The notes under the pieces are model-generated. The model searched no databases. It saw only the letters and a list, made by a program, of their open reading frames with translations, and was not told the DNA's origin. Shown here one piece after another: positions 1-64,000 of a stretch of DNA of 64,000 bases (its first letter is position 1; each line of letters starts with the position of its first letter). Origin of the DNA: Acidisoma cellulosilyticum (GTDB lineage Bacteria > Pseudomonadota > Alphaproteobacteria > Acetobacterales > Acetobacteraceae); contig NZ_JAESVA010000005.1 of the NCBI RefSeq assembly GCF_020621385.1, positions 1-64,000 on the forward strand, read 5' to 3'. A program made the position numbers and the translations under genes.

Positions 1-45
1 GTCCAATATCGCATCAGGAATCGCAGGCTCTTTGCGGCGTGCCAT
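1..45 (-). CDS. IS256-family transposase, N-terminal fragment
   Basis: Only the first 15 codons are visible: MARRKEPAIPDAILD. This is the typical opening of IS256-family (Mutator-like, DDE) transposases of proteobacteria. The ATG at 45 has a good ribosome binding site. The catalytic core lies outside the window, so the family call rests on this short N-terminus and on the position just inside an apparent IS end. The cut at base 1 is the window edge, not a truncation. Confidence 0.65.
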   Translation of the reverse strand, partial: MARRKEPAIPDAILD

Positions 46-104
46 CGGGCTTCTCCTTCTTTCCCACTATGCACCGGCCAAACACGAAATTCCTGACACT
101 CCCC
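1..104 (-). mobile_element. IS256-family insertion sequence, one end only
   Basis: The left edge holds the 5' end of an insertion sequence reading leftward out of the window. It includes the transposase start (45 to 1), a strong ribosome binding site (AGAAGGAG on the minus strand near 52-60) and about 45 bases of outer end. The probable terminal inverted repeat reads GGGGAGTGTCAGGAATT on the minus strand, ending near 104. Directly to its right the sequence becomes the interior of a DeoR-family gene, which marks the insertion boundary. The other end and the target duplication are outside the window, so the exact terminus is an estimate to within a few bases. Confidence 0.7.
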
Positions 105-605
105 TTTTTTGATGCCGGCACAACGATGGCGCAACTCGCCCGCCGGCTGCGCGTGCAACCTCAGCGTATCACCGTCGTCACCAATGGCCTGACGATCGCG
201 CAGGAACTTTCCGCGCTATCGGATATTCGCGTGATCATGATCGGCGGCGATCTGCGGGCGGAAAACATGTCCCTGGTCGGGCCGCAGGCGGAAGCGATGC
301 TGGCTGGTATCTGGTGCGACCAGCTGTTCCTCGGCGCCGGCGCTATTGCCGAGGACGGCGCGATCTACAGCAGAGATGATCGGGAAGCGAGCCTCAACGC
401 ATTGATGTTGAAACGGGCCGCGCATCGCGTGCTGCTTGCCGATTCGAGCAAATTCGGACTGCGCACGACCTATCGCGTTTCGTCTATTGCCGAGCTTGAT
501 GTCATCGTCACTGACGCCGGCATGCCCGCGTCCTGGCGTGACCGCCTGGGACGTCTGCCGAAAACTCAAACCCGCTACATGGACGCGGCGGAGATGGTGG
601 CTTGA
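105..605 (+). pseudogene. DeoR-family transcriptional regulator, 5' part lost to IS insertion
   Basis: About 166 residues of the C-terminal effector domain of a DeoR-family sugar-phosphate-responsive repressor are present. Recognisable pieces are FDAGTTMAQLA (sugar-phosphate pocket start), TVVTNGL, IMIGGDLR, FLGAGAI and LLADSSKFG near the C-terminus. The N-terminal helix-turn-helix is absent: reading frame upstream of about 105 runs into the IS end, so the open frame from 39 is a chimera with IS sequence. It overlaps the next gene's TTG start (TTGA), so it was the first gene and presumably the regulator of the downstream amino-sugar operon. With no DNA-binding domain it should be non-functional, which would predict loss of repression, or altered expression driven from the IS. 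Confidence 0.8.
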
Positions 606-1552
606 GCGACTATGTGCTCGGGCTGGACGGCGGCGGCACGAAAACCTTGCTCGCGATCGCTGATCGCGCCGGTCATGTCGTCTTCCATGCGCGGGCGGCA
701 GGGATTGGTCCCATCGAGAATCCGGATTGGGCAGAGACCCTGCGGACGCTGACGCAGAGTGTGGCAGAATACACGTCGCGCATCGCTTATGCCTCCTTCG
801 GCATGCCGAGCTATGGTGAAATGCCCGCGGTCTCGGCCGCACAGGAAGACGCGGCCTTGGCGGGCAGCGGTTTTCCGCATTGCGTGCTCAATGACGTTCA
901 TACCGCTTTCGAAGGCGCCTTTATCGGACAGCCGGGCGTGCTTCTGCTGGCGGGTACCGGCTCGATGGTTTGGGCCGAAGATGCTGCGGGCAAGCAGATC
1001 AGGGTCGGCGGCTGGGGACATGGGTTCGGCGATGAAGGCAGCGCCTTCTGGATTGGGCAGGCAGCGATTGCCGCTTTCTCGCATTGCCTGGACGGTCGCG
1101 GTCAGGATCAAGCCTTTGCCGATGCCCTGGCCCATCGGCTGGGCTTGCCGGTCGAGAACCGCGCCGATGCGCTGACAGCCTGGTATTACGAGGGTGCTGA
1201 TCCGCGCGTGAAGGTAGCCGCCCTGGCGCGCGACGTTGACGGTCTGGCCGAGCAAGGCAATGCGACCGCGAAAACCATTCTGACCCAGGCGGCGATCCAT
1301 TTGTCGCTGCATGTGCGTGGGGCCTGGCGCCGCCTGCCGAGCCTGCCGGACAGGGTCTGGTGCGGCGTCGGCAGCATCATGAATAGCGGTCATGTCACGG
1401 ATTATCTTCAGACATTGCTAGAAACGCCGCCGATCTCCCCGGCGCTGCCGCCTGTCGGCGGCGCGCTGTGGCGGGCGGCAACCAATGCCGGCTGGCCAAT
1501 GGATTCTGCCTGGATAGACCAGCTGCGGACTGAACTCTCCTGCCAATCCTGA
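602..1552 (+). CDS. BadF/BadG/BcrA/BcrD-family ATPase, N-acetylglucosamine kinase-like
   Basis: A 316-residue ASKHA-fold kinase. The N-terminal phosphate-1 motif GLDGGGTKT is at residues 7-15 and a phosphate-2/adenosine motif LLAGTGSM lies near residue 118. Members of this family with sugar ABC operons phosphorylate N-acetylglucosamine or glucosamine in the cytoplasm. The TTG start at 602 overlaps the preceding stop (TTGA) and no nearby ATG fits the frame. It is followed 19 bases later by the binding-protein gene, so it probably phosphorylates the sugar delivered by this transporter. Substrate specificity (GlcNAc, glucosamine or another hexosamine) is inferred from context only. Confidence 0.8.
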   Translation: MSDYVLGLDGGGTKTLLAIADRAGHVVFHARAAGIGPIENPDWAETLRTLTQSVAEYTSRIAYASFGMPSYGEMPAVSAAQEDAALAGSGFPHCVLNDVHTAFEGAFIGQPGVLLLAGTGSMVWAEDAAGKQIRVGGWGHGFGDEGSAFWIGQAAIAAFSHCLDGRGQDQAFADALAHRLGLPVENRADALTAWYYEGADPRVKVAALARDVDGLAEQGNATAKTILTQAAIHLSLHVRGAWRRLPSLPDRVWCGVGSIMNSGHVTDYLQTLLETPPISPALPPVGGALWRAATNAGWPMDSAWIDQLRTELSCQS

Positions 1553-1571
1553 AAACAAAAAGGTCGGACCG

Positions 1572-2834
1572 ATGAAACTCCGTGCGTCATTGCTCGCCTT
1601 CTCTGTCCTTTGCTCCTTCGCGATCCCCGCAGCCCATGCGGATAGCGCGAAACCCTATGCGGGACAGACCATTTCCGTGCTGCTGCCGCCCTGGGGCACG
1701 CTGCCCAAGGCCATGACGGACAGCTTCACGGCTGAGACCGGCATCAAGATTGACATGCAGACCCAGGGCTGGGATCAGATCCATGCCAAGATCCTGACCG
1801 CCATGATCGCCAATAACGCGCCGGCCGATGTGACCGAGGTTGACTGGTCCTGGGTCGGTCAGTTCGGTGCCGCCGGCTGGTATGTTCCGCTGCAGGGCAA
1901 GGTTTCCGCCGATGTGGTCAAGGATGTCGCATCATCGAAGATCTTCACGACCGACGGCAATCTGATCGCTATGCCCTATAACAACGACTTCCGCGTTCTT
2001 ATCGTGAACAAGGCGATGTTCGACAAGGCCGGTATCACCAGCCTGCCCACGACAATGGACGAGCTGTGGAACGATGCCGTTGCGTTGAAGAAATCCGGCG
2101 TCACCTATCCGATCGCGCTGCCGCTCTCGGCCAATGAAGGCACCTCGACCGCCTGGTATCTGATGACCAAGGCTTTCGGCGGCGATCTGTTCGACGCGCA
2201 GCTTAAGCCGGAATTCACGACGCCCGATTCCGCCGGCTATAAGGCGCTGGATTGGATCGTGAAGGCCGTGAAGGCCGGGCTGATCGATCCGGCTTCGACC
2301 GGTTTGACGGATGTGCAGGTGCAGGCTTTCCTCTCCGGCGGTCAGGCGGCGATCGATCTTGCCGGTTGGGCCGGCAATCTCACCGTCTATAACGACCCCA
2401 CGAAGTCCAAGGTCGCGGGTCATGTCGAGGCCGTGCTGATGCCGAGTGCGACCGGTCATAGCCGCAGCTTCGGTCTGCCCGAGGCGCTCGGCATTCCCGC
2501 CAATGCCGCGCATAAGGACGCTGCCCTGGCGTTCATCGATTGGTGGATGAAGCCGGCAACCCAGATCGAAGCCTATACGGCGCTGGGCGATCTGCCGACG
2601 AGCACGGCGGCCCTTTCCAGCCTCAGCGCCGCAGGCAAGATCCCGAGTGGCGATGTCTTGTTGAAGCAGATCCCGACGGTCGAGCCGCTTTTCGCGCAGG
2701 GCACGCCGGAATGGTATCCGCAGTTCAGCGCGGGTGTCTCCTCCGCCATCAACGAGGCCGCGAAGGGCCAGCTGACGGTCGCCCAGGCCATCGCGCAGAT
2801 CGCGGCCCAGGCGCAGAAGGCGAAGTCTCAGTAA
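1572..2834 (+). CDS. Sugar ABC transporter substrate-binding protein (family 1)
   Basis: A 420-residue periplasmic solute-binding protein of the MalE/UgpB type. A Sec signal peptide covers about residues 1-23 with an AHA cleavage site. The mature part has the family features PYNNDFRVLIVNKAMFDKAG and the WYLMTKAFGG region in the hinge and ligand cleft. It sits between the kinase and two MalF/MalG-type permeases, with about 40 bases to the next gene. It should deliver an oligosaccharide or amino sugar to the membrane complex. The ligand cannot be read from sequence. Confidence 0.88.
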   Translation: MKLRASLLAFSVLCSFAIPAAHADSAKPYAGQTISVLLPPWGTLPKAMTDSFTAETGIKIDMQTQGWDQIHAKILTAMIANNAPADVTEVDWSWVGQFGAAGWYVPLQGKVSADVVKDVASSKIFTTDGNLIAMPYNNDFRVLIVNKAMFDKAGITSLPTTMDELWNDAVALKKSGVTYPIALPLSANEGTSTAWYLMTKAFGGDLFDAQLKPEFTTPDSAGYKALDWIVKAVKAGLIDPASTGLTDVQVQAFLSGGQAAIDLAGWAGNLTVYNDPTKSKVAGHVEAVLMPSATGHSRSFGLPEALGIPANAAHKDAALAFIDWWMKPATQIEAYTALGDLPTSTAALSSLSAAGKIPSGDVLLKQIPTVEPLFAQGTPEWYPQFSAGVSSAINEAAKGQLTVAQAIAQIAAQAQKAKSQ

Positions 2835-2874
2835 GCGATCTCGCGAAAGACCAGGACCAGACGGACGGGATGCT

Positions 2875-3783
2875 GTGACTGCGCTTTCTCTCCCTCGACG
2901 TCGCGCCCGCATCAGCGGGGGCGATGCCGGCCTCGGCCTGCTGATGGCGCTGCCGATCATTCTGTTGATGGGCAGTCTTGTCTTCTGGCCGCTGGTCATG
3001 ACCTTCTGGGACAGTGTGCATCGGGTGGACCCGATGCGCTTCGGCACGCCCTTCGTGGGCCTGCGCAACTATCTGAGTTTGTTCTCGGACAGCGATGTTC
3101 AAAGCTCGGCTTTCAACACGATCGTCTATGTCGTGGTGGCCGTGGTGATAGAGACGGCGGGCGGTGTCGCGGCCGCCCTGCTGTTGAACTCTCTGGGGCG
3201 GGCGCGCAAATGGGTGCTGGCCGCCGTCATTCTGCCCTGGGCTTTGCCGCCTGTCGTCAATTCCATCATCTGGCTCTGGATCTACAACCCCAGTTACGGC
3301 GTTCTGAACGGCGTGCTGCGCGCGCTGGGTGTGATCTCCCAGAATCACGTCTGGTTCAATGACCGCTGGTCGGCACTGCTGCTCATCGCGGTCGTGCATA
3401 TCTGGCGCATGCTGCCGATTACCGCTGTCATTGTGCTTGCCGGTCTGCAATCCATTCCGCAGGAATTGTATGAGGCGGCGCGGATCGACGGGGCAGGGGC
3501 GCTCAGCCGATTCGGGCGCATCACCTTGCCGCTGATCGGCGGCAGCCTTGCCATCGCCATGACGCAATCGACCGTGCTGGCCTTCAATCTCTTCGACGAG
3601 GCCTGGATCCTCAACGGCAGCAGCGGCGATACGCGGACTTTGCTCATCCAGGTCTATATGTCGGCTTTCCAGGATTTGCATTTTTCCTACGGCATGGCGC
3701 TGTCGGTGCTGGTGATGTTCGCCTCCCTCGCTGTCTCGCTCATCTATGTCATCCGCGGCAAAGCGGAGACGAGCGCGGAATGA
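2875..3783 (+). CDS. Sugar ABC transporter permease (MalF/UgpA type)
   Basis: A 302-residue inner-membrane permease with about six membrane segments. The EAA loop, EAARIDGAGALSRFGRI, lies near residue 199 and would contact the ATPase. The GTG at 2875 is the best start; the N-terminal cytoplasmic stretch is short and arginine-rich before the first membrane helix (GLLMALPIILLMG). The stop overlaps the ATG of the second permease (ATGA), so the two are translationally coupled and should form the heterodimeric channel. Confidence 0.88.
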   Translation: MTALSLPRRRARISGGDAGLGLLMALPIILLMGSLVFWPLVMTFWDSVHRVDPMRFGTPFVGLRNYLSLFSDSDVQSSAFNTIVYVVVAVVIETAGGVAAALLLNSLGRARKWVLAAVILPWALPPVVNSIIWLWIYNPSYGVLNGVLRALGVISQNHVWFNDRWSALLLIAVVHIWRMLPITAVIVLAGLQSIPQELYEAARIDGAGALSRFGRITLPLIGGSLAIAMTQSTVLAFNLFDEAWILNGSSGDTRTLLIQVYMSAFQDLHFSYGMALSVLVMFASLAVSLIYVIRGKAETSAE

Positions 3784-4646
3784 AAACCAAACCGATACAA
3801 TCCTGGCTTATGCGCGGTGGCGTCACGCTGCTGCTGGCCTGGAGCCTTGCCCCCATCCTTTGGGCTGTGCGCTCCAGCCTGACGCGGCCGGTGGACCTGA
3901 CGGCGTCCAAATTCTCGTTTCTGCCGCCGACCTTCACCTTGCAGCATTACGGCAATCTTCTTGGCACCGTCAGCGCCTTTCAGGGTCAGGTGACGCAGTC
4001 GGTCTGGCCGCAATTCAGCCGCGCTTTGATCAATAGCCTGGTGACCTCGGCGGCGGCGACCGTCATCACCGTGATCGCGGCGGCCCTCGGCGGCTATGCC
4101 TTTGCCCGCCTGCGCTTTCCCGGCCGCGACGCGATCTTCGGCCTCATTGTCGCGACCCTCGCGATCCCGGCCTATACCGTCATGATCCCGCTTTATCGCA
4201 TGATGGTGAGCCTGCATCTGGTCGATACCTATCTGGGCGTCACGCTTGTCTATGTCTCGGCTTTTCTGCCCCTGGCGCTTTGGTTGATGCGCAGCGTCTA
4301 TCGCGGTCTGCCGATTGCGTTGGAGGAGGCGGCGGCGATAGACGGCGCCGGCAAGCTGCGCACGCTCTTTACCATCATCCTGCCCATGGCCGGGCCAGGA
4401 CTGATGGCCGCCGCCATTCTGACCTTCCTGACGGCATGGGGGCAGTTTCTGATTCCCCTGGTTTTCTCGCCGACCTTGGCGACCAAGCCGCTGACGGTGC
4501 TGATCCCTGAATTCGTCAGCAAAAACTACATCGATTACGGGCTGATGAACGCGGCCGGCGTGCTTGCCATCATCCCGCCGCTTCTCCTCGTCGTTTTTCT
4601 CAATCGCTATCTGATCAGCGGGCTGACCGCCGGGTCGGGAAAATAA
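3780..4646 (+). CDS. Sugar ABC transporter permease (MalG/UgpE type)
   Basis: A 288-residue inner-membrane protein with the EAA loop EEAAAIDGAGKLRTLFTI near residue 181. It pairs with the preceding permease, overlapping it by four bases. No ATP-binding protein gene is found in this operon, so the importer must use an ATPase encoded elsewhere, as MsmK-type shared ATPases do in other CUT1 systems. The gene ends 35 bases before the SIS-domain gene. Confidence 0.88.
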   Translation: MKTKPIQSWLMRGGVTLLLAWSLAPILWAVRSSLTRPVDLTASKFSFLPPTFTLQHYGNLLGTVSAFQGQVTQSVWPQFSRALINSLVTSAAATVITVIAAALGGYAFARLRFPGRDAIFGLIVATLAIPAYTVMIPLYRMMVSLHLVDTYLGVTLVYVSAFLPLALWLMRSVYRGLPIALEEAAAIDGAGKLRTLFTIILPMAGPGLMAAAILTFLTAWGQFLIPLVFSPTLATKPLTVLIPEFVSKNYIDYGLMNAAGVLAIIPPLLLVVFLNRYLISGLTAGSGK

Positions 4647-4681
4647 GCGAAATCACCAGTCACAGCGCTACAGGATTTACC

Positions 4682-5635
4682 ATGAACGCAACCGAACGCG
4701 GCATTTTCGAGCAGTTCGAATTTTGGGCCAATGCCCCCAATCCCGCACCCTTCAGCGACAGCACGGCGATCCACGTCTTCGTGGGCTGCGGCACGTCCTT
4801 CTACATCGCCCAGGCGCTTGCCGCCGCCGCCAATGCAGATGGCGTGCAGAGCATTGCCGTGACGGGCGGCGAGTGGTGGCACCGTCCGCACTACTATCTC
4901 GCGGCCGGCCAGACAGCGCATGTCATCGTGCTGTCCCGCAGCGGTGAATCGACCGAAACGGTGCGCGCGGCGGAAGTGAGCCAGAAAGCCGGCCATCACG
5001 TCACGGCGCTGACCTGCGCCGAAGACAGCAGCATCACCCGCTTCGCCGATACCGTGCTTTATGCGCCGACCCATCCCATCGAGGGCATCGTCATGACGGC
5101 CTCGGCCAGCTTGATGCTGCTGATGGGCATGCGCCTGGCCGGCATCACGATCGGTGCGGCCGAGATCGCCGCCGCCGAAGCCGCGCTGGAGGCGGTCGAT
5201 ACCGCCGCCAATAGCCTGCTGGAAGGCCGCTCGCATTTCGTCTTCCTCGGCACCGGTCCGCTTGCCGGCATCGCCCAGGAAGGCGGGCTGAAGCTGCAGG
5301 AGATGAGCCTGAGCTATACCCAGTCCTATCCGACCGCCGATTACCGCCATGGACCGATCACCCTGGCCGATGAACGCAGCGTCGCGGTCATCCTCTACAG
5401 CCCGGAAGGCCAGGCCGATGATGCGGCTTTGGCGAAGGATCTGATCTCCAAGGGCGTGCGGGTTCTGGGTTTCGGTGGTCCCGGCACGGTCGAAATCGCC
5501 GTCGGTGGGGAAGCCGCCGCACGCGGTCTGGTCTGTCTGCCGGCCTTGCAGATTTTGGGTGAGCGTGAGGCGCAATTGAAGGGCCTGGATTCGATCAGCC
5601 CGCGTGGCCTCAGCAAAGTCGTCGTGCTCGGCTAA
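4682..5635 (+). CDS. SIS-domain sugar-phosphate isomerase/deaminase-like protein
   Basis: A 317-residue protein with two SIS domains and no glutaminase domain. It resembles the isomerase half of GlmS and the AgaS/FrlB group. Sugar-phosphate binding motifs are FVGCGTSFYIA (residues ~32-42), VLSRSGESTET (~82-92) and VFLGTGPLAGIAQEGGLKL in the second domain. As the last gene of a kinase-plus-transporter operon it probably converts the phosphorylated amino sugar, for example by deamination-isomerisation of glucosamine 6-phosphate. An orthodox NagB-like enzyme is encoded far away at 62678. Neither nagA nor an ATPase is present here. The exact reaction is uncertain. Confidence 0.8.
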   Translation: MNATERGIFEQFEFWANAPNPAPFSDSTAIHVFVGCGTSFYIAQALAAAANADGVQSIAVTGGEWWHRPHYYLAAGQTAHVIVLSRSGESTETVRAAEVSQKAGHHVTALTCAEDSSITRFADTVLYAPTHPIEGIVMTASASLMLLMGMRLAGITIGAAEIAAAEAALEAVDTAANSLLEGRSHFVFLGTGPLAGIAQEGGLKLQEMSLSYTQSYPTADYRHGPITLADERSVAVILYSPEGQADDAALAKDLISKGVRVLGFGGPGTVEIAVGGEAAARGLVCLPALQILGEREAQLKGLDSISPRGLSKVVVLG

Positions 5636-5650
5636 ACACGCCTCATGTGA

Positions 5651-5672
5651 AGACCGCGCTAGCGTGCGGTCT
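5651..5672. terminator. Hairpin between convergent SIS and Lrp genes
   Basis: AGACCGC (5651-5657) pairs with GCGGTCT (5666-5672) across an 8-base loop, in the short gap between two convergent genes and overlapping the last codons of the Lrp gene. No strong T-run follows on either side, so a role as a bidirectional terminator is only likely. Confidence 0.4.
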
Positions 5673-6135
5673 CCACCGGGACGCTCAGGCCAAGTTTCAG
5701 GATGCTGAGCACGACATTGGTGGTCATTCGCCGAACCTGCGGGTTATGCGCCATGACGCGGGCGGAGACGGCGTCAAAAGCCTCGACATCTTCAGCGACG
5801 ATGATGAGGATGACGTCGACCGACCCGGTCACGTAATAGGCCTGCTGGATTTCCAGCTGCTTTCCCGCCCAGGCGCGGAAGCGGGCGAGGGCCGTGTAAT
5901 TCTCCCGCTCGATCTCAAGCCCGACGACGAAGGTCATCAGCTTGCCGGCGGCCTTGCGGTCCAGGACCGCGATTTCGGCCGTAATGATCTTGTCCTGCCG
6001 CAGGCGTTTGATGCGTCTTTGCACGGCGGATGTCGACAGACCGACCTGTTCGGCGATCTGCTCGGCCTTCAACTGGCAATCTTCCTGTAAAATGGTCAGG
6101 ATTTTGCAGTCGAAACTATCCAGCGGTTCGCTCAT
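5659..6135 (-). CDS. Lrp/AsnC-family transcriptional regulator
   Basis: A 158-residue regulator with an N-terminal AsnC-type winged helix-turn-helix (LQEDCQLKAEQIAEQVGLS then TSAVQRRIKRL) and a C-terminal RAM/ACT-like ligand domain (AYYVTGSVDVILIIVAED). The start is taken at 6135 because GGAG lies five bases upstream of it; the adjacent ATG at 6138 is too close and the longer upstream frame has no support. It is divergent from the homocysteine methyltransferase/DAO/ABC operon, so it is the obvious candidate amino-acid-responsive regulator for that operon and for itself. Confidence 0.88.
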   Translation of the reverse strand: MSEPLDSFDCKILTILQEDCQLKAEQIAEQVGLSTSAVQRRIKRLRQDKIITAEIAVLDRKAAGKLMTFVVGLEIERENYTALARFRAWAGKQLEIQQAYYVTGSVDVILIIVAEDVEAFDAVSARVMAHNPQVRRMTTNVVLSILKLGLSVPVETAR

Positions 6136-6507
6136 CATGTCTCCGGCGTCGCGGCGAGCCATTCGGGCAGCGACGCCCGCAATTGGACTTGGAATGAGAC
6201 AGCAATGTAGCACGGTTGGCGCAGCCCAGGCAGCATCCGCGATGCAAGGATCGATAAAAATTTGCGCTTTGTTGCCGATTTTTGGCGCGATACCGCCTTG
6301 TCACGCCATTTAGGGGCGGATTTGCAGGAAATTTGCAGATTTCGAGTAGGTCAGCGCCTGTAGGGTCCCTCGCCATTCTGGAGCCCGATGACTTTGGGTC
6401 GATCCGTCCCGACGTCTGAATTGGTCTCTAAATTATTGATCGACAGCGAGAGTTCGGATGTCGGGTTGCCTCAACCCGGCATCATCGCGTTCTAGGGATT
6501 GACTGGC
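6136..6507. promoter_or_regulatory. Divergent control region between Lrp gene and mmuM-like operon
   Basis: This 372-base spacer carries no convincing gene. It contains a direct repeat ATTTGCAG at 6320-6327 and 6331-6338, spaced 11 bases (about one helical turn), and AT-rich tracts around 6249-6292. Lrp-type proteins often bind several phased, degenerate sites in such regions, so this is a plausible operator area for the adjacent regulator. No clear sigma-70 promoter was assigned. Confidence 0.45.
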
Positions 6508-7431
6508 ATGATTATTCTGGACGGCGGTATGAGCCGGGAATTGCAGCGGATTGGAGCCCCCTTTCGCCAGCCCGAATGGTCCGCCCTCGCATTGATCGAA
6601 ACCCCGGCGCTGGTCGAGCAGGTCCATCGTGAATTCGCGGCCGCCGGCGCGGATGTGATCACGACCAATAGCTATGCCCTGGTGCCGTTTCATATCGGTG
6701 AGGAGCGTTTCCGCACCGAAGCCCCGATGCTGGCCGCGCGTGCGGGTGAAGTGGCGCGCCAGGCAGCTGACGCCGTCAATGCGACCCAGCCCGGCCGCGC
6801 GGTGCGCGTTGCGGGGTCTTTGCCGCCGATCTTCGGCTCCTACCAGCCGGAACTGTTCGATGCAGCGACCGTGCAGGACTACCTCTCCGTTCTCGTCATC
6901 GGATTAAGGCCGGCGGTCGATCTTTGGCTGGGCGAGACGCTGTCCAGCCTTGCCGAGGCGCGCGCGGTGCTGGCAGCGGTGGACGGCGGCGGCCGTCCCG
7001 TGTGGATTTCCTTCACCTTGGATGATGCGGTTGAGGGGCGTGGCGCCGAACCGCGTCTGCGGTCCGGCGAGACAGTCGCCGAGGCGGCGGCCTGGGTGGC
7101 GGCGGCTGGAATCGACACGCTGCTGTTCAATTGCAGCCAGCCGGAAGTGATGGCGCCCGCCGTGCGTGCGGCGGCCAAGGTCTTCGCCGCGCATAAGGTC
7201 AGCATACCGATCGGCGTCTATGCCAATGCCTTCGAGCCGCAGAAGAACGAGAAAGCGAATGAGACGTTGGCGGATGTCCGCCAGGATCTCGACGGTTCGC
7301 GTTACAGCGATTGGGCGGATGAATGGGTGGCCGCCGGCGCTTCCATCATCGGTGGTTGCTGCGGCATCGGTGTCCATCATATCCATGCGCTGTCTCAACA
7401 TCTGCGCGCCGAGGCCGTTTCCGCCAAATGA
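6508..7431 (+). CDS. Homocysteine S-methyltransferase family protein (MmuM-like)
   Basis: A 307-residue (betaine/S-methylmethionine)-homocysteine methyltransferase-fold enzyme. The N-terminal ILDGGMSREL motif binds homocysteine. The zinc ligands are the Cys in LLFNCSQP and the paired cysteines in GGCCGI near the C-terminus. Family members make methionine from homocysteine with S-methylmethionine as methyl donor. ATG 6508 is preferred over an upstream TTG at 6499 because AGGGA lies about ten bases before it. It opens an operon with a flavin amine oxidase-like gene and a polar-amino-acid transporter, so the imported compound may be a methylated amino acid; that is inference. Confidence 0.85.
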   Translation: MIILDGGMSRELQRIGAPFRQPEWSALALIETPALVEQVHREFAAAGADVITTNSYALVPFHIGEERFRTEAPMLAARAGEVARQAADAVNATQPGRAVRVAGSLPPIFGSYQPELFDAATVQDYLSVLVIGLRPAVDLWLGETLSSLAEARAVLAAVDGGGRPVWISFTLDDAVEGRGAEPRLRSGETVAEAAAWVAAAGIDTLLFNCSQPEVMAPAVRAAAKVFAAHKVSIPIGVYANAFEPQKNEKANETLADVRQDLDGSRYSDWADEWVAAGASIIGGCCGIGVHHIHALSQHLRAEAVSAK

Positions 7432-7489
7432 CGGCCGGTTTGCGTTTCAGTCTTTAAGGCGTCTTCACAGCGGCGGCGGGGTTTGATCG

Positions 7490-8821
7490 ATGGGTCCTTA
7501 TGTTGATTCAGTAACCTATGACGAGGTGCTGCCCGAACGGGCCAGCGTCGTCGTCATCGGCGGCGGTATCATCGGGACTTCGGCCGCCTTCACCCTCGCC
7601 AGCCGCGGCATTTCGGTCGTGCTCTGTGAGAAGGGGCATATCGCGGGCGAGCAATCGAGCCGGAACTGGGGCTGGGTGCGCCAGGCCGGACGGGACTTTC
7701 GCGAAATGCCGCTGATCGTCGAAAGCCTGCGCCTGTGGCGCGGGCTTGACCGTCAGATCGGCGCTGAGACCGGCTTCCGTGAATGCGGCGTGCTCTATGT
7801 CGGTGAGACCGAAGACGACGAGCGCAACTTCTCCAACTGGATGGAGATGGCAAGCCCCTATCAGATCGGGGCGCGCATGGTGCGCGGCGTGGAGATGGAA
7901 GCGCTGATGCCGGGCTCGTCGCAAAAATTCCGCTGCGGTATGCATGTGCCGACCGATGGCTGTGCCGAGCCGCAGAAGGCGGCCCCGGCCATCGCCCGGG
8001 CGGCGCAGGAGAAGGGGGCGACCATCCTTGGCCATTGTGCAGTACGTGGCCTGGAAAAGACCGCTGGGCGTGTCAGCGCCGTGGTGACGGAACGCGGCCG
8101 CATTGCCTGCGATGCGGTTATTCTGGCGGGCGGCGCCTGGTCCGGCCTGTTCTGCGCCAGCCTGGGCATCCGCTTGCCGCAGCTGAAGGTTCTGTCATCG
8201 GTCATGCGCACCGCGCCGGTCGAAAATGGCCCGGAACCCTGCACCTGGATGGGGGAGATCGGCTATCGCAAGCGCCGCGACGGCGGCTATACCATCGCCC
8301 ATGGCAGCGGCCATGTAACGCCGATCGTACCGGATTCCTTCCGCTACCTCCGCGAGTTCTGGCCCAATATCAAGCGCGAGGGGATGGCGGGCATTCGCCC
8401 CCGTTTCAACGCGCTGTCGCGCTTTGAGTTTACAACGCCCCGGCGCTGGTCGCTGGATCGACCAAGTCCATTCGAGCAGGTGCGTGTGCTGGACCCCAAG
8501 CCGAACAAGCGGTTGAACGACAGTGCGATGGAGACGATGCGCAAGCTCTATCCGGCCTTTCGCGATGTGCCGGTGGTGCAGGAATGGGGCGGCTATATCG
8601 ATGTGACGCCCGATATCGTCCCCTATATCGGCGCGGCGGAAGACTTGCCGGGTCTGGTGGTGGCGACCGGCTTCTCAGGCCATGGTTTCGGCATCGGCCC
8701 TGGCGCTGGCAGGCTGGCGGCCGATATCGCGATGAACGAGACGCCTTTCGTCGATCCAACCGACTTCCGGCTGACGCGCTTCAGCGACGGCTCTCCCATC
8801 GTGCTGGGGGCGGAGTTGTGA
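7490..8821 (+). CDS. FAD-dependent oxidoreductase, DAO (glycine/D-amino acid oxidase) family
   Basis: A 443-residue flavoenzyme with the ADP-binding Rossmann motif [14 protein letters not shown] near residues 20-33 and the DAO signature [16 protein letters not shown] soon after. The C-terminal FAD contact is [18 protein letters not shown]. Relatives oxidise secondary or primary amines such as sarcosine, D-amino acids or gamma-glutamylputrescine. Its stop overlaps the GTG start of the ABC ATPase, so oxidation is probably coupled to uptake of the substrate by that transporter. The substrate is unknown. No signal peptide is seen, so it acts in the cytoplasm. Confidence 0.87.
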
Positions 8822-9570
8822 CCTTGGCCGCACCCCCTGCGGTGATCATGGACGGTGTGAACACCAGCTTCGGCACCAATCACGTGCTGCGCAATGTCTC
8901 GCTCAACGTCGGGCAGGGCGAAAGGGTGGTGATCTGCGGTCCGTCGGGCTCGGGCAAATCCACCATGATCCGCTGCATCAACGGATTGGAGCGCTATCAG
9001 TGCGGTCGTATCACCGTCGACGGCATCGCGTTGACGCGTGACGCAGCCTCGCTGAAACGCATTCGCCGTGATGTCGGCATGGTCTTTCAGTCCTTCAATC
9101 TGTTTCCGCATCTGACCGTGCTGCAGAATTGCGTGCTGGCGCCGATGTCGGTGAAGGGTATGAAACGCGCGGAAGCCGAGGCGCTGGCGATGGAGTTTCT
9201 CGGCCGCGTCAAAATCCCGGAACAGGCAGGGAAATATCCAAGCCAGCTGTCTGGCGGCCAGCAACAGCGCGTGGCCATTGCCCGCGCGCTCTGCATGCAG
9301 CCGCGCATCATGCTGTTCGACGAACCGACCTCCGCGCTGGACCCTGAGATGGTCCGCGAAGTGCTGGACACCATGGTCGAACTCGCGGGTTCCGGCATGA
9401 CCATGCTCTGCGTCACGCATGAAATGGGTTTCGCGCGACAGGTGGCCGATCGGGTCATCTTCATGGATGGCGGGGAGATCGTGGAGGAGGGCGCGCCGGA
9501 CAGTCTGTTCGCGGCGCCGAAGACCGAACGCCTGCAGCGCTTCCTCGCCCAGATATTGCGCAGCCATTGA
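8818..9570 (+). CDS. Polar amino acid ABC transporter ATP-binding protein (GlnQ/HisP type)
   Basis: A 250-residue ATPase with Walker [10 protein letters not shown], the Q-loop [10 protein letters not shown], signature LSGGQQQR, Walker [13 protein letters not shown] and the switch His in VTHEMGF. GTG 8818 is chosen as start because it overlaps the stop of the flavoenzyme (GTGA) and the ABC homology begins just after it; the longer open frame from 8584 only shadows the previous gene. It is followed directly by two permeases, each overlapping by four bases. It powers import of an amino acid or amine. Confidence 0.9.
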
Positions 9571-10274
9571 GCGGGCTGGACAGTATGATGGGCGGCTACG
9601 GCAGCCAGTTCGCGGCAGGCATTTTGCTGACGCTGGAAATCTCGGTGTGTTCTTACCTCATCGGTCTGATTTTCGGCGTGCTGGGGGCGAGTGCTAAACT
9701 CTCGCCCTGGAAAGCGCTGCGCCTGCTCGGCAATCTTTATACCATCATCGTGCGCGCGCTGCCGGAACTGCTGTTGCTGCTCATCGCCTTCTATGTGCTG
9801 GCGGGCGCGATCTCAGGCCTCGCGGCGTCCATCGGCCTCGTCAAATCCGACTTCGCCTTCAATCCCTTTCTGGTTGCGGTTATCGCACTCGGCTTCATCC
9901 AGGGCGCCTATGTGACGGAGATTCTGCGCGCCGGTGTGCTTGCACTGCCGAAGGGGCAGAGCGATGCGGCGCTGGCGCTGGGCCTATCCTTTCCGGTGCG
10001 CTGGGGTCGGGTATTGGGTCCGCAGGTGATGCGTCATGCGCTGCCGGCCCTCGGCAATGTCTGGCTGAACGCGACAAAGGATTCTTCACTCATCAGCATC
10101 GTCGGTGCCTTCGCGGATGTGCTGAAGGTCAGCAGTCTGGCTGCCGCCGCGACCAAGGACTATATCCTGTTCTACGCCCTGGCCGCGCTCTGTTTCCTTC
10201 TCATCAGTGTGGTCTCGATGGCGATCCTGAATGCGCTGCATATCCGTAGCCGGCGCGGATTGCATATCGCATGA
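9567..10274 (+). CDS. Polar amino acid ABC transporter permease 1
   Basis: A 235-residue His/Glu/Gln-type permease with about five membrane helices. The family EAA-like loop occurs as [28 protein letters not shown] near residues 112-140. The TTG at 9567 overlaps the ATPase stop (TTGA); an internal ATG at 9585 is an alternative start. It overlaps the second permease by four bases. Together with that gene it should form the membrane channel. Confidence 0.87.
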
Positions 10275-10963
10275 ATTTCTCTGGCGCCTTCTTCATGACG
10301 CAGGTGATGCCGCAATTGATCGCGGCGATCCCCATCACGCTGGAACTGACGGCGATTGCCGCCATCGGCAGTGCCGTTTTCGGAGTGCCGCTGGCCTTGG
10401 CTCTGGGCGCCCGCGCCTGGCTGCGCTGGCCGGCCCAGGCCTATAGTCTTGTCATACGCGGCACGCCGATGCTGGTGCAGATCTATTTCATCTATTACGG
10501 CCTGGGCTCCCTCATCCCCGGCCGCTGGATGCGCCATAGCTGGGCCTCGCCCTATCTGCGTGACGCCTTCTGGTATGGCGTCGCGGCCCTCATCATCAAC
10601 GAAACCGCCTATGTCGCGGTCATCCTGCGCGGCGGGCTGGACGGCGTGCCGAAGGGCGAGAGAGAGGCCGCGGCCGCGCTGGGTCTGTCCCCCGTCACGA
10701 CGTTCTTCCGCATCGTGCTGCCCCGCGCCTTGATGATCACGCTACCGACCTTCGGCAGCGAGCTTATTCTTCTCCTGAAATCGACGGTGCTGGTATCGAC
10801 GATCACGATCTTCGACGTGCTGGGCGAGGCGGATGTCATTCGCTACCAGACGCTGCGCGTGCTGGAGCCGCTGCTGGGGGCGGCTGTCGTCTATGTCGTG
10901 CTGGTCGGCGCAATCAGCCTGGTGGTGATGGCGATCGAGGCCTGGCTCGCCCGCATGCGCTGA
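10271..10963 (+). CDS. Polar amino acid ABC transporter permease 2
   Basis: A 230-residue partner permease. It has the LVIRGTPMLVQIYFIYYGLG stretch and the loop YVAVILRGGLDGVPKGEREAA diagnostic of HisQM/GlnP-type subunits. The ATG overlaps the previous stop (ATGA). No periplasmic binding-protein gene lies in the operon or anywhere else nearby; the only binding protein in the window is the sugar type at 1572. The cognate receptor must therefore be encoded elsewhere. Confidence 0.87.
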   Translation: MNFSGAFFMTQVMPQLIAAIPITLELTAIAAIGSAVFGVPLALALGARAWLRWPAQAYSLVIRGTPMLVQIYFIYYGLGSLIPGRWMRHSWASPYLRDAFWYGVAALIINETAYVAVILRGGLDGVPKGEREAAAALGLSPVTTFFRIVLPRALMITLPTFGSELILLLKSTVLVSTITIFDVLGEADVIRYQTLRVLEPLLGAAVVYVVLVGAISLVVMAIEAWLARMR

Positions 10964-10968
10964 CCTGT

Positions 10969-10983
10969 CCCGGTCAGACCGGG
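10969..10983. terminator. Short hairpin between convergent permease and cydC
   Basis: CCCGGT-CAG-ACCGGG forms a six-base-pair stem in the ten-base gap between the convergent permease and cydC genes and overlaps the cydC stop. There is no clear T-run, so its terminator role is tentative. Confidence 0.35.
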
Positions 10984-12638
10984 AAAATTTGGCCTTGTTC
11001 CATCCGCGCGACGCTATCCACATCGCGCAGCGCCTGCGGCCGATGGGTGATCATCAGGGTCGTGCGGCCCTGCATCAGCAGGGCGAGCGCGTCGATCACG
11101 ATACGTTCGGACAGTGCGTCCAGCCCCTCGGTCGGCTCGTCCAGCACCAGGATCGGCGCATCCTTCAGAAAGGCGCGGGCGATGGCGATGCGCCGCGCCT
11201 GACCGCCGGACAGTTGCGTGCCGACTTCGCCCACCATCGTCTCCAGCCCATCCGGCATCGCTGATACTTCGTCAAGGATACCGGCGCGGCGCAGCGCGTC
11301 GTGCATCGCGGCGTCAGTGGCATCGGGCCTGGCCAGGCGCAGGTTTTCCCGAATGCTGGTATTGAACAGATGTGTCTGCTGCGCGATGACGGCGCAAAAT
11401 CCGCGCACCGTCTCGCCGTTCAGATCGCGGATCGGCACGCCGCCGATCAACACCTCGCCGCGCTCGCAATCCCAGAAACGGAGCAAAAGATTCCCGAGGC
11501 TCGTCTTGCCCGATCCGGTCGGCCCGACGATGCCGAGTGAGCCGCCGGCTGGTATCGTGAGGCTGACACCGTCCAGCGCCCAGGGGGCGTGGGCGTCATA
11601 GCGCAGCCCGACATCGCGGAATGCGATATCGAAGCGCAGCGGCGCAGGCGCTTCCGCCGACGGCTCCTTGACCGCAGGTTCAGCATCGACGATCTCGAAA
11701 ATGCGCCGCGCGGCAGCCAGCGTCTCACCCAGCGCGCGATAGGCATTGGGCAATCCGCTAACCGCATCGAAACTCGCGAGCACGAAGAGCGCGATCATCG
11801 CGATATCCGGCCCCGGCAATCGTCCGGCCGAGGCAAGCGGAATGGCGCAGACGAGGGCTGCCAGCATGGTGCATTGGACGATAAACAGCCCGGCACCGCC
11901 GGAGGCCGCTTCCACCCGCGCCTGGGCGCGTTCGGCACCGATCAATGCCTCGTAACCGGCCTCATGCTGCGCAGTCTGTCGGGCGAGGGCGCCGAAGACG
12001 CGCAGCTCCTCGAAACCGCGGATGGTATCCGCAATCTCGGCGCGCAACTGGCCGCGTTGCGTGACCGCCGCCTGGCCCGGACGGCGGGCGAGACGGAAGG
12101 CCATCAGCGGCAAGGCGAGGCCGACGAGCAGCAGGCCGAGCAGATCGGCCAGGGCCGCACCCGCGCTGAAATGCGCCAGGAACAGCACCATCAGCACAGC
12201 GCAGACGGGCGCCACGATGCTCGGCGCCAGAACGCGCAGGTAGAAATTGTCGAGACTGTCGATATCGGCACGAATGCGGCTCAGCAGATCGCCCGCGCGA
12301 TGGGTCTGCAGCCGCGCGGGGGCTAGGGGTTCCAGATGTTGGTAGAACCAGACACGCAATTGCGACAGCAGGCGGAAGGTCGCCTCATGCGTCGTCAACC
12401 GCTCCAGATAACGGCCGACCGTGCGGATGATGGCAAGCGCGCGGATGGCGGCCGCCGGCAGGAAATATTCCAGGTGCAGCAGGCCGAGACCCGCCAGGCC
12501 CATCGCCGCAATGAACCAGCCGGACAAGGCGAGCAGCCCGACATTGGTCAGCACCACGACAATGCCGAGCAGGATACCCAGCACCTGCCAATGCCAGCTG
12601 GCGCTCAATAGGCGGAGAAGACGCCAAAGGTCTTTCAT
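10974..12638 (-). CDS. cydC: Cysteine/glutathione ABC exporter subunit CydC
   Basis: A 554-residue ABC half-transporter: six membrane helices, then a nucleotide-binding domain from about residue 330. The start MKDLWRLLRLL and the LLALSGWFIAAMGLAG helix are typical of CydC. It has Walker A GPTGSGKTS, signature LSGGQARR and Walker B ILVLDEPTEGLD. CydDC exports thiols to the periplasm and is needed for haem insertion into cytochrome bd. Its start overlaps the cydD stop by four bases, in the order cydA-cydB-cydD-cydC. Confidence 0.92.
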   Translation of the reverse strand: MKDLWRLLRLLSASWHWQVLGILLGIVVVLTNVGLLALSGWFIAAMGLAGLGLLHLEYFLPAAAIRALAIIRTVGRYLERLTTHEATFRLLSQLRVWFYQHLEPLAPARLQTHRAGDLLSRIRADIDSLDNFYLRVLAPSIVAPVCAVLMVLFLAHFSAGAALADLLGLLLVGLALPLMAFRLARRPGQAAVTQRGQLRAEIADTIRGFEELRVFGALARQTAQHEAGYEALIGAERAQARVEAASGGAGLFIVQCTMLAALVCAIPLASAGRLPGPDIAMIALFVLASFDAVSGLPNAYRALGETLAAARRIFEIVDAEPAVKEPSAEAPAPLRFDIAFRDVGLRYDAHAPWALDGVSLTIPAGGSLGIVGPTGSGKTSLGNLLLRFWDCERGEVLIGGVPIRDLNGETVRGFCAVIAQQTHLFNTSIRENLRLARPDATDAAMHDALRRAGILDEVSAMPDGLETMVGEVGTQLSGGQARRIAIARAFLKDAPILVLDEPTEGLDALSERIVIDALALLMQGRTTLMITHRPQALRDVDSVARMEQGQIFPV

Positions 12639-14401
12639 AGCGCGCCCTCATGATAAAGCGCGCTCATGGCGGCGTAATCGGCAGGACGCGCCAGAAGTTC
12701 GTCATGCGCGCCCGCCTCGACGATGCGACCCTCGCGCAGGACAAGAATGCGGTCGGCCGATGCTGCCGTTTCCAGGCGATGGGCAATCAGCAGCACCGTC
12801 GTTTCACGGGGCATCGCCGCAATCGCATCGCGAATAAGGGTCGCGGTCGCCAGATCAAGGCTCGCCTCGGCCTCATCGAGGATCAGAAGATCGGCGGGTT
12901 TGAGCAGCGCGCGGGCCAGCGCGATACGGCGGATCTCACCGCCCGACAGCCCTTGGCCGCGTTCGCCGATCACCGTCGCATAGCCATCCGGCAGGCGCCG
13001 GATGAACCCATCCGCCGCCGCCGCTTGCGCCGCATGAATGACCGCGTCATCCGAGGCGTCCGGCACGCCGAGACGAATATTCTCGGCGATGCTGCCGGCG
13101 AAAAGGGTCGGCCGCTGCGGCATCCAGGAAATGCGGGCGAACCAGTCTTCCGGCGCGATGCTGCGAAGGTCGGTGCCGTCCAGCGTGATGCGCCCTGCGT
13201 CCGGTGCGGCAAGGCCAAGCAGCAGGCGTGCGATGGTGGATTTGCCGGAGCCGCTGGGCCCTACCAGGGCCACACGCTCCCCACGCCGGAGCGAGAAGTC
13301 GATCCCCTGCAGCGCCGGCTGGTCGGCGCGATAGGCGAAATGCACAGCCTCGACATGAATGCTGCCGAGCCTGGCCGGTGCGGCTTCGGTGCCGGGGATG
13401 GCCTCGGGTTCGGGCGTTTCCAGCAGCGCCACGATCCGTTCGGAAGCCGCGATCGCGTCCATGCGCGCGTGATATTGCGTGCCCATGGCGCGCAGCGGGC
13501 GGAAGAATTCCGGCGCCAGCAGCAGCACGAAGAAGCCGGGCAGGAAGTGCATCTGGCCGTAATAGAGGCGGAAGCCGATGAAGACGGCGACCATGGCGAC
13601 GCCGAGCGTGGTGAAGAATTCCAGCACCAGGGAGGACAGAAAGGCGACGCGCAGCACGCTCATGGTGCTCTGTCGGTAATCGTCCGAGATGCGGCCGATG
13701 ATCTCGGCCTCATAGCGGCTGGCGCCGAATAGCTTGAGCGTCGAGAGGCCTTCGACGACGTCAAAGAACTGCGCGCTCATCAAAGCGAGCTTGCGCCATT
13801 GCCTCTGGTTAAGGCGCTCGGTGCCCTTGCCGATGACGATCATGAAGATCGGGATCAGCGGCGCGCCGATCAGCAGAATGACGCCTGAGACCCAGTCGGC
13901 CGGAAAAACCGCGATGAGAAGGGCGACCGGAATGAAGGCCGCGACCGCCATCTGCGGCAGATAGGCGGTGTAGTATTTGTCGAGCGTATCGACGCCTTCC
14001 ACCAGCAGGTTGGCGAGGTCGCCGCTGCGTTCCTGGCCGAGGAAGGCCGGCCCGAGCCGCGCGATCTTGGCGTGCAGCGCCTGCCGCAGATCGCGCTTCA
14101 CCCGCGCGCTGCCCGCGACGGCGGTCACCGTCGCGCCATGGGCCATCAGGGCACGGATAAAAAAGAGCCCGACCAGCGGCCAGAGCAGCGGCATCACGGC
14201 GGCAAGGCCGCGATGCGCGAAGATGACGCCGGTCACGGCCTTGGCCAGCAGCCAGGCTTCCGGGATGAGCAGAAGTCCGCTGACTGCGCCAAGGGTGATC
14301 GCCGTATTGAGCGGCCGCCGGGCGATCGCCGCCCGGCGCTTCAGCCAACCATCCAGTGCGCGGCTGACCGCACGCGGCATGGGGGGCTTATGGGTCGTCA
14401 T
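12635..14401 (-). CDS. cydD: Cysteine/glutathione ABC exporter subunit CydD
   Basis: A 588-residue ABC half-transporter. The membrane domain (residues ~30-330) contains the CydD-typical RSGDLANLLVEGVDTLDKYY and the Q-P-rich loop region APEFFRPLRAMGTQYHA. The ATPase domain has [17 protein letters not shown] and LLILDEAEASLD. It pairs with CydC. It starts 38 bases after the cydB stop, and no cydX-like small gene lies between them. Confidence 0.92.
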   Translation of the reverse strand: MTTHKPPMPRAVSRALDGWLKRRAAIARRPLNTAITLGAVSGLLLIPEAWLLAKAVTGVIFAHRGLAAVMPLLWPLVGLFFIRALMAHGATVTAVAGSARVKRDLRQALHAKIARLGPAFLGQERSGDLANLLVEGVDTLDKYYTAYLPQMAVAAFIPVALLIAVFPADWVSGVILLIGAPLIPIFMIVIGKGTERLNQRQWRKLALMSAQFFDVVEGLSTLKLFGASRYEAEIIGRISDDYRQSTMSVLRVAFLSSLVLEFFTTLGVAMVAVFIGFRLYYGQMHFLPGFFVLLLAPEFFRPLRAMGTQYHARMDAIAASERIVALLETPEPEAIPGTEAAPARLGSIHVEAVHFAYRADQPALQGIDFSLRRGERVALVGPSGSGKSTIARLLLGLAAPDAGRITLDGTDLRSIAPEDWFARISWMPQRPTLFAGSIAENIRLGVPDASDDAVIHAAQAAAADGFIRRLPDGYATVIGERGQGLSGGEIRRIALARALLKPADLLILDEAEASLDLATATLIRDAIAAMPRETTVLLIAHRLETAASADRILVLREGRIVEAGAHDELLARPADYAAMSALYHEGAL

Positions 14402-14439
14402 GATTTAACCGAGCCGTCAGTTGCCTCGGGCATTCCGTC

Positions 14440-15483
14440 TCAGTGATAGGCAGCCAGCGCCGAGACGCGGGCCCGGAAGACCCAGATCTGATAGGCGTTG
14501 TACATCAGCATCACCGGGAAGAAGCCGCCCATGGCGAGGGTGAAGGTAAACAGCGAAACCGCTGGGCTGGCGCCGGTATAGATGGTCCAGGTATTCGGCA
14601 CGAGCCAGGGATAGACGGTCCACATCATCGCGCCCGCCATGATGGCGACGGCCGCGTTGAACCACAGGATGGCGGTGAAATCGCGATCCGCGTGGCTTGC
14701 CACACGCATCTTATAGGCCGTGAAGATGACGGCGAGCAGAACGATGCCCCAGATCCAGAAATTATGGCCGAACCATTTCTTCGAAGCCCAGGGGAAGATC
14801 GAGGCACTGATGGCGACCGTGATCGCGACGGCGACCAGCGCCAGCCAGAAGATCGTCTTCGTCCAGCGCGCCGCCTGTTCGCGGATCGGCTCGCCATGCT
14901 CAAAGCGCGCGCGGATAAACAGCACCCCGGCCAGCGTCACGGCGATGACGGCGGCAATGCCTGTCCAGATGCTGAAGGGCGTGATGAAGCGCCAGGAGCC
15001 GCCGATATAGGTCGGCACCACACCGGGCGTATTGGTCAGCGGATAGCCGTGCAGCACCGCACCCACCGCCATGCCGCCGAAGAAGGCGACCGCGAGGCTG
15101 GAGAAGCCGAAGCAGATATCCGAGAAGCGCTGCCAGGGGGTCTCCGCCAGATGGCGGAATTCCAGCGCCAATGCGCGGGTGATCATGCCCCACAGGGCGA
15201 GCGCCAGGGGCACCATGAGATAGTTGAAGGCCGAGCCGTAGACGAAGGGGAAGGTGCCGAACAGCACGCCGCCGGCGACGATCAGCCAGGTCTCGTTCGC
15301 GTCCCATGTGCCCGCCATGGCGGACATGATGGCGCCGCGCTCATGATGGCTGCGGACAAAAAGAGAGAAGACGCCGGCGCCGAGATCGGCACCATCCAGC
15401 AGGATATAGAGGAGCACGCTGAAATCGAGCGCGATCCACCAGGCGAAGGTGACGATATGTTGGATATGGTTGAGCCCGTCCAT
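14440..15483 (-). CDS. cydB: Cytochrome bd ubiquinol oxidase subunit II (CydB/CioB)
   Basis: A 347-residue integral membrane protein with about eight or nine helices. It shows the family segments LLYILLDGADLGAGVFSLF at residues ~25-43 and GTWDANETWLIVAGGVLFG at ~58-76. Its stop lies near 14440, after a short AAYH tail. It forms the heterodimer with CydA in the cytoplasmic membrane. The gene follows cydA by about 42 bases in the same operon. Confidence 0.93.
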   Translation of the reverse strand: MDGLNHIQHIVTFAWWIALDFSVLLYILLDGADLGAGVFSLFVRSHHERGAIMSAMAGTWDANETWLIVAGGVLFGTFPFVYGSAFNYLMVPLALALWGMITRALALEFRHLAETPWQRFSDICFGFSSLAVAFFGGMAVGAVLHGYPLTNTPGVVPTYIGGSWRFITPFSIWTGIAAVIAVTLAGVLFIRARFEHGEPIREQAARWTKTIFWLALVAVAITVAISASIFPWASKKWFGHNFWIWGIVLLAVIFTAYKMRVASHADRDFTAILWFNAAVAIMAGAMMWTVYPWLVPNTWTIYTGASPAVSLFTFTLAMGGFFPVMLMYNAYQIWVFRARVSALAAYH

Positions 15484-15525
15484 GGCTAAGCTCCCGGATA
15501 GATGCGGATCATGTGTTCGATCATC

Positions 15526-16968
15526 TCAGATCGGACGGACATAGGAAGGCGCCTCATGGCGGCCGGGGCGCGGCTCCAGCTCGCCCAGATGCTGGTGCCC
15601 GCCGTGAACGACGGGGCTGTCCAGATCCGGTCCGCTGCGCATCACCTTGGCGAAGAAGAACCAGGTGCTGCCCCAGACGATGATTTCGAAATACATATAG
15701 CCGAGCAGCCAAAGCAGGGCGGAGGTCACGTCCATATGGCTGACGCCTTGTTCCGTCCGCATCATGCCGTAGACGACCCAGGGCTGACGCCCGACCTCGC
15801 GCACCCACCAGCCGCACCAGATGCTGATATAAGGCAGGAAGCCGCAGAGAATGGCGGCCCAAAGAAACAGCCGGTTCTGGACGATGCGCCCGAGGGCGAA
15901 GCGACCGCGCAGGATGAGAAAGGCGCCCCAGAAGGCGAACAGCATCAGCGCACCGCCCGCCGCCGCCATGATGCGGAAAGCATAGAAGGGCACGACGACC
16001 GGCGGCCGATTCTCTGGCGGAATGGTGTCGAGGCCCGGAACCTTGCCGTTCCAGGTATGGGTTTCCAGCAGGCTCAGCACATGCGGAACGCTGATCGACC
16101 AGGCGAAGTCATCGCCCTTGGCATTGGGCCAGCCGACAACCTTCCAGCTGGTATCGACCGAACCGTCCGGATTGTAGGTATGATAATGGCCTTCCATGGC
16201 CGCGAGCGCCGCCGGCTGGTCTTGCGCCACGATAAGGCCGAGACCGTCGCCGAGATAGACCTGCAGCGGCGCGATGATCACCAGGGCCAGGACCGCGTAT
16301 TGCAGCGGCCGCTGGAACAGATCCACGTGTTTTCTGGTGAGAACGAACCAGGCCGAGACCGCGATGACGAAGCAGAGGGCGAGTTCGACACAGGCGATGA
16401 GCATATGCGGAAAGCCGAGCCAGACATCCGGGTTAAAGATAGCGGCGACCCAGTCGGTCACCTCAAAGACGCCGTTCTTGAGCGCGACGCCGGTCGGCGT
16501 CTGCATCCAGGAATTGGCGTCCAGAATCCACATCGCCGAGAGGCTGGAGGAGAGGGCGACGTTGAATGTCGCGAACAGATGCATCCCCTTGCTGATCTTG
16601 CCCCAGCCGAAGATCATCAGGCCGATAAAGCCTGCCTCGTACATGAAGGCAGTGATCGTCTCGTAGCCCAGAACCTGACCGAAGAATGGTCCGGCGGCCT
16701 GGGAGAAGGGGCCATACAGAATGCCGAAGGCCATTTCCATGGTGATGCCGGTGGCGACGCCGGCCGCGAAATTCACGATGAACAGGCGGCTGAAGAACCG
16801 AACGACATGATACCAGCGGTCGTCCTTGGTCGCGACCCAGCGCCATTCCGCGAAGAACAGAAGCATGGCCAGGCCGATCGTCAGCGGCGGATAGATGATG
16901 TGGAAGGTCGTGATCCACGCGAAATCCAGCCGCGACAAGAATACGGACAATGCACTATTCGACATCAA
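15526..16968 (-). CDS. cydA: Cytochrome bd ubiquinol oxidase subunit I, CioA-like (short Q-loop)
   Basis: A 480-residue haem-binding subunit. Probable haem ligands are the His in TFHIIYPP (b595), the His in GFPHMLIACVE (b558) and the Met in the GRQPWVVYGMMRTEQGVS region. The Q-loop after GDGLGLIVAQDQPAALAAMEG is short compared with E. coli CydA, which places it with the CioA/cyanide-insensitive subfamily (established grouping). The enzyme oxidises quinol and reduces oxygen with high affinity, without pumping protons. An FNR-type box lies upstream. The start at 16968 (MMSNSALSVFL) has a second ATG directly after. Confidence 0.93.
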   Translation of the reverse strand: MMSNSALSVFLSRLDFAWITTFHIIYPPLTIGLAMLLFFAEWRWVATKDDRWYHVVRFFSRLFIVNFAAGVATGITMEMAFGILYGPFSQAAGPFFGQVLGYETITAFMYEAGFIGLMIFGWGKISKGMHLFATFNVALSSSLSAMWILDANSWMQTPTGVALKNGVFEVTDWVAAIFNPDVWLGFPHMLIACVELALCFVIAVSAWFVLTRKHVDLFQRPLQYAVLALVIIAPLQVYLGDGLGLIVAQDQPAALAAMEGHYHTYNPDGSVDTSWKVVGWPNAKGDDFAWSISVPHVLSLLETHTWNGKVPGLDTIPPENRPPVVVPFYAFRIMAAAGGALMLFAFWGAFLILRGRFALGRIVQNRLFLWAAILCGFLPYISIWCGWWVREVGRQPWVVYGMMRTEQGVSHMDVTSALLWLLGYMYFEIIVWGSTWFFFAKVMRSGPDLDSPVVHGGHQHLGELEPRPGRHEAPSYVRPI

Positions 16969-17282
16969 TCACGCTCCGTAACGGTATTGGGTAAGCACAT
17001 CGTTTCCTGACCCATTCGCTTATGAATGAAGTCGCGGCCCCAGGCATCTCTATTCTGGTACGCGCGCGCCCGCCAGGGTGAGGCGGGTGACATCATGAGG
17101 TCGGGATCGGGACGGGCCAAGTAATGCACAAATTTCAGAAAATTCTGAAATTACGGTACTAGCCATTTGATCTGTGTCAAGGAAGCTTCCGCTTGGAAGC
17201 CATGCGTGGGACGGGCGGATAGGCCTTCGTCTCGTCACTCGTGCAGTAAGCGCGCGGGTGACGAGTAGCGAGAAGCAAGCGT
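16969..17282. other. Intergenic region upstream of cydA
   Basis: This 314-base spacer separates cydA from the stop of the amidohydrolase gene, both on the minus strand, so it must hold the cyd promoter. It contains an FNR-type box (17167-17180) and a small hairpin GCTTCC/GGAAGC just beyond it at about 17185-17200. No credible gene is seen. Confidence 0.5.
17167..17180. promoter_or_regulatory. FNR/FixK/Anr-type binding site upstream of cydABDC
   Basis: TTGATCTGTGTCAA matches the TTGAT-N4-ATCAA consensus at nine of ten conserved bases (GTCAA instead of ATCAA). It lies about 200 bases before the cydA start in the only available promoter region. Oxygen-responsive CRP/FNR-family control of cytochrome bd is well established in proteobacteria, so activation at low oxygen is the likely role. 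Confidence 0.65.
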
Positions 17283-18908
17283 TTACAGCCCGTTATGCGT
17301 CACGCGCCCGTCCATCATGGTGAGCGGGACGGTGGCAGCGGCGAGCGCATCGGCCGGGGCGTTGATCGGATCGACGGAGAGGGCGGTCAGGTCGGCGCGC
17401 ATGCCGGGCGTCAGCGCGCCCGAGATCGCTTCCTCATGCACCGCATAGGCCGCGATACTGGTCAGGCCCGCCAGCGCCTCCAGCCCGGTCAGCGCCTGTG
17501 ACGGCTGAATGGCCTCGGCGAGACTCTGCTCCGCCAGACGACGGAAGCGTGCGCAGACCAGAATCTCACGCGGATCGAAGGGGGCGATCGGCCAGTCCGA
17601 TCCCATGACGATCGGCGCGCCGGCATCGGCAATATCCCGGCAACGCCAGGCGCGATCGGCGCGTTCCTTGCCAAGGCGGCTGGACCAATTGTCCGAATGG
17701 TCCGCCCGCGTATAGCGCACGGCGTGGGACGGCTGCATGGACGGGATGATGCCTTCGGCCGCGAACCGCCCGATATCCTCATCCGGCAGCGTCTCGATAT
17801 GTTCGATGCGATGACGGGCCGCGCGGCGCAGCGCCTCCGGCACGTCCTTCAGCGTGTCGAGCACGAAGCGGATCGCGTGGTCGCCGATGGCATGGGTGAT
17901 GGTCTGCACCTGCCGCTCGGCGAAGAAGCGCAGCGCATATTGATAGGCTTCGTGATCGGGCCAGAGGGCGGCGAGGCCTTCGCCATGAATGTCGGGCTCA
18001 TGCAGCCAGCCGGTGCCGCCATCGATGGTGCCGTCGATGAAGAATTTGGCGGCCACCACGCGCCAGTATTTGCCGTGCAGGCTCTGCTGGGCCAGCACCT
18101 CATCGATATCGGATTGGGACGCGCCGGGATTGACCCAGGGTGCCACATGCAGGCGCAACGGCAGATCGGCCTCGGCCTCCAGCGCCGCGAACAATTCCAT
18201 GCTGCGGGTATTGGCGTCCATGACATGGATGCCGGTGAGGCCGCTCGCCGCCATGCGGTTGAGCGTGGTGCGCAGCGAGGCGACACGATCGGCGAAGGTC
18301 GGGACCGGGATCAGGCCTTTCACCAGGGCAATCGCTTCCGGCTCCAGCAGCACGCCGGTGGGGCGGCCGTCGGCGTCGCAGACGATGACGGAGGCGCCGA
18401 CGAAGCTGCGCGGGCCGGTGACGCCCGCCATGGTCAGCGCGGTGCGGCTGACGGCGACGCCGTGATAGTCGAAAATGAAGACGCAGGTCGGCCGACCGCC
18501 GACCGCATCCTCGATGGCGTCCGCGACATGGGGAAGCCCGGCAAAGGCGATGGGGTCCAGGCTATAGCCCATCACCCATTGGCCCAGCGGGGTGCGCTGC
18601 GCTTCCGCCCGCAGCCGCGCCAGCATTTCCTCGGCCGTGCGTGCGCCCGTCATATCGACGCCGACCTGCAGGTCATTGCCGGAGACAGGATGGGCATGAC
18701 CATCGACCAGGCCCGGCGTCAGATAGGCGCCGCCGAGGTCGAAAACCTCCGTCCGGCTATTGCGGAGTTTCAGAATGTCATCGCCGGTGCCGACAGCCGC
18801 GATAAGGCCGCCGCTGATGGCGATGGCATCGCCGTCGCGGATGCCCGCGGGCGCTGTCGCATCGCGCAGCCGGGCGTTGAACAGGATTGTATCGATCTGT
18901 GTCGTCAT
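17283..18908 (-). CDS. Metal-dependent amidohydrolase (YtcJ family)
   Basis: A 541-residue amidohydrolase-superfamily protein. It has the metal-binding LVDGHAHPVSG motif near residue 70, a later HAIGDHA histidine pair, RIEHIETL, and the Asp-containing MGSDWPIAPFDP near the C-terminus. YtcJ-type enzymes hydrolyse amides or similar bonds; substrates are mostly unknown. ATG 18908 (MTTQID) is preferred; a TTG at 18923 in frame would add five residues. It lies 17 bases or less after the class III aminotransferase, so the two are co-transcribed and probably process the same amine compound. Confidence 0.83.
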   Translation of the reverse strand: MTTQIDTILFNARLRDATAPAGIRDGDAIAISGGLIAAVGTGDDILKLRNSRTEVFDLGGAYLTPGLVDGHAHPVSGNDLQVGVDMTGARTAEEMLARLRAEAQRTPLGQWVMGYSLDPIAFAGLPHVADAIEDAVGGRPTCVFIFDYHGVAVSRTALTMAGVTGPRSFVGASVIVCDADGRPTGVLLEPEAIALVKGLIPVPTFADRVASLRTTLNRMAASGLTGIHVMDANTRSMELFAALEAEADLPLRLHVAPWVNPGASQSDIDEVLAQQSLHGKYWRVVAAKFFIDGTIDGGTGWLHEPDIHGEGLAALWPDHEAYQYALRFFAERQVQTITHAIGDHAIRFVLDTLKDVPEALRRAARHRIEHIETLPDEDIGRFAAEGIIPSMQPSHAVRYTRADHSDNWSSRLGKERADRAWRCRDIADAGAPIVMGSDWPIAPFDPREILVCARFRRLAEQSLAEAIQPSQALTGLEALAGLTSIAAYAVHEEAISGALTPGMRADLTALSVDPINAPADALAAATVPLTMMDGRVTHNGL

Positions 18909-18924
18909 CGCAATATTATCCAAC

Positions 18925-20373
18925 TTACGAAAGAATGCCTTCGGACTTCAGATCGGCGCGCGTGCGCGTAATCGCTTCGCGCAGCGTCGCTGCGGTCTCG
19001 GCGATGTGCTCCTCAGTGAAGATCAGCGGCGGTGACAGCACGATGAGATGGCCGATGGAGCGCGCGATCAGCCCTAATTCGTGCGCATGGTCCGCGATGC
19101 GATGGCCGACATCGGCTTTCGGCGAGAAAACCTGCTTGGTTTTCTGATCGGCGACGGCTTCGACGCACATCATGAAATGGCTGCCGCGCACATCACCGAC
19201 GATGTCGATATCGAGCAGGGATTTCAGCGCCTTTTCGAATTTCGGTCCATTCTCCCGCACCTGACCGCAGATATCCTCGTTCTCCATGGCGCGGATGGTG
19301 GCAAGGCCGGCGGCGCAGACCACGGGATGACCAGAATAGGTGAAACCATTGGTGAACCAGGCATCTTCCGGCGCGGCATTGAGCACGGCGTGAATCCGGT
19401 CGGAATAGATCAGCGCGCCGAGCGGCTGATAGCCCGAGGTGATGCCCTTGGCGGAGATGATGATATCCGGCTCGATGCCGAAATGCTCAGTGGAGGCGAA
19501 GAACTGGCCCAGCCGCCCGAAACCCGTCACGACCTCATCGGAGACGTAGAGAATATCGTATTTGCGGCAGAGGCCTTGTACGCGGGCATGATAGCCGCGC
19601 GGCGGCACGATGACGCCGCCGGCGCCCATCAGCGGTTCGGCGAAGAAGGCGGCGATGGTATCTGCGCCGAGCGAGAGGATCCGCTCTTCCATTTCGCTGA
19701 TCAGCAGGTCCAGGAAAGCGGCCTCGTCCATGCCCTCGGGACGGCGATAGGTATTGGGGGACCGCAGCGTCTGCACCATCTCGGTTTCGAAATTGAGCAG
19801 CGGGCTGCGCGCCGTGTGGCGGCCGGACATGGAATGGGTCAGATAGGTGCTGCCATGGTAGCTGTCCATCTGCACCAGAAGGCGGCGCTTGTCCTTCTTG
19901 CCGCGCAGCGCATGATAAAAATGGATCAGCCGGACGGCGGAATCATTCGCGGTCGATCCGCCGCAGGTGAAGAAGACGTGGTTGAGATCGCCGGGCGCGA
20001 TGCGCGCGATTTCCTTGGCGAGGTCGGCGGCGGGCAGGGAGCCGATATCCACGAAAGGCGTGAAATAGGGCATGCGCCGCGCCTGATCGGCGATGGCCTC
20101 GACAATGTCTTCACGCCCATAGCCGAGATTGACGCACCACAGCCCGGCCATGCCGTCCAGATAAGGGCGGCCCGTCGTGTCATAGACATGCACGCCGCGC
20201 GCGCCGCTGACGAGGAAGGCGCCACGCTCCTTGAAGCTCGCGAAATTGGTCCAAGGATGCAGCAGATGCTGACGGTCAGCCTCCCAGGCGGCTTTGGCCT
20301 CGGCCTCCGGGATGGCGAAATCGCGCATGCCGGAATTGGAGAGACGACCATCGGCCAGAGTAGAAGCTGTCAT
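18925..20373 (-). CDS. Class III pyridoxal-phosphate aminotransferase (omega-amine type)
   Basis: A 482-residue fold-type I aminotransferase. The PLP lysine is in IISAKGITSGYQPLGA, the conserved Asp in YVSDEVVTGFGRLG, and GGSTANDSAVRL forms the phosphate cup. It belongs with omega-amino acid:pyruvate or diamine aminotransferases, converting a terminal amine to an aldehyde. It is the first gene of a two-gene unit with the YtcJ amidohydrolase. Two copies of a ten-base direct repeat lie just upstream. The amino donor cannot be told from sequence. Confidence 0.88.
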   Translation of the reverse strand: MTASTLADGRLSNSGMRDFAIPEAEAKAAWEADRQHLLHPWTNFASFKERGAFLVSGARGVHVYDTTGRPYLDGMAGLWCVNLGYGREDIVEAIADQARRMPYFTPFVDIGSLPAADLAKEIARIAPGDLNHVFFTCGGSTANDSAVRLIHFYHALRGKKDKRRLLVQMDSYHGSTYLTHSMSGRHTARSPLLNFETEMVQTLRSPNTYRRPEGMDEAAFLDLLISEMEERILSLGADTIAAFFAEPLMGAGGVIVPPRGYHARVQGLCRKYDILYVSDEVVTGFGRLGQFFASTEHFGIEPDIIISAKGITSGYQPLGALIYSDRIHAVLNAAPEDAWFTNGFTYSGHPVVCAAGLATIRAMENEDICGQVRENGPKFEKALKSLLDIDIVGDVRGSHFMMCVEAVADQKTKQVFSPKADVGHRIADHAHELGLIARSIGHLIVLSPPLIFTEEHIAETAATLREAITRTRADLKSEGILS

Positions 20374-20431
20374 TGTCGGCGCGTCCTAGAGATTGCTTTC
20401 CTATGAGCCGCCTCTGACGCGACGGACGCGA

Positions 20432-20473
20432 TTTGTGATCACTTTTTCGAAGCGTGCAAGGATTTTGTGATCA
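20432..20473. promoter_or_regulatory. Direct repeat TTTGTGATCA x2 upstream of the aminotransferase
   Basis: TTTGTGATCA occurs at 20432-20441 and again at 20464-20473, 32 bases apart (about three helical turns). Each copy contains the palindrome TGATCA. They lie 59 and 91 bases upstream of the aminotransferase start, in its promoter region, and look like paired operator sites. The regulator is unknown; the MarR-GNAT gene just upstream is one candidate but carries a different palindrome at its own promoter. Confidence 0.5.
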
Positions 20474-20479
20474 AATTCT

Positions 20480-21394
20480 TCAGGGTCGCAGCTTCAGCAC
20501 CCAGGTTTCGCCCATCAGTGGCATGCCGAATCGGTCATGCATCGCGGTCTCTGTTATGGTGAAGCCGTGCTCGGCATAGATGCGACGCGCGGTTTCCAGA
20601 ATGGTGTGAGTCCAGAGCGAGATGTCGCGGTAGCCGGTACTGCGCGCGAAATCGACACAGGTGGCAACCAGGGCGCGGCCGATGCCAAGGCCGCGGGCGG
20701 AGGATTCGACATAGAGCAAACGCAGCCGGCTGCGATCATCGCCTTCATCCGTCAGGAAGACAGATCCCGCGATCATGCCATTGACCTCGGCGACCCAGCA
20801 TTGCTCGCGGCCGGGTTTGAAATTACGCAGAAAATTCGTCGTAACTTCGCCTTCGATCACTTCGATATCGGGTCCCCAGCCGTAATCCTCCCGATAGAGG
20901 ATCGACTGCCGCGACGCGATCAGCCCCATATCGCCGGGGCGAAAGCTGCGCAGCGTAAACGTGCGTTCAGAGGCGGGGTCGAGCAGCGATTGCACGGTCG
21001 TCAGCGCCTGGGTCAGCTGCGCGCGTTGGCCAGGGTTCAGACGCTGCAGACTAGCCTCCACCACCGTCTGCTGACGGCTGTCCAGCTCAGCCGCGACCGC
21101 GTGGCCTGAGGCGGTCAAGGCGATCGGCCTCTGCCGGCCGTCTTCCGCGCCGCGCTCACGCTCGATCCAGCCGCGCGTTTCGAAACGGCCGAGAACACGA
21201 CTGACGAAACCGCCATCCATACCCAGGGCTGCCTGAAGATCGGCGGCGAGAGGAAGGTCTCGCTGAGCGATCTCGAAAAGCAGCCGCGCTTCGGCCAAGG
21301 ACATCTCGGTGCCGAGGAATTTCGGATCAAGCGCGCCGACATAATGCGTGAAAAAGCGATTGAAGCGGCGCAGTTGGGCGGTTGCAGTTTCCAT
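20480..21394 (-). CDS. MarR-type helix-turn-helix / GNAT acetyltransferase fusion
   Basis: A 304-residue two-domain protein. Residues ~1-145 are a MarR-type winged helix (LPLAADLQAALGMDGGFVSR, then the wing ERERGAEDGRQRPI). Residues ~150-304 are a GNAT domain with the acetyl-CoA loop ESSARGLGIGRALV and the C-terminal TARRIYAEHGF. Such fusions are described in many bacteria as acetylating regulators, usually of amine or antibiotic functions. ATG 21394 is chosen because the upstream TTG at 21415 would overlap the promoter and palindrome. It may regulate the aminotransferase/amidohydrolase unit downstream. Confidence 0.88.
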   Translation of the reverse strand: METATAQLRRFNRFFTHYVGALDPKFLGTEMSLAEARLLFEIAQRDLPLAADLQAALGMDGGFVSRVLGRFETRGWIERERGAEDGRQRPIALTASGHAVAAELDSRQQTVVEASLQRLNPGQRAQLTQALTTVQSLLDPASERTFTLRSFRPGDMGLIASRQSILYREDYGWGPDIEVIEGEVTTNFLRNFKPGREQCWVAEVNGMIAGSVFLTDEGDDRSRLRLLYVESSARGLGIGRALVATCVDFARSTGYRDISLWTHTILETARRIYAEHGFTITETAMHDRFGMPLMGETWVLKLRP

Positions 21395-21415
21395 GACCGC
21401 TTTATCGCAAAACAA

Positions 21416-21430
21416 CTTGACTAAGTCAAG
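21416..21430. promoter_or_regulatory. Palindromic MarR-type operator overlapping the MarR-GNAT promoter
   Basis: CTTGACT-A-AGTCAAG is a perfect inverted repeat with seven-base arms. On the minus strand it contains TTGACT as a -35 hexamer, followed after 17 bases by GATAAA as a -10, so a repressor here would block this promoter. The predicted transcription start falls at or next to the ATG at 21394, suggesting a very short leader or a leaderless mRNA. Autorepression through such palindromes is usual for MarR proteins; the promoter assignment is inference. Confidence 0.6.
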
Positions 21431-21433
21431 TAT

Positions 21434-22954
21434 TCAGGGCGCGTAGAACCCATCCAGCACGCAGAGCGGCGTGACGATCAGGCTCGCCATGGCCGCAGCC
21501 GCGACAGGCAGCAGGAGCAGGCTGGGCGGGGCGGCATCAAGCAACCGCGCACGGGGGACCAGGAACGCGGTTGCGGGCAGTAGCGGCAGGAAATACCGGC
21601 CGGTCGGACCTTGCACGATGGGGAATCCCACCTTCGTCCAGGTCAGATATTGCGACATATAGATGGCGACGGTGATCAGCCCGAGCATGGTGAACAGCAC
21701 GAATTGGTCGCGCCTTCCGAAGCCGCTCGGGCGCGTCTGCTGACGGTCGGCGAGTAGCGCGGATAACAGCGCCAAGGCCCAGAGCGCATAGAGCGGTGCC
21801 GGCAGGCGCAGCGAGACGAAGCCGAGGACGCCGATAAACTCCAGCACAATCCCTTTCTGTAGCCAAAGTGAGCGCAAAGTGAGGGTAAGGACGCGCAAAG
21901 GGTCTGCGGCCAGGACAAGCATTTGCGCCGCCGCATCAGGGCTGGTGAAGAATCGTACCGCAGGGCCCGGCCAAAATGGGCCGGCGCGGTAGAGCGGCAA
22001 CGGCGGCCAGGGTGTCGCGATTTGGCTCATGGCATAACCAGCCCAGCCGAGTGCCGGAACCGCGCAAAGCGCGGCCAAAACCAGTCTCAGCCCGCAATCG
22101 CGGCGCGTCCTGATCGGAAAGACCAGCATCAGCAACAGTCCGACATAGGGAATTTTGGCGAGCGCGATGACGCCCAGCAGACCCGCCGCCGCGATCCAGT
22201 CGGGCGAGGGCCGCCGGCGTCCGAAGAGCGCCAGGACCTGTTCCTCCTCTCGGGTCAGCAGCGCCACGGCAAGTACGGCGGTCGCGATAAGCAGGCCGTC
22301 CTGATTGAGCGAAGCGGCGAGGGAGATTTCCATCGGCAAGGCCAATGTGCAGAGCAAAACGGCATGCCCGCGCCGTGCGATGCTCAACGCCAGCATGCCG
22401 ATAAGGGCAAAGACAAAAAGATTGATCAGTCTTCCAGAGAGATAAGCTTCGGCAGGGCCCGCATGGATGGCACGCATCGCCGCCATGGCGATGGCCGCCG
22501 GCGCATAGAAGATCGGCATGTAGAGTGCCAAAGGCGTGATTTCGGCGAAGCTCAGATGTCCCTGCCATCGCGCTCTGTGCGCCTCATGCAGCCTAGCGGG
22601 CGTTACCCATTCGCCGGGGCCTTGAACCATGGCCGCCGCCACGATGCCAAGATCGGCGGAGACACCGGCGGCTCTGCGTGGGCTGCCGTCCGGCAGTTGG
22701 ATGATCGCCCGATAGCCGATGATTTCGCCATGCGACAGGCTTTCGGCCCGCAGCGCATGAGCGGTTTCGTCGGCGACGCCGCCAAGCGGCGTGACGAAGG
22801 CAAGGATGATGCCGAGCGGCAGCACCAAAGCCAGGAAGATGATCAGGCAAAGCCTTGGCATCCGCGCATCATTTTGCAGATCCCGCCTGCCATCGGCGGG
22901 TCGGATCTCGCCTTCGTCTTCGCCCGTCGTGCGGAAGGCGATCAACCCGCTCAT
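21434..22954 (-). CDS. DUF2142-family polytopic membrane protein
   Basis: A 506-residue membrane protein with about ten to twelve helices. It has the DUF2142 hallmark near the first helix: a Pro/Gly loop followed by [19 protein letters not shown], comparable to the PDE-H-RA motif of the family. DUF2142 proteins are GT-C-fold-like and occur in polysaccharide or lipid-glycosylation loci. The ATG at 22954 overlaps the stop of the GT2 gene (ATGA), which supports this start although helix one begins around residue 33. It probably works with that glycosyltransferase on a lipid-linked sugar. Confidence 0.75.
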
Positions 22955-23763
22955 GCGGTTGCCTTGCGCGACGTCACCGGTATGTCGTGATGGCCTGACC
23001 TTGTCTGAACCAGACGTCCGCCGTCACCGCTGAACAAAGCAGAGCGGCGCAGGCCCATGCGCGACAGGCGATAATCGACGGAGGTTGCCAGAACACCCAG
23101 CCCATATGCCAGACTGCGGGGGAAATTGATGCTGGAGGCTTCGCGGAAATAGCGTGTCGGACAGGAGATTTCGCCAATGCGGTAGCCGGCGTCGATCGCA
23201 AGCGCCAGCATCTGATTGTCGAAGACGAAATCATCCGAACAGCGCAGCAGCGGCAGGCTTTCCAGCACGCTGCGGCTCCAGGCACGATAGCCCGTGTGGT
23301 ATTCGGACAGGTTCTGCGCGAGCAGAAAATTCTGTGCGGCGGTCAGGCCAAGATTGGCGATGTATTTATAGAGCGGCATGCCGCCCTTCAGCGCGCCTTG
23401 GCCCAGAATGCGAGAGCCGAGCACGACATCGTAATGGTCGGATGCGATCATCGACGCCATGGCGCTGACGAGTTTCGGCGAATATTGGTAGTCAGGATGC
23501 AGCATGACGACGATATCGGCACCGCGCGCAAGGGCGGCTGCATAGCAAGTCTTCTGATTGGCACCATAGCCGCAATTTTCTTGATGGCAGATCGTAAAAA
23601 GCGAAAGCCCGCGCGCGACCATAACGGTGCGATCCTCGCTCGCGTCATCGGTCAGAATGATATCGTCGACAATATGACGGGGGATTTCGGCAATGGTGCG
23701 GAGCAAGGTCCGCTCCGCATTATAGGCGGGCAGAACGACGGCGACGCGCTTTCCGAGAAGCAT
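22951..23763 (-). CDS. Family 2 glycosyltransferase (dolichyl/polyprenyl-phosphate sugar synthase-like)
   Basis: A 270-residue GT-A enzyme with [12 protein letters not shown] at residues ~9-20, the DDASEDRT loop, ILTDD and the acceptor-side [12 protein letters not shown]. It resembles DPM1/GtrB-type synthases that load a sugar onto polyprenyl phosphate, but lacks the C-terminal membrane helices of GtrB. It is translationally coupled to the DUF2142 membrane protein, so a lipid-linked sugar donor and its membrane transferase are a reasonable reading. Its promoter region carries two GTGGGA palindromes. Confidence 0.83.
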
Positions 23764-23841
23764 GAACGGGTTTCCATCTTCGGTCTAAGGCGGGACCGCC
23801 CCGTGGAGATGGGCAGTGCCAAGCCAGTTGAAGCGTGGTGA

Positions 23842-23870
23842 TCTATAATGTGGGAAAAATTCCCACACAA
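23842..23870 (-). promoter_or_regulatory. Candidate promoter for the GT2-DUF2142 operon
   Basis: On the minus strand TTGTGT (23870-23865) and TATAGA (23847-23842) are separated by 17 bases, and that spacer is almost entirely filled by the first GTGGGA palindrome. The GT2 start lies 79 bases downstream. A repressor at the palindrome would occlude this promoter. On the plus strand a perfect TATAAT sits at 23844-23849 but without a good -35 at the right distance. Confidence 0.45.
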
Positions 23871-23892
23871 GGGGCGTGGGAGATGTTCCCAC
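23850..23892. promoter_or_regulatory. Two tandem palindromic operators GTGGGA-N5-TCCCAC
   Basis: Two 17-base inverted repeats, GTGGGAAAAATTCCCAC (23850-23866) and GTGGGAGATGTTCCCAC (23876-23892), have identical six-base arms and different five-base centres. Their centres are 26 bases apart. Site one extends to eight-base arms (TGTGGGAA/TTCCCACA). They lie between the divergent GT2 and DUF6502 genes, 35 bases before the DUF6502 ATG. Conserved arms with variable centres are typical of a dimeric repressor site. I do not recognise this motif from a known regulator. Confidence 0.75.
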
Positions 23893-23926
23893 GAAACGTG
23901 AGGCATGTTACCTTTCGTATCGGCCC

Positions 23927-24760
23927 ATGAACCCGCACACCCTCCCGACCGAGGCGATTTTAAACGCCTCCGCCCATCTGCTGCGCCCTTTGGTGCGGCT
24001 GATGCTGCGCGTGGGCATTACCTTTCCGGTCCTTGCCGAGCGCTTGCGCATGCTCTTCGTCGAAGTGGCGGCCAGCAGCATCGAACAGGACAAGGCGCGG
24101 ACGGATAGTCGCCTCAGCCTTGCCACCGGCATTCATCGCAAGGAAATCAGGCGGCTGCGCGAAGCCGGCGGCGGCGCACCGGTGCCGGCCCTGCGGGAGC
24201 CATCCTCCGTCACGCTCACAAGCGCGCTCATCGCACGCTGGCTTGCGACGCCGACCGATGACGTTTGGCTTCTGCCGCGCAGCGCGGCGTCGGGGCCGTC
24301 TTTCGATGCGCTGGTGCGCTCCGTCACCACCGATGTGCGGCCGCGCGCCGTATTGGATGAGTTCCTGGCCCAGGGCATCGTCACACTGGAAGCGGGCGAC
24401 CGGGTGCGGTTGAATATGCAAGCCTTTATCCCGGCGCCGGGGGCGGAGGCACAGCTTTTCTACTTCGGGCGCAATCTGCACGATCATATCGCGGCGGCCG
24501 CCGCGAATGTTCTGTCAACCGATCATGCGCCTTTCCCCGATCTCAGCCTGCATTACGATCGGCTGAGCACGGGGGCGGCGGACGCTCTGGACGCGGCGGC
24601 CCGCGCGGCCTCCGCCCGGTTGATGCAGGATATCAACCGGCAGGCGGCGGCCATTGCGGCTGCCGATGATGCGTCACCGAAATCGGGACCGACGAGACGG
24701 GTCAATTTCGGCATCTATCTTTATGTCGAGGATGAGCAAGGCAAGGAAGAGCGCTCATGA
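23927..24760 (+). CDS. DUF6502-family protein, possible DNA-binding regulator
   Basis: A 277-residue cytoplasmic protein with no signal peptide. The N-terminal ~80 residues are helical; residues ~60-80 (LSLATGIHRKEIRRLRE) look like a helix-turn-helix. The rest, including FYFGRNLHDHIAAAAANVL, matches what I know of DUF6502, a family of unknown function. ATG 23927 is chosen; the open frame upstream to 23876 would be read from inside the second palindrome. It overlaps the DUF5666 gene by four bases. The HTH-like segment and the upstream palindromes suggest an autoregulator, which is inference. Confidence 0.7.
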   Translation: MNPHTLPTEAILNASAHLLRPLVRLMLRVGITFPVLAERLRMLFVEVAASSIEQDKARTDSRLSLATGIHRKEIRRLREAGGGAPVPALREPSSVTLTSALIARWLATPTDDVWLLPRSAASGPSFDALVRSVTTDVRPRAVLDEFLAQGIVTLEAGDRVRLNMQAFIPAPGAEAQLFYFGRNLHDHIAAAAANVLSTDHAPFPDLSLHYDRLSTGAADALDAAARAASARLMQDINRQAAAIAAADDASPKSGPTRRVNFGIYLYVEDEQGKEERS

Positions 24761-25911
24761 AGCGCTGTCCCGCCCTTGTGACATTGGCCTGGCTGCTGAC
24801 CGCCTGCACGCCACAGGCTTCGGAACTGGCAGGACCGGTGCGCTGGTCTGATGTGAACTGGCTGCATCCCGCTATGTCCGGCACGGCCTGTCGCGCGCCC
24901 GAGGGCGACGGCCAGATGCGATTGGCCGAGCGTGGTATCGGCGGCACTGGCCCTATCACCCGGCCGCCGACAGCCCCTGGTCCCACGGATAGCAAGCCGC
25001 CGACCGGGGTTGCCGCCGTCATTACCGGTTTCGGCAGTGTCTGTCTCGCGGGGTTGGAGGTTGCGCTGGCGCCGTCGCTGACGGTCACTATGGATGGTCT
25101 GACGACGAGCGAGCAAAATCTGGCGGCCGGCCAGCGGGCGGTGTTGGTCGCGACCTGGGACGGTCACCGGCCAATCACGGCCAAGGTCGCGATCCGGCAT
25201 GAGATCGTGGGACCGGTGGAGCGTGAGGTAACTGACGGCATCTGGATCGTCGCCGGGCAGCTTGTCCACATCGCGCCCGGCGCCTGGGTGCAGGCGGCTT
25301 TGACACGCGGCAATTGGGTGGCGGTCAGTGGCTTGCCGCAACCGGACGGCGGTGTGCTGGCAAGCCGGATCGATACCGCTGTCGCGGGTGAGGTGCTGTT
25401 ACGCGGACGACTTCAACGCAATGGACAAGACTATCGCATCGGCACGCTGGTGGTTGTGGGCGGGGATGTGGCAAGCCTTGCTGGTGAGATGGTCAGCCTG
25501 CGCGGTCGGTTGGTGGGCGATGCTCTGGCGGTGCAGCGCGCGATGCCCGATCAATTGCAGAGCGATCCTGCCGCTGCCTTCGGCCCCGGCATCAGCCATT
25601 TTGCTATTCAGGCGCTGATCAGCGGTGCGCGTGGGGGCGCTGACCCTTTCGCTGCGCATCTGGCGCTGCCGCCCGGCACGGCGCTGCCCGCCGTCGCCGA
25701 ACCCGCCATTCTGGGCCTGGTAAGGGCCGGCGCGACCGGACTGGTCGCGACATCGGTGAATGTGGCGGGTGGGGAATCCGCGGACGTTGGCGGTATGACG
25801 GCACCGCGTGGCACGGCCCATCAGCCGCCATCGCCGGGCGGGCCGAGTTTCGGCCATCCGGGTGGTCCGGGTCCTGGCGGCGCCGGGCCAGGCAATGGGA
25901 CAGGACCCTGA
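24757..25911 (+). CDS. DUF5666-type lipoprotein with Gly/Pro-rich tail
   Basis: A 384-residue exported protein. The N-terminus has a lipobox LLTAC (Cys18 as lipidation site). The middle contains repeated beta-rich DUF5666-like modules, for example ITGFGSVCLAGLEVAL near residue 89, and two or three further copies at ~150-270 (VSGLPQPDG, LLRGRLQRNG, SLRGRLVGD). The last ~40 residues are glycine/proline-rich and probably disordered. It is coupled to DUF6502 by an ATGA overlap. Its role is unknown; a periplasmic or outer-membrane location is likely. Confidence 0.72.
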   Translation: MKRCPALVTLAWLLTACTPQASELAGPVRWSDVNWLHPAMSGTACRAPEGDGQMRLAERGIGGTGPITRPPTAPGPTDSKPPTGVAAVITGFGSVCLAGLEVALAPSLTVTMDGLTTSEQNLAAGQRAVLVATWDGHRPITAKVAIRHEIVGPVEREVTDGIWIVAGQLVHIAPGAWVQAALTRGNWVAVSGLPQPDGGVLASRIDTAVAGEVLLRGRLQRNGQDYRIGTLVVVGGDVASLAGEMVSLRGRLVGDALAVQRAMPDQLQSDPAAAFGPGISHFAIQALISGARGGADPFAAHLALPPGTALPAVAEPAILGLVRAGATGLVATSVNVAGGESADVGGMTAPRGTAHQPPSPGGPSFGHPGGPGPGGAGPGNGTGP

Positions 25912-25931
25912 ACCTGACCGGTTGCAGACAC

Positions 25932-25957
25932 AAAAAAAGCGGCTCACGCCGCCTTTT
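25932..25957. terminator. Bidirectional rho-independent terminator between DUF5666 gene and efeB
   Basis: A short stem GCGGC/GCCGC with a TCAC loop is flanked by an A-run on the left and TTTT on the right, in the 73-base gap between two convergent genes. Read from either strand it gives a GC hairpin followed by U residues. Confidence 0.65.
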
Positions 25958-25984
25958 CTGTCACGTCATCCGACCTCGAACCGA

Positions 25985-27247
25985 TTAGCTGAACATCTCT
26001 TGCGCGATGTAATTGCCTTCCTTCGGCGCCGGAGGGGCGAAGAAAATGCCTGATCCGATATGGGCGATATATTCGTTCAACGCGTCGGAGGCGCCGAGCT
26101 TGGTCTGCAGCATCTCGAAATGCGCCGGATCGTTCTGGTAGGACATGAAGAAAAGTCCCGCATCCAGCTGGCCGAATTGGTTCAGCCCGTCCGTGTAGTT
26201 GTAGGATCGCCGCAGAATGCGGATGCCCTTGTTGTTCTCGAAGGCGGCCAGCGCAATATGCGCCGTCGGCAGAATGACGGGATTGCCGGTCGCATCGACC
26301 TTCTTGAAGTCCGGTGTGTCGAATTCCTTCGTCCCCGTCAGCGGCGCGCCGGACACCTTGTGGCGGCCGAAGACGTTGTTCTGGTCGCTGGCGCGGTCCG
26401 TATCCCAGTTCTCGATATGCATCTGGATCTTGCGCACGACTTGGTACGAACCGTAGCGCTGCCAGGCCGGCCCGTCCTTCACCCAGACGAACTGCTCGAA
26501 CTCGGCATCTTCCTTCAGGTTACGCGTACCGTCCTTGAAGCCGAGCAGATTGCGCGGGGTGGATTGGCCACGGCCGGCGGACGCGCGGCCGAAACCCATG
26601 ACGGTCCAGCGCGTCTGCGCACTGCCCGTGCTTTTGGCGATGCGGGCGAGGTCACGCACGGCGTGATAGGCGACCTGCGGATCATCCGCACAGGCCTGGA
26701 CCGAGAGGTCGCCGCCCGTCAGCGCAGGGTCAAGCTGGTCGCTCGGCAATTGCTTCAGCTCGCGCAATAGTGGCGGCATCTGATGGCTGAGCCCGTAGAT
26801 ATCGCTGAAGACTTTGGGGCCAAGACCGATCGTGACGGTGAGCGAGGCGGGACCGAGGTTCAGTGCCTCGCCGGTGTCGAACCCGACGGCGCTCGGCTGC
26901 TTCGGCTCCACCTGGCCGATGGTGGCACCCTGCATCATCTGCGCGATGGCAGAGGACCACAAAGCGAGCAGCACCTGCAGGTCACCGACCTTGGCCGTCG
27001 TCAGGTCAAAGGTCATGAACATGGAGTGGCGCTGCGGTTCGGTGCTGATGCCTGCCTGCTGCGCATCGCCATAAAAGGGGTGGGTCTGGGTCAGATCCAC
27101 CACATCATCACCACCGGGCGCACTGGCTTGGGGCGGCACGCCCGCAAGGGCGGCTGCATGTGCAGCCACCCCCACGGCCCCGGCGGTCGCTCCGAAGAGC
27201 ATACCGCGACGGGATAGAGACGAAGGTTTCGTCAATTTATGAGCCAT
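25985..27247 (-). CDS. efeB: Deferrochelatase/dye-decolourising peroxidase EfeB
   Basis: A 420-residue DyP-type haem peroxidase. A twin-arginine signal (SRRGMLFGATAGAVG) sends it folded to the periplasm. The distal GFKDGTRN motif carries the catalytic Asp, and the haem-side helix follows in LRRSYNYTDGL. EfeB is the third part of the EfeUOB ferrous-iron importer, oxidising Fe(II) or handling haem iron. Its ATG overlaps the efeO stop (TAATG), so the two are coupled. Confidence 0.92.
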   Translation of the reverse strand: MAHKLTKPSSLSRRGMLFGATAGAVGVAAHAAALAGVPPQASAPGGDDVVDLTQTHPFYGDAQQAGISTEPQRHSMFMTFDLTTAKVGDLQVLLALWSSAIAQMMQGATIGQVEPKQPSAVGFDTGEALNLGPASLTVTIGLGPKVFSDIYGLSHQMPPLLRELKQLPSDQLDPALTGGDLSVQACADDPQVAYHAVRDLARIAKSTGSAQTRWTVMGFGRASAGRGQSTPRNLLGFKDGTRNLKEDAEFEQFVWVKDGPAWQRYGSYQVVRKIQMHIENWDTDRASDQNNVFGRHKVSGAPLTGTKEFDTPDFKKVDATGNPVILPTAHIALAAFENNKGIRILRRSYNYTDGLNQFGQLDAGLFFMSYQNDPAHFEMLQTKLGASDALNEYIAHIGSGIFFAPPAPKEGNYIAQEMFS

Positions 27248-28470
27248 TACTTCTCTGCGGTTGCGACTTTTTCGCCGATCTTCGACAGCGGCTCCTGCAG
27301 GGCCTGGATGGCCTTGCTGAGTTTCGCAGCGTCGGCTGCCTTCACCTGTGCCGTATAAAGCTCGTAGCCGCCGGGCTGGCTCTTGTCACGATAGGTATCG
27401 AGCATGGCATTCACCTTCGCGAACTCGCCCTGAACGCGGGCCGTCAGGTCCGGATCGATCTTCATCATGCCGGGTTCCAGGAAGGCGAAAGCCTGCTGCG
27501 CGCCTTCGACATTGCCGGCGAAGTCGAGCAGATCGATATGGCTGAAGTCTTCTTCCTCGCCCGTCACCTTCGTTGTCTGCACTTCTTCCAGCAGATCGGC
27601 CGCGCCGTTCGCCAGGTCTTCCGGCTTATAGGTCAGCGTCGGCGTGATCTTGGCCAGCATCTCGACATGCGTCAGCAGTTCGGCCGCCTGCGCCTTGGTC
27701 TCGGCGGTGATGGCGTTGTTCTGGAACAGGTCGCGCTCGATCGCGTGGAAGCCGTGCCAGCCGACCTTGGGGTCGAGGGCGGAGGCGCGCATATCGATCA
27801 AATAGTCCAAGCTGCCGGCATTGTCGGTCGCTTTGAAGCCCGGCAGCACGAAGCTGTCGACGTCCGACTCGATACGCTCATAGAAGGGGCGGGCGAGCGG
27901 GTATTCGGCGCGCGCCTTGGCAAGGTCGCCGGCGTCGATATCGGCCTTCAGGATCTTCACCGCATCGACCATGGAGGCGGCAACGCCCGCGACATATTTG
28001 GCGTAACCGATGGTGCCGTCCTGCAGCAGCTGGGCGGTCGTGCCGGTAGCGGCCGGGGCGACTTTGCCGGTGACGGTGAAGGGCTGCAGTTCCTGGCCGG
28101 CGCCGGGGCAATAGATCTGATAGGCGCCGCCACCCAGCGTCAGCGTCAGCGCCACGGCCGGCAGACCGGGGGCGAGGTTTTCTTTCTCACCCAGGATGCG
28201 GTTGTCGCTCTGGATTTCGACTTCGGTGATGGCCGTGGCGGTCTGGTTCGTGACCGTGAAGGTGATCGGGCCGGCCTTGACTTGATCGAAATCGACCAGG
28301 CAGGCGCCGCCATTGTCACTGACCAGCGTGACATGAACCTGGCTGACGCCGTTCACCACAGGCGCGGTTTCCGCGGCGCGGGCCAAGCCGGACAGGGCCG
28401 TCGTCATAGAGAGGACAGCGCCGAAACCGGCAGCGAGCAGCAGCGGACGACGGAGGCTATTCTGCAGCAT
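27247..28470 (-). CDS. efeO: Periplasmic iron-binding protein EfeO (cupredoxin + M75)
   Basis: A 407-residue exported protein. A signal peptide covers ~1-32 (SGLARA). A cupredoxin-like domain follows at ~35-130 with IYCPGAGQELQPFTVTG, then an imelysin/M75 domain with the HxxE metal motif in GFHAIERDLF. EfeO captures periplasmic iron and passes it to EfeU. ATG 28470 is chosen because GGA lies about twelve bases upstream and the signal peptide starts there; the longer frame to 28557 overlaps efeU coding. It overlaps efeU by 14 bases. Confidence 0.92.
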   Translation of the reverse strand: MLQNSLRRPLLLAAGFGAVLSMTTALSGLARAAETAPVVNGVSQVHVTLVSDNGGACLVDFDQVKAGPITFTVTNQTATAITEVEIQSDNRILGEKENLAPGLPAVALTLTLGGGAYQIYCPGAGQELQPFTVTGKVAPAATGTTAQLLQDGTIGYAKYVAGVAASMVDAVKILKADIDAGDLAKARAEYPLARPFYERIESDVDSFVLPGFKATDNAGSLDYLIDMRASALDPKVGWHGFHAIERDLFQNNAITAETKAQAAELLTHVEMLAKITPTLTYKPEDLANGAADLLEEVQTTKVTGEEEDFSHIDLLDFAGNVEGAQQAFAFLEPGMMKIDPDLTARVQGEFAKVNAMLDTYRDKSQPGGYELYTAQVKAADAAKLSKAIQALQEPLSKIGEKVATAEK

Positions 28471-30061
28471 GCGTATTTCCTTTGGACAGGCGATGGTTGT
28501 TCGAGGGCTGGCGCGCCTTGGCCGCCGCCGAGCGATTGAGCGCACGGGTTTTCGCACTGGCGGCTAAGGCGAGGAAAAGGGCGACGAGGGCGAGCAGGGC
28601 CGGCAGCACCAGCGCCCAGAAGGCGCGTTCTCGCTGGGCGGCCTCAAGGCGGCCGAGGGTGACGGAGACATCGGCGGCGTAGTCACCGGTGATCTGCCAG
28701 TTGCCGTTGGCATTGTCGGCAACCGTGAGCGTCCGTGGGTCGGAGAGGCCGCTGCCCGAAAGCTGCACCACCGTCGTATCGGATTGCGCGGCATCCAGCA
28801 GCATGCCGCCAGCGGTGGTCCAAACGTCAGTGGTGCGGGTGTTGGTCCATTGCGCGTCATAGGGGCCGGGATGGATGCGGAAGTTCAGGCCGATCGGGGC
28901 GCGCCCGCCGTTCAGGTCGAAGACCTGATCGATGGTCAGTGTGGCGGGGGCATTGGCCGGCTTGCCGCTTGAGGTCAGATGCCAGCGCTGTGCCGGCATG
29001 CCTTCGTGACTGGCGGCTTTAGCCTGCGCCGCAGGAAGCGCGACCCGGCTGTCCTGGCCTTTGATCGTCAGCACCAGGGCCTGACCGTGGGCCGAGAGCT
29101 TGGCGGTGCCGAGAGAGGTCTGTGTGTTGTCGGATGCGACCAGAGCCGCTGCCGGCAGCGGGCCGGGACGAGCTGGCGGGTAGAGCAAGGCCAGACCGGT
29201 CGCGAGGACCAGAAGTGCGACGGCGATGGTGTAGCGAAGCTGCACCGCGCCACGGGCGGACGGGCGACGGGACTGCGGCCAATAAACGTAAAGGGCGACG
29301 GGGATGAGATAGGCGAACCAGCCAAGGACCTCGACAAGCCGCGGATCGGTCGGGATGCCGAGCACGCCGGTGATCAATGCCGATTGCACAGTGCCGGGGG
29401 CGACCAGCCAAGCGAGATTGACCGTCATCTGCTGCCCGGCATTCAGCCAGCCGGCCTCGTGGCTGGTGCGCAGCGCGGTGATGACCAGCCCGGCCGCGAC
29501 CAGGATGAGGAAGCCGCCGGTAATGCGGAAAAACCGGGACAGATTGATCTTCACGCCACCGACATAAATGCCCCAGCCGATGATGACGGCCAGCGCCACG
29601 CCGAGCACGGCGCCGGTTGCGGCCAGAACGGCCGATTGCGCGGCCGAGAAGGTGGCGAGCAGGAAGACCGCGGTCTCGAACCCTTCCTTCAGCACGGCGA
29701 GGAAGGCCATGCCAGCCAGGGCGAAGGCGCTGGTCTGGCTCAAAGCCTCGGCGGCTTGCGCTTCCAGCTCCCGCTTCATGCTGCGGGCATGCTTGTTCAT
29801 CCAGGCGATCATGCCGGTGACGAAGAAGATGGCGATGGCGCCGATGACGCTCTCCATCCCTTCCTGCGCGGCCTGGGGCAGGGCCTGTTCGACCAGGTCC
29901 AGCCCGACGCCGACGAGGATGGACAGAAAGATGGCGAGCGCGACACCCGCCCACATGGCGGTGAGGCTGCGGCCGTTATTGCGCAGGAAGGCCGCGATGA
30001 TGCCAACGATCAGCGCCGCTTCCAGACCTTCACGCAGGCCGATGACGAAAGTCGCAAGCAT
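28457..30061 (-). CDS. efeU: FTR1-family iron permease EfeU with long C-terminal extension
   Basis: A 534-residue inner-membrane permease, about twice the length of a basic EfeU. The first REGLE motif is at residues ~9-13 (IGLREGLEAALIVG) and the second occurs as LKEGFETAVFLL near residue 120. After seven helices, ending around residue 285, comes a ~190-residue periplasmic beta-rich region, then one more helix (ALVLPALLALVALFLAL) and a basic tail. ATG 30061 is chosen as the canonical FTR1 start. The extension resembles the cupredoxin-like appendage of some FTR1 proteins and may add a metal-binding step. Confidence 0.88.
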   Translation of the reverse strand: MLATFVIGLREGLEAALIVGIIAAFLRNNGRSLTAMWAGVALAIFLSILVGVGLDLVEQALPQAAQEGMESVIGAIAIFFVTGMIAWMNKHARSMKRELEAQAAEALSQTSAFALAGMAFLAVLKEGFETAVFLLATFSAAQSAVLAATGAVLGVALAVIIGWGIYVGGVKINLSRFFRITGGFLILVAAGLVITALRTSHEAGWLNAGQQMTVNLAWLVAPGTVQSALITGVLGIPTDPRLVEVLGWFAYLIPVALYVYWPQSRRPSARGAVQLRYTIAVALLVLATGLALLYPPARPGPLPAAALVASDNTQTSLGTAKLSAHGQALVLTIKGQDSRVALPAAQAKAASHEGMPAQRWHLTSSGKPANAPATLTIDQVFDLNGGRAPIGLNFRIHPGPYDAQWTNTRTTDVWTTAGGMLLDAAQSDTTVVQLSGSGLSDPRTLTVADNANGNWQITGDYAADVSVTLGRLEAAQRERAFWALVLPALLALVALFLALAASAKTRALNRSAAAKARQPSNNHRLSKGNTHAAE

Positions 30062-30680
30062 CGCTTCGCTTCGGCGGGGGTCCGCCGCCTCTGTCCGCAA
30101 GATGAGGGGGTAGGCTGGCCAATGGCCCGGATAGCGCCGGCGGGCAGGAGCCCGAGAGCGTCGTTGGTTCTTCCGTTAGATCGCTATCTCGGTGATCCCT
30201 AGCCTCCGTTTGGGCGAACGCGTGAGTGAGTACGAAGCTGGAATATCCGGCTGCCGTCGACAATGCAAGTCATTCGCAATCGCGACCCGAACCCTCAGAC
30301 CTAAGGCCTGCCGGGTTGAGAGGTCGCGCCGTCCGGACTCCAGACGCCGGTCGTGGGGCGGCGCCGCGGATCGATGGCGGTCTCATCCTTGAACGCGGGG
30401 GCAGCTCGATCGCGGGCTGGTTCCTGCCCGACGTGTCAGCGAGTTCGGCCTGACGGCCCAGGTCCAACTGCCTAGGTCATCGGGGTGAAACCTAGAGCAC
30501 TCAGTCTAGTATTACGCGCCAGTGTTGATGGCGATACTTCCCCGTTTACAGATTGGTGAAAATGTTGACGAGATAACCTGACGATTTCAGGGATGGATAT
30601 TGCTTTGAATTGTTGATTTTTTTTACGGTGATGAGGCAGCATCCTAGCGTAACGCTTCAAAGACATGCGGTGACCGTGGA
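30062..30680. other. Intergenic region between divergent efeUOB and MHYT-HD-GYP genes
   Basis: This 619-base spacer contains several short open frames with no recognisable product or ribosome binding site. It must hold promoters in both directions. A Fur-like box is at 30261-30279. The part next to the MHYT gene (30560-30650) is AT-richer, with a T9 run near 30618. I see no RNA gene or repeat here. Confidence 0.5.
30261..30279. promoter_or_regulatory. Fur/Mur-like iron box upstream of efeUOB
   Basis: On the minus strand the 19 bases read TTGCGAATGACTTGCATTG, an imperfect dyad with TTGC/GCAA-like ends and an AATGA core. This resembles Fur boxes of proteobacterial iron genes and the alphaproteobacterial TGCAA-N5-TTGCA type. 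It is about 200 bases upstream of efeU. Iron repression of efeUOB by Fur is established in other bacteria; the site itself is a visual match only. Confidence 0.45.
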
Positions 30681-32108
30681 ATGAATCTGACTTTCTTAGG
30701 TTTGTGCGTCAGCACCGCAAGCGGGCCTCACTTCCTGCACGATCAAGGAATCCTGGCGCTTTCTTATTGTGTTGCCGTCATTGGCAGTTATGCCGCGCTC
30801 GACATGACCGAACGGCTGAACAATGCCAGCCCGCCTTCTGCATATTTTTGGTTGATCGGCAGTGCGCTGACCCTCGGCGGCAGCATCTGGTCGATGCATT
30901 TCATCGGCATTCTTGCGGTGCGCGCGGTCTTTCCGATGGATTATAATCCCGGACTGACCGTCATTTCCTTCCTCATCGCCGTGCTTGCTTGCGGTGTGGG
31001 ACTCGAAATCGTGCGCGGCACCGACGCCCCCAGCCGGCGTCAGCTTTGCGGTGCGGGCCTGACGGTCGGCATCGGTGTCGCGGCCATGCATTACACGGGC
31101 ATGCAGGCACTGGAACTGCCCGGTACACTATCCTACACGCCGGGTTTCTTTTGCCTGTCGATCCTGATTGCGATCGGCGCGGCGACGGCGGCCTTCTGGC
31201 TTTCCCGCAACGCCAAGCTCAATTGGCAAAGGGTCATTGCCGCTTTGATCATGGGGGCCGCCATCTGCGGTTTGCATTACGCGGGCATGGCGGCGACCGT
31301 CATTCATTTCGGGGCAGAGATTGCGGATGAAGGCGGGATTTCGCGCAACCCGCTGACGCTGGCCGTCGCTGGCGTCACCATCTCTCTGCTTGGGCTGGCC
31401 CTTGTCTGCAATGCGGCGGATCGCAATAAGGCCGTCGCCGCACAACGGGAGACCAACATTCTTCTTGCCTCGACGCGCGAGATTGTCGGTCGTCTGTGTG
31501 CGGCCGGCGAATTCCGCGATGACGATACCGGCAATCACGTCATAAGGCTTGCGCGGATTGCCAGCCGCCTTGCCGAGCTGGCGGGAACCGGTGCGGGTTT
31601 TGCCAGGCAGATCCTGGAGGCAGCCCCTTTGCATGACATCGGCAAGATCGGAATTCCGGACCGGATTCTGTTGAAGCCGGGCGCCTTGACGGATGAGGAA
31701 CGGGTCAGGATGCAGACCCATACCAGCATCGGCCATAATCTGCTGAGCGGCAGCGGGATGCCGCTGCTCGATTTCGCGGCTGAGATTGCATTGACGCATC
31801 ACGAGAAATGGGACGGTAGCGGCTATCCGCGCGGGTTGCGGGGGGAGACGATCCCGCTTGCAGGCCGCGTTGTCGCGATCGCGGATGTCTTCGATGCGCT
31901 GCTGTCGAAGCGGCCTTACAAAAGGGCTTGGTCGGCCGATGAAGTCGAATCCTATCTGCGCCGGGAGTCCGGGCAGCATTTCGATCCGCGGCTGACATCG
32001 GTTTTTCTCGCAAATTTCCCTGAGATGATCAGAATCCGGGGCTTTGCTGATGAGGCGCAGGTTGCGTTGGGCGGTTCCCCGGTCATCGGAAGCAAAGCAT
32101 CAGCTTAA
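30681..32108 (+). CDS. MHYT sensor domain-HD-GYP c-di-GMP phosphodiesterase
   Basis: A 475-residue membrane protein. Residues ~20-240 are an MHYT sensor with seven helices and metal-binding motifs MHFIG, MHYTG and a variant LHYAG; this domain is thought to sense O2, CO or NO through copper. Residues ~265-450 are an HD-GYP phosphodiesterase with HDIGKIGIPD and HHEKWDGSGYP, complete for catalysis. MHYT is more often joined to GGDEF/EAL domains, so this pairing is less common. It lies just before a Csu-type pilus operon, suggesting that c-di-GMP breakdown in response to a gas affects attachment. Confidence 0.9.
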   Translation: MNLTFLGLCVSTASGPHFLHDQGILALSYCVAVIGSYAALDMTERLNNASPPSAYFWLIGSALTLGGSIWSMHFIGILAVRAVFPMDYNPGLTVISFLIAVLACGVGLEIVRGTDAPSRRQLCGAGLTVGIGVAAMHYTGMQALELPGTLSYTPGFFCLSILIAIGAATAAFWLSRNAKLNWQRVIAALIMGAAICGLHYAGMAATVIHFGAEIADEGGISRNPLTLAVAGVTISLLGLALVCNAADRNKAVAAQRETNILLASTREIVGRLCAAGEFRDDDTGNHVIRLARIASRLAELAGTGAGFARQILEAAPLHDIGKIGIPDRILLKPGALTDEERVRMQTHTSIGHNLLSGSGMPLLDFAAEIALTHHEKWDGSGYPRGLRGETIPLAGRVVAIADVFDALLSKRPYKRAWSADEVESYLRRESGQHFDPRLTSVFLANFPEMIRIRGFADEAQVALGGSPVIGSKASA

Positions 32109-32454
32109 GGCAAGCCTCCTGGCGGATAGTTCCGTTCATTCAGCAGATTTGTTAAATCAGCGAGGATGGGAAAAGTCCCCGGCCAGATTTATTAGCCGAG
32201 GTGATAGGACCTACCCCATAAGTCTAGTCTCGAATAGGGAGTTTGGTCGGGTTGTATTTCTTATAATTAAGATCGATATAATAACAATTTTATTATTCGA
32301 TCTGAATTTAGAATAAATTAACCAATTTTCGTTAGCATCGACGGATCGTTTTGATCGGGATCACCTGCCGATAAGAGTTCGGATGCCATAGAGCAGAACG
32401 ACAAAGAGCAAACAGATATTCGTCAAACATTGCCGGCTTGAGATGAGGACAGTA
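32109..32454. other. AT-rich leader region of the Csu-type pilus operon
   Basis: This 346-base spacer has no convincing gene. From about 32255 to 32340 it is strikingly AT-rich for this genome and contains a hairpin at 32270-32303. Several TATAAT-like hexamers occur at 32260-32285. It probably holds the pilus promoter. Confidence 0.5.
32270..32303. promoter_or_regulatory. AT-rich inverted repeat upstream of the pilus operon
   Basis: AGATCGA (32270-32276) and ATAATAA (32278-32284) pair with TTATTAT (32290-32296) and TCGATCT (32297-32303), giving a 14-base-pair stem with one bulged T and a five-base loop. It sits about 150 bases before the first pilin start. It could be an operator for a dimeric regulator or an mRNA leader stem. 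Confidence 0.5.
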
Positions 32455-32964
32455 ATGGCTAGCAACAAGAAGCAGTTTTCAATGGTTCGCGCCTTAGGCC
32501 TCGCAATCCTTGGCGTTTGTCTATCAGGAACGGTCGCGTCGGCGGCGACGGCGACCTCGTCATTTACCGTCACGGCATCGGTTGCATCAAGCTGCACGGT
32601 CGGTGCAACCAATATTGCATTCGGTGCCTATGTACCGACTGCAGCCTCGGTCGGCAATTCAACGATTACCGCTACCTGCACGTCTGCAGTCACCCCAAGC
32701 GTGACGCTTGGCTTTGGCAATGCCGGCAGTTCGCTGCCGCGCTATATGGCGAGTGCCACCACGTCGACCAGCCATCTGCCTTACTACCTTTTTCAGGATT
32801 CGATGCTGAGCGTGCCCTGGGGCCTGACCTCGAACCAAACCGTCACGATGTCGAGTTCCACCGGCATCGGCACAATTACCGTCTACGGGCAGATCCCGGC
32901 GAATGAATTTGTGCCGGCGGCGACCGACTATACCGACACGATCAATGTCACCTTGACTTACTGA
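32455..32964 (+). CDS. Spore coat U (SCPU) domain pilin, Csu-type major subunit
   Basis: A 169-residue secreted pilin. A Sec signal peptide ends at VASAA. The SCPU domain has the disulfide cysteines in SSCTVG and TATCTS, the SSLPRYM loop and the C-terminal donor-strand ending DTINVTLTY. ATG 32455 is preferred because GAGGACA lies about six bases upstream; an ATG at 32443 is also in frame. It is the first gene of a chaperone-usher operon (pilin, pilin-like, chaperone, usher, tip) like CsuA/B-C-D-E, which builds attachment pili. Confidence 0.85.
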   Translation: MASNKKQFSMVRALGLAILGVCLSGTVASAATATSSFTVTASVASSCTVGATNIAFGAYVPTAASVGNSTITATCTSAVTPSVTLGFGNAGSSLPRYMASATTSTSHLPYYLFQDSMLSVPWGLTSNQTVTMSSSTGIGTITVYGQIPANEFVPAATDYTDTINVTLTY

Positions 32965-33010
32965 TCCTTGGTGAAACGCAAGCGGACCAAAGAATGGGGA
33001 AACCTGCCTT

Positions 33011-33451
33011 GTGGTACAGGGTCTATGCCTTAAGGGGATGTATGCGCTGCTTTTAGCGACAGCGGGTTTCGTCTGCCTTGAGAGCGGCAAATGCGCAGGG
33101 ATTTCTGAGGCGCAATTTGACGTCACCGCCCAAGTCAACGGCTCCTGCACGGTGAATATGAATTGGCTTTTATCCGTAACCGATCATGTGACCGCATCCC
33201 TATGCGAAGACGGAACGCCGGTTCAGATTTATGTCAACCTTGCTTACAAGCAGGAAAACCATAAGGCCCGCACGGCGATGCGGGGAACAGGTGCGGGCAT
33301 CCCGGCGGGTGGCGTGGAATCCTGTGGTGCTGAGACCAGCTCAAACCCCAGCGATGACAATGCCCAATCCGGTGCAGGGGTGCCGTTTGATACAAGTGCT
33401 TGGGCTCAAGGCAGACCGTCGCGTCTGGCCGTCGTTTCCGCCTGCTTCTAA
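33011..33451 (+). CDS. Short SCPU-like secreted protein, degenerate minor pilin
   Basis: A 146-residue protein with an N-terminal hydrophobic segment (YALLLATAGFVCLES). FDVTAQVNGSCTVNMN resembles the start of an SCPU pilin, and TASLCEDGTPVQIYVNLAY its second strand. The expected C-terminal half ending in a VTVTY-like strand is missing and is replaced by a Ser/Gly-rich tail ending ACF. GTG 33011 or ATG 33038 could be the start. It may be a minor subunit (CsuA/CsuB position) or a decaying pilin copy. I see no simple frameshift that restores the C-terminus. Confidence 0.55.
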   Translation: MVQGLCLKGMYALLLATAGFVCLESGKCAGISEAQFDVTAQVNGSCTVNMNWLLSVTDHVTASLCEDGTPVQIYVNLAYKQENHKARTAMRGTGAGIPAGGVESCGAETSSNPSDDNAQSGAGVPFDTSAWAQGRPSRLAVVSACF

Positions 33452-33465
33452 ATCTCGGGCAAATC

Positions 33466-34203
33466 ATGAAGCGTCGTACTGTGATGATTGTTACGGCCGG
33501 TCTTCTGATGGAGACTCGCCTTGCTTTTGCGCAGCCAGGAAAGCTTGGCCAGGATGTGCAGATTTCGCCAACGATGCTGGCTTTGGGCCAGATTGGGGAC
33601 ACCGCAATTTGCACCATTTTCAATAATGGTACGGCGCCGACCAGTTCACAAATCCGGATAAAATCCTGGCGTCAGGAAGCGGGTCAGGATGTTCTGGATG
33701 ACACAACCGATATCGTCGCCAGTCCGCCTTTCATGACGGTGCAGCCGAACCAGCAGCAGGTCGTTCGTGTCGCTAATCTCAGCGCCACGGCCGGTGCGAC
33801 CGAACTCTCGTACCGCCTGCTGTTGAACGAACTGCCGTCCCCCGGATCCTTGACGGGTGTCGGCATTCAGATGTTGCTGGCGTTCAGCTTGCCCTTGTTC
33901 ATTTCGGGCAGTGACGCGGCACCGCCCCAGCTTCAAGCCCAGTTCCTGCGTGGATCCGATGCTATTATTTTGCGGCTGAGCAATAGCGGCGATGTGCATA
34001 TACGCCTGGCTGATTTGGCCTATCACACAAAAGCTGGCGCCCGGGTGATGGAACTCCCCGGTCTGTCAGGCTATGTCCTCGCAAGATCGACCAGAGACCT
34101 CTATACTAAATTGAGCGGACTGCCGCCGGCTGGCGGCCGCTTCACGGTCAGCGACAATGGCGTGGAGCGCCCGCTCTCGGTGTCGCTGATGCCGAGCGAT
34201 TAG
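33466..34203 (+). CDS. Periplasmic pilus chaperone (CsuC/PapD-like)
   Basis: A 245-residue chaperone with two immunoglobulin-like domains. A signal peptide ends at RLAFAQ. Domain one contains NNGTAPTSSQIRIKSWRQ and the F1-G1 strand region FMTVQPNQQQVVRVANL, which donates a strand to pilins. ATG 33466 is chosen since the signal peptide starts there. It lies between the pilin and usher genes, as in csu operons. Confidence 0.85.
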   Translation: MKRRTVMIVTAGLLMETRLAFAQPGKLGQDVQISPTMLALGQIGDTAICTIFNNGTAPTSSQIRIKSWRQEAGQDVLDDTTDIVASPPFMTVQPNQQQVVRVANLSATAGATELSYRLLLNELPSPGSLTGVGIQMLLAFSLPLFISGSDAAPPQLQAQFLRGSDAIILRLSNSGDVHIRLADLAYHTKAGARVMELPGLSGYVLARSTRDLYTKLSGLPPAGGRFTVSDNGVERPLSVSLMPSD

Positions 34204-34211
34204 CTGACTGA

Positions 34212-36719
34212 ATGGTATGGTCTGTCGCTCGCGCGATGAGCGATCGTGATGTGCGCCAAGGCCAGACTGCCAGGGCCGTGCCGATAGGTCGCAATGTCGG
34301 CAGGCGCAATCAGACCAAGCGTTGCAAGCGTCTGAACCGACTGGCCTGTATCATTTGCGTTGCGGTTTGCGCTTTTGGTGCAACGACGTCCGTCTGGGCG
34401 GCTGCATCGCCTCAAAATATTTTATATCTGCAGCCGGTGGTCGACGGCCGCAGCCTGGCTGGATTTCTGCCTGTCGTGATGACGGCGGGTGGCATAAGGA
34501 TCAAGAGCGCCGACATGGAAAAGCTCGGCATATCCGGTCAAGTGGGTGTCGCGGCGGGGGCAGGGTACAGACTTATCCCAGCCTCCGGGCCGGTCAGCGC
34601 GGTGATTGACAATGCGACGCAGACGATCGTCTTCACGCTCCCTGCCAAGTATATTTTGCCGAGCATCACCAATCTGAGCGGAAACTCGCCCATTCAGGCA
34701 CCGGCGACGGCGGCGACGGGCGCCTATTTCAACTATAATCTGGGCGTAACGACACCGTTTTCGGGCTCCAATGGCGAGAGCAATGCCTCTCTGCTCGGCA
34801 CCATAAACGGGGTCCTGTTTTCGCCATGGGGGATGCTGATATCGCAGACAGGACTTCAGCTTCCGTCCGTTCCCGGCAGCGATCAGCCGGCTGTCGCCCG
34901 GCTGTCGACGACCTATGAATATGACGATGTTCAAGCCCCGCGTGCCATTCGCCTTGGCGACGTCATCACGACGCCGCCCGGTTGGGCGAGAGGCAATCTG
35001 ATGGGCGGCTTCCAGATTGCGAGCGACTATAGCGTGCTGCAGCCCAGCACTGTCATTTTTCCGACACCGCAGATCGGCAGCAATCTGTCGCTGCCGTCGG
35101 CCGTGTCCTTGCTGGTCAATAGCGCCCAGGCCTATAACGGCAATCTGAACGCTGGGCCTTTCGCCTTGGTCGGGATTCCGGTTTTGAGCGGTCTTAACAG
35201 CATCACCGTCCAGACCCGCAGTCCAAGTGGGCAGGTTAGCTCGCAAACCTTGCCGTTTTACGTCAGCGCCACGATGTTGAAGGCAGGTTTGACGACCTAT
35301 GCCGGTACGGTCGGATATCTTCGGCAGAATTACGGAACCTTGCAGGATGGGTATAGTATTCCGGCGACCGACGATACGATAAGCCACGGCATTTCCAACG
35401 ACTATACGGGCACGCTTCACCTGGAGGCCTCCCCGAGCCTGGCCTTGTTCGGGGCAACACTCGAAACCTCCGGCTTTTTCGGCGATGTCTCGGTCTCTGC
35501 CGCCGGCAGTGCGCATCAGGGGGCTTTGGGAACGCTGGCTTCCGTCAATTACACAAGATCAGGCAATAAGCTCAGCCTATCCGCGGGTGCGACCTTGGCG
35601 AGCCCAGGCTATTACGATCTGGCGGCGGAGAACGGTGCCCCTTTTCCAAGGCTGAACTGGTATCTGTCGGCGGGATTATCCTTGCCCTATCATCTTGGCA
35701 ATCTCAATGCGGCCTATACCGCGCAGGTGGCGACGCCAACCGCCGAGACACCGAATGAATATTCCTATTATGGACTGCAGCAATCGGTGCCGGACGGCGA
35801 CAGCCAGTTTCTTGTTATATCATACAGCAAAATATTCTGGGATGACTGGTCTCTCAATGTCTCGGCTTTTGCGGGACAAAGCGAGAGCCAGTCCGAGACA
35901 ACCAGATCCAACGGCATCGATATCAGTCTGAGTTTTCCGCTCGGCGGAACACCGCGCGGTGGCCTGTCACTCGGCGCAGGCTCGTCCCAGGGACCGCAAT
36001 ATGGTCAAAGCTTCTCCGACTTGCCGCGCACGCAATATGGCTATGGCGTACAGCTTCAGAATCAGATCGGAAATTATGGATCGTCCTATGCGCTGTTCCA
36101 GGCCAATACGCATCTGTCGAATGTTTCGGTAACATTGGCCCGGTTTGACGATCAGGAATCAGCGCAGCTTCTTGCCAATGGCAGCATTGCCATGCTCGAC
36201 GGCATCCATTTCAGTTCGCCGACGCGATCCGCCTTCGCCTTGGTCGATGTCGGCTATCCTGATATCCCGGTTTCGCTCTTCAATCAGCCGATCGGGAAGA
36301 CGGATGCGAGCGGCAAGGTCTTCGTTCCTGGTCTGACCTCCAACTATCCAAACCTCATATCGCTCGATCCAAAAGATCTGCCGCTCTCCGCCAATTTCAA
36401 GACGAATTCCATCGCGGTCGTGCCGCCGCTCTATGGCGGTGTCGTCGCGCATTTCCCAAGCAAGCCGATTACGGATGTGATGATCCGCATTACCGAGCCG
36501 GATGGTTCCTTTCCGGCACCGGGATCGTTGATCTATCTCAAAGGTTCCGATAGCCCCAATACGGTGATCGGCTATGACGGCGAGGCGCTGATTGTCAATG
36601 CACCCAAGCATTTGGAAGGCTATGTTCTGACGTCCAGGACAAAATGCCGGCTTTCGGCAAATCTGTCGGTCACCACGGATCATTACTTGAAAGGTCAGTC
36701 GGTCAAATGCTTGCCGTGA
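34212..36719 (+). CDS. Outer-membrane fimbrial usher (CsuD/FimD-like)
   Basis: An 835-residue usher. The signal sequence (RLACIICVAVCAFGATTSVWA) is preceded by an unusually long basic stretch of ~35 residues, so the true start may lie downstream of 34212. The N-terminal chaperone-binding domain is followed by a beta-barrel with many Tyr/Ser-rich strands and a C-terminal domain with FPSKPITDVMIRI and a final Cys pair (KCRLSAN, VKCLP). It secretes and assembles the pilus across the outer membrane. Its 3' end overlaps the tip gene by 13 bases. Confidence 0.88.
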   Translation: MVWSVARAMSDRDVRQGQTARAVPIGRNVGRRNQTKRCKRLNRLACIICVAVCAFGATTSVWAAASPQNILYLQPVVDGRSLAGFLPVVMTAGGIRIKSADMEKLGISGQVGVAAGAGYRLIPASGPVSAVIDNATQTIVFTLPAKYILPSITNLSGNSPIQAPATAATGAYFNYNLGVTTPFSGSNGESNASLLGTINGVLFSPWGMLISQTGLQLPSVPGSDQPAVARLSTTYEYDDVQAPRAIRLGDVITTPPGWARGNLMGGFQIASDYSVLQPSTVIFPTPQIGSNLSLPSAVSLLVNSAQAYNGNLNAGPFALVGIPVLSGLNSITVQTRSPSGQVSSQTLPFYVSATMLKAGLTTYAGTVGYLRQNYGTLQDGYSIPATDDTISHGISNDYTGTLHLEASPSLALFGATLETSGFFGDVSVSAAGSAHQGALGTLASVNYTRSGNKLSLSAGATLASPGYYDLAAENGAPFPRLNWYLSAGLSLPYHLGNLNAAYTAQVATPTAETPNEYSYYGLQQSVPDGDSQFLVISYSKIFWDDWSLNVSAFAGQSESQSETTRSNGIDISLSFPLGGTPRGGLSLGAGSSQGPQYGQSFSDLPRTQYGYGVQLQNQIGNYGSSYALFQANTHLSNVSVTLARFDDQESAQLLANGSIAMLDGIHFSSPTRSAFALVDVGYPDIPVSLFNQPIGKTDASGKVFVPGLTSNYPNLISLDPKDLPLSANFKTNSIAVVPPLYGGVVAHFPSKPITDVMIRITEPDGSFPAPGSLIYLKGSDSPNTVIGYDGEALIVNAPKHLEGYVLTSRTKCRLSANLSVTTDHYLKGQSVKCLP

Positions 36720-37219
36720 GGGTCGTTTTGGGTGTCGCGACATCGCTTCTTGTCCTGCTGCCAGGATCGGGTAAGGCTGCGGTCTGCAATGGTGGCCTGA
36801 TCGGGGGGCTTTTCGCGGGCACGCCAGGAATCACGGCCAATGCCATCGTCTTCGGCCCCTATTATGGTTCGACAGGGACCGCCGTGACGGCGGTGAATAC
36901 GATAACAGTGACATGCGTCGGAGCGCTGCTGCCGATTGGGCCGACACTGCCGGCCTTCACCATTGCGTTGAGCATGGGTAACGCGGCCAGCTATGGCCCG
37001 CGCACCATGACAGGCACGACAACACCGCTCTCCTACAATATCTATACCACCGCGGCCTTGACCAATGTCTGGGGCAATGGAACCGGCAGCACGCTGCAAT
37101 CGGGCGGCAATGCGGGTGCATCGACGCAAAGCTTCACGGGCTTCGGGGCAATTCCCGCGCATCAATTCGTCAAGGCCGGCAGCTATTCCGACATGATCAC
37201 GGTGACCGTGACTTATTGA
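36707..37219 (+). CDS. SCPU-domain pilus tip adhesin (CsuE-like position)
   Basis: A 170-residue secreted SCPU protein with a signal peptide ending at GKAAV. It keeps the fold landmarks TVTCVG, YGPRTM, LSYNIYT and the C-terminal DMITVTVTY strand. ATG 36707 lies inside the end of the usher gene and is preferred over a longer frame from 36644, which has no signal peptide at its start. In csu operons the last gene encodes the tip; this protein is shorter than two-domain CsuE tips. Confidence 0.8.
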   Translation: MLAVRVVLGVATSLLVLLPGSGKAAVCNGGLIGGLFAGTPGITANAIVFGPYYGSTGTAVTAVNTITVTCVGALLPIGPTLPAFTIALSMGNAASYGPRTMTGTTTPLSYNIYTTAALTNVWGNGTGSTLQSGGNAGASTQSFTGFGAIPAHQFVKAGSYSDMITVTVTY

Positions 37220-37350
37220 GTTTCCAGGCAGATCGGCGCCCACAAGCTCCTTTCCCCATAATCGGCCAGGTTAACGAATAAGTGAAGTATCAACCAAAAG
37301 GATTAATTAGGGCCTATTTGTATAAGGAGACAGGTCATCCTACTTCCGCT

Positions 37351-37376
37351 TAGGCTTTCATAGCTTAGGAAGCCTA
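37351..37376 (+). promoter_or_regulatory. Hairpin over the ribosome binding site of the flavoenzyme gene
   Basis: TAGGCTT (37351-37357) pairs with AAGCCTA (37370-37376), with AGGA (37367-37370) in the loop edge just before the ATG at 37381. The stem would hide or frame the ribosome binding site and could modulate translation. This is a visual prediction. Confidence 0.35.
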
Positions 37377-37380
37377 GGAA

Positions 37381-38673
37381 ATGCTCAATCAAAAGGTCCA
37401 GTCCAGGAGATTAAGCTTGACGGATTGCCTGATCATTGGCGCTGGCCCCTATGGCCTGTCACTTGGGGCCTATCTGCGTTCGCGCAATCTCGACTTCAGA
37501 ATTGTCGGAGCGGTCATGGGCGCTTGGGCCGATAATATGCCGGAAGGCATGTATCTGAAGTCCGAGGGTTTCGCATCCGGCTTGTATGAGCCGAGCCGAA
37601 GCTTCACGCTCGGCGCCTATTGCGAAGCGGAGTCCATTCCCTACGCGCATACCGGCATCCCGGTGAGTAAGGAGATTTTCATAGGCTATGGCCAAGCGTT
37701 TCAAAAACGCTTTCTGCCTGGTCTGGAAAACAGGATGGCGATCGGCATCACGCGAACGAAGATCGGCTTTCTGACGAAATTTGCCGATGGCGGCGAGATC
37801 GCATCGCGCCAGGTCGTTATCGCAGCCGGCGTTCGAAACTATTCCCAGCGCCCCGCCGCTTTCGAGAACCTACCGGGGACGATCTGCAGCCATAGTTCGG
37901 ATCATAGCGATTTCACTCAATTCGCAGGCCAGGACTTGGCTGTTATCGGTGGTGGCTCCTCGGCCATGGATGTGGCGGCCGCGCTCAGGCGGTGCGGCGC
38001 GCATGTCACGGTGATCGCAAGACGCAAAACCGTTCGATTCCAGACGCCGCTCGGTCAGCGGTCCCTGCGCGACAAGATCCGCGCACCGATGACAGCGCTC
38101 GGGCCGGGCTGGAAATCAGTGCTCTGCACGCGCGCGCCAATGGTGTTCCATCATATGCCCGACAGATTCCGCACGGAAATCGTGCGTCGTTATCTCGGGC
38201 CCGCGCCGGCATGGTTCGTGCGCGATGAAGTGGAGGGGCATGTCCGGATCGTCACGGGAACGGTCGTGGCAGATGCGATCGAGGCCGGCGGGCAGGTCTT
38301 GCTCACGACGCGCAGCGAAGACGGTGGAGTCAACACGCTCACGGTGGATCACGTCATTTGCGCCACGGGCTATAAAGTCGAAGTCGGGCGCAACACATTT
38401 CTGAACGATGTCATGGTCGGTGCCATCCGTGACGTTGACGGCGCACCAAAATTGTCACGAAATTTTGAGACATCGGTGCCTGGGCTCTATTTCATCGGCC
38501 CGGCGGCGGCCAATAGCTTTGGCCCGGTGATGCGGTTTGCCGCCGGAGCGGAATTCACGGCGCAGCGGCTTTCACGGCATCTTGGTGCATCCAGGCCGGT
38601 CGGACGCCCAGGGCAACACGCGGCCGCGCAGCCGAAGGAGCCGATGCCTCGCTCCTTCGCCTTGGACGCTTAG
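37381..38673 (+). CDS. FAD/NAD(P)-binding monooxygenase-like oxidoreductase
   Basis: A 430-residue two-dinucleotide-binding-domain flavoprotein. The FAD motif is LIIGAGPYGLSLGAYL near residue 17. The NADPH motif is LAVIGGGSSAMDVAAALRR near residue 188, and ICATGY is the typical second FAD contact. It resembles CzcO/flavin-containing monooxygenases and, more distantly, lysine/ornithine N-hydroxylases. The ATP-grasp gene begins two bases after its stop, so the two enzymes likely act in one pathway. Substrate unknown. Confidence 0.8.
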   Translation: MLNQKVQSRRLSLTDCLIIGAGPYGLSLGAYLRSRNLDFRIVGAVMGAWADNMPEGMYLKSEGFASGLYEPSRSFTLGAYCEAESIPYAHTGIPVSKEIFIGYGQAFQKRFLPGLENRMAIGITRTKIGFLTKFADGGEIASRQVVIAAGVRNYSQRPAAFENLPGTICSHSSDHSDFTQFAGQDLAVIGGGSSAMDVAAALRRCGAHVTVIARRKTVRFQTPLGQRSLRDKIRAPMTALGPGWKSVLCTRAPMVFHHMPDRFRTEIVRRYLGPAPAWFVRDEVEGHVRIVTGTVVADAIEAGGQVLLTTRSEDGGVNTLTVDHVICATGYKVEVGRNTFLNDVMVGAIRDVDGAPKLSRNFETSVPGLYFIGPAAANSFGPVMRFAAGAEFTAQRLSRHLGASRPVGRPGQHAAAQPKEPMPRSFALDA

Positions 38674-38675
38674 AT

Positions 38676-40073
38676 GTGCTGACGACCGGCGAGAGCTATG
38701 GGACTGCGCAAAAGGGTGTTCGTGCGCGGATATTATTCGTAGCGCTGACCAATGATGTTGGTATCGACAAGCTCCCCTCGGCCCTGGGCGGGCTGGGCGC
38801 CGCTTGCGCGGTTCTTTGCCCGCCGGGCTTTTACTGCGCGGAATCGCGGTTCATGGGGCGCCGGTTCGCCCTGCCGGCACAGCGGGGTGCTTGGCTTGCG
38901 CTGCCATTCATCCGCAGCAGGCTCGAAGCCGCCGCGCGGGAATGGGATGCGGACCTGATCATTGCATTGGATGACATGGCGGCACTCTGTCTGCGCGCGA
39001 TCGCCACATCCGTCGCCGTCAGCTCCGGCCTCCGGACCTTGCTCGAAACCTCGTTCGGATCGCCTCGCGGCTATTCTGCTGTCTGCAGCCGCGCTGAACT
39101 GATGCAGGTCGCATCGACGCTTGGGCTGCGCTTGCCGCGCTTTTGTGTCTCGGATGATCCCTCTGTTGTGTTGCAACATGCGGCGGCCTGGGGCTATCCA
39201 GCGGTCCTTAAGGTCGAAAATACCTGCGGCGGCCATGGTGTCACGATTGCCAGAACCCAGGATGACCTGCGCGTGGCGATGGCAACGGCACGCGGCGCCA
39301 CGTCCTGGAAGCGGCTGCGCGGCGCCATGCGCAGGAAAATCTGGGGCATGGCGGGATTGACAGGGGCCGTCGGAACCTCGCCCGTTTTGCAGTCCTACCT
39401 TCCCGGTGTTCCGGCGATGCGCACGGTCCTTGCCTGGAAGGGCGAGGTTCTGGACGGTGTCAGCTTCGTCGCGGAACAGAATAATCCGGCCCCCACCGGA
39501 CCCAGCACGGTGGTGCGCCCTATCGAGAATGCGGATATGGCCGAGGCGTCGCGCCGGCTGGTCGCGGCCTTGGGCTGTTCCGGCTTTGTCAGTTTCGATT
39601 TCATGTTGGAGCCAGCGACAGGTCAGGCCTCGCTGATAGAATTAAATCCCCGTCCCATCGGCACGTCGCATCTCGGGCGGCTATTCGGGCATGATCTTTG
39701 CGCACGGCTCATGCAATGCCTGGATGAGCGCTTTGTGCCGCCAGCACCTGTGCAATCTCAGCCGCCACAGGCTGTGGCGCTCTTTCCGAAGGAGATCGAG
39801 CGCGCCCCTCATGATCTGGCGCGCCTCCGGAAGGCCGGCATCTATCACGACTTGCCTTATGACGAGCCGGGGGTGATGGCAGCCTATCTGAGGCGCCTAT
39901 CCGTGATCCATCCACAGGAATTTCCGGAGATTCTGCGTGATATCGGTGCGGCCAGGGCGGCGGTGTCGGCAGTGCCGGCCAGGCGTGCCGTGCCGAGCGG
40001 GCTGAGAACAGCCGACAGGGGCTGGTTGCAGCAACCTTGCCGACATTATGCCGAGCCCCGCCGGCATGCCTGA
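38676..40073 (+). CDS. ATP-grasp domain ligase
   Basis: A 465-residue enzyme. The pre-ATP-grasp region (~1-130) precedes the grasp domain with YPAVLKVENTCGGHGVTIA (nucleotide-binding loop) near residue 174 and the metal-binding FDFMLEPATG...LIELNPRPIG near residues 308-330. It resembles carbamoyl-phosphate-synthase-like ATP-grasp ligases that join a carboxylate to an amine or thiol. The GTG at 38676 is used because the ATG two bases earlier runs into a stop after two codons. With the flavoenzyme it may build a small N-hydroxylated or amide-linked metabolite; that is inference. Confidence 0.8.
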   Translation: MLTTGESYGTAQKGVRARILFVALTNDVGIDKLPSALGGLGAACAVLCPPGFYCAESRFMGRRFALPAQRGAWLALPFIRSRLEAAAREWDADLIIALDDMAALCLRAIATSVAVSSGLRTLLETSFGSPRGYSAVCSRAELMQVASTLGLRLPRFCVSDDPSVVLQHAAAWGYPAVLKVENTCGGHGVTIARTQDDLRVAMATARGATSWKRLRGAMRRKIWGMAGLTGAVGTSPVLQSYLPGVPAMRTVLAWKGEVLDGVSFVAEQNNPAPTGPSTVVRPIENADMAEASRRLVAALGCSGFVSFDFMLEPATGQASLIELNPRPIGTSHLGRLFGHDLCARLMQCLDERFVPPAPVQSQPPQAVALFPKEIERAPHDLARLRKAGIYHDLPYDEPGVMAAYLRRLSVIHPQEFPEILRDIGAARAAVSAVPARRAVPSGLRTADRGWLQQPCRHYAEPRRHA

Positions 40074-40120
40074 CAACGGGTGGCGCAGCTTCTGACGGCA
40101 GAGATCACGCGGTCTCGGCG

Positions 40121-41197
40121 TTAAGCGTTTCCGGCGATGGCCTGCCGCGGCCTTGCCATGCGGCGGCGCATGAAACGTCGCAGCGGCAGGTCGTAGAGGG
40201 TGAGCGCGCCGTAGGAGACAGCAAGCACGATCACCGCCTCCACCAGGGCAAAGGCAATCGATCCTCCGAGGCCGAAATGCTTGCGCTTCAGCACTTCCTC
40301 GCCGATGCGCAGGATAGGGCTTTGCAGGATATAGAGCGGATAGGACAGCGTGCCGAGGAGACGGAAAAAGCTTGACGCTTTGGCCCCGACCTCGCTCGCC
40401 GCACCCAGGACGATGATAGCGGGGAACAGCAGGATCACATAGGGCAGGGTGAACAGCCCGGCATGCCAGGGCGGCAGCATGATGAAGGCGATCAGGACGA
40501 CAATGAGGCTTGTGGCAAGCAGGGGCGCATGCCGCGGGCGGCGGCGGAACCGGAAAATCAACACGCCGGCAAAGAAGGGAAACAGCACGCGTCCAAAGCC
40601 ATAGACGAAATTGTCCTTGTCGTAGCCGCCGTAGATGTCGCCATGCGCGAGCGCCATGGCGATCAGCAGAAGGGCCGTGAACCCGACCACGCCGATCAGC
40701 ACGCGGGTCGTGAGCTTCGGCGCCAGGACAGCGAAGACGGCATTCGCGAAGATCTCGAAGGTCAGCGACCACTGCGCCATGTTGAAGGGGAAAGCCGTGC
40801 CCCATTGGCTGAAGACATAGGAGGGCAGCAGCAGCAGGCCCAGAAACCCGCTGAGGGCGATCTGCTGATAGGTCACATCGTGTTTGATATGGGCGGCCAG
40901 AAACCCGAGCAGGATGCCCATGGATGTGCCGACAAACAGCAATGGGTAAAGGCGCACGAATCTGATCCAGGCAAAGGCTTTCAGGGTCATTGTGCCGGCC
41001 CGCAGCTTCGGTTCGTAGGCGAAGGCGATCACGAAACCGCTGAGCATGTAGAAAAAGTCGACGGCCAGACCCGCGAAGGGAAACTTGCCCAAAACATGCT
41101 GCTGCACGAGATGGAAACCCAATACGGAGAGCGCGCCAAACCCGCGCAAGCCGTCCAGCACGGCAAACTGATGTTTTTTTGTGGTCGGCAAAAGCAT
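40121..41197 (-). CDS. Acyltransferase 3 family membrane protein
   Basis: A 358-residue integral membrane O-acyltransferase with about ten helices. The hallmark DGLRGFGALSVLGFH lies near residues 15-29, including the catalytic-region His, and YMLSGFVIAFAY follows. Family members acylate sugars, lipids or antibiotics. ATG 41197 is chosen over the frame start at 41260 because the homology begins there. It is convergent with the ATP-grasp gene, 47 bases apart, so it is not in the same operon. Confidence 0.87.
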   Translation of the reverse strand: MLLPTTKKHQFAVLDGLRGFGALSVLGFHLVQQHVLGKFPFAGLAVDFFYMLSGFVIAFAYEPKLRAGTMTLKAFAWIRFVRLYPLLFVGTSMGILLGFLAAHIKHDVTYQQIALSGFLGLLLLPSYVFSQWGTAFPFNMAQWSLTFEIFANAVFAVLAPKLTTRVLIGVVGFTALLLIAMALAHGDIYGGYDKDNFVYGFGRVLFPFFAGVLIFRFRRRPRHAPLLATSLIVVLIAFIMLPPWHAGLFTLPYVILLFPAIIVLGAASEVGAKASSFFRLLGTLSYPLYILQSPILRIGEEVLKRKHFGLGGSIAFALVEAVIVLAVSYGALTLYDLPLRRFMRRRMARPRQAIAGNA

Positions 41198-41512
41198 AGG
41201 ACAGACCCTTCTGAAGCCTATCCGTCTTAGAAGAGGCTTCCGAAAGTCTGTAATCCGCAAAAAGCCTTAGGGGCCTCATGCAATCGGATCTGCCGACTTT
41301 TGCACCCGCGAATAGCCGAGGGTCGCGTGCGGCGCCGCTACCGCTTTTCGGTCAGAGCAGATCCCGGTCAGATGGACTCATCTGGCCGGGTGAAGATGCT
41401 CGCAAAAACAATAATCTGGAGCGGTATTTGCGCGCGTAAGCGAACAGGTACCGCTCCAGGCGCATCCGCCTGAAGCTGGCGCCCGGGCAGGAATCAGGCT
41501 GGTGCGATAAAA
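41198..41512. other. Intergenic region with dispersed-repeat copy 1
   Basis: This 315-base gap lies between the divergent acyltransferase and hypothetical genes. About a third of it is occupied by the dispersed repeat at 41355-41459. The rest shows no gene or clear promoter. Confidence 0.5.
41355..41459. repeat. Dispersed two-hairpin repeat, copy 1
   Basis: About 105 bases. Hairpin A: CCCGGTCAGATG, loop GACT, CATCTGGCCGGG (one T:G mismatch). A conserved linker AAGATGCTCGCAAAAACAAT follows. Hairpin B: CTGGAGCGGTA (41416-41426) pairs with TACCGCTCCAG (41449-41459). The same layout recurs at 52983 and 62529. No protein-coding role is evident. Confidence 0.85.
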
Positions 41513-42490
41513 ATGGGACTACTGACGAAAGTTGCGCCGACAACTATAGTCAGGATCAAGAGGATGATTGCCGGAATGGTCAACCGATCCGGATCGTCAG
41601 ACTTGGCAGTTCGGCGCCAGAATAAGCTTGATCGAAAGCAGCCAATGGAAACGGTCGGGTTTCGCGGTTCTCTGTGTATCGGCTATAACATCAAGTTTGA
41701 TTTCACAATTAATCCAGGAAAATGGGCTAAGAATTCCCAATATGCCAATGACCAGTTCTACGCCAACATGGCGAAATCCTTCGGCGTTTCGGCCCATAAC
41801 GCCAGCTATAGCGGCAATGCCGTCACAGCAGGCGGTGCGGCCGCCGCAAGCTTTCTCATAGGGTTATTTGACCCGGCACCGGTCGTTCCTAAGCCTAAGC
41901 TCGGCTATTGGGTGCCGCCGACCGCGGAGCTTAATGACGGCATCAGGTCCCTTCTTTGGGGCGGTACTGTCGTATCACCTGAAACCGCGATGAATTTCTT
42001 CGGTGCTGCCATCGTTAAATACGCAGACAGTTGGCGGCTGCAGATGTACGGCAAACAGGCTGAGGAAAAAGGCAATACGGCGTTGTACGCAGCAGAAAAA
42101 AATTCGCTCCGTTTCTTGACCGTGACCCGTGGGATCCGAACGCCTTCTCCTTCACGCCAGGCAAGAGCATCGTTCATGATCTCAGTGATCGTGCCGAGAA
42201 ATGGTTCCCGGGCAGCACCGATCCTTCAGATCGGCCTGCACGATCTGCTTTACCAATACACGGTCGATAAAATAAGCCAGCTTAAAAGCCCGCAGGCGCT
42301 GTATCAGTTTCTCAAAGGCCCTGACAGCGCCTACCTGGCCGATGATCACATGTCGCGCTCGGCTCTGCTCGATGTCTGGTGGGATAACAACAAGAACGGC
42401 GAATGGAACAGCGGCACCAGCTATGACTCGCTCCAGGCCAAAGCCTGGCACGACAAATTTCAGGGTGAGTTCTGGAAGCGCGAGAGCTAA
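41513..42490 (+). CDS. Unrecognised protein, probably disrupted by two compensating frameshifts
   Basis: An open frame of 325 codons, but it reads as three segments. Up to about 42095 it is protein-like (GYWVPPTAELNDGIRSLLWGG). From 42103 to about 42215 the frame turns into Arg/Ser-rich text, while the -1 frame reads sensibly (FAPFLDRDPWDPNAFSFTPG, then GKSIVHDLSDRAEKWFPG). After about 42225 the first frame is sensible again, to the end (DNNKNGEWNSGTSYDSLQAK). The first switch coincides with a run of seven A residues at 42096-42102. No ribosome binding site is seen at 41513; ATG 41645 may be the true start. I do not recognise the family. Confidence 0.5.
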   Translation: MGLLTKVAPTTIVRIKRMIAGMVNRSGSSDLAVRRQNKLDRKQPMETVGFRGSLCIGYNIKFDFTINPGKWAKNSQYANDQFYANMAKSFGVSAHNASYSGNAVTAGGAAAASFLIGLFDPAPVVPKPKLGYWVPPTAELNDGIRSLLWGGTVVSPETAMNFFGAAIVKYADSWRLQMYGKQAEEKGNTALYAAEKNSLRFLTVTRGIRTPSPSRQARASFMISVIVPRNGSRAAPILQIGLHDLLYQYTVDKISQLKSPQALYQFLKGPDSAYLADDHMSRSALLDVWWDNNKNGEWNSGTSYDSLQAKAWHDKFQGEFWKRES

Positions 42491-42508
42491 GCTTAACGCC
42501 CTGCGCCT

Positions 42509-42553
42509 GCCGCCTTTGCTGGACGCGGCTGAGCCCCGGCCAGCAAAGGCGGC
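42509..42553. terminator. Strong hairpin between the unrecognised gene and tRNA-Ala
   Basis: GCCGCCTTTGCTGG (42509-42522) and CCAGCAAAGGCGGC (42540-42553) form a perfect 14-base-pair stem with a 17-base loop. It lies between convergent transcription units: the hypothetical gene (+) and the tRNA pair (-). A TTTT follows about ten bases later on the plus strand. It is probably a transcription barrier for both. Confidence 0.55.
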
Positions 42554-42585
42554 GGGCAGTCCGGTTTTCTGCGTTTCTGGGGGGA

Positions 42586-42661
42586 TGGTGGAGATGACCG
42601 GAATCGAACCGACGACATCCTGCTTGCAAAGCAGGCGCTCTACCAACTGAGCTACATCCCC
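42586..42661 (-). tRNA. tRNA-Ala (anticodon TGC)
   Basis: A 76-base cloverleaf on the minus strand with encoded CCA. The acceptor pairs GGGGATG with CATCTCC (one G-U pair). The D-arm is GCTCAGTTGGTAGAGC, the anticodon loop CTTTGCAAG gives TGC, and the T-loop is GGTTCGATTCC. It lies 12 bases from tRNA-Glu and is probably co-transcribed after it. Confidence 0.95.
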
Positions 42662-42673
42662 GCCCGGCATAAT

Positions 42674-42750
42674 TGGCGTCCCGTACGAGATTCGAACTCG
42701 TGTTACCGCCGTGAAAGGGCGGTGTCCTAGGCCTCTAGACGAACGGGACG
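42674..42750 (-). tRNA. tRNA-Glu (anticodon TTC)
   Basis: A 77-base cloverleaf on the minus strand with encoded CCA. The acceptor pairs CGTCCCG with CGGGACG. The anticodon loop in GCCCTTTCACGGC reads TTC and the T-arm is GAGTTCGAATCTC. It precedes tRNA-Ala on the same strand. Confidence 0.95.
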
Positions 42751-42909
42751 AACCATTCTGCGATGTGATGAGATGCCTTGCGGCGCCTCATCAGGCCGTG
42801 TCGCTGGGTAGCCGAGGGCCGTTCCGGAATCAACCCCTGCGTCGCGCATTTTTGGTCAGAAGCATGACAAGGCTCTCCCGCTCCTGATGCAGGGGCGGGC
42901 AGCGCGCGG

Positions 42910-44679
42910 TCAGGCCCAGGCGGCGTCCTGCAGAATGAAGCTGGCGCTGACCACACCATTCCATTCCTCGGCCCGCAGATAGCCCGCCAGATGCAGCGGC
43001 CGGCGGCCGGTATCGGTCAAAGCCTCGGCCAGCGGCCCGGTCTTGCCACGGAACAGCAGGGTTTTGAGCCGCCCGCCGCCTTCACCCTCGACAATGGCGC
43101 GGATGGTGCCGCCGTCCTTGCCGATGCGGTCCACCTTGGTGACGCGGGCATGGCTCATGATCAGCAGCGGCTCGTCATTGCCCTGGCCGAAGGGGGCGAG
43201 GCGGGACAGATACTCCGCCACCTGCACGGTCGCCCCGCGCGGTGTCATGACGCCTTCGATCGCGAGTGCCGCCGCCGCCGGCATCATGCTGGCTGCCACC
43301 AGGCGATCGTTCAGGAAGGCATGCAGTGCCGGCACGCCCTCGATGGGCAGGGAGAAGCCAGCGGCCATGGCATGGCCGCCGCCACGTTCCAGCAAGCCGT
43401 TCTGCCGTGCGGCCAGCACCGCCGCGCCGATATCGATGCCGGGGACCGAACGGGCGGAGCCTGTCGCGCGGCCCTCGGCATAGGCCATGACGGCGGCAGG
43501 GCGGTTGAATTTCTCTTTCAGGCGTCCGGCGACGATGCCGACGACGCCGGCATGCCAGCCTTCGCCGCCCACCAGCAGCGCCGGATGTCCGGCGGCGATC
43601 TGGGCCTCCGCCAGCCTGATCGCCTCCTCCATGACGCCCAGTTCGATCTGCTGGCGCTGGCGGTTGATGCTGTCCAGCAGTTCCGCGATTTCGCGGCCCT
43701 CGTCCGCGTCCTGGGTCAGCAGCAGACGCAGGCCGAGACCCGAATCGGCAACGCGGCCGCCGGCATTGATGCGCGGCCCGATGGCGAAACCGCAGGAGGT
43801 TGTGGTCGGCACGCCGCGCGTGCCGGCAATTTCCAGCAGAGCCGCGACTCCGGGCCGGTTGCCGCGCGCCATGATGCGCAGGCCTTGGGAGACGAAGGCG
43901 CGGTTGAGACCCGTCAGTGGCATGACGTCGCAGACGGTTGCCAGTGCCACCAGATCCAGCAGCGCCATCAGATCAGGCTCGGGCTTTGTCGCACCAAAAA
44001 ATTCGTCCCGCCGCAGATGGCGGAGGATCGCGACGGCCGTGAGGAAAGCGATGCCGGTGGCGCAGAGCGAGCCCTGGCCCGAGCCGCAGTCCAGGCGGTT
44101 CGGGTTGACCGTCGCCAGGACCGCAGGCGGTGGGCCTTCCGCCTTGTGGTGGTCCAGCACGATCGCATCCGCCCGGCCGGTCAGGCAGGTCAGAGTATCG
44201 TGGGCGGCGGTGCCGCAATCGACACAGATGACGAGGCTGGCGCCCTTATCGACCAAGGCGCCGAGAGCGGTCGGGTTAGGGCCATAGCCCTCCGTCGCGC
44301 GATCAGGAATATGCGTAAAGACGATGCAGCCCAATCCGCGCAGCAATTCAGTCATCAGCGCGGTCGAGCAGGCGCCGTCGACATCGTAATCGCCGAAAAT
44401 GCCGATCGTCTCGCCGCGCTTCACCGCTTCGGCGATGCGCGCTGCCGCGTGATCCATGTCGATCAGCGTCGAAGGATTTGGCAGCAGGGCACGCAAAGTC
44501 GGTGTCAGATAATGCACGGCCTCTTCGATGCCGATGCCGCGGATAGCGAGCAGGCGCCCGACGATTTCCGGCACATCGAGCTTCTGCGCAATGCCGAGGC
44601 CAAGATGCGCGGGCAGGGCATCCGCCCCCGCGCGCCACAGCCAGCGGCGGCCGCTCAGGCTTGTCTCCACCCCCAGCAC
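42910..44679 (-). CDS. recJ: Single-stranded-DNA-specific 5'-3' exonuclease RecJ
   Basis: A 589-residue DHH/DHHA1 phosphoesterase. Motif I is IFGDYDVDGACSTA, the DHH motif is VLDHHKAEG, and IGPRINAGGR is typical of RecJ. It degrades ssDNA 5'-3' in recombination, mismatch and base-excision repair. GTG 44679 (VLGVETSLSGRRW) is chosen because GAGG lies about seven bases upstream and RecJ homology starts there; the open frame extends to 44865 but overlaps glpX with low-complexity Ser/Pro text. It follows glpX on the same strand. Confidence 0.92.
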   Translation of the reverse strand: MLGVETSLSGRRWLWRAGADALPAHLGLGIAQKLDVPEIVGRLLAIRGIGIEEAVHYLTPTLRALLPNPSTLIDMDHAAARIAEAVKRGETIGIFGDYDVDGACSTALMTELLRGLGCIVFTHIPDRATEGYGPNPTALGALVDKGASLVICVDCGTAAHDTLTCLTGRADAIVLDHHKAEGPPPAVLATVNPNRLDCGSGQGSLCATGIAFLTAVAILRHLRRDEFFGATKPEPDLMALLDLVALATVCDVMPLTGLNRAFVSQGLRIMARGNRPGVAALLEIAGTRGVPTTTSCGFAIGPRINAGGRVADSGLGLRLLLTQDADEGREIAELLDSINRQRQQIELGVMEEAIRLAEAQIAAGHPALLVGGEGWHAGVVGIVAGRLKEKFNRPAAVMAYAEGRATGSARSVPGIDIGAAVLAARQNGLLERGGGHAMAAGFSLPIEGVPALHAFLNDRLVAASMMPAAAALAIEGVMTPRGATVQVAEYLSRLAPFGQGNDEPLLIMSHARVTKVDRIGKDGGTIRAIVEGEGGGRLKTLLFRGKTGPLAEALTDTGRRPLHLAGYLRAEEWNGVVSASFILQDAAWA

Positions 44680-44761
44680 GGCCTCAGCCTCGGTCGGGGA
44701 GGGGGAGGAGACGAGCGCGCTCAGCGCCGCGTCCCCCGCAAGCCGGTGATGGCTTCGCGCA

Positions 44762-45745
44762 TCATGCGTTGGTCCAATGCTTGATGGCGAAGTCGTGCTG
44801 CGCTTCGACGAAGCGGACGGTGCCGGACTTGCTGCGCATGACGACGGAATGGGTGACGGCGCCACTTTCCGTCCGCAGCACGCCGCGCAGCATCGGGCCC
44901 GTGGTCACGCCGGTCGCCGCGAACATGACGTCGCCGCCGGCGATCTCGTGCAGGCTGTATTTGCGGTTGGGGTCGACCACACCCATGGTCTTCGCCCGTT
45001 CGATCTGGGCGTCATCCTCATACAGCAGGCGGCACTGCATCTGGCCGTTCATGCAGCGCAGGGCGGCCGCCGCGATCACGCCTTCAGGCGCGCCACCGGA
45101 ACCGAGATAGATATCGACGCCGCTTTGCGGCAGGGCGGTTGCGATGCAGCCGGCGACGTCCCCAGCTTCGATCAGCATGATGCGCGCACCGGCTTCGCGG
45201 CACTCCGCGATAATCTCGGCATGGCGCGGGCGATCCAGGATGCAGACGACGAGATCGGAAATATCGACTTTCTTGGCGCGGGCGAGGTTGCGCAGATTGG
45301 CGCCGGCCGGCGCGTCCAGGTCGACCACACCCTGGGGCAGGCCCGAACCGACGGCGATTTTCTGCATGTAGATATCCGGCGCATGCAGGAAGCGGCCCTT
45401 ATCGGCCAGCGCGATCACGGCCATGCCGTTGGCCGCACCCTTGGCGACGATCTCGGTGCCTTCCAGCGGGTCGACGGCGATGTCCATCTCGACGCCGCCC
45501 ATGCCGACCTTCTCGCCGATATAAAGCATCGGCGCCTCGTCCATCTCGCCCTCGCCGATGACGACGGTGCCCGAGATGGCGACCGAGTCGAAGGCGTGGC
45601 GCATGGCTTCCACGGCCGCGCCGTCGGCGGCGTTCTTGTCGCCGCGGCCGATCCATTTGGCGGCGGCGATGCCGGCCGCCTCCGTCACCCGCACCAGCTC
45701 CAGGGCTAGGTTACGGTCGGTATGTTGGCGGGGAAGCTGGGACAT
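44762..45745 (-). CDS. glpX: Fructose-1,6-bisphosphatase class II GlpX
   Basis: A 327-residue class II phosphatase. Metal and substrate motifs are VVIGEGEMDEAPMLYIGE near residues 55-72 and DIAVDPLEGTE near 80-90. It hydrolyses fructose 1,6-bisphosphate in gluconeogenesis. ATG 45745 is chosen because AGGAG lies about six bases before it. It lies between hom and recJ in a run commonly seen in alphaproteobacteria. Confidence 0.93.
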   Translation of the reverse strand: MSQLPRQHTDRNLALELVRVTEAAGIAAAKWIGRGDKNAADGAAVEAMRHAFDSVAISGTVVIGEGEMDEAPMLYIGEKVGMGGVEMDIAVDPLEGTEIVAKGAANGMAVIALADKGRFLHAPDIYMQKIAVGSGLPQGVVDLDAPAGANLRNLARAKKVDISDLVVCILDRPRHAEIIAECREAGARIMLIEAGDVAGCIATALPQSGVDIYLGSGGAPEGVIAAAALRCMNGQMQCRLLYEDDAQIERAKTMGVVDPNRKYSLHEIAGGDVMFAATGVTTGPMLRGVLRTESGAVTHSVVMRSKSGTVRFVEAQHDFAIKHWTNA

Positions 45746-45823
45746 GGCGTGCTCCTTCAAGATCTCGCTCGCGCGGGGACGAGCCTAGCCCGGCCCGCGC
45801 CGATTCGTGAAATAACGCGGGTA

Positions 45824-47125
45824 TCAGGCGGCACCGATGCGGATCAGCGCCGGCGGTTCCAGGACGCTGTCGAGATTCGCAATGGCCGATAGCGCCTGCA
45901 TCATCGCACCCTCCGTCGTCTCATGCGTCACCAGCACGATCGGCACCGATTCGCCCGGTGCGCGGCCGTGCTGCAACATGGATTGCAGGGACACGCCGGC
46001 ATCACGCAGCACGGCGGTGACGTCCGCCATCACGCCGGACCGGTCGCGTACCATCAGGCGCAGATAATAGGCGCCCTGATGCGCCGACATCGGCAAAGCC
46101 GGCAGCTTGCCCAGCGCATAGCCTTCCACGCCCCAGATTGGGGTCAGGCGTCCGCGTGCGATATCGATGAGGTCCGCCACCACCGCTGAAGCGGTGGGTC
46201 CGGCACCGGCGCCACGGCCCATCAGCATCACGCGGCCGACGAAATTGCCTTCGGCCACGACCGCGTTGAAGACGCCGTCAACCTGGGCGATCTCCTCCGC
46301 TTCCGGCACCATGGTGGGGTGGACGCGCATCGAGACACCGTCCGCCGTGCGCTTGGCAATGCCGAGCAGCTTGATGCGGAAGCCAAGTTCGCGCGCGAAA
46401 GCAATATCCAGCGCGGTGATGCGGCGAATGCCTTCCACATGGAGGGCCGCGAAATCGACCGGCTGGCCGAAGGCGAGCGCGCCCAGGATGGCGAGCTTAT
46501 GGGCGGCGTCGACACCGTCGATATCGAAGGCGGGGTCGGCCTCCGCGTAGCCGAAGGCCTGGGCGTCGGCCAATACTTCAGCGAAGTCGCGACCCTGCTC
46601 GCGCATCACCGTCAGAATGTAATTGCAGGTGCCGTTGAGGATGCCGGAGACCGAGATGATCTCATTGGCGGCCAGCCCCTCGCGCAGCGCCTTGATGGCA
46701 GGAATGCCGCCGGCAACCGCCGCCTCGAAGCCCAGCGGCACGCCGTATTCTTCTGCCAGACTGGCGAGTTCGGCGCCATGCAGGGCCAGCAGCGCCTTAT
46801 TGGCGGTGACGACCGGTTTGCCGGCGCGGATGGCGGCACGCACCGTATCGGCCGCCGGGCCTTGCGCGCCGCCGATGACCTCGACCACCACATCGACATT
46901 GTCGTCGGTCGCGAGCGCGACCGCGTCGTCATGCCAGATCAGGCCTTCGGTCGCGAAACCGCGGTCCCGCGTGCGGTCACGGGCGGACACAGCCGTGACC
47001 GTAATCGGCCGGCCGGCACGGGCGCTGATGATAGCCGCATTCTGACGCAGAACATTGACCGTGCCGGCACCGACGGTGCCAAGGCCCGCTATGCCGACGC
47101 GCAGCGGTTTGTGGGGGTCGCTCAT
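45824..47125 (-). CDS. hom: Homoserine dehydrogenase with ACT domain
   Basis: A 433-residue NAD(P)-dependent enzyme. Residues ~10-20 hold the Rossmann GIAGLGTVGAGTV. The catalytic region has FDIDGVDAAHKLAILGALAFG. A C-terminal ACT domain (~350-433, YYLRLMVRDRSGVMADVTAVL) allows threonine feedback. It makes homoserine for threonine and methionine. ATG 47125 overlaps the aminotransferase stop (ATGA), which fixes the start; the longer open frame upstream is a shadow. Confidence 0.94.
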   Translation of the reverse strand: MSDPHKPLRVGIAGLGTVGAGTVNVLRQNAAIISARAGRPITVTAVSARDRTRDRGFATEGLIWHDDAVALATDDNVDVVVEVIGGAQGPAADTVRAAIRAGKPVVTANKALLALHGAELASLAEEYGVPLGFEAAVAGGIPAIKALREGLAANEIISVSGILNGTCNYILTVMREQGRDFAEVLADAQAFGYAEADPAFDIDGVDAAHKLAILGALAFGQPVDFAALHVEGIRRITALDIAFARELGFRIKLLGIAKRTADGVSMRVHPTMVPEAEEIAQVDGVFNAVVAEGNFVGRVMLMGRGAGAGPTASAVVADLIDIARGRLTPIWGVEGYALGKLPALPMSAHQGAYYLRLMVRDRSGVMADVTAVLRDAGVSLQSMLQHGRAPGESVPIVLVTHETTEGAMMQALSAIANLDSVLEPPALIRIGAA

Positions 47126-48351
47126 GCGGATACCTGCGGAGTAGAGGCCGGCAGAGCGCCAGCGGATTGATTGCCGTCGCTGGCCAGGAAGGTGCGGATA
47201 TTGCGCACCGCCTGCCGCAGCCGCTGGGTGTTCTCGACCAGCGCGATGCGGACATGGCCGTCGCCGTATTCCCCGAAGCCGATGCCGGGGGCGACGGCGA
47301 CGCGGGCGCGTTCCAACAGCAGCGTCGAGAAATCGAGGCTGCCCATATGGGCGTAGCGCTCGGGGATCGGTGCCCAGGCGAACATGGAGCCGCGCGGGCT
47401 GGGCACGTTCCAGCCGGCGGCGGCCAGGCCAGGAATCACGACGTCCCGCCGCTCCCGATACAGTTGTCGCGCGGCTTCCACGCAATCCTGCGGGCCGTTC
47501 AGGGCGGCAGCGGACGCCACCTGAATGGGCGTGAAGGCGCCGTAGTCGAGATAGGATTTCATGCGCGCCAGCGCCGTCACCAGCCGCTGGTTGCCGGCGG
47601 CGAAACCCATGCGCCAGCCGGGCATGGAATAGGTCTTGGACATGCTGGTGAATTCCACCGTGACGTCGCGGGCGCCCTCGACCTGCAATACCGACGGCGG
47701 CGGCGCGCCGTCGAAATACAATTCGGCATAGGCAAGGTCGGACAGGATGAAGAATTCATGCCGGCGCGCGAGCGCCACCAGTTCCTTGTAGAAATCCAGC
47801 GTGGCCAGCTCTGCCGTCGGGTTGGACGGGAAATTGACGATCAGCGCGGTCGGCTTCGGCACGGAATGGCGGACGGCACGGTCGATGGCGCGCAGCATCT
47901 CGTCATCCGGGGTCGCGGGGATGGAGCGCACAGTCGCCCCGGCGATGATGAAGCCGAACTGATGGATGGGGTAGGAGGGGTTCGGCACCATGATGGTGTC
48001 ACCCGGGCTGGTGATCGCGGCGGCGAGGTTCGCCAGCCCCTCCTTGGACCCGAGCGTCGCGATAACCTCGGTCTCGGGATCCAGCGTGACGTCGAACCGA
48101 CGCTGGTAATAATTGGCGAGCGCGCGGCGCAGGCCTGTGATGCCGCGGCTGACCGAATAGCGATGCGTGCGCGGGTCCTGCACCGCTTCCACCAGCTTCG
48201 CCACGATATGTGGCGGCGTCGGGCTATCCGGATTGCCCATGCCGAGGTCGATAATATCGGCCCCTTCGGCGCGAGCGGCGGCCTTGGCCTTGTTGACGAC
48301 CGCGAAGACATAAGGCGGAAGCCGGCGGATGCGGTGGAACTCTTCGGTCAT
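47122..48351 (-). CDS. Class I aminotransferase (alanine/LL-diaminopimelate type, AlaC-like)
   Basis: A 409-residue PLP enzyme of fold type I. It has IIDLGMGNPDSPTP near residue 33, NFPSNPTAELA near 170, the PLP lysine in TSMSKTYSMPGWRMGF near 235 and RVAVAPGIGFGEYGDGHVRI near the C-terminus. It resembles glutamate-pyruvate aminotransferase AlaC and LL-DAP aminotransferases. Its linkage to hom is common in alphaproteobacteria and suggests a role in alanine or aspartate-family amino acid synthesis. Confidence 0.87.
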   Translation of the reverse strand: MTEEFHRIRRLPPYVFAVVNKAKAAARAEGADIIDLGMGNPDSPTPPHIVAKLVEAVQDPRTHRYSVSRGITGLRRALANYYQRRFDVTLDPETEVIATLGSKEGLANLAAAITSPGDTIMVPNPSYPIHQFGFIIAGATVRSIPATPDDEMLRAIDRAVRHSVPKPTALIVNFPSNPTAELATLDFYKELVALARRHEFFILSDLAYAELYFDGAPPPSVLQVEGARDVTVEFTSMSKTYSMPGWRMGFAAGNQRLVTALARMKSYLDYGAFTPIQVASAAALNGPQDCVEAARQLYRERRDVVIPGLAAAGWNVPSPRGSMFAWAPIPERYAHMGSLDFSTLLLERARVAVAPGIGFGEYGDGHVRIALVENTQRLRQAVRNIRTFLASDGNQSAGALPASTPQVSA

Positions 48352-48434
48352 GGCAGGTGGTCCGAACGGGGGTGAAGCACGAAAGGGGAAAAGCCGTTAC
48401 GCCCAATCCCCCCGTTGCTCAATCCGTTCAATCG

Positions 48435-49718
48435 TCAATCCACCAATCGCGCGAGGCCACCCTGGCCAAGCGCCTGGGCGCTCGGCACCAACGCGTCGGC
48501 CGGCAAGCCATCGGCCATCAGTTGGACGGTGATGGCCCGGCTGCGTTCCAGTGCCAGCGGCATGGCGGCGGATTGGTCCGCCAGCGTTTCACTGGCAGCG
48601 TCGCCGTAGCCGGTGACGGCAATGCGCGCAGTCTGGCGGCTATAGACCAGTTGCAACAGCGCGCGCTTCATGGGCGCCGACAGCACGGCCGATCGCGGCG
48701 GGAAGGACAAAGCGAGCGGTGGCACCGGCGGCAAAGGCGCGGGTGCCACGTAAGGGGCCGGCTGCGGCAGGACCTTGGGCGGGACATAGGTCGAAGGCAA
48801 GGCCGGGATCGCGAAGCCGGGCACGGCGGCCGGTGCCGGGATGCTGGTTGGCAGCGCGGGCGGATGCGCCTCGTCCGGCTGGGCGACGGGGCCGAGCGCG
48901 CCCGGCACGCTCAGCCCGTTGTTGGGATCGAAATAGGTATAATGGGTGCCGACGGACTTGCCTTGTTCGGGCTGTCCGGCAGCATTCACCGGCAAGCTTT
49001 GCGGGCCGGGGGGCGGGGCCTTCTGAGCATTCTGCGGCTGATCCGGCCCACCGAAGGTCACGCTGGTGCCGTTGCTGGCCGATGCGGATGCCGGCGCCTG
49101 AGTCGCGGCCGTGGCCGCTGCGACGGTTTTGGCGGAAGCCAGGCCGGCGTTGCTGCCGTTCGGCCCTTGGGCATTTTCCAGACGCTGGATCGCCGCCATA
49201 TCGGCCGCCGAATCCGTGGGCGCCTGCGCTGCCGTGACCGCAGCCGCGGGCGGTTTGGCCGGAACGGGCGCCGGTTTCGGTGTCTGGGCCGCGCCATTGG
49301 CCGGCGTCGTCGGCAGGGTCGGGATCGGATTGTCGGCCGCATATTGATGGGCGTTGGCGCCCTGCGCGGTCAGCGCGGCCTTCAAGTCGGCCCACTCCGC
49401 GTCGGGCATGCCGGCCGGGCGTTTGGGTGCGGCCGCCAGATGCGGGAAAGGGGCTTTGGGGTTGGGCGGCGGCGGCCGGTCCTGCGCAATGGCGCCGCCT
49501 TCCATATTATGCCACCAGGACACCGGATCTATGGAATTGGGCACGTCGCTGCAGCCCGCCAGCAATAGCAGCAGGCCGGCCGGCGCGGTGATGGCGCCCA
49601 GGCGGGAGGCGATGGCCAAAGCCCCTGATCGCCCTAAGCTTCCGCGTGATAGCCCTGGCGTGACTGTGGGTTGAACCCGGCTGGTCCGAGCCTTACCCTC
49701 TGAATCGGTTAGCAACAT
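48435..49718 (-). CDS. Proline/alanine-rich lipoprotein with OmpA-like C-terminus
   Basis: A 427-residue envelope protein. The lipobox LLLLAGCSDVP is at ~42-52, preceded by an unusually long N-terminal segment from the ATG at 49718; a later start is possible. The middle (~100-330) is low-complexity Pro/Ala/Gln sequence, likely disordered and able to span the periplasm. The last ~100 residues are OmpA-like (LALSFPPRSAVLSAPMKRAL, then IAVTGYGDA and the ALERSRAITVQLMADG helix), which in this family binds peptidoglycan. The gene is divergent from phaC. Confidence 0.72.
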   Translation of the reverse strand: MLLTDSEGKARTSRVQPTVTPGLSRGSLGRSGALAIASRLGAITAPAGLLLLLAGCSDVPNSIDPVSWWHNMEGGAIAQDRPPPPNPKAPFPHLAAAPKRPAGMPDAEWADLKAALTAQGANAHQYAADNPIPTLPTTPANGAAQTPKPAPVPAKPPAAAVTAAQAPTDSAADMAAIQRLENAQGPNGSNAGLASAKTVAAATAATQAPASASASNGTSVTFGGPDQPQNAQKAPPPGPQSLPVNAAGQPEQGKSVGTHYTYFDPNNGLSVPGALGPVAQPDEAHPPALPTSIPAPAAVPGFAIPALPSTYVPPKVLPQPAPYVAPAPLPPVPPLALSFPPRSAVLSAPMKRALLQLVYSRQTARIAVTGYGDAASETLADQSAAMPLALERSRAITVQLMADGLPADALVPSAQALGQGGLARLVD

Positions 49719-49785
49719 ACAGCCCTTATCCTTGTAGGCGGGGGTTGGTCTAACCCAAGCGGCGAATGCCGGAAAGGATCGTGTC

Positions 49786-51594
49786 ATGGCGGATAGCGAG
49801 AAACCGGACCAGCAAGACATTCGCCTGCCTGACCCCGAGCTTGTCCGACGTACCATGACCGACATCGCCGAGCGATCCCAGCGCATCATGATCGGCTGGC
49901 TGAAGCGCCAGAACGCCGAAAAGGCCGGCGTTGCGGCCGGCAAGACCGATCCGCTGAACATCGGCGCGGCGTTCCTGGAGATGACGGCCAAGCTGATGGC
50001 CAACCCGGCCCGGCTCATGCAGGCGCAGATGGGGCTGTGGCATGATTATATGGCGCTATGGCAGAATACGACCCGCCGCATCATGGGGCTGGATACCGAA
50101 CCCGTCATCGCCGCCGACCCGCGCGACCGCCGCTTCAAGGACGGCGCCTGGCAGGACAATGAAATCTTCGACTTCATCAAGCAGAGCTATCTGCTCTCCG
50201 CCCGTTTCGTGCAGGACGTGGTCAAGGACGTCGATGGGCTGGACCCCAAGGTCGCGCAGAAGGTCGATTTCTATTCGCGCCAGTTCGTCGATGCGCTGAG
50301 CCCGAGCAATTTCGTCCTCACCAACCCCGAAGTGCTGCGCCGGACGGTGGAGACGGGCGGCGAGAATCTGCTCAAGGGCCTGACCAATCTGCTGACGGAT
50401 CTGGAGATGGGGCGCGGCAAGCTGCGCATCCGCATGACGGACCAGGAAGCCTTCCGGCTGGGCGAGAATATCGCGACGACGCCGGGCAAGGTCGTCTGGC
50501 AGACGCCGCTGATGCAGCTGATCCAATATGCGCCGGCGACCGAGACGGTGCTGAAGCGCCCGCTGCTGATCATTCCGCCTTGGATCAACAAGTTCTATAT
50601 TCTCGACCTGCGCGCCAAGAACAGTTTCGTGCGCTGGGCGGTCAGCCAAGGCCATACGGTCTTCATGGTCTCCTGGGTCAATCCGGACGAAGAGCTGGCG
50701 GCCAAGGATTTCGAGAATTACATGACGGAAGGCGTGCTCGCGGCACTCGACGCGATCGAGCAGGTCACGGGCGAGCGGGAGATCAATGCCATCGGCTATT
50801 GCCTGGGCGGCACGCTGCTGGCCTCGACGCTCGCCTGGATGGCGGTCAAAAAGGATCGCCGCATCAAATCCGCGACCTATCTGGTGACGCTGCTGGATTT
50901 CTCGGAGGCGGGGGAGCTGGGCGTCTTCATCGACGAGCAGCAGATCCAGGCTCTGGAAGAGCGCATGAATAAGCGCGGCTTTCTGGAAGGCAGCGAAATG
51001 TCGCAGACCTTCAACATGCTGCGCGCCAACGACCTGATCTGGTCTTTCGTCGTCAACAACTACCTGCTCGGCAATGAGCCGTTCCCCTTCGATCTTCTTT
51101 ATTGGAACAGCGACAGCACGCGCATGCCGGCGGCCATGCATAGTTTCTATCTGCGCAGCATGTATCAGAAGAATGCGCTGAAGGATGCCGGCGGCGTCAG
51201 CCTGTGCGGCGTGCCCATTGACCTGTCGCGCGTCAACCTGCCGATCTATATGCTGGCAGCGCGCGAAGACCATATCACGCCCTGGAAATCGACTTATCAG
51301 GGGCTGAAATATATGAAGGGCAGCAAGCGCTTCGTGCTGGCCGCATCCGGCCATATCGCGGGCGTCGTCAATCATCCCGAGTCGGGCAAATACAGCCATT
51401 GGGTAGCGTCATCGACGCCCGAAAGCCCGGACGCCTGGGAGGAGATGGCGACCGAGATCGCGGGGTCCTGGTGGCCGGACTGGCAGCGTTGGATTGCCAA
51501 GCTTTCGCCCGAAACTGTGCCGGCGCGCGAGGTGGGCACGAATGTGACGGTGATCGAGGACGCGCCTGGGTCGTATGTGAAGGTGACGGGCTGA
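49786..51594 (+). CDS. phaC: Class I poly(3-hydroxyalkanoate) synthase PhaC
   Basis: A 602-residue alpha/beta-hydrolase-fold polymerase. The lipase-like box is IGYCLGGTLL, with the catalytic Cys near residue 338. The Asp is in LAAREDHITPW and the His in AASGHIAGVVN. Length and the N-terminal ~200-residue region (NPARLMQAQMGLWHDYMALW) fit class I enzymes using short-chain hydroxyacyl-CoA. It makes intracellular PHA granules. No phaA, phaB or phaR lies beside it. Confidence 0.94.
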   Translation: MADSEKPDQQDIRLPDPELVRRTMTDIAERSQRIMIGWLKRQNAEKAGVAAGKTDPLNIGAAFLEMTAKLMANPARLMQAQMGLWHDYMALWQNTTRRIMGLDTEPVIAADPRDRRFKDGAWQDNEIFDFIKQSYLLSARFVQDVVKDVDGLDPKVAQKVDFYSRQFVDALSPSNFVLTNPEVLRRTVETGGENLLKGLTNLLTDLEMGRGKLRIRMTDQEAFRLGENIATTPGKVVWQTPLMQLIQYAPATETVLKRPLLIIPPWINKFYILDLRAKNSFVRWAVSQGHTVFMVSWVNPDEELAAKDFENYMTEGVLAALDAIEQVTGEREINAIGYCLGGTLLASTLAWMAVKKDRRIKSATYLVTLLDFSEAGELGVFIDEQQIQALEERMNKRGFLEGSEMSQTFNMLRANDLIWSFVVNNYLLGNEPFPFDLLYWNSDSTRMPAAMHSFYLRSMYQKNALKDAGGVSLCGVPIDLSRVNLPIYMLAAREDHITPWKSTYQGLKYMKGSKRFVLAASGHIAGVVNHPESGKYSHWVASSTPESPDAWEEMATEIAGSWWPDWQRWIAKLSPETVPAREVGTNVTVIEDAPGSYVKVTG

Positions 51595-51648
51595 CGCTCC
51601 GCCGCAGTCGGAGGGTGACGGGGGCGGCCGGTCTGGGTAAGAGGCGCT

Positions 51649-52962
51649 ATGACCTCTGACATCATCGCGCTCGTTCTTGGATTGATCGGCCTGGGCCTCG
51701 GCCTTCTGGCCTTTGTCACGGCGCGTGGGGGCGGTCAGGCGCGCGAGCAGGCGGCCGAAAAGCTGCGTTTGCAGGCCGAGCAGATCCTGGCCGGCATCCG
51801 TGCCGAGTCCGACACCACGCGCAGCCAGATCGCGGCGACCGAGCGCGGATTGACGGGCGCCATCCAGACCGGCACGACCGGCGCGCTGACCCGCGCTTTC
51901 GAACAGATCACCCAGGCGACGACGGCGGTCGGCGCGTCGATGGATACGATGCGACTGTCCGCGGTCGAGGAGCAGCGGCGCATCGCCGCTGCACTCGACC
52001 TGCAGCTGACGACACTGCGCGAAAGCAACGAAAAGCGCCTGGCTGAGATGCAGGCGACGGTGAATGAACAACTGCACGCGGCTGTCGAAAAACAGATGGA
52101 GCAGAGCTTCGCCCGCGTCGTTGATCAGTTTACCGCCGTGCAGAAGGCGCTGGGTGATGTGCAGGCGGTGACGGCACAGATCGGCGATATCAAGCGGCTG
52201 TTCACCAATGTCAAAACGCGCGGCGGCTGGGGTGAGGCGCAGCTGCGCGCGATGCTGGAAGATGTATTGCCCGCCGGCAGTTTTGAGGCCAACCGCAAAC
52301 TGCGGGAAGACACCGACGATATGGTGGATTTCGCGGTCGCCATGCCTATGCGCGGCAGCGCGCGCGTCTGGCTGCCGGTCGATGCGAAATTCCCGGTCGA
52401 GGATTACGAGCGTCTGATCGCTGCAACCGAGGCCGGTGACGCCGAGGGTGAAAAGCAGGCAAGGCGCGGTTTGGAACGGCGCTTGCGGGATGAAAGCCGC
52501 AAGATCTACGAAAAATACATCAACCCGCCGGTGACGGTGGAATTCGGCGTGCTTTACCTCGCGACCGACGGGCTTTACGCGGAAGTCGCGCGCGTGCCCG
52601 GTCTGCTGGAGGAGATGAGCCGGGAATGTCGCGTCATGATCCTGGGCCCCAGCTTGTTCCCGGCGTTGCTGCGCACCGTCCAACTCGGCCATATCACGCT
52701 GGCGCTGGAGGAAAAGGCGGATCAGATCCGCGCGCTGCTGGGCGCCACCAAGACCGAAATGATGAAGATGGATGCTGTGCTCGGCAAACTCGCCAAGAAT
52801 GCGTCGAGCATGTCCAATACCATCGAGGCCGCGCGCACGCGGGCGCGGCAGGTCAATCGCAAGCTGCGCGGTTTGGAATCGATCGAAGGCGCGCGGGCGG
52901 ATGAGCTTCTCGAACTCGACGCCAGCCTGCCTGCGCTGGAGCAGGACGACGCCGAAGGCTAG
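51649..52962 (+). CDS. rmuC: DNA recombination protein RmuC
   Basis: A 437-residue protein. The N-terminus has one membrane helix (IIALVLGLIGLGLGLLAFV). Residues ~30-170 are a long coiled coil rich in Gln/Glu/Ala. The RmuC nuclease-like domain follows with GGWGEAQLRAMLEDVLP and LPVDAKFPVEDYERL near residue 245. RmuC limits DNA inversions at short inverted repeats. It lies 54 bases after phaC on the same strand. Confidence 0.92.
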   Translation: MTSDIIALVLGLIGLGLGLLAFVTARGGGQAREQAAEKLRLQAEQILAGIRAESDTTRSQIAATERGLTGAIQTGTTGALTRAFEQITQATTAVGASMDTMRLSAVEEQRRIAAALDLQLTTLRESNEKRLAEMQATVNEQLHAAVEKQMEQSFARVVDQFTAVQKALGDVQAVTAQIGDIKRLFTNVKTRGGWGEAQLRAMLEDVLPAGSFEANRKLREDTDDMVDFAVAMPMRGSARVWLPVDAKFPVEDYERLIAATEAGDAEGEKQARRGLERRLRDESRKIYEKYINPPVTVEFGVLYLATDGLYAEVARVPGLLEEMSRECRVMILGPSLFPALLRTVQLGHITLALEEKADQIRALLGATKTEMMKMDAVLGKLAKNASSMSNTIEAARTRARQVNRKLRGLESIEGARADELLELDASLPALEQDDAEG

Positions 52963-52982
52963 GGCCTCGTGAAAAACCCCTG

Positions 52983-53078
52983 GAGCAGATCACGGTCAGA
53001 TGGAATCATCTGACCGGGTGAAGGTGCTCGCAAAAACAATAATCTAGAGCAGCGTAAGCGAATAGAACACGATCTAGA
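52983..53078. repeat. Dispersed two-hairpin repeat, copy 2
   Basis: About 96 bases in the gap between rmuC and the beta-barrel gene; it reaches the stop codon of the latter. Hairpin A: CGGTCAGATG, loop GAAT, CATCTGACCG. The linker AAGGTGCTCGCAAAAACAAT is conserved. Hairpin B is shortened: TCTAGA boxes at both ends with an ~10-base deletion relative to the other copies. Confidence 0.85.
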
Positions 53079-53997
53079 AACGAATGTTTCCGGCCAGAAT
53101 GACGCCGCCGAGGTCCAGCCTCTCAACCCCGCTCGTCTTGCTGCCGCCGTCAAAGGCCAGAAAGCGATAGCCCAGAGATAGATCGAGCCAGTTTGTCGTT
53201 TTGTATGCGACAGCGCCATAGACTTGCCACGTCAACGGCACAGACCCGCCGCCTGCATCGACGTAGAAAGGGAAATAGATATTGCTGTTCGGAATGTTGA
53301 TGCGCCCTGTCACGCCACCGATGCCTTCGACATGCGACGCATTCAACGTGAGCCGTCCATCACGCGACAGCGCCACGGTCTGATTGGGGCCTTGGACATT
53401 GGCGGCCAGCGTGTAGTTGCTGCTGGCCCCGATAAATAGCTTGCGCATGCCAAGAACGGCATCGAGATTGCCCCAATCGCCCTGCAGCAGCGTGTAGCCG
53501 CCGGCAACCGACCAGATCGTCGTCGCCAGTCGCGTTCCGGTTTCAAGCTGCTGGTCTCGGGGGACATAGATCGGTCCCGACCCGAGATTGACCGAGGAGA
53601 TATGGCTGTCCGAACTCGTGATACTGGCATTGGCGTAGACGAGATCGGTCATGAGGGTGAAGCGTCCGTATCTCGCCTCGGCCCCGCCCATCAGGGCGAA
53701 ATTGAGTTGCGACAGATAGTCTCCGATACCGGAACTGACTGTATTGGTGACGCTGCCGACACGAGATCCCGTGTAGCTATAGGTGCTCGATACCCGCGGC
53801 AGCCAGGCATAAGGTGTCGTCGAAAAGCTCCACCCTTGTGTGGATTGGATCGGTGTCGGTGATACTGATGCCACCTGGGCGCGGCTGTGCGGGGCGAATG
53901 AAAACAAACCGGCGGCCGTGCAGAGCAGCAGCGAACCACGCAGGCGGAAACGGCAAGGGCTTCGGGATCGGCGTGTGATCAAGGTCGGCACGAGCAA
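53074..53997 (-). CDS. Outer-membrane beta-barrel protein of unknown function
   Basis: About 307 residues. A signal sequence (RGSLLLCTAAGLFSFAPHSRAQ) is followed by alternating aromatic strands typical of a barrel (FSTTPYAWLPRVSSTYSY, LSLGYRFLAFDGG) and a C-terminal Phe in AGNIRF. The start is uncertain: TTG 53997 or GTG 53991 lie just after the YSC84 gene stop, while the longer frame to 54036 overlaps it. It follows the YSC84 gene closely and may be co-transcribed with it. Confidence 0.72.
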   Translation of the reverse strand: MLVPTLITRRSRSPCRFRLRGSLLLCTAAGLFSFAPHSRAQVASVSPTPIQSTQGWSFSTTPYAWLPRVSSTYSYTGSRVGSVTNTVSSGIGDYLSQLNFALMGGAEARYGRFTLMTDLVYANASITSSDSHISSVNLGSGPIYVPRDQQLETGTRLATTIWSVAGGYTLLQGDWGNLDAVLGMRKLFIGASSNYTLAANVQGPNQTVALSRDGRLTLNASHVEGIGGVTGRINIPNSNIYFPFYVDAGGGSVPLTWQVYGAVAYKTTNWLDLSLGYRFLAFDGGSKTSGVERLDLGGVILAGNIRF

Positions 53998-54001
53998 GGG
54001 C

Positions 54002-54559
54002 CTAGAGCTTTGTGATCTTCGAGCCTTCGATACCAAGCCCCGCCATCAGTCCCTTCTGGCTGAAGATCATAGCGTAGATATCCTGGGTGATCGTGCTTGA
54101 CGTCAGTTTCCTGGCCATCCCTGCATCAACCACGACGACGCTCGGGCCGACGCCGATCTCGAATCCGGATGATTTATCAAGATAGCTGAGTGCTGTGTCG
54201 GTCATCAGAAATAGGGCATAGCCGAACCACTGCGCGCCAACCTGCAATCCGTAGGACGCGGCGGCAGAACTATAATGACCGGTGACGCGGCCCTGCTGGA
54301 TCATCGCACCTTCGCCATAAGCGCCGCCGAGCACAAAGCCGATCTTCACGATTTTGGGGAAGATCAAAACGGCAGTCGCCTTTGCCGCCAGCTTTCGTGC
54401 CGCCGCGTTCTCTCGGGTCAGCTTGCTCAAGGCTGCCAGAGCAGCGCGATCCTCCTGTGGGTCGGCCTGCCCTGTCGCGGCAAAGGCAGCGCTCGCGGGC
54501 GCCAAGACAGCGAGCCCGGCAACGAATGACCGTCTATCAATGAGCATCGCTTTCCCCAT
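54002..54559 (-). CDS. YSC84/SYLF-domain exported lipid-binding protein
   Basis: A 185-residue protein with a signal peptide (residues ~1-28, ASAAFAATG). The SYLF/YSC84 domain is shown by KATAVLIFPKIVKIGFVLGGAYGEGAM, with the GxQ-type follow-up ASYGLQVGAQWFGYALFLMT. Bacterial members are exported proteins of poorly known function, thought to bind lipids. ATG 54559 or 54547 may be the start. Confidence 0.82.
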   Translation of the reverse strand: MGKAMLIDRRSFVAGLAVLAPASAAFAATGQADPQEDRAALAALSKLTRENAAARKLAAKATAVLIFPKIVKIGFVLGGAYGEGAMIQQGRVTGHYSSAAASYGLQVGAQWFGYALFLMTDTALSYLDKSSGFEIGVGPSVVVVDAGMARKLTSSTITQDIYAMIFSQKGLMAGLGIEGSKITKL

Positions 54560-54786
54560 TCGATCACCAGTCGTAGTGATCTTAGATCAAACTTATTCCA
54601 AATAAAATATACAGAGAATCAATGCAGTTACGATGTCGTTTATATCCTGTGTCGAATGGAATTGGCTAGTGGCGAATAGGCCCCTGCGCAAAGTTGCGTC
54701 ATGGCAATTTACGATTTAGATCAATAAGCATCTGCTGATAAGAAAAGTCCGCTCGCTCGGGCTTCATTGAAGAGGGCTCACGAACG

Positions 54787-56304
54787 ATGAGACAAAAGCT
54801 TGGTTCGGCAGTGGCGGTGCTAGCCTTGGCGTTTGCAGCCACATCGGCTTTGGCAAAGAGCGAGACGCATCCGACCTATTCGGCAGATGTCCCATCCTCG
54901 ATCCTGACCCCTGACACAGTCAAGACGCGCATTGGTACTCTTCGGTTTACGGATGGTGCGCCCGACGAGAGGACAGTGCAGCTGGTCTACGACCAATTGG
55001 ATTTTTCCAGGGCCGTCGAGGCGTTTATGACCGGCATGCCTGCGGCCTCGGTCTACGCGATTTGCGAAGGCCTCAGTCATGTCGGCGTCAAACCGAACCA
55101 GGCCTTCGGTGTGACCGAGGATCTGATGGATGCAAGGTCGCTATTTCTGACGGCGAATGCGACGACCGTCTATGGCTTCACCTGCCTTGATCTCACGCAA
55201 GGGCCGGTCGTCGTGCAGGTTCCCCCCAATGTGCTGGGGCCTGCCGATGATGCCTATTTCAAATGGGTGACGGATATAGGGTTGAGAGGCCCGGACCAGG
55301 GCAAGGGCGGACAGTATCTGTTCGTTCCACCCGGATATAGCGGCAGTCTCGCGTCTGACGGCTATTTCGTTGCTCGGCCGCATAGCAATACGGTGCTGAT
55401 GTTCTTCCGCGCCTTCGTGCAGGGCGGGGATATCGCGGCCGCTGTCGCCAGCGTCAAATCGCACGCGCGGATTTACCCGCTGTCATCAAGCGCGAACCCT
55501 CCCGCTACGGTCTTCGTCAATACGTCAGGCCTCAAATTCAATACGGTTCATGCGAACGACTTCCATTTCTATGAAGAACTGAACGCCGTCGTGCAGCACG
55601 AACCGGCCGATTTCGTCGATCCGGAAACGGTCGGGCTATTCGCCTCGATCGGCATCAAGAAGGGCAAGCCCTTCGCGCCGGACGCGCGGATGAAGGCCAT
55701 TCTCACGGATGCGGCGGCGGTCGCCAACGCGACAGCACGTGCCATCCTGTTCGCGTCGCGTGACGCGCGGACGAAGCTTTACCCCGATCGTCAATGGTTC
55801 ACGCCCTTCTTCGGCGGCAGTTTTCAATTCGCCGATGGTGCTGAGCGTATGCTGGATGCGCGCACGCTGTTTCACTACTACGCCACCGGCGTCACCCCGG
55901 CCATGACCGCCCCGGCGCCGGGTACGGGCTCTGCCTATGCCGTTTCGGTGCGCGACTCCCAGGGCCGCTATCTCGACGGTGGCAAGACGTATAGGATCAC
56001 GCTGCCGGGACCGGTTCCGGCGAAGCAATTCTGGTCCTTCACGGTTTACGACAACCAGACGCGTTCCCTGTTGGAGACCGACCAGAAATCGGCCGGGATC
56101 GACAGCAATCACCCCGGCATCAAGCCCAATGCCGACGGATCGGTGACGGTGTGGTTCGGCCCGCAAGCCCCCGTGGGAGAAGCCAGCAACTGGGTTCAGA
56201 CAATGCCGGGAAAGGGCTGGAACACGCTTCTGCGCCTTTACGGGCCGCTGCAGCCCTGGTTCGACAAAAGCTGGAAGCCGGGCGACTTCGCGCGCATCGA
56301 CTGA
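54787..56304 (+). CDS. DUF1254/DUF1214-domain exported protein
   Basis: A 505-residue protein with a Sec signal peptide (residues 1-23, TSALAKS). The N-terminal half is DUF1254 (LVYDQLDFSRAVEAFMTGMP) and the C-terminal ~110 residues are DUF1214 (GKTYRITLPGPVPAKQFWSF, VYDNQTRSLLETDQ). These families are widespread and exported, with no firm function. It has its own promoter region of 227 bases, AT-rich around 54590-54620. Confidence 0.88.
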   Translation: MRQKLGSAVAVLALAFAATSALAKSETHPTYSADVPSSILTPDTVKTRIGTLRFTDGAPDERTVQLVYDQLDFSRAVEAFMTGMPAASVYAICEGLSHVGVKPNQAFGVTEDLMDARSLFLTANATTVYGFTCLDLTQGPVVVQVPPNVLGPADDAYFKWVTDIGLRGPDQGKGGQYLFVPPGYSGSLASDGYFVARPHSNTVLMFFRAFVQGGDIAAAVASVKSHARIYPLSSSANPPATVFVNTSGLKFNTVHANDFHFYEELNAVVQHEPADFVDPETVGLFASIGIKKGKPFAPDARMKAILTDAAAVANATARAILFASRDARTKLYPDRQWFTPFFGGSFQFADGAERMLDARTLFHYYATGVTPAMTAPAPGTGSAYAVSVRDSQGRYLDGGKTYRITLPGPVPAKQFWSFTVYDNQTRSLLETDQKSAGIDSNHPGIKPNADGSVTVWFGPQAPVGEASNWVQTMPGKGWNTLLRLYGPLQPWFDKSWKPGDFARID

Positions 56305-56369
56305 CGCTAGAGCTTTGTGCGGGAACAGACGCTTGCGCTCATGAGATTTAACGGCCAAGGCCGAAAAAA

Positions 56370-56401
56370 GCGGGCCGGAATCCCCTGTTATTCCGGCCCG
56401 C
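56370..56401 (-). terminator. Rho-independent terminator of ompW
   Basis: GCGGGCCGGAAT (56370-56381) and ATTCCGGCCCGC (56390-56401) form a perfect 12-base-pair stem with an eight-base loop. Read on the minus strand the stem is followed by TTTTTT, so it terminates the OmpW gene, whose stop is 11 bases away. It may also stop transcription from the convergent DUF1254 gene. Confidence 0.88.
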
Positions 56402-56411
56402 CTCTCGACCC

Positions 56412-57128
56412 TCAGAACCGGTAGCCGAAACCGACACCGAATACTGTGGGGTTGAGGGCTGTCTTGGCCTTTACACGGCCGGCGACGCTGTCGATGTCCG
56501 CTGTCGTGTTGATGAACATCTGCTTCGCATCGACATTCACAAACCAATGGTCAGCGATATTGTAGTCGAAGCCGATATCGAGCGTCGGTCCGGCAGTCGT
56601 GCTGAGGCTGAACTTCTGCACGGTCGGTGTCGCCGGATCGCTCGCATAGAAGAAGGCGACGGTGACGCCGAGGCCGAGATAGGGGCTGAAACGGTCATCG
56701 GGCAGGAAATGGTATTGCAGCGTCAGGGTCGGCGGCAGCACCCAGGCATTGCCGACATCGACATGGCCGAGTGCGGTGTCACCCGCGGAAATCCGATGAT
56801 GCGTGCTGGCCGCAATCGCCTGCAACGCCCAGTGGTTGGTGAGAAAATAGGTGAGGGTCAGTTCGGGCGAGACGCCGCCGCTGGCATTCACATTGCCGCC
56901 GATGGGGCTGATACTGCTGGAGAATGTCTCCGGGATCACGCCGATGACGCTCAAGCTGGTCTCAAAAGTCCCGGCCTTCAACGGTGACGGCGCCGGGCTG
57001 AAAAAGCCGATGCCCGAATTCTGGGTCGCTTGCTGCGGGTTGACTGTCTGGGCCTTCGCCTTATCGGGAAAGGCTCCGAGCAGCGCGACCGCGATCGCAC
57101 CCAACCCCAATATGCTCCACCGCTTCAT
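56412..57128 (-). CDS. OmpW-family outer-membrane protein
   Basis: A 238-residue eight-stranded barrel protein. The signal peptide ends at DKAKAQT (~residue 26). OmpW features are FSPAPSPLKAGTFETSLSVIG, PPTLTLQYHFLPDDRFSPYLGLGV and the C-terminal FGVGFGYRF. It forms a small hydrophobic channel in the outer membrane. ATG 57128 is chosen because GGAGG lies six bases upstream. It has its own strong terminator. Confidence 0.88.
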   Translation of the reverse strand: MKRWSILGLGAIAVALLGAFPDKAKAQTVNPQQATQNSGIGFFSPAPSPLKAGTFETSLSVIGVIPETFSSSISPIGGNVNASGGVSPELTLTYFLTNHWALQAIAASTHHRISAGDTALGHVDVGNAWVLPPTLTLQYHFLPDDRFSPYLGLGVTVAFFYASDPATPTVQKFSLSTTAGPTLDIGFDYNIADHWFVNVDAKQMFINTTADIDSVAGRVKAKTALNPTVFGVGFGYRF

Positions 57129-57447
57129 GCGATCCTCCATCACGTTGTCCGTGCTGGGCATGAAGTCAGCCGGCGGGGCGAAAAGCCTTGATCGAGCGCA
57201 AAGCAGCCTTATGCTGCGGTGCAATGCAGCCCTGCACGACTAGTCTTCCGGCCAGGGATGGTTCAGCATGAAACGCAAGGGATTAAGAGCCTAAGCCGGG
57301 AGGGCGGCTTGCGAGCCAGGGCCTTTTTGCTAAAGATTAGTGAAATAGAAGCTACCAGCCTGTTCAGGGCTATTCCTGACCAAACGATAAGTACTTTTTG
57401 CCGGCCTGGGCTAATGAGCGACCCGATTTTCGAGGCTGGAGGCGGTT
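57129..57447. other. Intergenic region between divergent ompW and giant glycosyltransferase
   Basis: This 319-base region contains short open frames without convincing support. It must hold divergent promoters. Immediately before the glycosyltransferase is a clean GGAGG at 57438-57442. No repeat or RNA gene is seen. Confidence 0.45.
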
Positions 57448-57474
57448 CTGACGACCGATAAGTTTCAAGCGTTA

Positions 57475-60400
57475 TTGGCGGAGATCGACGTCCGCTACTT
57501 CGACGCGGCCTTCTACCTCGAAACCTATGCTGATGTTCGCGGTGCCGGGGTTGATCCGCTGCACCATTATGTAAGCTGGGGTGTCTACGAAGGACGCGAC
57601 CCCAACGCTTTCTTTTCCAACACCTGGTATCTGCTGCAAAATCCGGATGTTATGGAATCCGGGATCACGGCCCTGCATCACTACGCGACCTTCGGCGCGC
57701 AGGAGGGGCGTGACCCGCATCCGCATTTCGATGTCAATTTCTACGCCAGTCAGGTGCCGGAAGCGGCTGAGGAGCCACTCCTTTATCATCTGCACGTCGG
57801 TCAGGCGCTGGGCCTGCCGACCCGACGCCCTTTCTCCATCACCCAGGCCATGCCGTCGCGCGGTGTCTTCCACGAGCCGCCGGCCGAGGTCGCGGTCGAT
57901 ATCGTCATCCCCGTCTATCGTGGGCTTGAGGAAACGCGCAATTGCCTGCGCAGCGTGTTGCGGGACCGTCGTCCCGGACGTCCGGGGCTGCTTCACCGCA
58001 TCGTCGTCATCGACGATGCTTCTCCTGAACCCGAACTCTCGCGCTATCTCGATCGCCTCGCCGCGCGGCGTTTCATCCATCTACTGCGCAACCCGCGCAA
58101 TCGCGGATTTGTCGCTTCGGCCAATCGCGGCATCAAGGAAGCGGGCAACCGCGATGTCGTGCTGCTCAACGCCGACGCGGCGGTACCATCCGGCTGGCTG
58201 AGCCGCCTGGCGGGGCAGGCCTATAGCCATCCCAAGGTCGCCAGCGTCTCGCCCTTGTCGAACAATGCGACGCTCTGCTCCTACCCCGGTGTGCCCGGTG
58301 GGCCGCTACCCTTTGGCGAAAGCCTGGAGGCGATCGACGACGCCTGTGCCGCGGCCAATGCCGGCCGTGCCGTCCCCGTGCCGACGACGGTCGGCTTCTG
58401 CATGTATCTCCGCCGCGATGCGCTGAACGAGCTGGGGGTGCTGGACGCCAAGACCTTCGGACGCGGTTACGGCGAGGAAAGCGATTACTGCATGCGCGCC
58501 AATGCCGCCGGCTGGCGGCATCTGCTGGCCTGCGACCTCTTCGTCTATCATCGCGGCGAGGTGAGTTTCGGGGAGCATGTACCCGAACGCGCGGCCAATG
58601 CGGCGCTGCTGCATGCGCGCTGGCCTGACTATCAGCGTCGCGTCGGTCTGCATTTGCGGTTGGATGAGGCGCTGCCTTTCCGCGTTGCGACCACGCTGCA
58701 GCTTTTCGCGACCAATGGCCTGCCGACCGTCTTGATGGTGCAGCACATCTATGACGGCGGCATCGGCCAATATATCCGCGATCTGACCTTGCGCTGCCTG
58801 GGGCGCGCCAATGTTCTGGTTGTGCGCGCCACGACCGATGGGCGCGGCGTAGCGCTGGCCGTACCGGCCGCGGCCGATCATCCGGAATACGTCATTCCGC
58901 TGCCGAAGACCGAGATCGAAGATCCCGATCTGGCGGACCTTGCCGCCCAGGATGCGGTGCTGAAGGATGTGCTGTCGCTGCTGGCGCCCTTACGCATCGC
59001 CCGCGTTCACGTGCAACACTGGATCAATCTGAAGCTTGATCTGCGCGCATTGATCCGCGCGCTCGACGTGCCGTTCGATGTCACGGTGCATGATTGGTTC
59101 GGCATTTGCCCGCGGATCAATCTGCTGCCTATGGCGGATGGGCCAAGCTGCGGCGAACCTGCCGCCGCTGTCTGCAACCGCTGCATCCAGACCCGCGATG
59201 ATACGGCCGCGCATGATATTGCGGGCTGGCGGGCGGAACATGCCTGGCTGTTCCGGCTCGCGGATCGCGTGCTCTGCGCGACCGAGGACAGCATCGAAAG
59301 GCTGGCGAAATATGGCCTCGCCAGCCGCGCCGTGCTGGCGCCGCTGGAAGCGATGCCCGAGCTTGTGCCGCCATGCCCGACCGCCAAGCCTGAACCGAAG
59401 CCCATCCGGGCCCGTGCGGCGACCCGGCCTCTGCGTGTCGCCGTGCTCGGCGTGCTTGCCGACCATAAGGGCGCGCAAAACGTTTTGGCGGTGGCGGAAC
59501 TGGCCTCCGCCGACCGTCTCGCCATCACCCTGATCGGCAAGTCCGAACGCGGTATTCCTGAGGCCGCGCGCGCGGTGCTGAGCGAAACCGGCGCTTACGA
59601 GGCCGACGAACTGCCGGCGCTGATCGACCGGGTCGACCCGGATGTGATCTGGTTTCCGGCGACCTGGCCTGAGACCTGGAGCTATACGCTGACCCAGGCC
59701 ATCCTGTCCGGCCGGTCGATCCTGGCGTCAGACATAGGCGCGTTTCGCCCGCGTCTGGCAGGCCATCCCCGCGCGCGGATGATCGCACCCGATACGATGC
59801 CCGAGCAGGTGATCGCTGCCTTGTCGACCCTGGCCAGGGTGAGCCAGGCCCCGCGCGGGCGGACGGATGATCGGCAGGCGCCACCCGCGCCGCTAAGGCC
59901 GAGCTATTACGATGGTGCCTATCAGGCGCCGCTTTCGGCCCCGGCCATACGCGCGTCCAAGTCGCGCATGCCGGTCGATTTGCGGCGGGATGGCAAGCTT
60001 TCGGTAGTGCTGGTGCCGGAACGGCTTGATATCGGCGTGCTGAGCGGTTGCACTTATATTCGCGGCCTCTTGCCGCTGACGCATGCGGCGGCGGGACGGG
60101 ATATCGAGGTAACCTTGGCCTCGGCCGAGGAAGCGCTCGGTCTCAAATCCGATATCCTGATGGCGCAGCGCTTCGCCGTGCCGGATCAGGAATCTGCACG
60201 GCGGCTGCTGGTCCATGCCCGCAATAGCAGGACGCCACTGCTCTATGATCTGGACGACGATCTTGTGGATCTCCCCGCCGACCATCCCGAAGCAGAGCGA
60301 CTGAGGCCCCTGGCGGCCGGCATTGCCACGCTTCTGTCCGGGGTGAGCCGCGTGCATGTCTCGACCGCCCGCCTGGCGGAGCGGCTGGTGTCGCTGGTGC

Positions 60401-61254
60401 CGGGGGGAAGGGCTGCGATCGATATCGTTCCGAACGGTCTGGATGAAGAGCTCTGGTCGCTCGGGCTGGGGGACCAAGGCAAGCCGGAGATGGCGGCTCT
60501 CGCGGCGGCCGGCGTGCAGATGGGGCCGGTGCGCATCCTGTATATGGGCACGGCGACCCATGGCGCGGATCTCGACCTCATTCTGCCGGTGCTTCGACGT
60601 CTGCATGAGACTTTCGGGGACCGGATCGCGGTCGACCTTGTCGGCGTCACAGGTCCGGGAGAGCTGCCGTCCTTCGTCAACCGGGTGGTCGTGCCACGCC
60701 GGGCCGGCCTCTCCTATCCGGCCTTCGTCGGCTGGCTGATGGAGCGGCATCGGCGCGAGCCCTGGGCCATCGGTCTCGCCCCATTGGTCGATACGCCGTT
60801 CAATCGCTGCAAATCCTCGATCAAGATGCTGGACTACGCGGCGCTGGGCCTGCCGACGGTCGCGTCCGATATGGCGGCCTATCATTCTGGCGAGGGCCTG
60901 CCGCTGGCGCAGCCGCTGAGCCTTGAGGGCATCGAAGCCGGCGGCTTTCTCGCCGCCGATGAGGCGCAGTGGTACCACGCCTTGGCCCAGCTTATTCGGC
61001 GCCCGGATTTGCGGCTGGCGATGGCAACGCAAGGGCGAGAGGCGCTGCTGCGCGACGGCGTGCTGGCGGCCCAGGCCGGGTCGCGCCGCGCTGGGCTGGA
61101 GGCCATCGCCGCTTCGCAGGCGACCTGGGGCCAGGCCAGTTCAGGCAATCCCAGACCGAGCAAGGCAATCTCGCCGCCGCAAGAGCAAGATGCGGAGAGT
61201 TTACCCGTCAAGCCAACCTCCAAGAGGCGTGTGCTTTCCTCCGGCCGGGCTTAA
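57475..61254 (+). CDS. Three-module glycosyltransferase (~1260 residues)
   Basis: A very long cytoplasmic glycosyltransferase. Residues ~5-110 hold two or three repeats of the type FDAAFYLETYADV / DPLHHYVSWGVYEGRDP seen before many exopolysaccharide transferases. A GT2 domain starts near 141 (VDIVIPVYRGLEETRN) with a DxD-like LNADAAVP near 229. A GT4-like module spans ~415-780 (HDWFGICPRINLL, TWPETWSYTLTQAILSG). A second GT4-like module spans ~850-1200 (YDLDDDLVDLP, KSSIKMLDYAALGLPTVASD). TTG 57475 is the first usual start codon, but a CTG at 57448 has an ideal GGAGG. It probably adds several sugars to a surface polysaccharide. Confidence 0.85.
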   Translation: MAEIDVRYFDAAFYLETYADVRGAGVDPLHHYVSWGVYEGRDPNAFFSNTWYLLQNPDVMESGITALHHYATFGAQEGRDPHPHFDVNFYASQVPEAAEEPLLYHLHVGQALGLPTRRPFSITQAMPSRGVFHEPPAEVAVDIVIPVYRGLEETRNCLRSVLRDRRPGRPGLLHRIVVIDDASPEPELSRYLDRLAARRFIHLLRNPRNRGFVASANRGIKEAGNRDVVLLNADAAVPSGWLSRLAGQAYSHPKVASVSPLSNNATLCSYPGVPGGPLPFGESLEAIDDACAAANAGRAVPVPTTVGFCMYLRRDALNELGVLDAKTFGRGYGEESDYCMRANAAGWRHLLACDLFVYHRGEVSFGEHVPERAANAALLHARWPDYQRRVGLHLRLDEALPFRVATTLQLFATNGLPTVLMVQHIYDGGIGQYIRDLTLRCLGRANVLVVRATTDGRGVALAVPAAADHPEYVIPLPKTEIEDPDLADLAAQDAVLKDVLSLLAPLRIARVHVQHWINLKLDLRALIRALDVPFDVTVHDWFGICPRINLLPMADGPSCGEPAAAVCNRCIQTRDDTAAHDIAGWRAEHAWLFRLADRVLCATEDSIERLAKYGLASRAVLAPLEAMPELVPPCPTAKPEPKPIRARAATRPLRVAVLGVLADHKGAQNVLAVAELASADRLAITLIGKSERGIPEAARAVLSETGAYEADELPALIDRVDPDVIWFPATWPETWSYTLTQAILSGRSILASDIGAFRPRLAGHPRARMIAPDTMPEQVIAALSTLARVSQAPRGRTDDRQAPPAPLRPSYYDGAYQAPLSAPAIRASKSRMPVDLRRDGKLSVVLVPERLDIGVLSGCTYIRGLLPLTHAAAGRDIEVTLASAEEALGLKSDILMAQRFAVPDQESARRLLVHARNSRTPLLYDLDDDLVDLPADHPEAERLRPLAAGIATLLSGVSRVHVSTARLAERLVSLVPGGRAAIDIVPNGLDEELWSLGLGDQGKPEMAALAAAGVQMGPVRILYMGTATHGADLDLILPVLRRLHETFGDRIAVDLVGVTGPGELPSFVNRVVVPRRAGLSYPAFVGWLMERHRREPWAIGLAPLVDTPFNRCKSSIKMLDYAALGLPTVASDMAAYHSGEGLPLAQPLSLEGIEAGGFLAADEAQWYHALAQLIRRPDLRLAMATQGREALLRDGVLAAQAGSRRAGLEAIAASQATWGQASSGNPRPSKAISPPQEQDAESLPVKPTSKRRVLSSGRA

Positions 61255-61287
61255 ACTTGCTCCGGTTCCGACACCGGAGTTTAGGTA

Positions 61288-62487
61288 TTGCTGCAAGCTT
61301 TGACCAAACGCTTCCTTGCCCCGCGCGAGGATCTCTCTCGCCGCCGGGATAATCCGGCCGGTCAGAGGGTGACGAATATCGAGCTTTTCTTCGATCTCGT
61401 TTTCGTCTTTGCCGTGACCCAATTGTCCCACAGCTTGCTGCCTGAGCCCACCGGCACGAAGGCCCTGCACACGCTGCTGCTGTTCGGAGCCATCTGGTGG
61501 ATCTGGATCGACACCAGCTGGGTCACGAACTGGCTGGACCCGGACCGGCCGCCCGTGCGCCTGATGCTGCTGGCGCTGATGCTGGGCGGGCTTGTGCTGG
61601 CGGCGTCCATTCCCGATGCCTTCGGCGCGCGCGGTCTTGTCTTCGCATTGTGCTACGCCGTCATGCAGGTCGGGCGTTCGCTCTTCATGCTCTGGGCGCT
61701 GTATGGCCGCAGCCGCAGCAATTTCCGAAATTTTCTGCGCATCACCATCTGGATGGCGGCGACCGCGGTGTTGTGGATCGCGGGCGGCCTGGCGGGCGGC
61801 GATCTGCGTTTTGTGCTTTGGCTGCTGGCGCTCGCCCTCGATCTCGGTTCCGCCTGGGCCGGATTTTGGGTCCCGGTGCTGGGCCGGTCCGTCACATCGG
61901 ACTGGGATATCGACGGCGCGCATCTGGCGGAACGCTGTGCAGGCTTCGTGCTGATCGCGCTCGGTGAGTCGATCACCGTGACGGGCGCGACGTTTTTTGA
62001 AACCGCCTGGTCGCCCGCCGTGCTGTGGAGCTTTCTCGCGGCCTTCCTGGCGACGGCCGCCATGTGGTGGATCTATTTCGATACCGGGGCCGAGCGCGGT
62101 AGCGAGCATATCGCGCGTGCCGAGGATCCGGGGCGCATCGCGCGCGTCCTCTATACCTATGTTCATGCGATTATCGTCGCGGCCGTTATTCTGGGGGCTG
62201 TCGGAGACGAGATGACCCTGGCCGAAGCCAGCAAGCCCGCCGGTGCGCCGGCGCTGCTTGTCCTGCTCGGCGCACCCATCCTGTTTCTGATGGGCAATAT
62301 CGCATTCAAACAGGCGCTTATCGGGCGGCTACCACTGTCGCATCTGGTCGGCCTTGCTCTCATGATCGTGGTCGCTTTGTGGTCGGCGGGGCAGAGCATG
62401 CTGGCCGTCAATCTGGCGACCAGCGGTGTGCTGATCGTCGTCGCGATCTGGGAAAGCCGGTCCTACCGCCGGCCGATGTCGCGCTGA
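61288..62487 (+). CDS. Low-temperature-requirement A (LtrA) family membrane protein
   Basis: A 399-residue protein with about eleven helices. The family opening NIELFFDLVFVFAVTQLSHSL is at residues ~31-51. LtrA is named from Listeria cold growth; its biochemical role is unknown. The TTG at 61288 is the start taken, with AGG close upstream; no ATG is available before the homology. It lies 33 bases after the glycosyltransferase gene and may be co-transcribed. Confidence 0.86.
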   Translation: MLQALTKRFLAPREDLSRRRDNPAGQRVTNIELFFDLVFVFAVTQLSHSLLPEPTGTKALHTLLLFGAIWWIWIDTSWVTNWLDPDRPPVRLMLLALMLGGLVLAASIPDAFGARGLVFALCYAVMQVGRSLFMLWALYGRSRSNFRNFLRITIWMAATAVLWIAGGLAGGDLRFVLWLLALALDLGSAWAGFWVPVLGRSVTSDWDIDGAHLAERCAGFVLIALGESITVTGATFFETAWSPAVLWSFLAAFLATAAMWWIYFDTGAERGSEHIARAEDPGRIARVLYTYVHAIIVAAVILGAVGDEMTLAEASKPAGAPALLVLLGAPILFLMGNIAFKQALIGRLPLSHLVGLALMIVVALWSAGQSMLAVNLATSGVLIVVAIWESRSYRRPMSR

Positions 62488-62528
62488 GACAAGCCGGCGC
62501 GGTTTGATGAGGCGGCCCGGCATCGCTA

Positions 62529-62634
62529 GAGCAGATCACAGTCAGATGGAATCATCTGACTGTGTGAAGATGCTCGCAAAAACAATAATCTAGAGCGGTA
62601 TCTGCGAGTGTAAGCGAGCAGGAAACGCTCTAGA
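62529..62634. repeat. Dispersed two-hairpin repeat, copy 3
   Basis: About 106 bases between ltrA and the NagB-like gene. Hairpin A: CACAGTCAGATG, loop GAAT, CATCTGACTGTG, a perfect 12-base-pair stem. The linker AAGATGCTCGCAAAAACAAT matches copy 1 exactly. Hairpin B: TCTAGAGCG (62589-62597) pairs with CGCTCTAGA (62626-62634). Its stems differ from copies 1 and 2 at both partners of the same pairs. Confidence 0.87.
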
Positions 62635-62677
62635 AGACGCGCTATCGGATGCCATCGGATTTTTGGGACGGGATTTT

Positions 62678-63400
62678 ATGCAGATCGAATGGACGGCAGG
62701 ACCAGAGGAATTTGCCGCGCGGGCGGCGGCCCATGTGGTTGATTGTCTGGCCGAAATCGACACACCGGCGATCGCGCTCCCGACCGGCATGACGCCCGTC
62801 GGGCTCTATCGGCAGTTGCTTGCCCTGCAAGCGGAAGGCGAGGTCGATCTCGGCCAGGGCTATTACTTCAATCTCGATGAATATGTCGGTGTCGCGCAGG
62901 CCGACAGCCACAGCTTTGCGACGTTTCTAGGCCGGTATTTTCTCGACGCATCCCTGATTCCGGCGGACCATATCCGCCTGCTGCAAGGTGACGCAGGCGA
63001 TATCGCGGCCGAGGCCCGCGCCCATGACGCGGCGGTTGCCGCGCGTGGCGGGCTGGACCTGGCGATCCTGGGCCTTGGCGGCAATGGTCATATCGCCTTC
63101 AACGAGCCGGGCGTCGCCTGGACCGACGGCACCCATATCGTGCCGCTGACGGACGAGACGCGGGCCGCCAACGCTGCCTATTTCGAGGACGGATTCACGG
63201 TGCCGAGCCAGGGCGTGACCATGGGTATCGGCATGCTGCGCTCGGCGAGGCGTATTCTGCTGATGGTCTCGGGCGCCGCGAAGGCGGAAGCGCTCACCAT
63301 GCTGCTTGCCGGCAAAACGGATCCGGCCTGGCCGGTGACGGCGCTATGCGGCCATCCCGATCTGATCCTGGTGGCGGATGAGGCCTTGCGCCCGGCATGA
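62678..63400 (+). CDS. Glucosamine-6-phosphate deaminase (NagB family)
   Basis: A 240-residue enzyme of the NagB/6-phosphogluconolactonase fold. It has the sugar-phosphate loop ALPTGMTPVGLY, NLDEYVG with the catalytic-type Asp, and LGLGGNGHIAFNEPG with the ring-opening His. It converts glucosamine 6-phosphate to fructose 6-phosphate and ammonia. ATG 62678 follows a GGGA at short distance. It could complete the amino-sugar pathway begun by the kinase/ABC/SIS operon at 0.6-5.6 kb, 57 kb away. The next gene overlaps its stop. Confidence 0.85.
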   Translation: MQIEWTAGPEEFAARAAAHVVDCLAEIDTPAIALPTGMTPVGLYRQLLALQAEGEVDLGQGYYFNLDEYVGVAQADSHSFATFLGRYFLDASLIPADHIRLLQGDAGDIAAEARAHDAAVAARGGLDLAILGLGGNGHIAFNEPGVAWTDGTHIVPLTDETRAANAAYFEDGFTVPSQGVTMGIGMLRSARRILLMVSGAAKAEALTMLLAGKTDPAWPVTALCGHPDLILVADEALRPA

Positions 63401-63855
63401 AACCGATGGTTGCGGCGGTCGGCTTTCTGCTGCTGAGCGCCATGCCGGCGCTGGCCGCCAATATGGCGCTCTGCGGTCCGACCGAGACCGATGCGGCGCC
63501 GCGACCGCTGCCGCAAAGGCTGATCGACATGGCGCGCACAAGCTTCGGCTATACGCAGATGCCGGCTGATGTCGTCACCCGCATGACGGTTTTCCGCTGT
63601 GCGGCAGGGCAGCCATTGCTCTGCAGCCTGGGCGCTAATCTTCCCTGCGGCAAGGCGAATGCGGCCAGCAGCCTGCCGGCCGTCACTCAATATTGCGCGG
63701 CCAACCCGCAATCGGATGTCGTACCGGCCTATGTGGCCGGCCATGACAGCCTCTACCAATGGCGCTGCGCTGACGGCCGCGCCCTGGCCAGCAGCCCGGC
63801 CGCCTTAGACGCCCAGGGCTATTTTGCCGAGTATTGGAAAGCAGTTAACCCGTGA
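63397..63855 (+). CDS. Small secreted Cys-containing protein, function unknown
   Basis: A 152-residue exported protein with a Sec signal peptide ending at ALAAN (residue ~21). The mature part has six cysteines (LCGPT, VFRCAAG, LLCSLG, LPCGKAN, QYCAAN, WRCADGR), suggesting periplasmic disulfides. The ATG overlaps the NagB stop (ATGA), so it is translationally coupled. I do not recognise a family. The gene ends just before a convergent gene. Confidence 0.7.
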   Translation: MKPMVAAVGFLLLSAMPALAANMALCGPTETDAAPRPLPQRLIDMARTSFGYTQMPADVVTRMTVFRCAAGQPLLCSLGANLPCGKANAASSLPAVTQYCAANPQSDVVPAYVAGHDSLYQWRCADGRALASSPAALDAQGYFAEYWKAVNP

Positions 63856-63858
63856 GGG

Positions 63859-64000
63859 TTACTCGGCCGGCGGCGTCATCGGGCCGCAGAGCTTAGCCAG
63901 CTCCTCGTCGGGATCGTAATAGGGTGCATCGACACCTTTGGTGTGATGGGACGTCCATTCCACAAAGAAGGGGCGCCAGGCGGTCTGAGTATTGTGCTTG
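63859..64000 (-). CDS. C-terminal fragment of an unrecognised protein (window edge)
   Basis: The last 46 codons and the stop of a gene entering from the right. The peptide includes TAWRPFFVEWTSHHTKGVDA, a PYYDPDEELAKLCGP stretch and ends TPPAE. It is protein-like with normal codon use, and convergent with the small secreted gene (three bases apart). I do not recognise the family from this piece. Confidence 0.6.
   Translation of the reverse strand, partial: KHNTQTAWRPFFVEWTSHHTKGVDAPYYDPDEELAKLCGPMTPPAE

Follow-up and report, generated by a model that had tools for sequence, protein, structure and literature searches.

The closest described relatives of the element studied here are the CcrM-associated intergenic repeats (CIR; Chen & Shapiro 2003, J Bacteriol 185:4997), reviewed for Caulobacter and Brucella (PMC2229807). 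As summarized in that review, CIR are about 110 bp long and consist of two stem-loop arms and a linker, with TA termini and no long inverted repeats; GANTC lies in the loop of one arm, the copies are intergenic in alphaproteobacteria and CcrM is encoded in the genome (PMC2229807). All of this also applies to our element. The same review gives the target duplication as "?" and leaves the mechanism of mobility open (PMC2229807). By this described architecture the element matches the CIR class. It differs from the CIR of the review in being found here in Acetobacteraceae, with empty sites, an excess of copies at stop codons and a candidate mobilizer of the IS630 family.

The pneumococcal RUP is likewise a nonautonomous element, of about 107 bp, with a TA target and ends in common with a resident IS630-family element, and IS630-Spn1 is its proposed mobilizer (PMC2229807). 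However, neither the two-arm-plus-linker plan nor GANTC is described for RUP in the review's account (PMC2229807), and in our element one end alone is closely common with the insertion sequence. ERIC and Correia/NEMIS, as reviewed, share small size, TA ends, stable stem-loops and the absence of a transposase gene, but they form one stem by end-to-end pairing (PMC2229807), whereas in our element a linker joins two separate hairpins. REP/REPIN repeats with GTAG/CGTC palindromes are similar in being palindromic and intergenic and in occurring as singlets and doublets, and the source that describes them lists CGTC repeats as missing in Acetobacteraceae (PMC3733652). In contrast to them, our element has no GTAG/CGTC tag in its 56-copy consensus and no accompanying RAYT. 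The Rhizobium-specific intergenic mosaic element RIME1, attributed to Osteras et al. (1995), is said to measure about 100 bp and to contain two palindromes. The likeness to this intergenic mosaic lies in the described anatomy. A literature search, with the 2003 and 1995 source papers outside its scope, returned no link of CIR or RIME to IS630 or to stop codons.

A structured repeat in the window and in the genome

The window is the whole analyzed stretch of 64,000 nucleotides from Acidisoma cellulosilyticum. The three copies reported in the preliminary description were all found in it; the limits in Table 1 include both terminal TAs and one further base on either side. Copy 1 ends in TCAG and CCAG, both terminal TAs being mutated. 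The near-invariant linker was also confirmed, its pattern occurring at three places in the window with 0 mismatches (0.01 expected from shuffles). An Rfam search of the window returned two tRNAs and nothing else. The copies indeed lie between genes as described, with the refinement that the right end of copy 2 (CTAG) supplies the stop codon of the adjoining minus-strand open reading frame.

Table 1. Copies of the element in the window, their parts and adjoining reading frames
Feature	Positions	Strand	Description or basis
Copy 1	41352..41459	+	Complete 108-bp element, CCGG-type arms; 118.7 bits, E 6e-23
GACTC (GANTC), copy 1	41375..41379	.	Loop of hairpin A; sequence
Copy 2	52980..53077	+	Shortened 98-bp element, degenerate hairpin B; 82.5 bits
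ORF adjoining copy 2	53074..54036	-	Stop codon 53074-53076 is the terminal CTA of the element
Copy 3	62526..62633	+	Complete 108-bp element, ACAG-type arms; 123.5 bits
Left CTAG, copy 3	62526..62529	.	Single CTAG at the same place in G004
Hairpin A, copy 3	62529..62575	+	Outer stem GAGCA/TGCTC, GA/GA internal loop, 12-bp inner stem; structure count and fold
GAATC (GANTC, CcrM site), copy 3	62549..62553	.	Loop of hairpin A, 22 bases from left terminal TA
Linker, copy 3	62576..62589	+	GCAAAAACAATAAT; sequence; family columns 51-60 invariant or at least 90% conserved
Hairpin B, copy 3	62590..62633	+	CTAGAGCG...CGCTCTAG, GA/GA mismatches, 4-base loop
Right CTAG, copy 3	62630..62633	.	Compared with G004
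ORF downstream of copy 3	62663..63400	+	Presumably glucosamine-6-phosphate deaminase

A model search of the genome and its relatives, as proposed in the preliminary description, returned many further copies with the stems kept paired. The 6.0-Mb genome contains at least 88 copies (88 at E <= 1e-8; 93 model matches overall), a lower bound because 150 of 2,324 candidates were scored. The linker matched 82 times, versus once in a reversed control. Of 70 copies, 49 measured 108 bp and 12 measured 107 bp; in other genomes, 26 of 34 matches had 108 bp, two of the 34 (L102 and L118) being spurious. The two-hairpin plan is fixed and common to Acetobacteraceae genomes. More distant likeness was detected with stricter filters: among 113 other alphaproteobacterial genomes sampled, 8 match model R1 at E <= 0.001, each belonging to another family. 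Elements of genomes G116 and G145 follow this plan too, their linker being AAAACAA, those of G129 end in GATGCTCTA, and single hairpins and doublets also occur (L122, L260). Within one genus the copy number ranges from at least 88 down to 0-1, and the count for relatives is 10 of 59 genomes other than the own one. Scanning the contigs of the genomes with a 26-base exact pattern gave no match, and a 21-base pattern gave 31 stretches, including L129 (Paraburkholderia) and L146 (Sulfurimonas MAG), which were rejected by eye as chance matches.

In line with the preliminary description, copies 1 and 3 fold into hairpins (z of the RNA folding energy, -9.3 and -7.7). The weaker fold of copy 2 (-3.9) is explained by its shortening to 98 bp, with hairpin B largely broken. 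The paired arm changes described earlier (CCCGG versus CACAG; CTGGAG versus CTAGAG) are present and are variants found throughout the family. Covariation was detected in both hairpins: over 36 pairs and 56 copies, 90.1% of the cells were paired and 21 pairs showed double changes, while sliding the partners by 1-3 columns left 27-40% paired. The stems and the asymmetric GA/GA loops are conserved across genera. In a few copies, however, one arm has been changed to the complement of its partner, apparently by a process at the DNA level, so covariation alone is no proof of selection on RNA. These changed arms are a warning that DNA palindromes can come to covary in the absence of selection on RNA.

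Insertion at TA and likeness to an IS630-family element

The consensus of 56 copies starts with CTAGAGC and ends with GCTCTAG. Among 70 copies, the ends were CTAG/CTAG in 33, TTAG/CTAG in 10 and CTAG/CTAA in 4. Long terminal inverted repeats are absent, and the ends share only about GAGC(R). The insertion site is (C/T)TA(G/A), with C (44/63) or T (17/63) before TA and G (57/63) or A (4/63) after it, and the target ends are asymmetric and oriented (p 0.003). Genomes of the same genus lack the element at the orthologous sites of 11 copies, and also of L052. Where copy 3 is inserted, the same-genus genome G004 has a single CTAG, the filled site has TA on both sides, and the comparison is clean on both sides. 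Insertion at TA with duplication of TA was thus observed at this junction, and at two more it is supported by a single clean flank (the left in L002, the right in L009); the others are blurred. At four sites (L042, L050, L082 and L075) the relative carries a TGA stop. For 15 of 25 complete flank pairs there was no two-sided alignment, and window copies 1 and 2 were not alignable in G004.

TA is the target of IS630 elements. The genome contains IS630-type genes on C26 and C31, with DDE_3 matches above the cut-off. Their left ends are TAGAGCGTTTCCTGTT, and the right end on C26 is TAGAGCGTTTCATGTT. Compared with this left end, the right end of the element is identical at 16 of 16 bases in 26 of 69 copies, at 15 in 22 and at 14 in 11, so that 48 of the 69 reach at least 15. 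In copy 3, the last 16 bases of hairpin B up to TA, read inwards on the other strand, agree at 15 of 16. As a control, 2,502 TA sites of the window were compared, and one alone reached at least 13 (with 15; by its sequence, copy 3 itself). The left end of the element matches at 8-11 of 16 bases, a poor match, so the likeness is concentrated at the right end.

The C26 insertion sequence is interrupted by an IS110-type reading frame, and the C31 copy has an open frame that stops at the same place; with both copies interrupted, no intact mobilizer was seen in the draft genome. Six related IS630 records were obtained from 543 plasmid records with matches. Four gave both ends, measured 1049-1051 bp and all started with TAGAGCGT. 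From each of the remaining two a single end was recovered, TAGAGCGTTTC, with which the IS630-family ends of the own genome also start. A Caulobacter control genome had no DDE_3 match, although CIR repeats are reported there.

GANTC links the element to the insertion sequence by its position. It occurs in loop A of 58 of 69 own copies (the GACTC variant included) and of 15 of 30 copies from related genomes, and lies exactly 22 bases from the left terminal TA in 57 of the 69 and 14 of the 30, respectively. The same offset was found in 11 of the 21 class-wide elements listed. It was also present in 6/6 IS630 left ends, which count as few independent events because they are homologous (two are identical), and in 0/5 right ends. 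CcrM itself is encoded in the genome: the protein has N6_N4_Mtase and RAMA domains, and its best PDB match is CcrM 6pbd (E 2.6e-143). The common offset, together with the empty sites and the matching IS630 end, suggests that GANTC serves transposition, not gene regulation.

Probably, then, the copies belong to the CIR class of alphaproteobacterial repeats and represent a nonautonomous element (MITE) that a transposase of the IS630 family mobilizes in trans. The transposase would bind the ends of the element and insert it at TA, duplicating TA, a step that might be affected by methylation, through CcrM, of the GANTC close to the left end. The conserved hairpins are not required by a transposase acting on double-stranded ends, which counts against the IS630 model. 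Nor does the model account for the complementarity of the arms, for which one candidate is a correction in which one arm serves as the template for the other.

Copies at gene ends and stop codons

Thirty-one of 66 copies end exactly on the stop codon of a neighboring gene (odds ratio 3.6, p 2e-4, stratified; 4 of the 70 copies had no two called neighbors). The stratified baseline comprised nine stretches of the own genome and one of G004, with element-bearing gaps left out. Against all noncoding YTAR sites, on a baseline that keeps those gaps, p was 3e-13, a value that overstates the excess because divergent gaps are avoided; the stratified p is the figure to use. Gene calls came from our own script. 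The left stop at L009 probably reflects a reading frame that runs into the element. In other genomes the excess was repeated in one (7/15) and not in another (1/11); for these counts, L253 (G129) was dropped, having no element by pattern, and L235 and L236 (G081), which have the same values and may represent a duplicated region, were both counted. For related genomes the figure was 8/24, with six further copies lacking two called neighbors; it is weak, since gene calling was rough (9/24 called divergent) and no baseline was made.

An insertion rule that places copies exactly on stop codons was not expected. A copy inserted at the TA of a TAG or TAA stop leaves the encoded protein unchanged and stays clear of promoters, and such copies would survive. 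A direct preference for stop codons is also possible.

Of the 66 copies, 2 lie in divergent gaps and the other 64 in gaps that are convergent or tandem. In tandem gaps, copies showed no polarity towards the genes (16 versus 20, p 0.62). Around copy 3, the sole copy scanned, no terminator-like site (a hairpin followed by a T run) was found on either strand between 62350 and 62850. Of the mRNA 3'-end structure considered in the preliminary description, the location at gene 3' ends was thus borne out, but neither a terminator at copy 3 nor tandem polarity, and the support is circumstantial.

Alternative origins and a wider reading

The location just described would also be expected of a functional RNA at mRNA 3' ends, a terminator or a stabilizing hairpin selected at each place. 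Strong folding fits this explanation, as does the excess of G-T over A-C among stem pairs read on the element strand (42 versus 15 in hairpin A and 89 versus 51 in hairpin B, over 75 distinct copies), although these counts are inflated by shared descent. The missing polarity, the missing terminator-like site around copy 3 and the orthologous same-genus sites without copies make it unlikely. We regard as improbable, too, that another transposase, one recognizing a folded single strand, moves the element, the likeness to IS630 then reflecting common origin or a shared target only. The oriented target ends and the left end unlike the insertion sequence are in its favor, and so are the GA/GA loops and stems kept across genera, features dispensable for the recognition of double-stranded ends. 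Nevertheless, a right end identical over 16 bases to that of an insertion sequence in the same genome, and the TA target and GANTC offset that are the same as in IS630, argue against it, and it has no candidate enzyme.

A methylation-related chromosomal site, with the GANTC loop as a CcrM/GcrA signal and the copies kept for cell cycle control, would account for the frequency of GANTC in loop A, the presence of CcrM and the equal offset in elements of several other families. Yet loop GANTC is kept in only half of the related-genome copies, the copies lie at gene 3' ends rather than at promoters, and their number collapses within one genus, so that we consider this explanation very unlikely. The REP/RIME-like element of the preliminary description was correct in that the repeat is intergenic, dispersed, structured and mobile and of RIME/CIR type, but not as a REP/REPIN system moved by RAYT (a Y1 tyrosine transposase), to which we give almost no credence. 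Hairpin singlets and doublets do recall REP singlets and REPINs. However, the consensus ends in CTAG, and no match to Y1_Tnp (PF01797) was detected in the 98.5%-complete genome, while control matches were obtained in 5 of 14 genomes; instead of the RAYT-type transposase that would have supported a mobile repeat in the preliminary description, there is an IS630-family element with matching ends. The REP/RAYT system was therefore rejected.

In enterobacteria, Dam controls the movement of IS10. By analogy, alphaproteobacterial CIR-type repeats might in general be MITEs of one IS630 lineage that has a CcrM site in its left end, at a fixed 22 bases from the cut, with insertion sequence and repeats both moving only at a given methylation state (just behind the replication fork), and with a transposition complex that truly prefers stops. 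This extension we put forward tentatively and hold to be doubtful. If true, the stop codon preference would make insertion nearly harmless and explain the spread of the element. For CIR, described in 2003, mobility and its mechanism were left open, and the empty sites, the end matching IS630 and the common 22-base GANTC offset offer a concrete, testable answer.

Copy number, structure and arm pairing of the repeat

All three copies of the preliminary description were present and belong to one family of 108-bp two-hairpin repeats, here called the element. Its linker pattern occurred three times in the window, compared to 0.01 occurrences expected from shuffles. In the whole genome (assembly GCF_020621385.1; 6.0 Mb in 59 contigs, completeness 98.5%), the linker was found 82 times with up to two mismatches and its reversed pattern once. 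A search with R1, a covariance model of the element, had been proposed earlier and revealed at least 93 matches at E ≤ 0.01, at least 88 of them at E ≤ 1e-8; since 150 of 2,324 candidates were scored, these counts are lower bounds. Of five weaker matches, four overlapped a stronger copy in their coordinates and one was a lone hairpin B.

Features located in the window and in fetched loci (copies are bounded by the base before the left TA and the base after the right TA)
Feature	Position	Strand	Remark
Copy 1	window 41352-41459		complete
Copy 2	window 52980-53077		shortened, right side folds poorly
Copy 3	window 62526-62633		complete
tRNA gene	window 42589-42661	minus	adjacent to the next
tRNA gene	window 42677-42749	minus	adjacent to the preceding
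Second-family repeat	L004:1602-1765
Second-family repeat	L046:1293-1457
Second-family repeat	L074:2094-2265

Among the 70 copies of this genome with both ends located, 49 were 108 bp and 12 were 107 bp long. Hairpin A has the form GAGCA-GA-T-(12-bp stem, 4-base loop)-TGA-A-GA-TGCTC, the linker is GCAAAAACAATAAT, and hairpin B, CTAGAGCG...CGCTCTAG, has a 4-base loop and GA/GA mismatches. We aligned 56 copies (31 own and 25 from other genomes) drawn from 85 distinct full-length copies (59 own, 26 other). The stems stayed paired in these further copies (90.1% of the cells), and pairing fell to 27 to 40% when the partners were slid. Double changes were detected in 21 of the 36 pairs, amounting to 153 cells versus 46.6 in shuffles, none of 500 shuffles being as high.

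The covariation noted previously was thus confirmed, but selection as its sole cause was not. The own genome harbors two arm types, ACAG/CTGT and CCGG/CCGG, and in loci L021, L030, L077 and L083 the left arm was, by eye, complementary to the right arm at positions that differ in other copies. Arm pairing scored 23/23 in L021 and L030, the L077 arms contained one mismatch, and a variant private to L083 was present in both of its arms (the latter two by eye). Intrastrand correction of a DNA quasi-palindrome would give such rewriting, and selection need not account for all of the pairing.

Partial and composite forms were also observed. In L264 (G000:C4:355043-355195), a complete copy is directly adjoined by a lone hairpin of mixed arm type, whose right arm is complementary to a left arm. 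L105 and L124, from relatives, are modular mosaics with a hairpin-plus-linker unit at least twice in tandem; L122 holds hairpin A alone with TA-type ends, and L260 hairpin B alone.

Insertion sites and neighboring genes

By BLAST, 10 of 59 other genomes matched the element, including one of four of the same genus (G001, with one match); no BLAST match was found in G002 to G004. For 11 copies (copy 3 and 10 from the 25 complete flank pairs), both flanks aligned in a same-genus genome across an element-free site, and a second search added L052. Copy 3 was clean on both sides, a single CTAG in G004 corresponding to CTAG-element-CTAG here. The junctions of L002 and L009 agreed on the left and right flank, respectively, and the remainder were blurred. 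With absence at orthologous sites, retained pairing and many copies, the earlier proposal of a mobile structured repeat holds: the element is a real, mobile, structured repeat of a known class.

In 63 own copies, the base preceding the left TA was C in 44 and T in 17, and that following the right TA was G in 57 and A in 4. The insertion target is therefore (C/T)TA(G/A), or YTAR, slightly oriented. Duplication of the TA may be the general rule of insertion.

Genes were called by a codon-usage script, and 66 of 70 copies had both neighbors. Their gaps were 28 convergent, 36 tandem and 2 divergent, compared to 24, 86 and 30 in 140 gaps of reference stretches; divergent gaps were avoided (p 3e-4) and convergent gaps favored (p 2e-4). 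The terminal TAG was the exact stop codon of a neighbor in 31 of the 66 copies (20 left, 14 right, 3 both), compared to 35 of 316 non-coding YTAR sites. This excess was retained upon stratification by gap type (convergent, 17/28 copies versus 10/31 sites; tandem, 14/36 versus 20/139; Mantel-Haenszel odds ratio 3.56, p 1.9e-4). For four loci (L042, L050, L082 and L075), the site in the relative is occupied by a TGA stop, by eye at the same position. A stop at this position was also read for L002 and for the right-hand gene of L009, within the part of the flank that aligned. In G129, a genome of another family, 7 of 15 copies coincided with stops, compared to 4 of 68 sites (p 1e-5). The counts were 1 of 11 in G081 and, with rough gene calls, 8 of 24 in mixed related genomes.

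An mRNA 3'-end structure had been considered as an option. Since the copies showed no polarity toward tandem genes (16 versus 20) and copy 3 lacked a terminator-like site, we regard a conserved 3'-end role as less probable than a spread that is tolerated at the ends of genes. In L009, L018 and L050, convergent genes were called as ending on either end of one element; these look like split overlapping stop codons, the left stop of L009 being doubtful.

Class, distribution and candidate mobilizer

According to the review PMC2229807, CIR repeats of alphaproteobacteria are about 110 bp long, with two arms and a linker, TA termini, no inverted ends, and a GANTC placed in one arm's terminal loop; their target duplication is given there as unknown and their mobility as unexplained. 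The same review describes RUP, a TA-target repeat for which IS630-Spn1 was proposed as mover. We provisionally assign the element to the CIR class, on its match to this description. To this known class, our data add a proposed mobilizer and a proposed insertion rule.

A 21-base core was found in 31 named stretches. Of these, 27 were from genera of Acetobacteraceae (Neoroseomonas, Roseomonas, Gluconobacter, Brytella and others). Another two, one from Lichenibacterium and one from an alphaproteobacterial MAG, hold full elements; the last two were discarded as chance matches. Two Komagataeibacter plasmids carry half copies. Across the class Alphaproteobacteria, R1 had matches in 8 of the 113 other genomes sampled, all eight of different families, and most elements read there had the same plan and TA-type ends.

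A search of the own genome for the IS630-type transposase (DDE_3) had four hits, spread over three small contigs. On contigs C26 and C31, TAGAGCGTTTCCTGTTGG precedes the IS630-type gene, and on C26 ...CATGAAACGCTCTA follows it. An IS110-type ORF lies within the C26 copy, and in the C31 copy the open frame ends where the C26 copy is interrupted; both being interrupted, no intact copy was seen among these two. Relatives of the transposase piece (203 aa) occurred in 543 plasmid records, the majority of the counted genus names being rhizobial. Four of six fetched records held a complete IS of 1049 to 1051 bp, all ends beginning with TAGAGCGT; in the other two, one end was found, beginning with TAGAGCGTTTC. 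In L112 (genome G022), a copy adjoins, by eye, an apparent IS630-type transposase gene with the far end TAAAGCGGAAACG...

The right end of the element, read inwards, matched the left 16 bases of the IS at 16 positions in 26, at 15 in 22 and at 14 in 11 of 69 own copies, while the left end matched at only 8 to 11. GANTC, on which the methyltransferase CcrM encoded by this genome acts, was located 22 bases from the TA in all six IS630 left ends examined (four from plasmids and two from this genome that are identical along 60 bases), but in none of five right ends; L283 fits this offset by eye. The element left end had the same offset in 57/69 own copies, 14/30 from related genomes and 11/21 class-wide elements, and the 99 copies from this and related genomes had no GANTC in the 45 bases next to their right end. 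GANTC was in loop A of 58/69 own copies and only 15/30 from related genomes. The common offset fits a common left end of IS and element, the homologous IS left ends representing few independent events. This IS630 lineage probably mobilizes the element, and CcrM methylation could have a role in its movement. The IS630 model accounts neither for the poor left-end match nor for the arms staying complementary. The IS630 left ends L203 and L279 to L282 have at least three GANTC in their first 60 bases, the last just before the start codon, which hints that CcrM might control the transposase gene too.

A second repeat family

The own genome also contains repeats of 163 to 200 bp with inverted ends TAGAGTYYGTCNGRTTT; 147 such ends were found with up to one mismatch, versus 0 for the reversed control. 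In the fetched stretches, a sample biased toward the vicinity of the first family, 6 of 15 copies ended on the stop codon of a neighbor. In L064 (minus strand, from 2057), such a repeat interrupts a 108-bp element at its internal CTAG and is bordered by TA on either side, which points to TA duplication by the second family. At one and the same stop codon, L018 carries the 108-bp element, and the corresponding locus of G004 (L266) carries an apparent second-family member.
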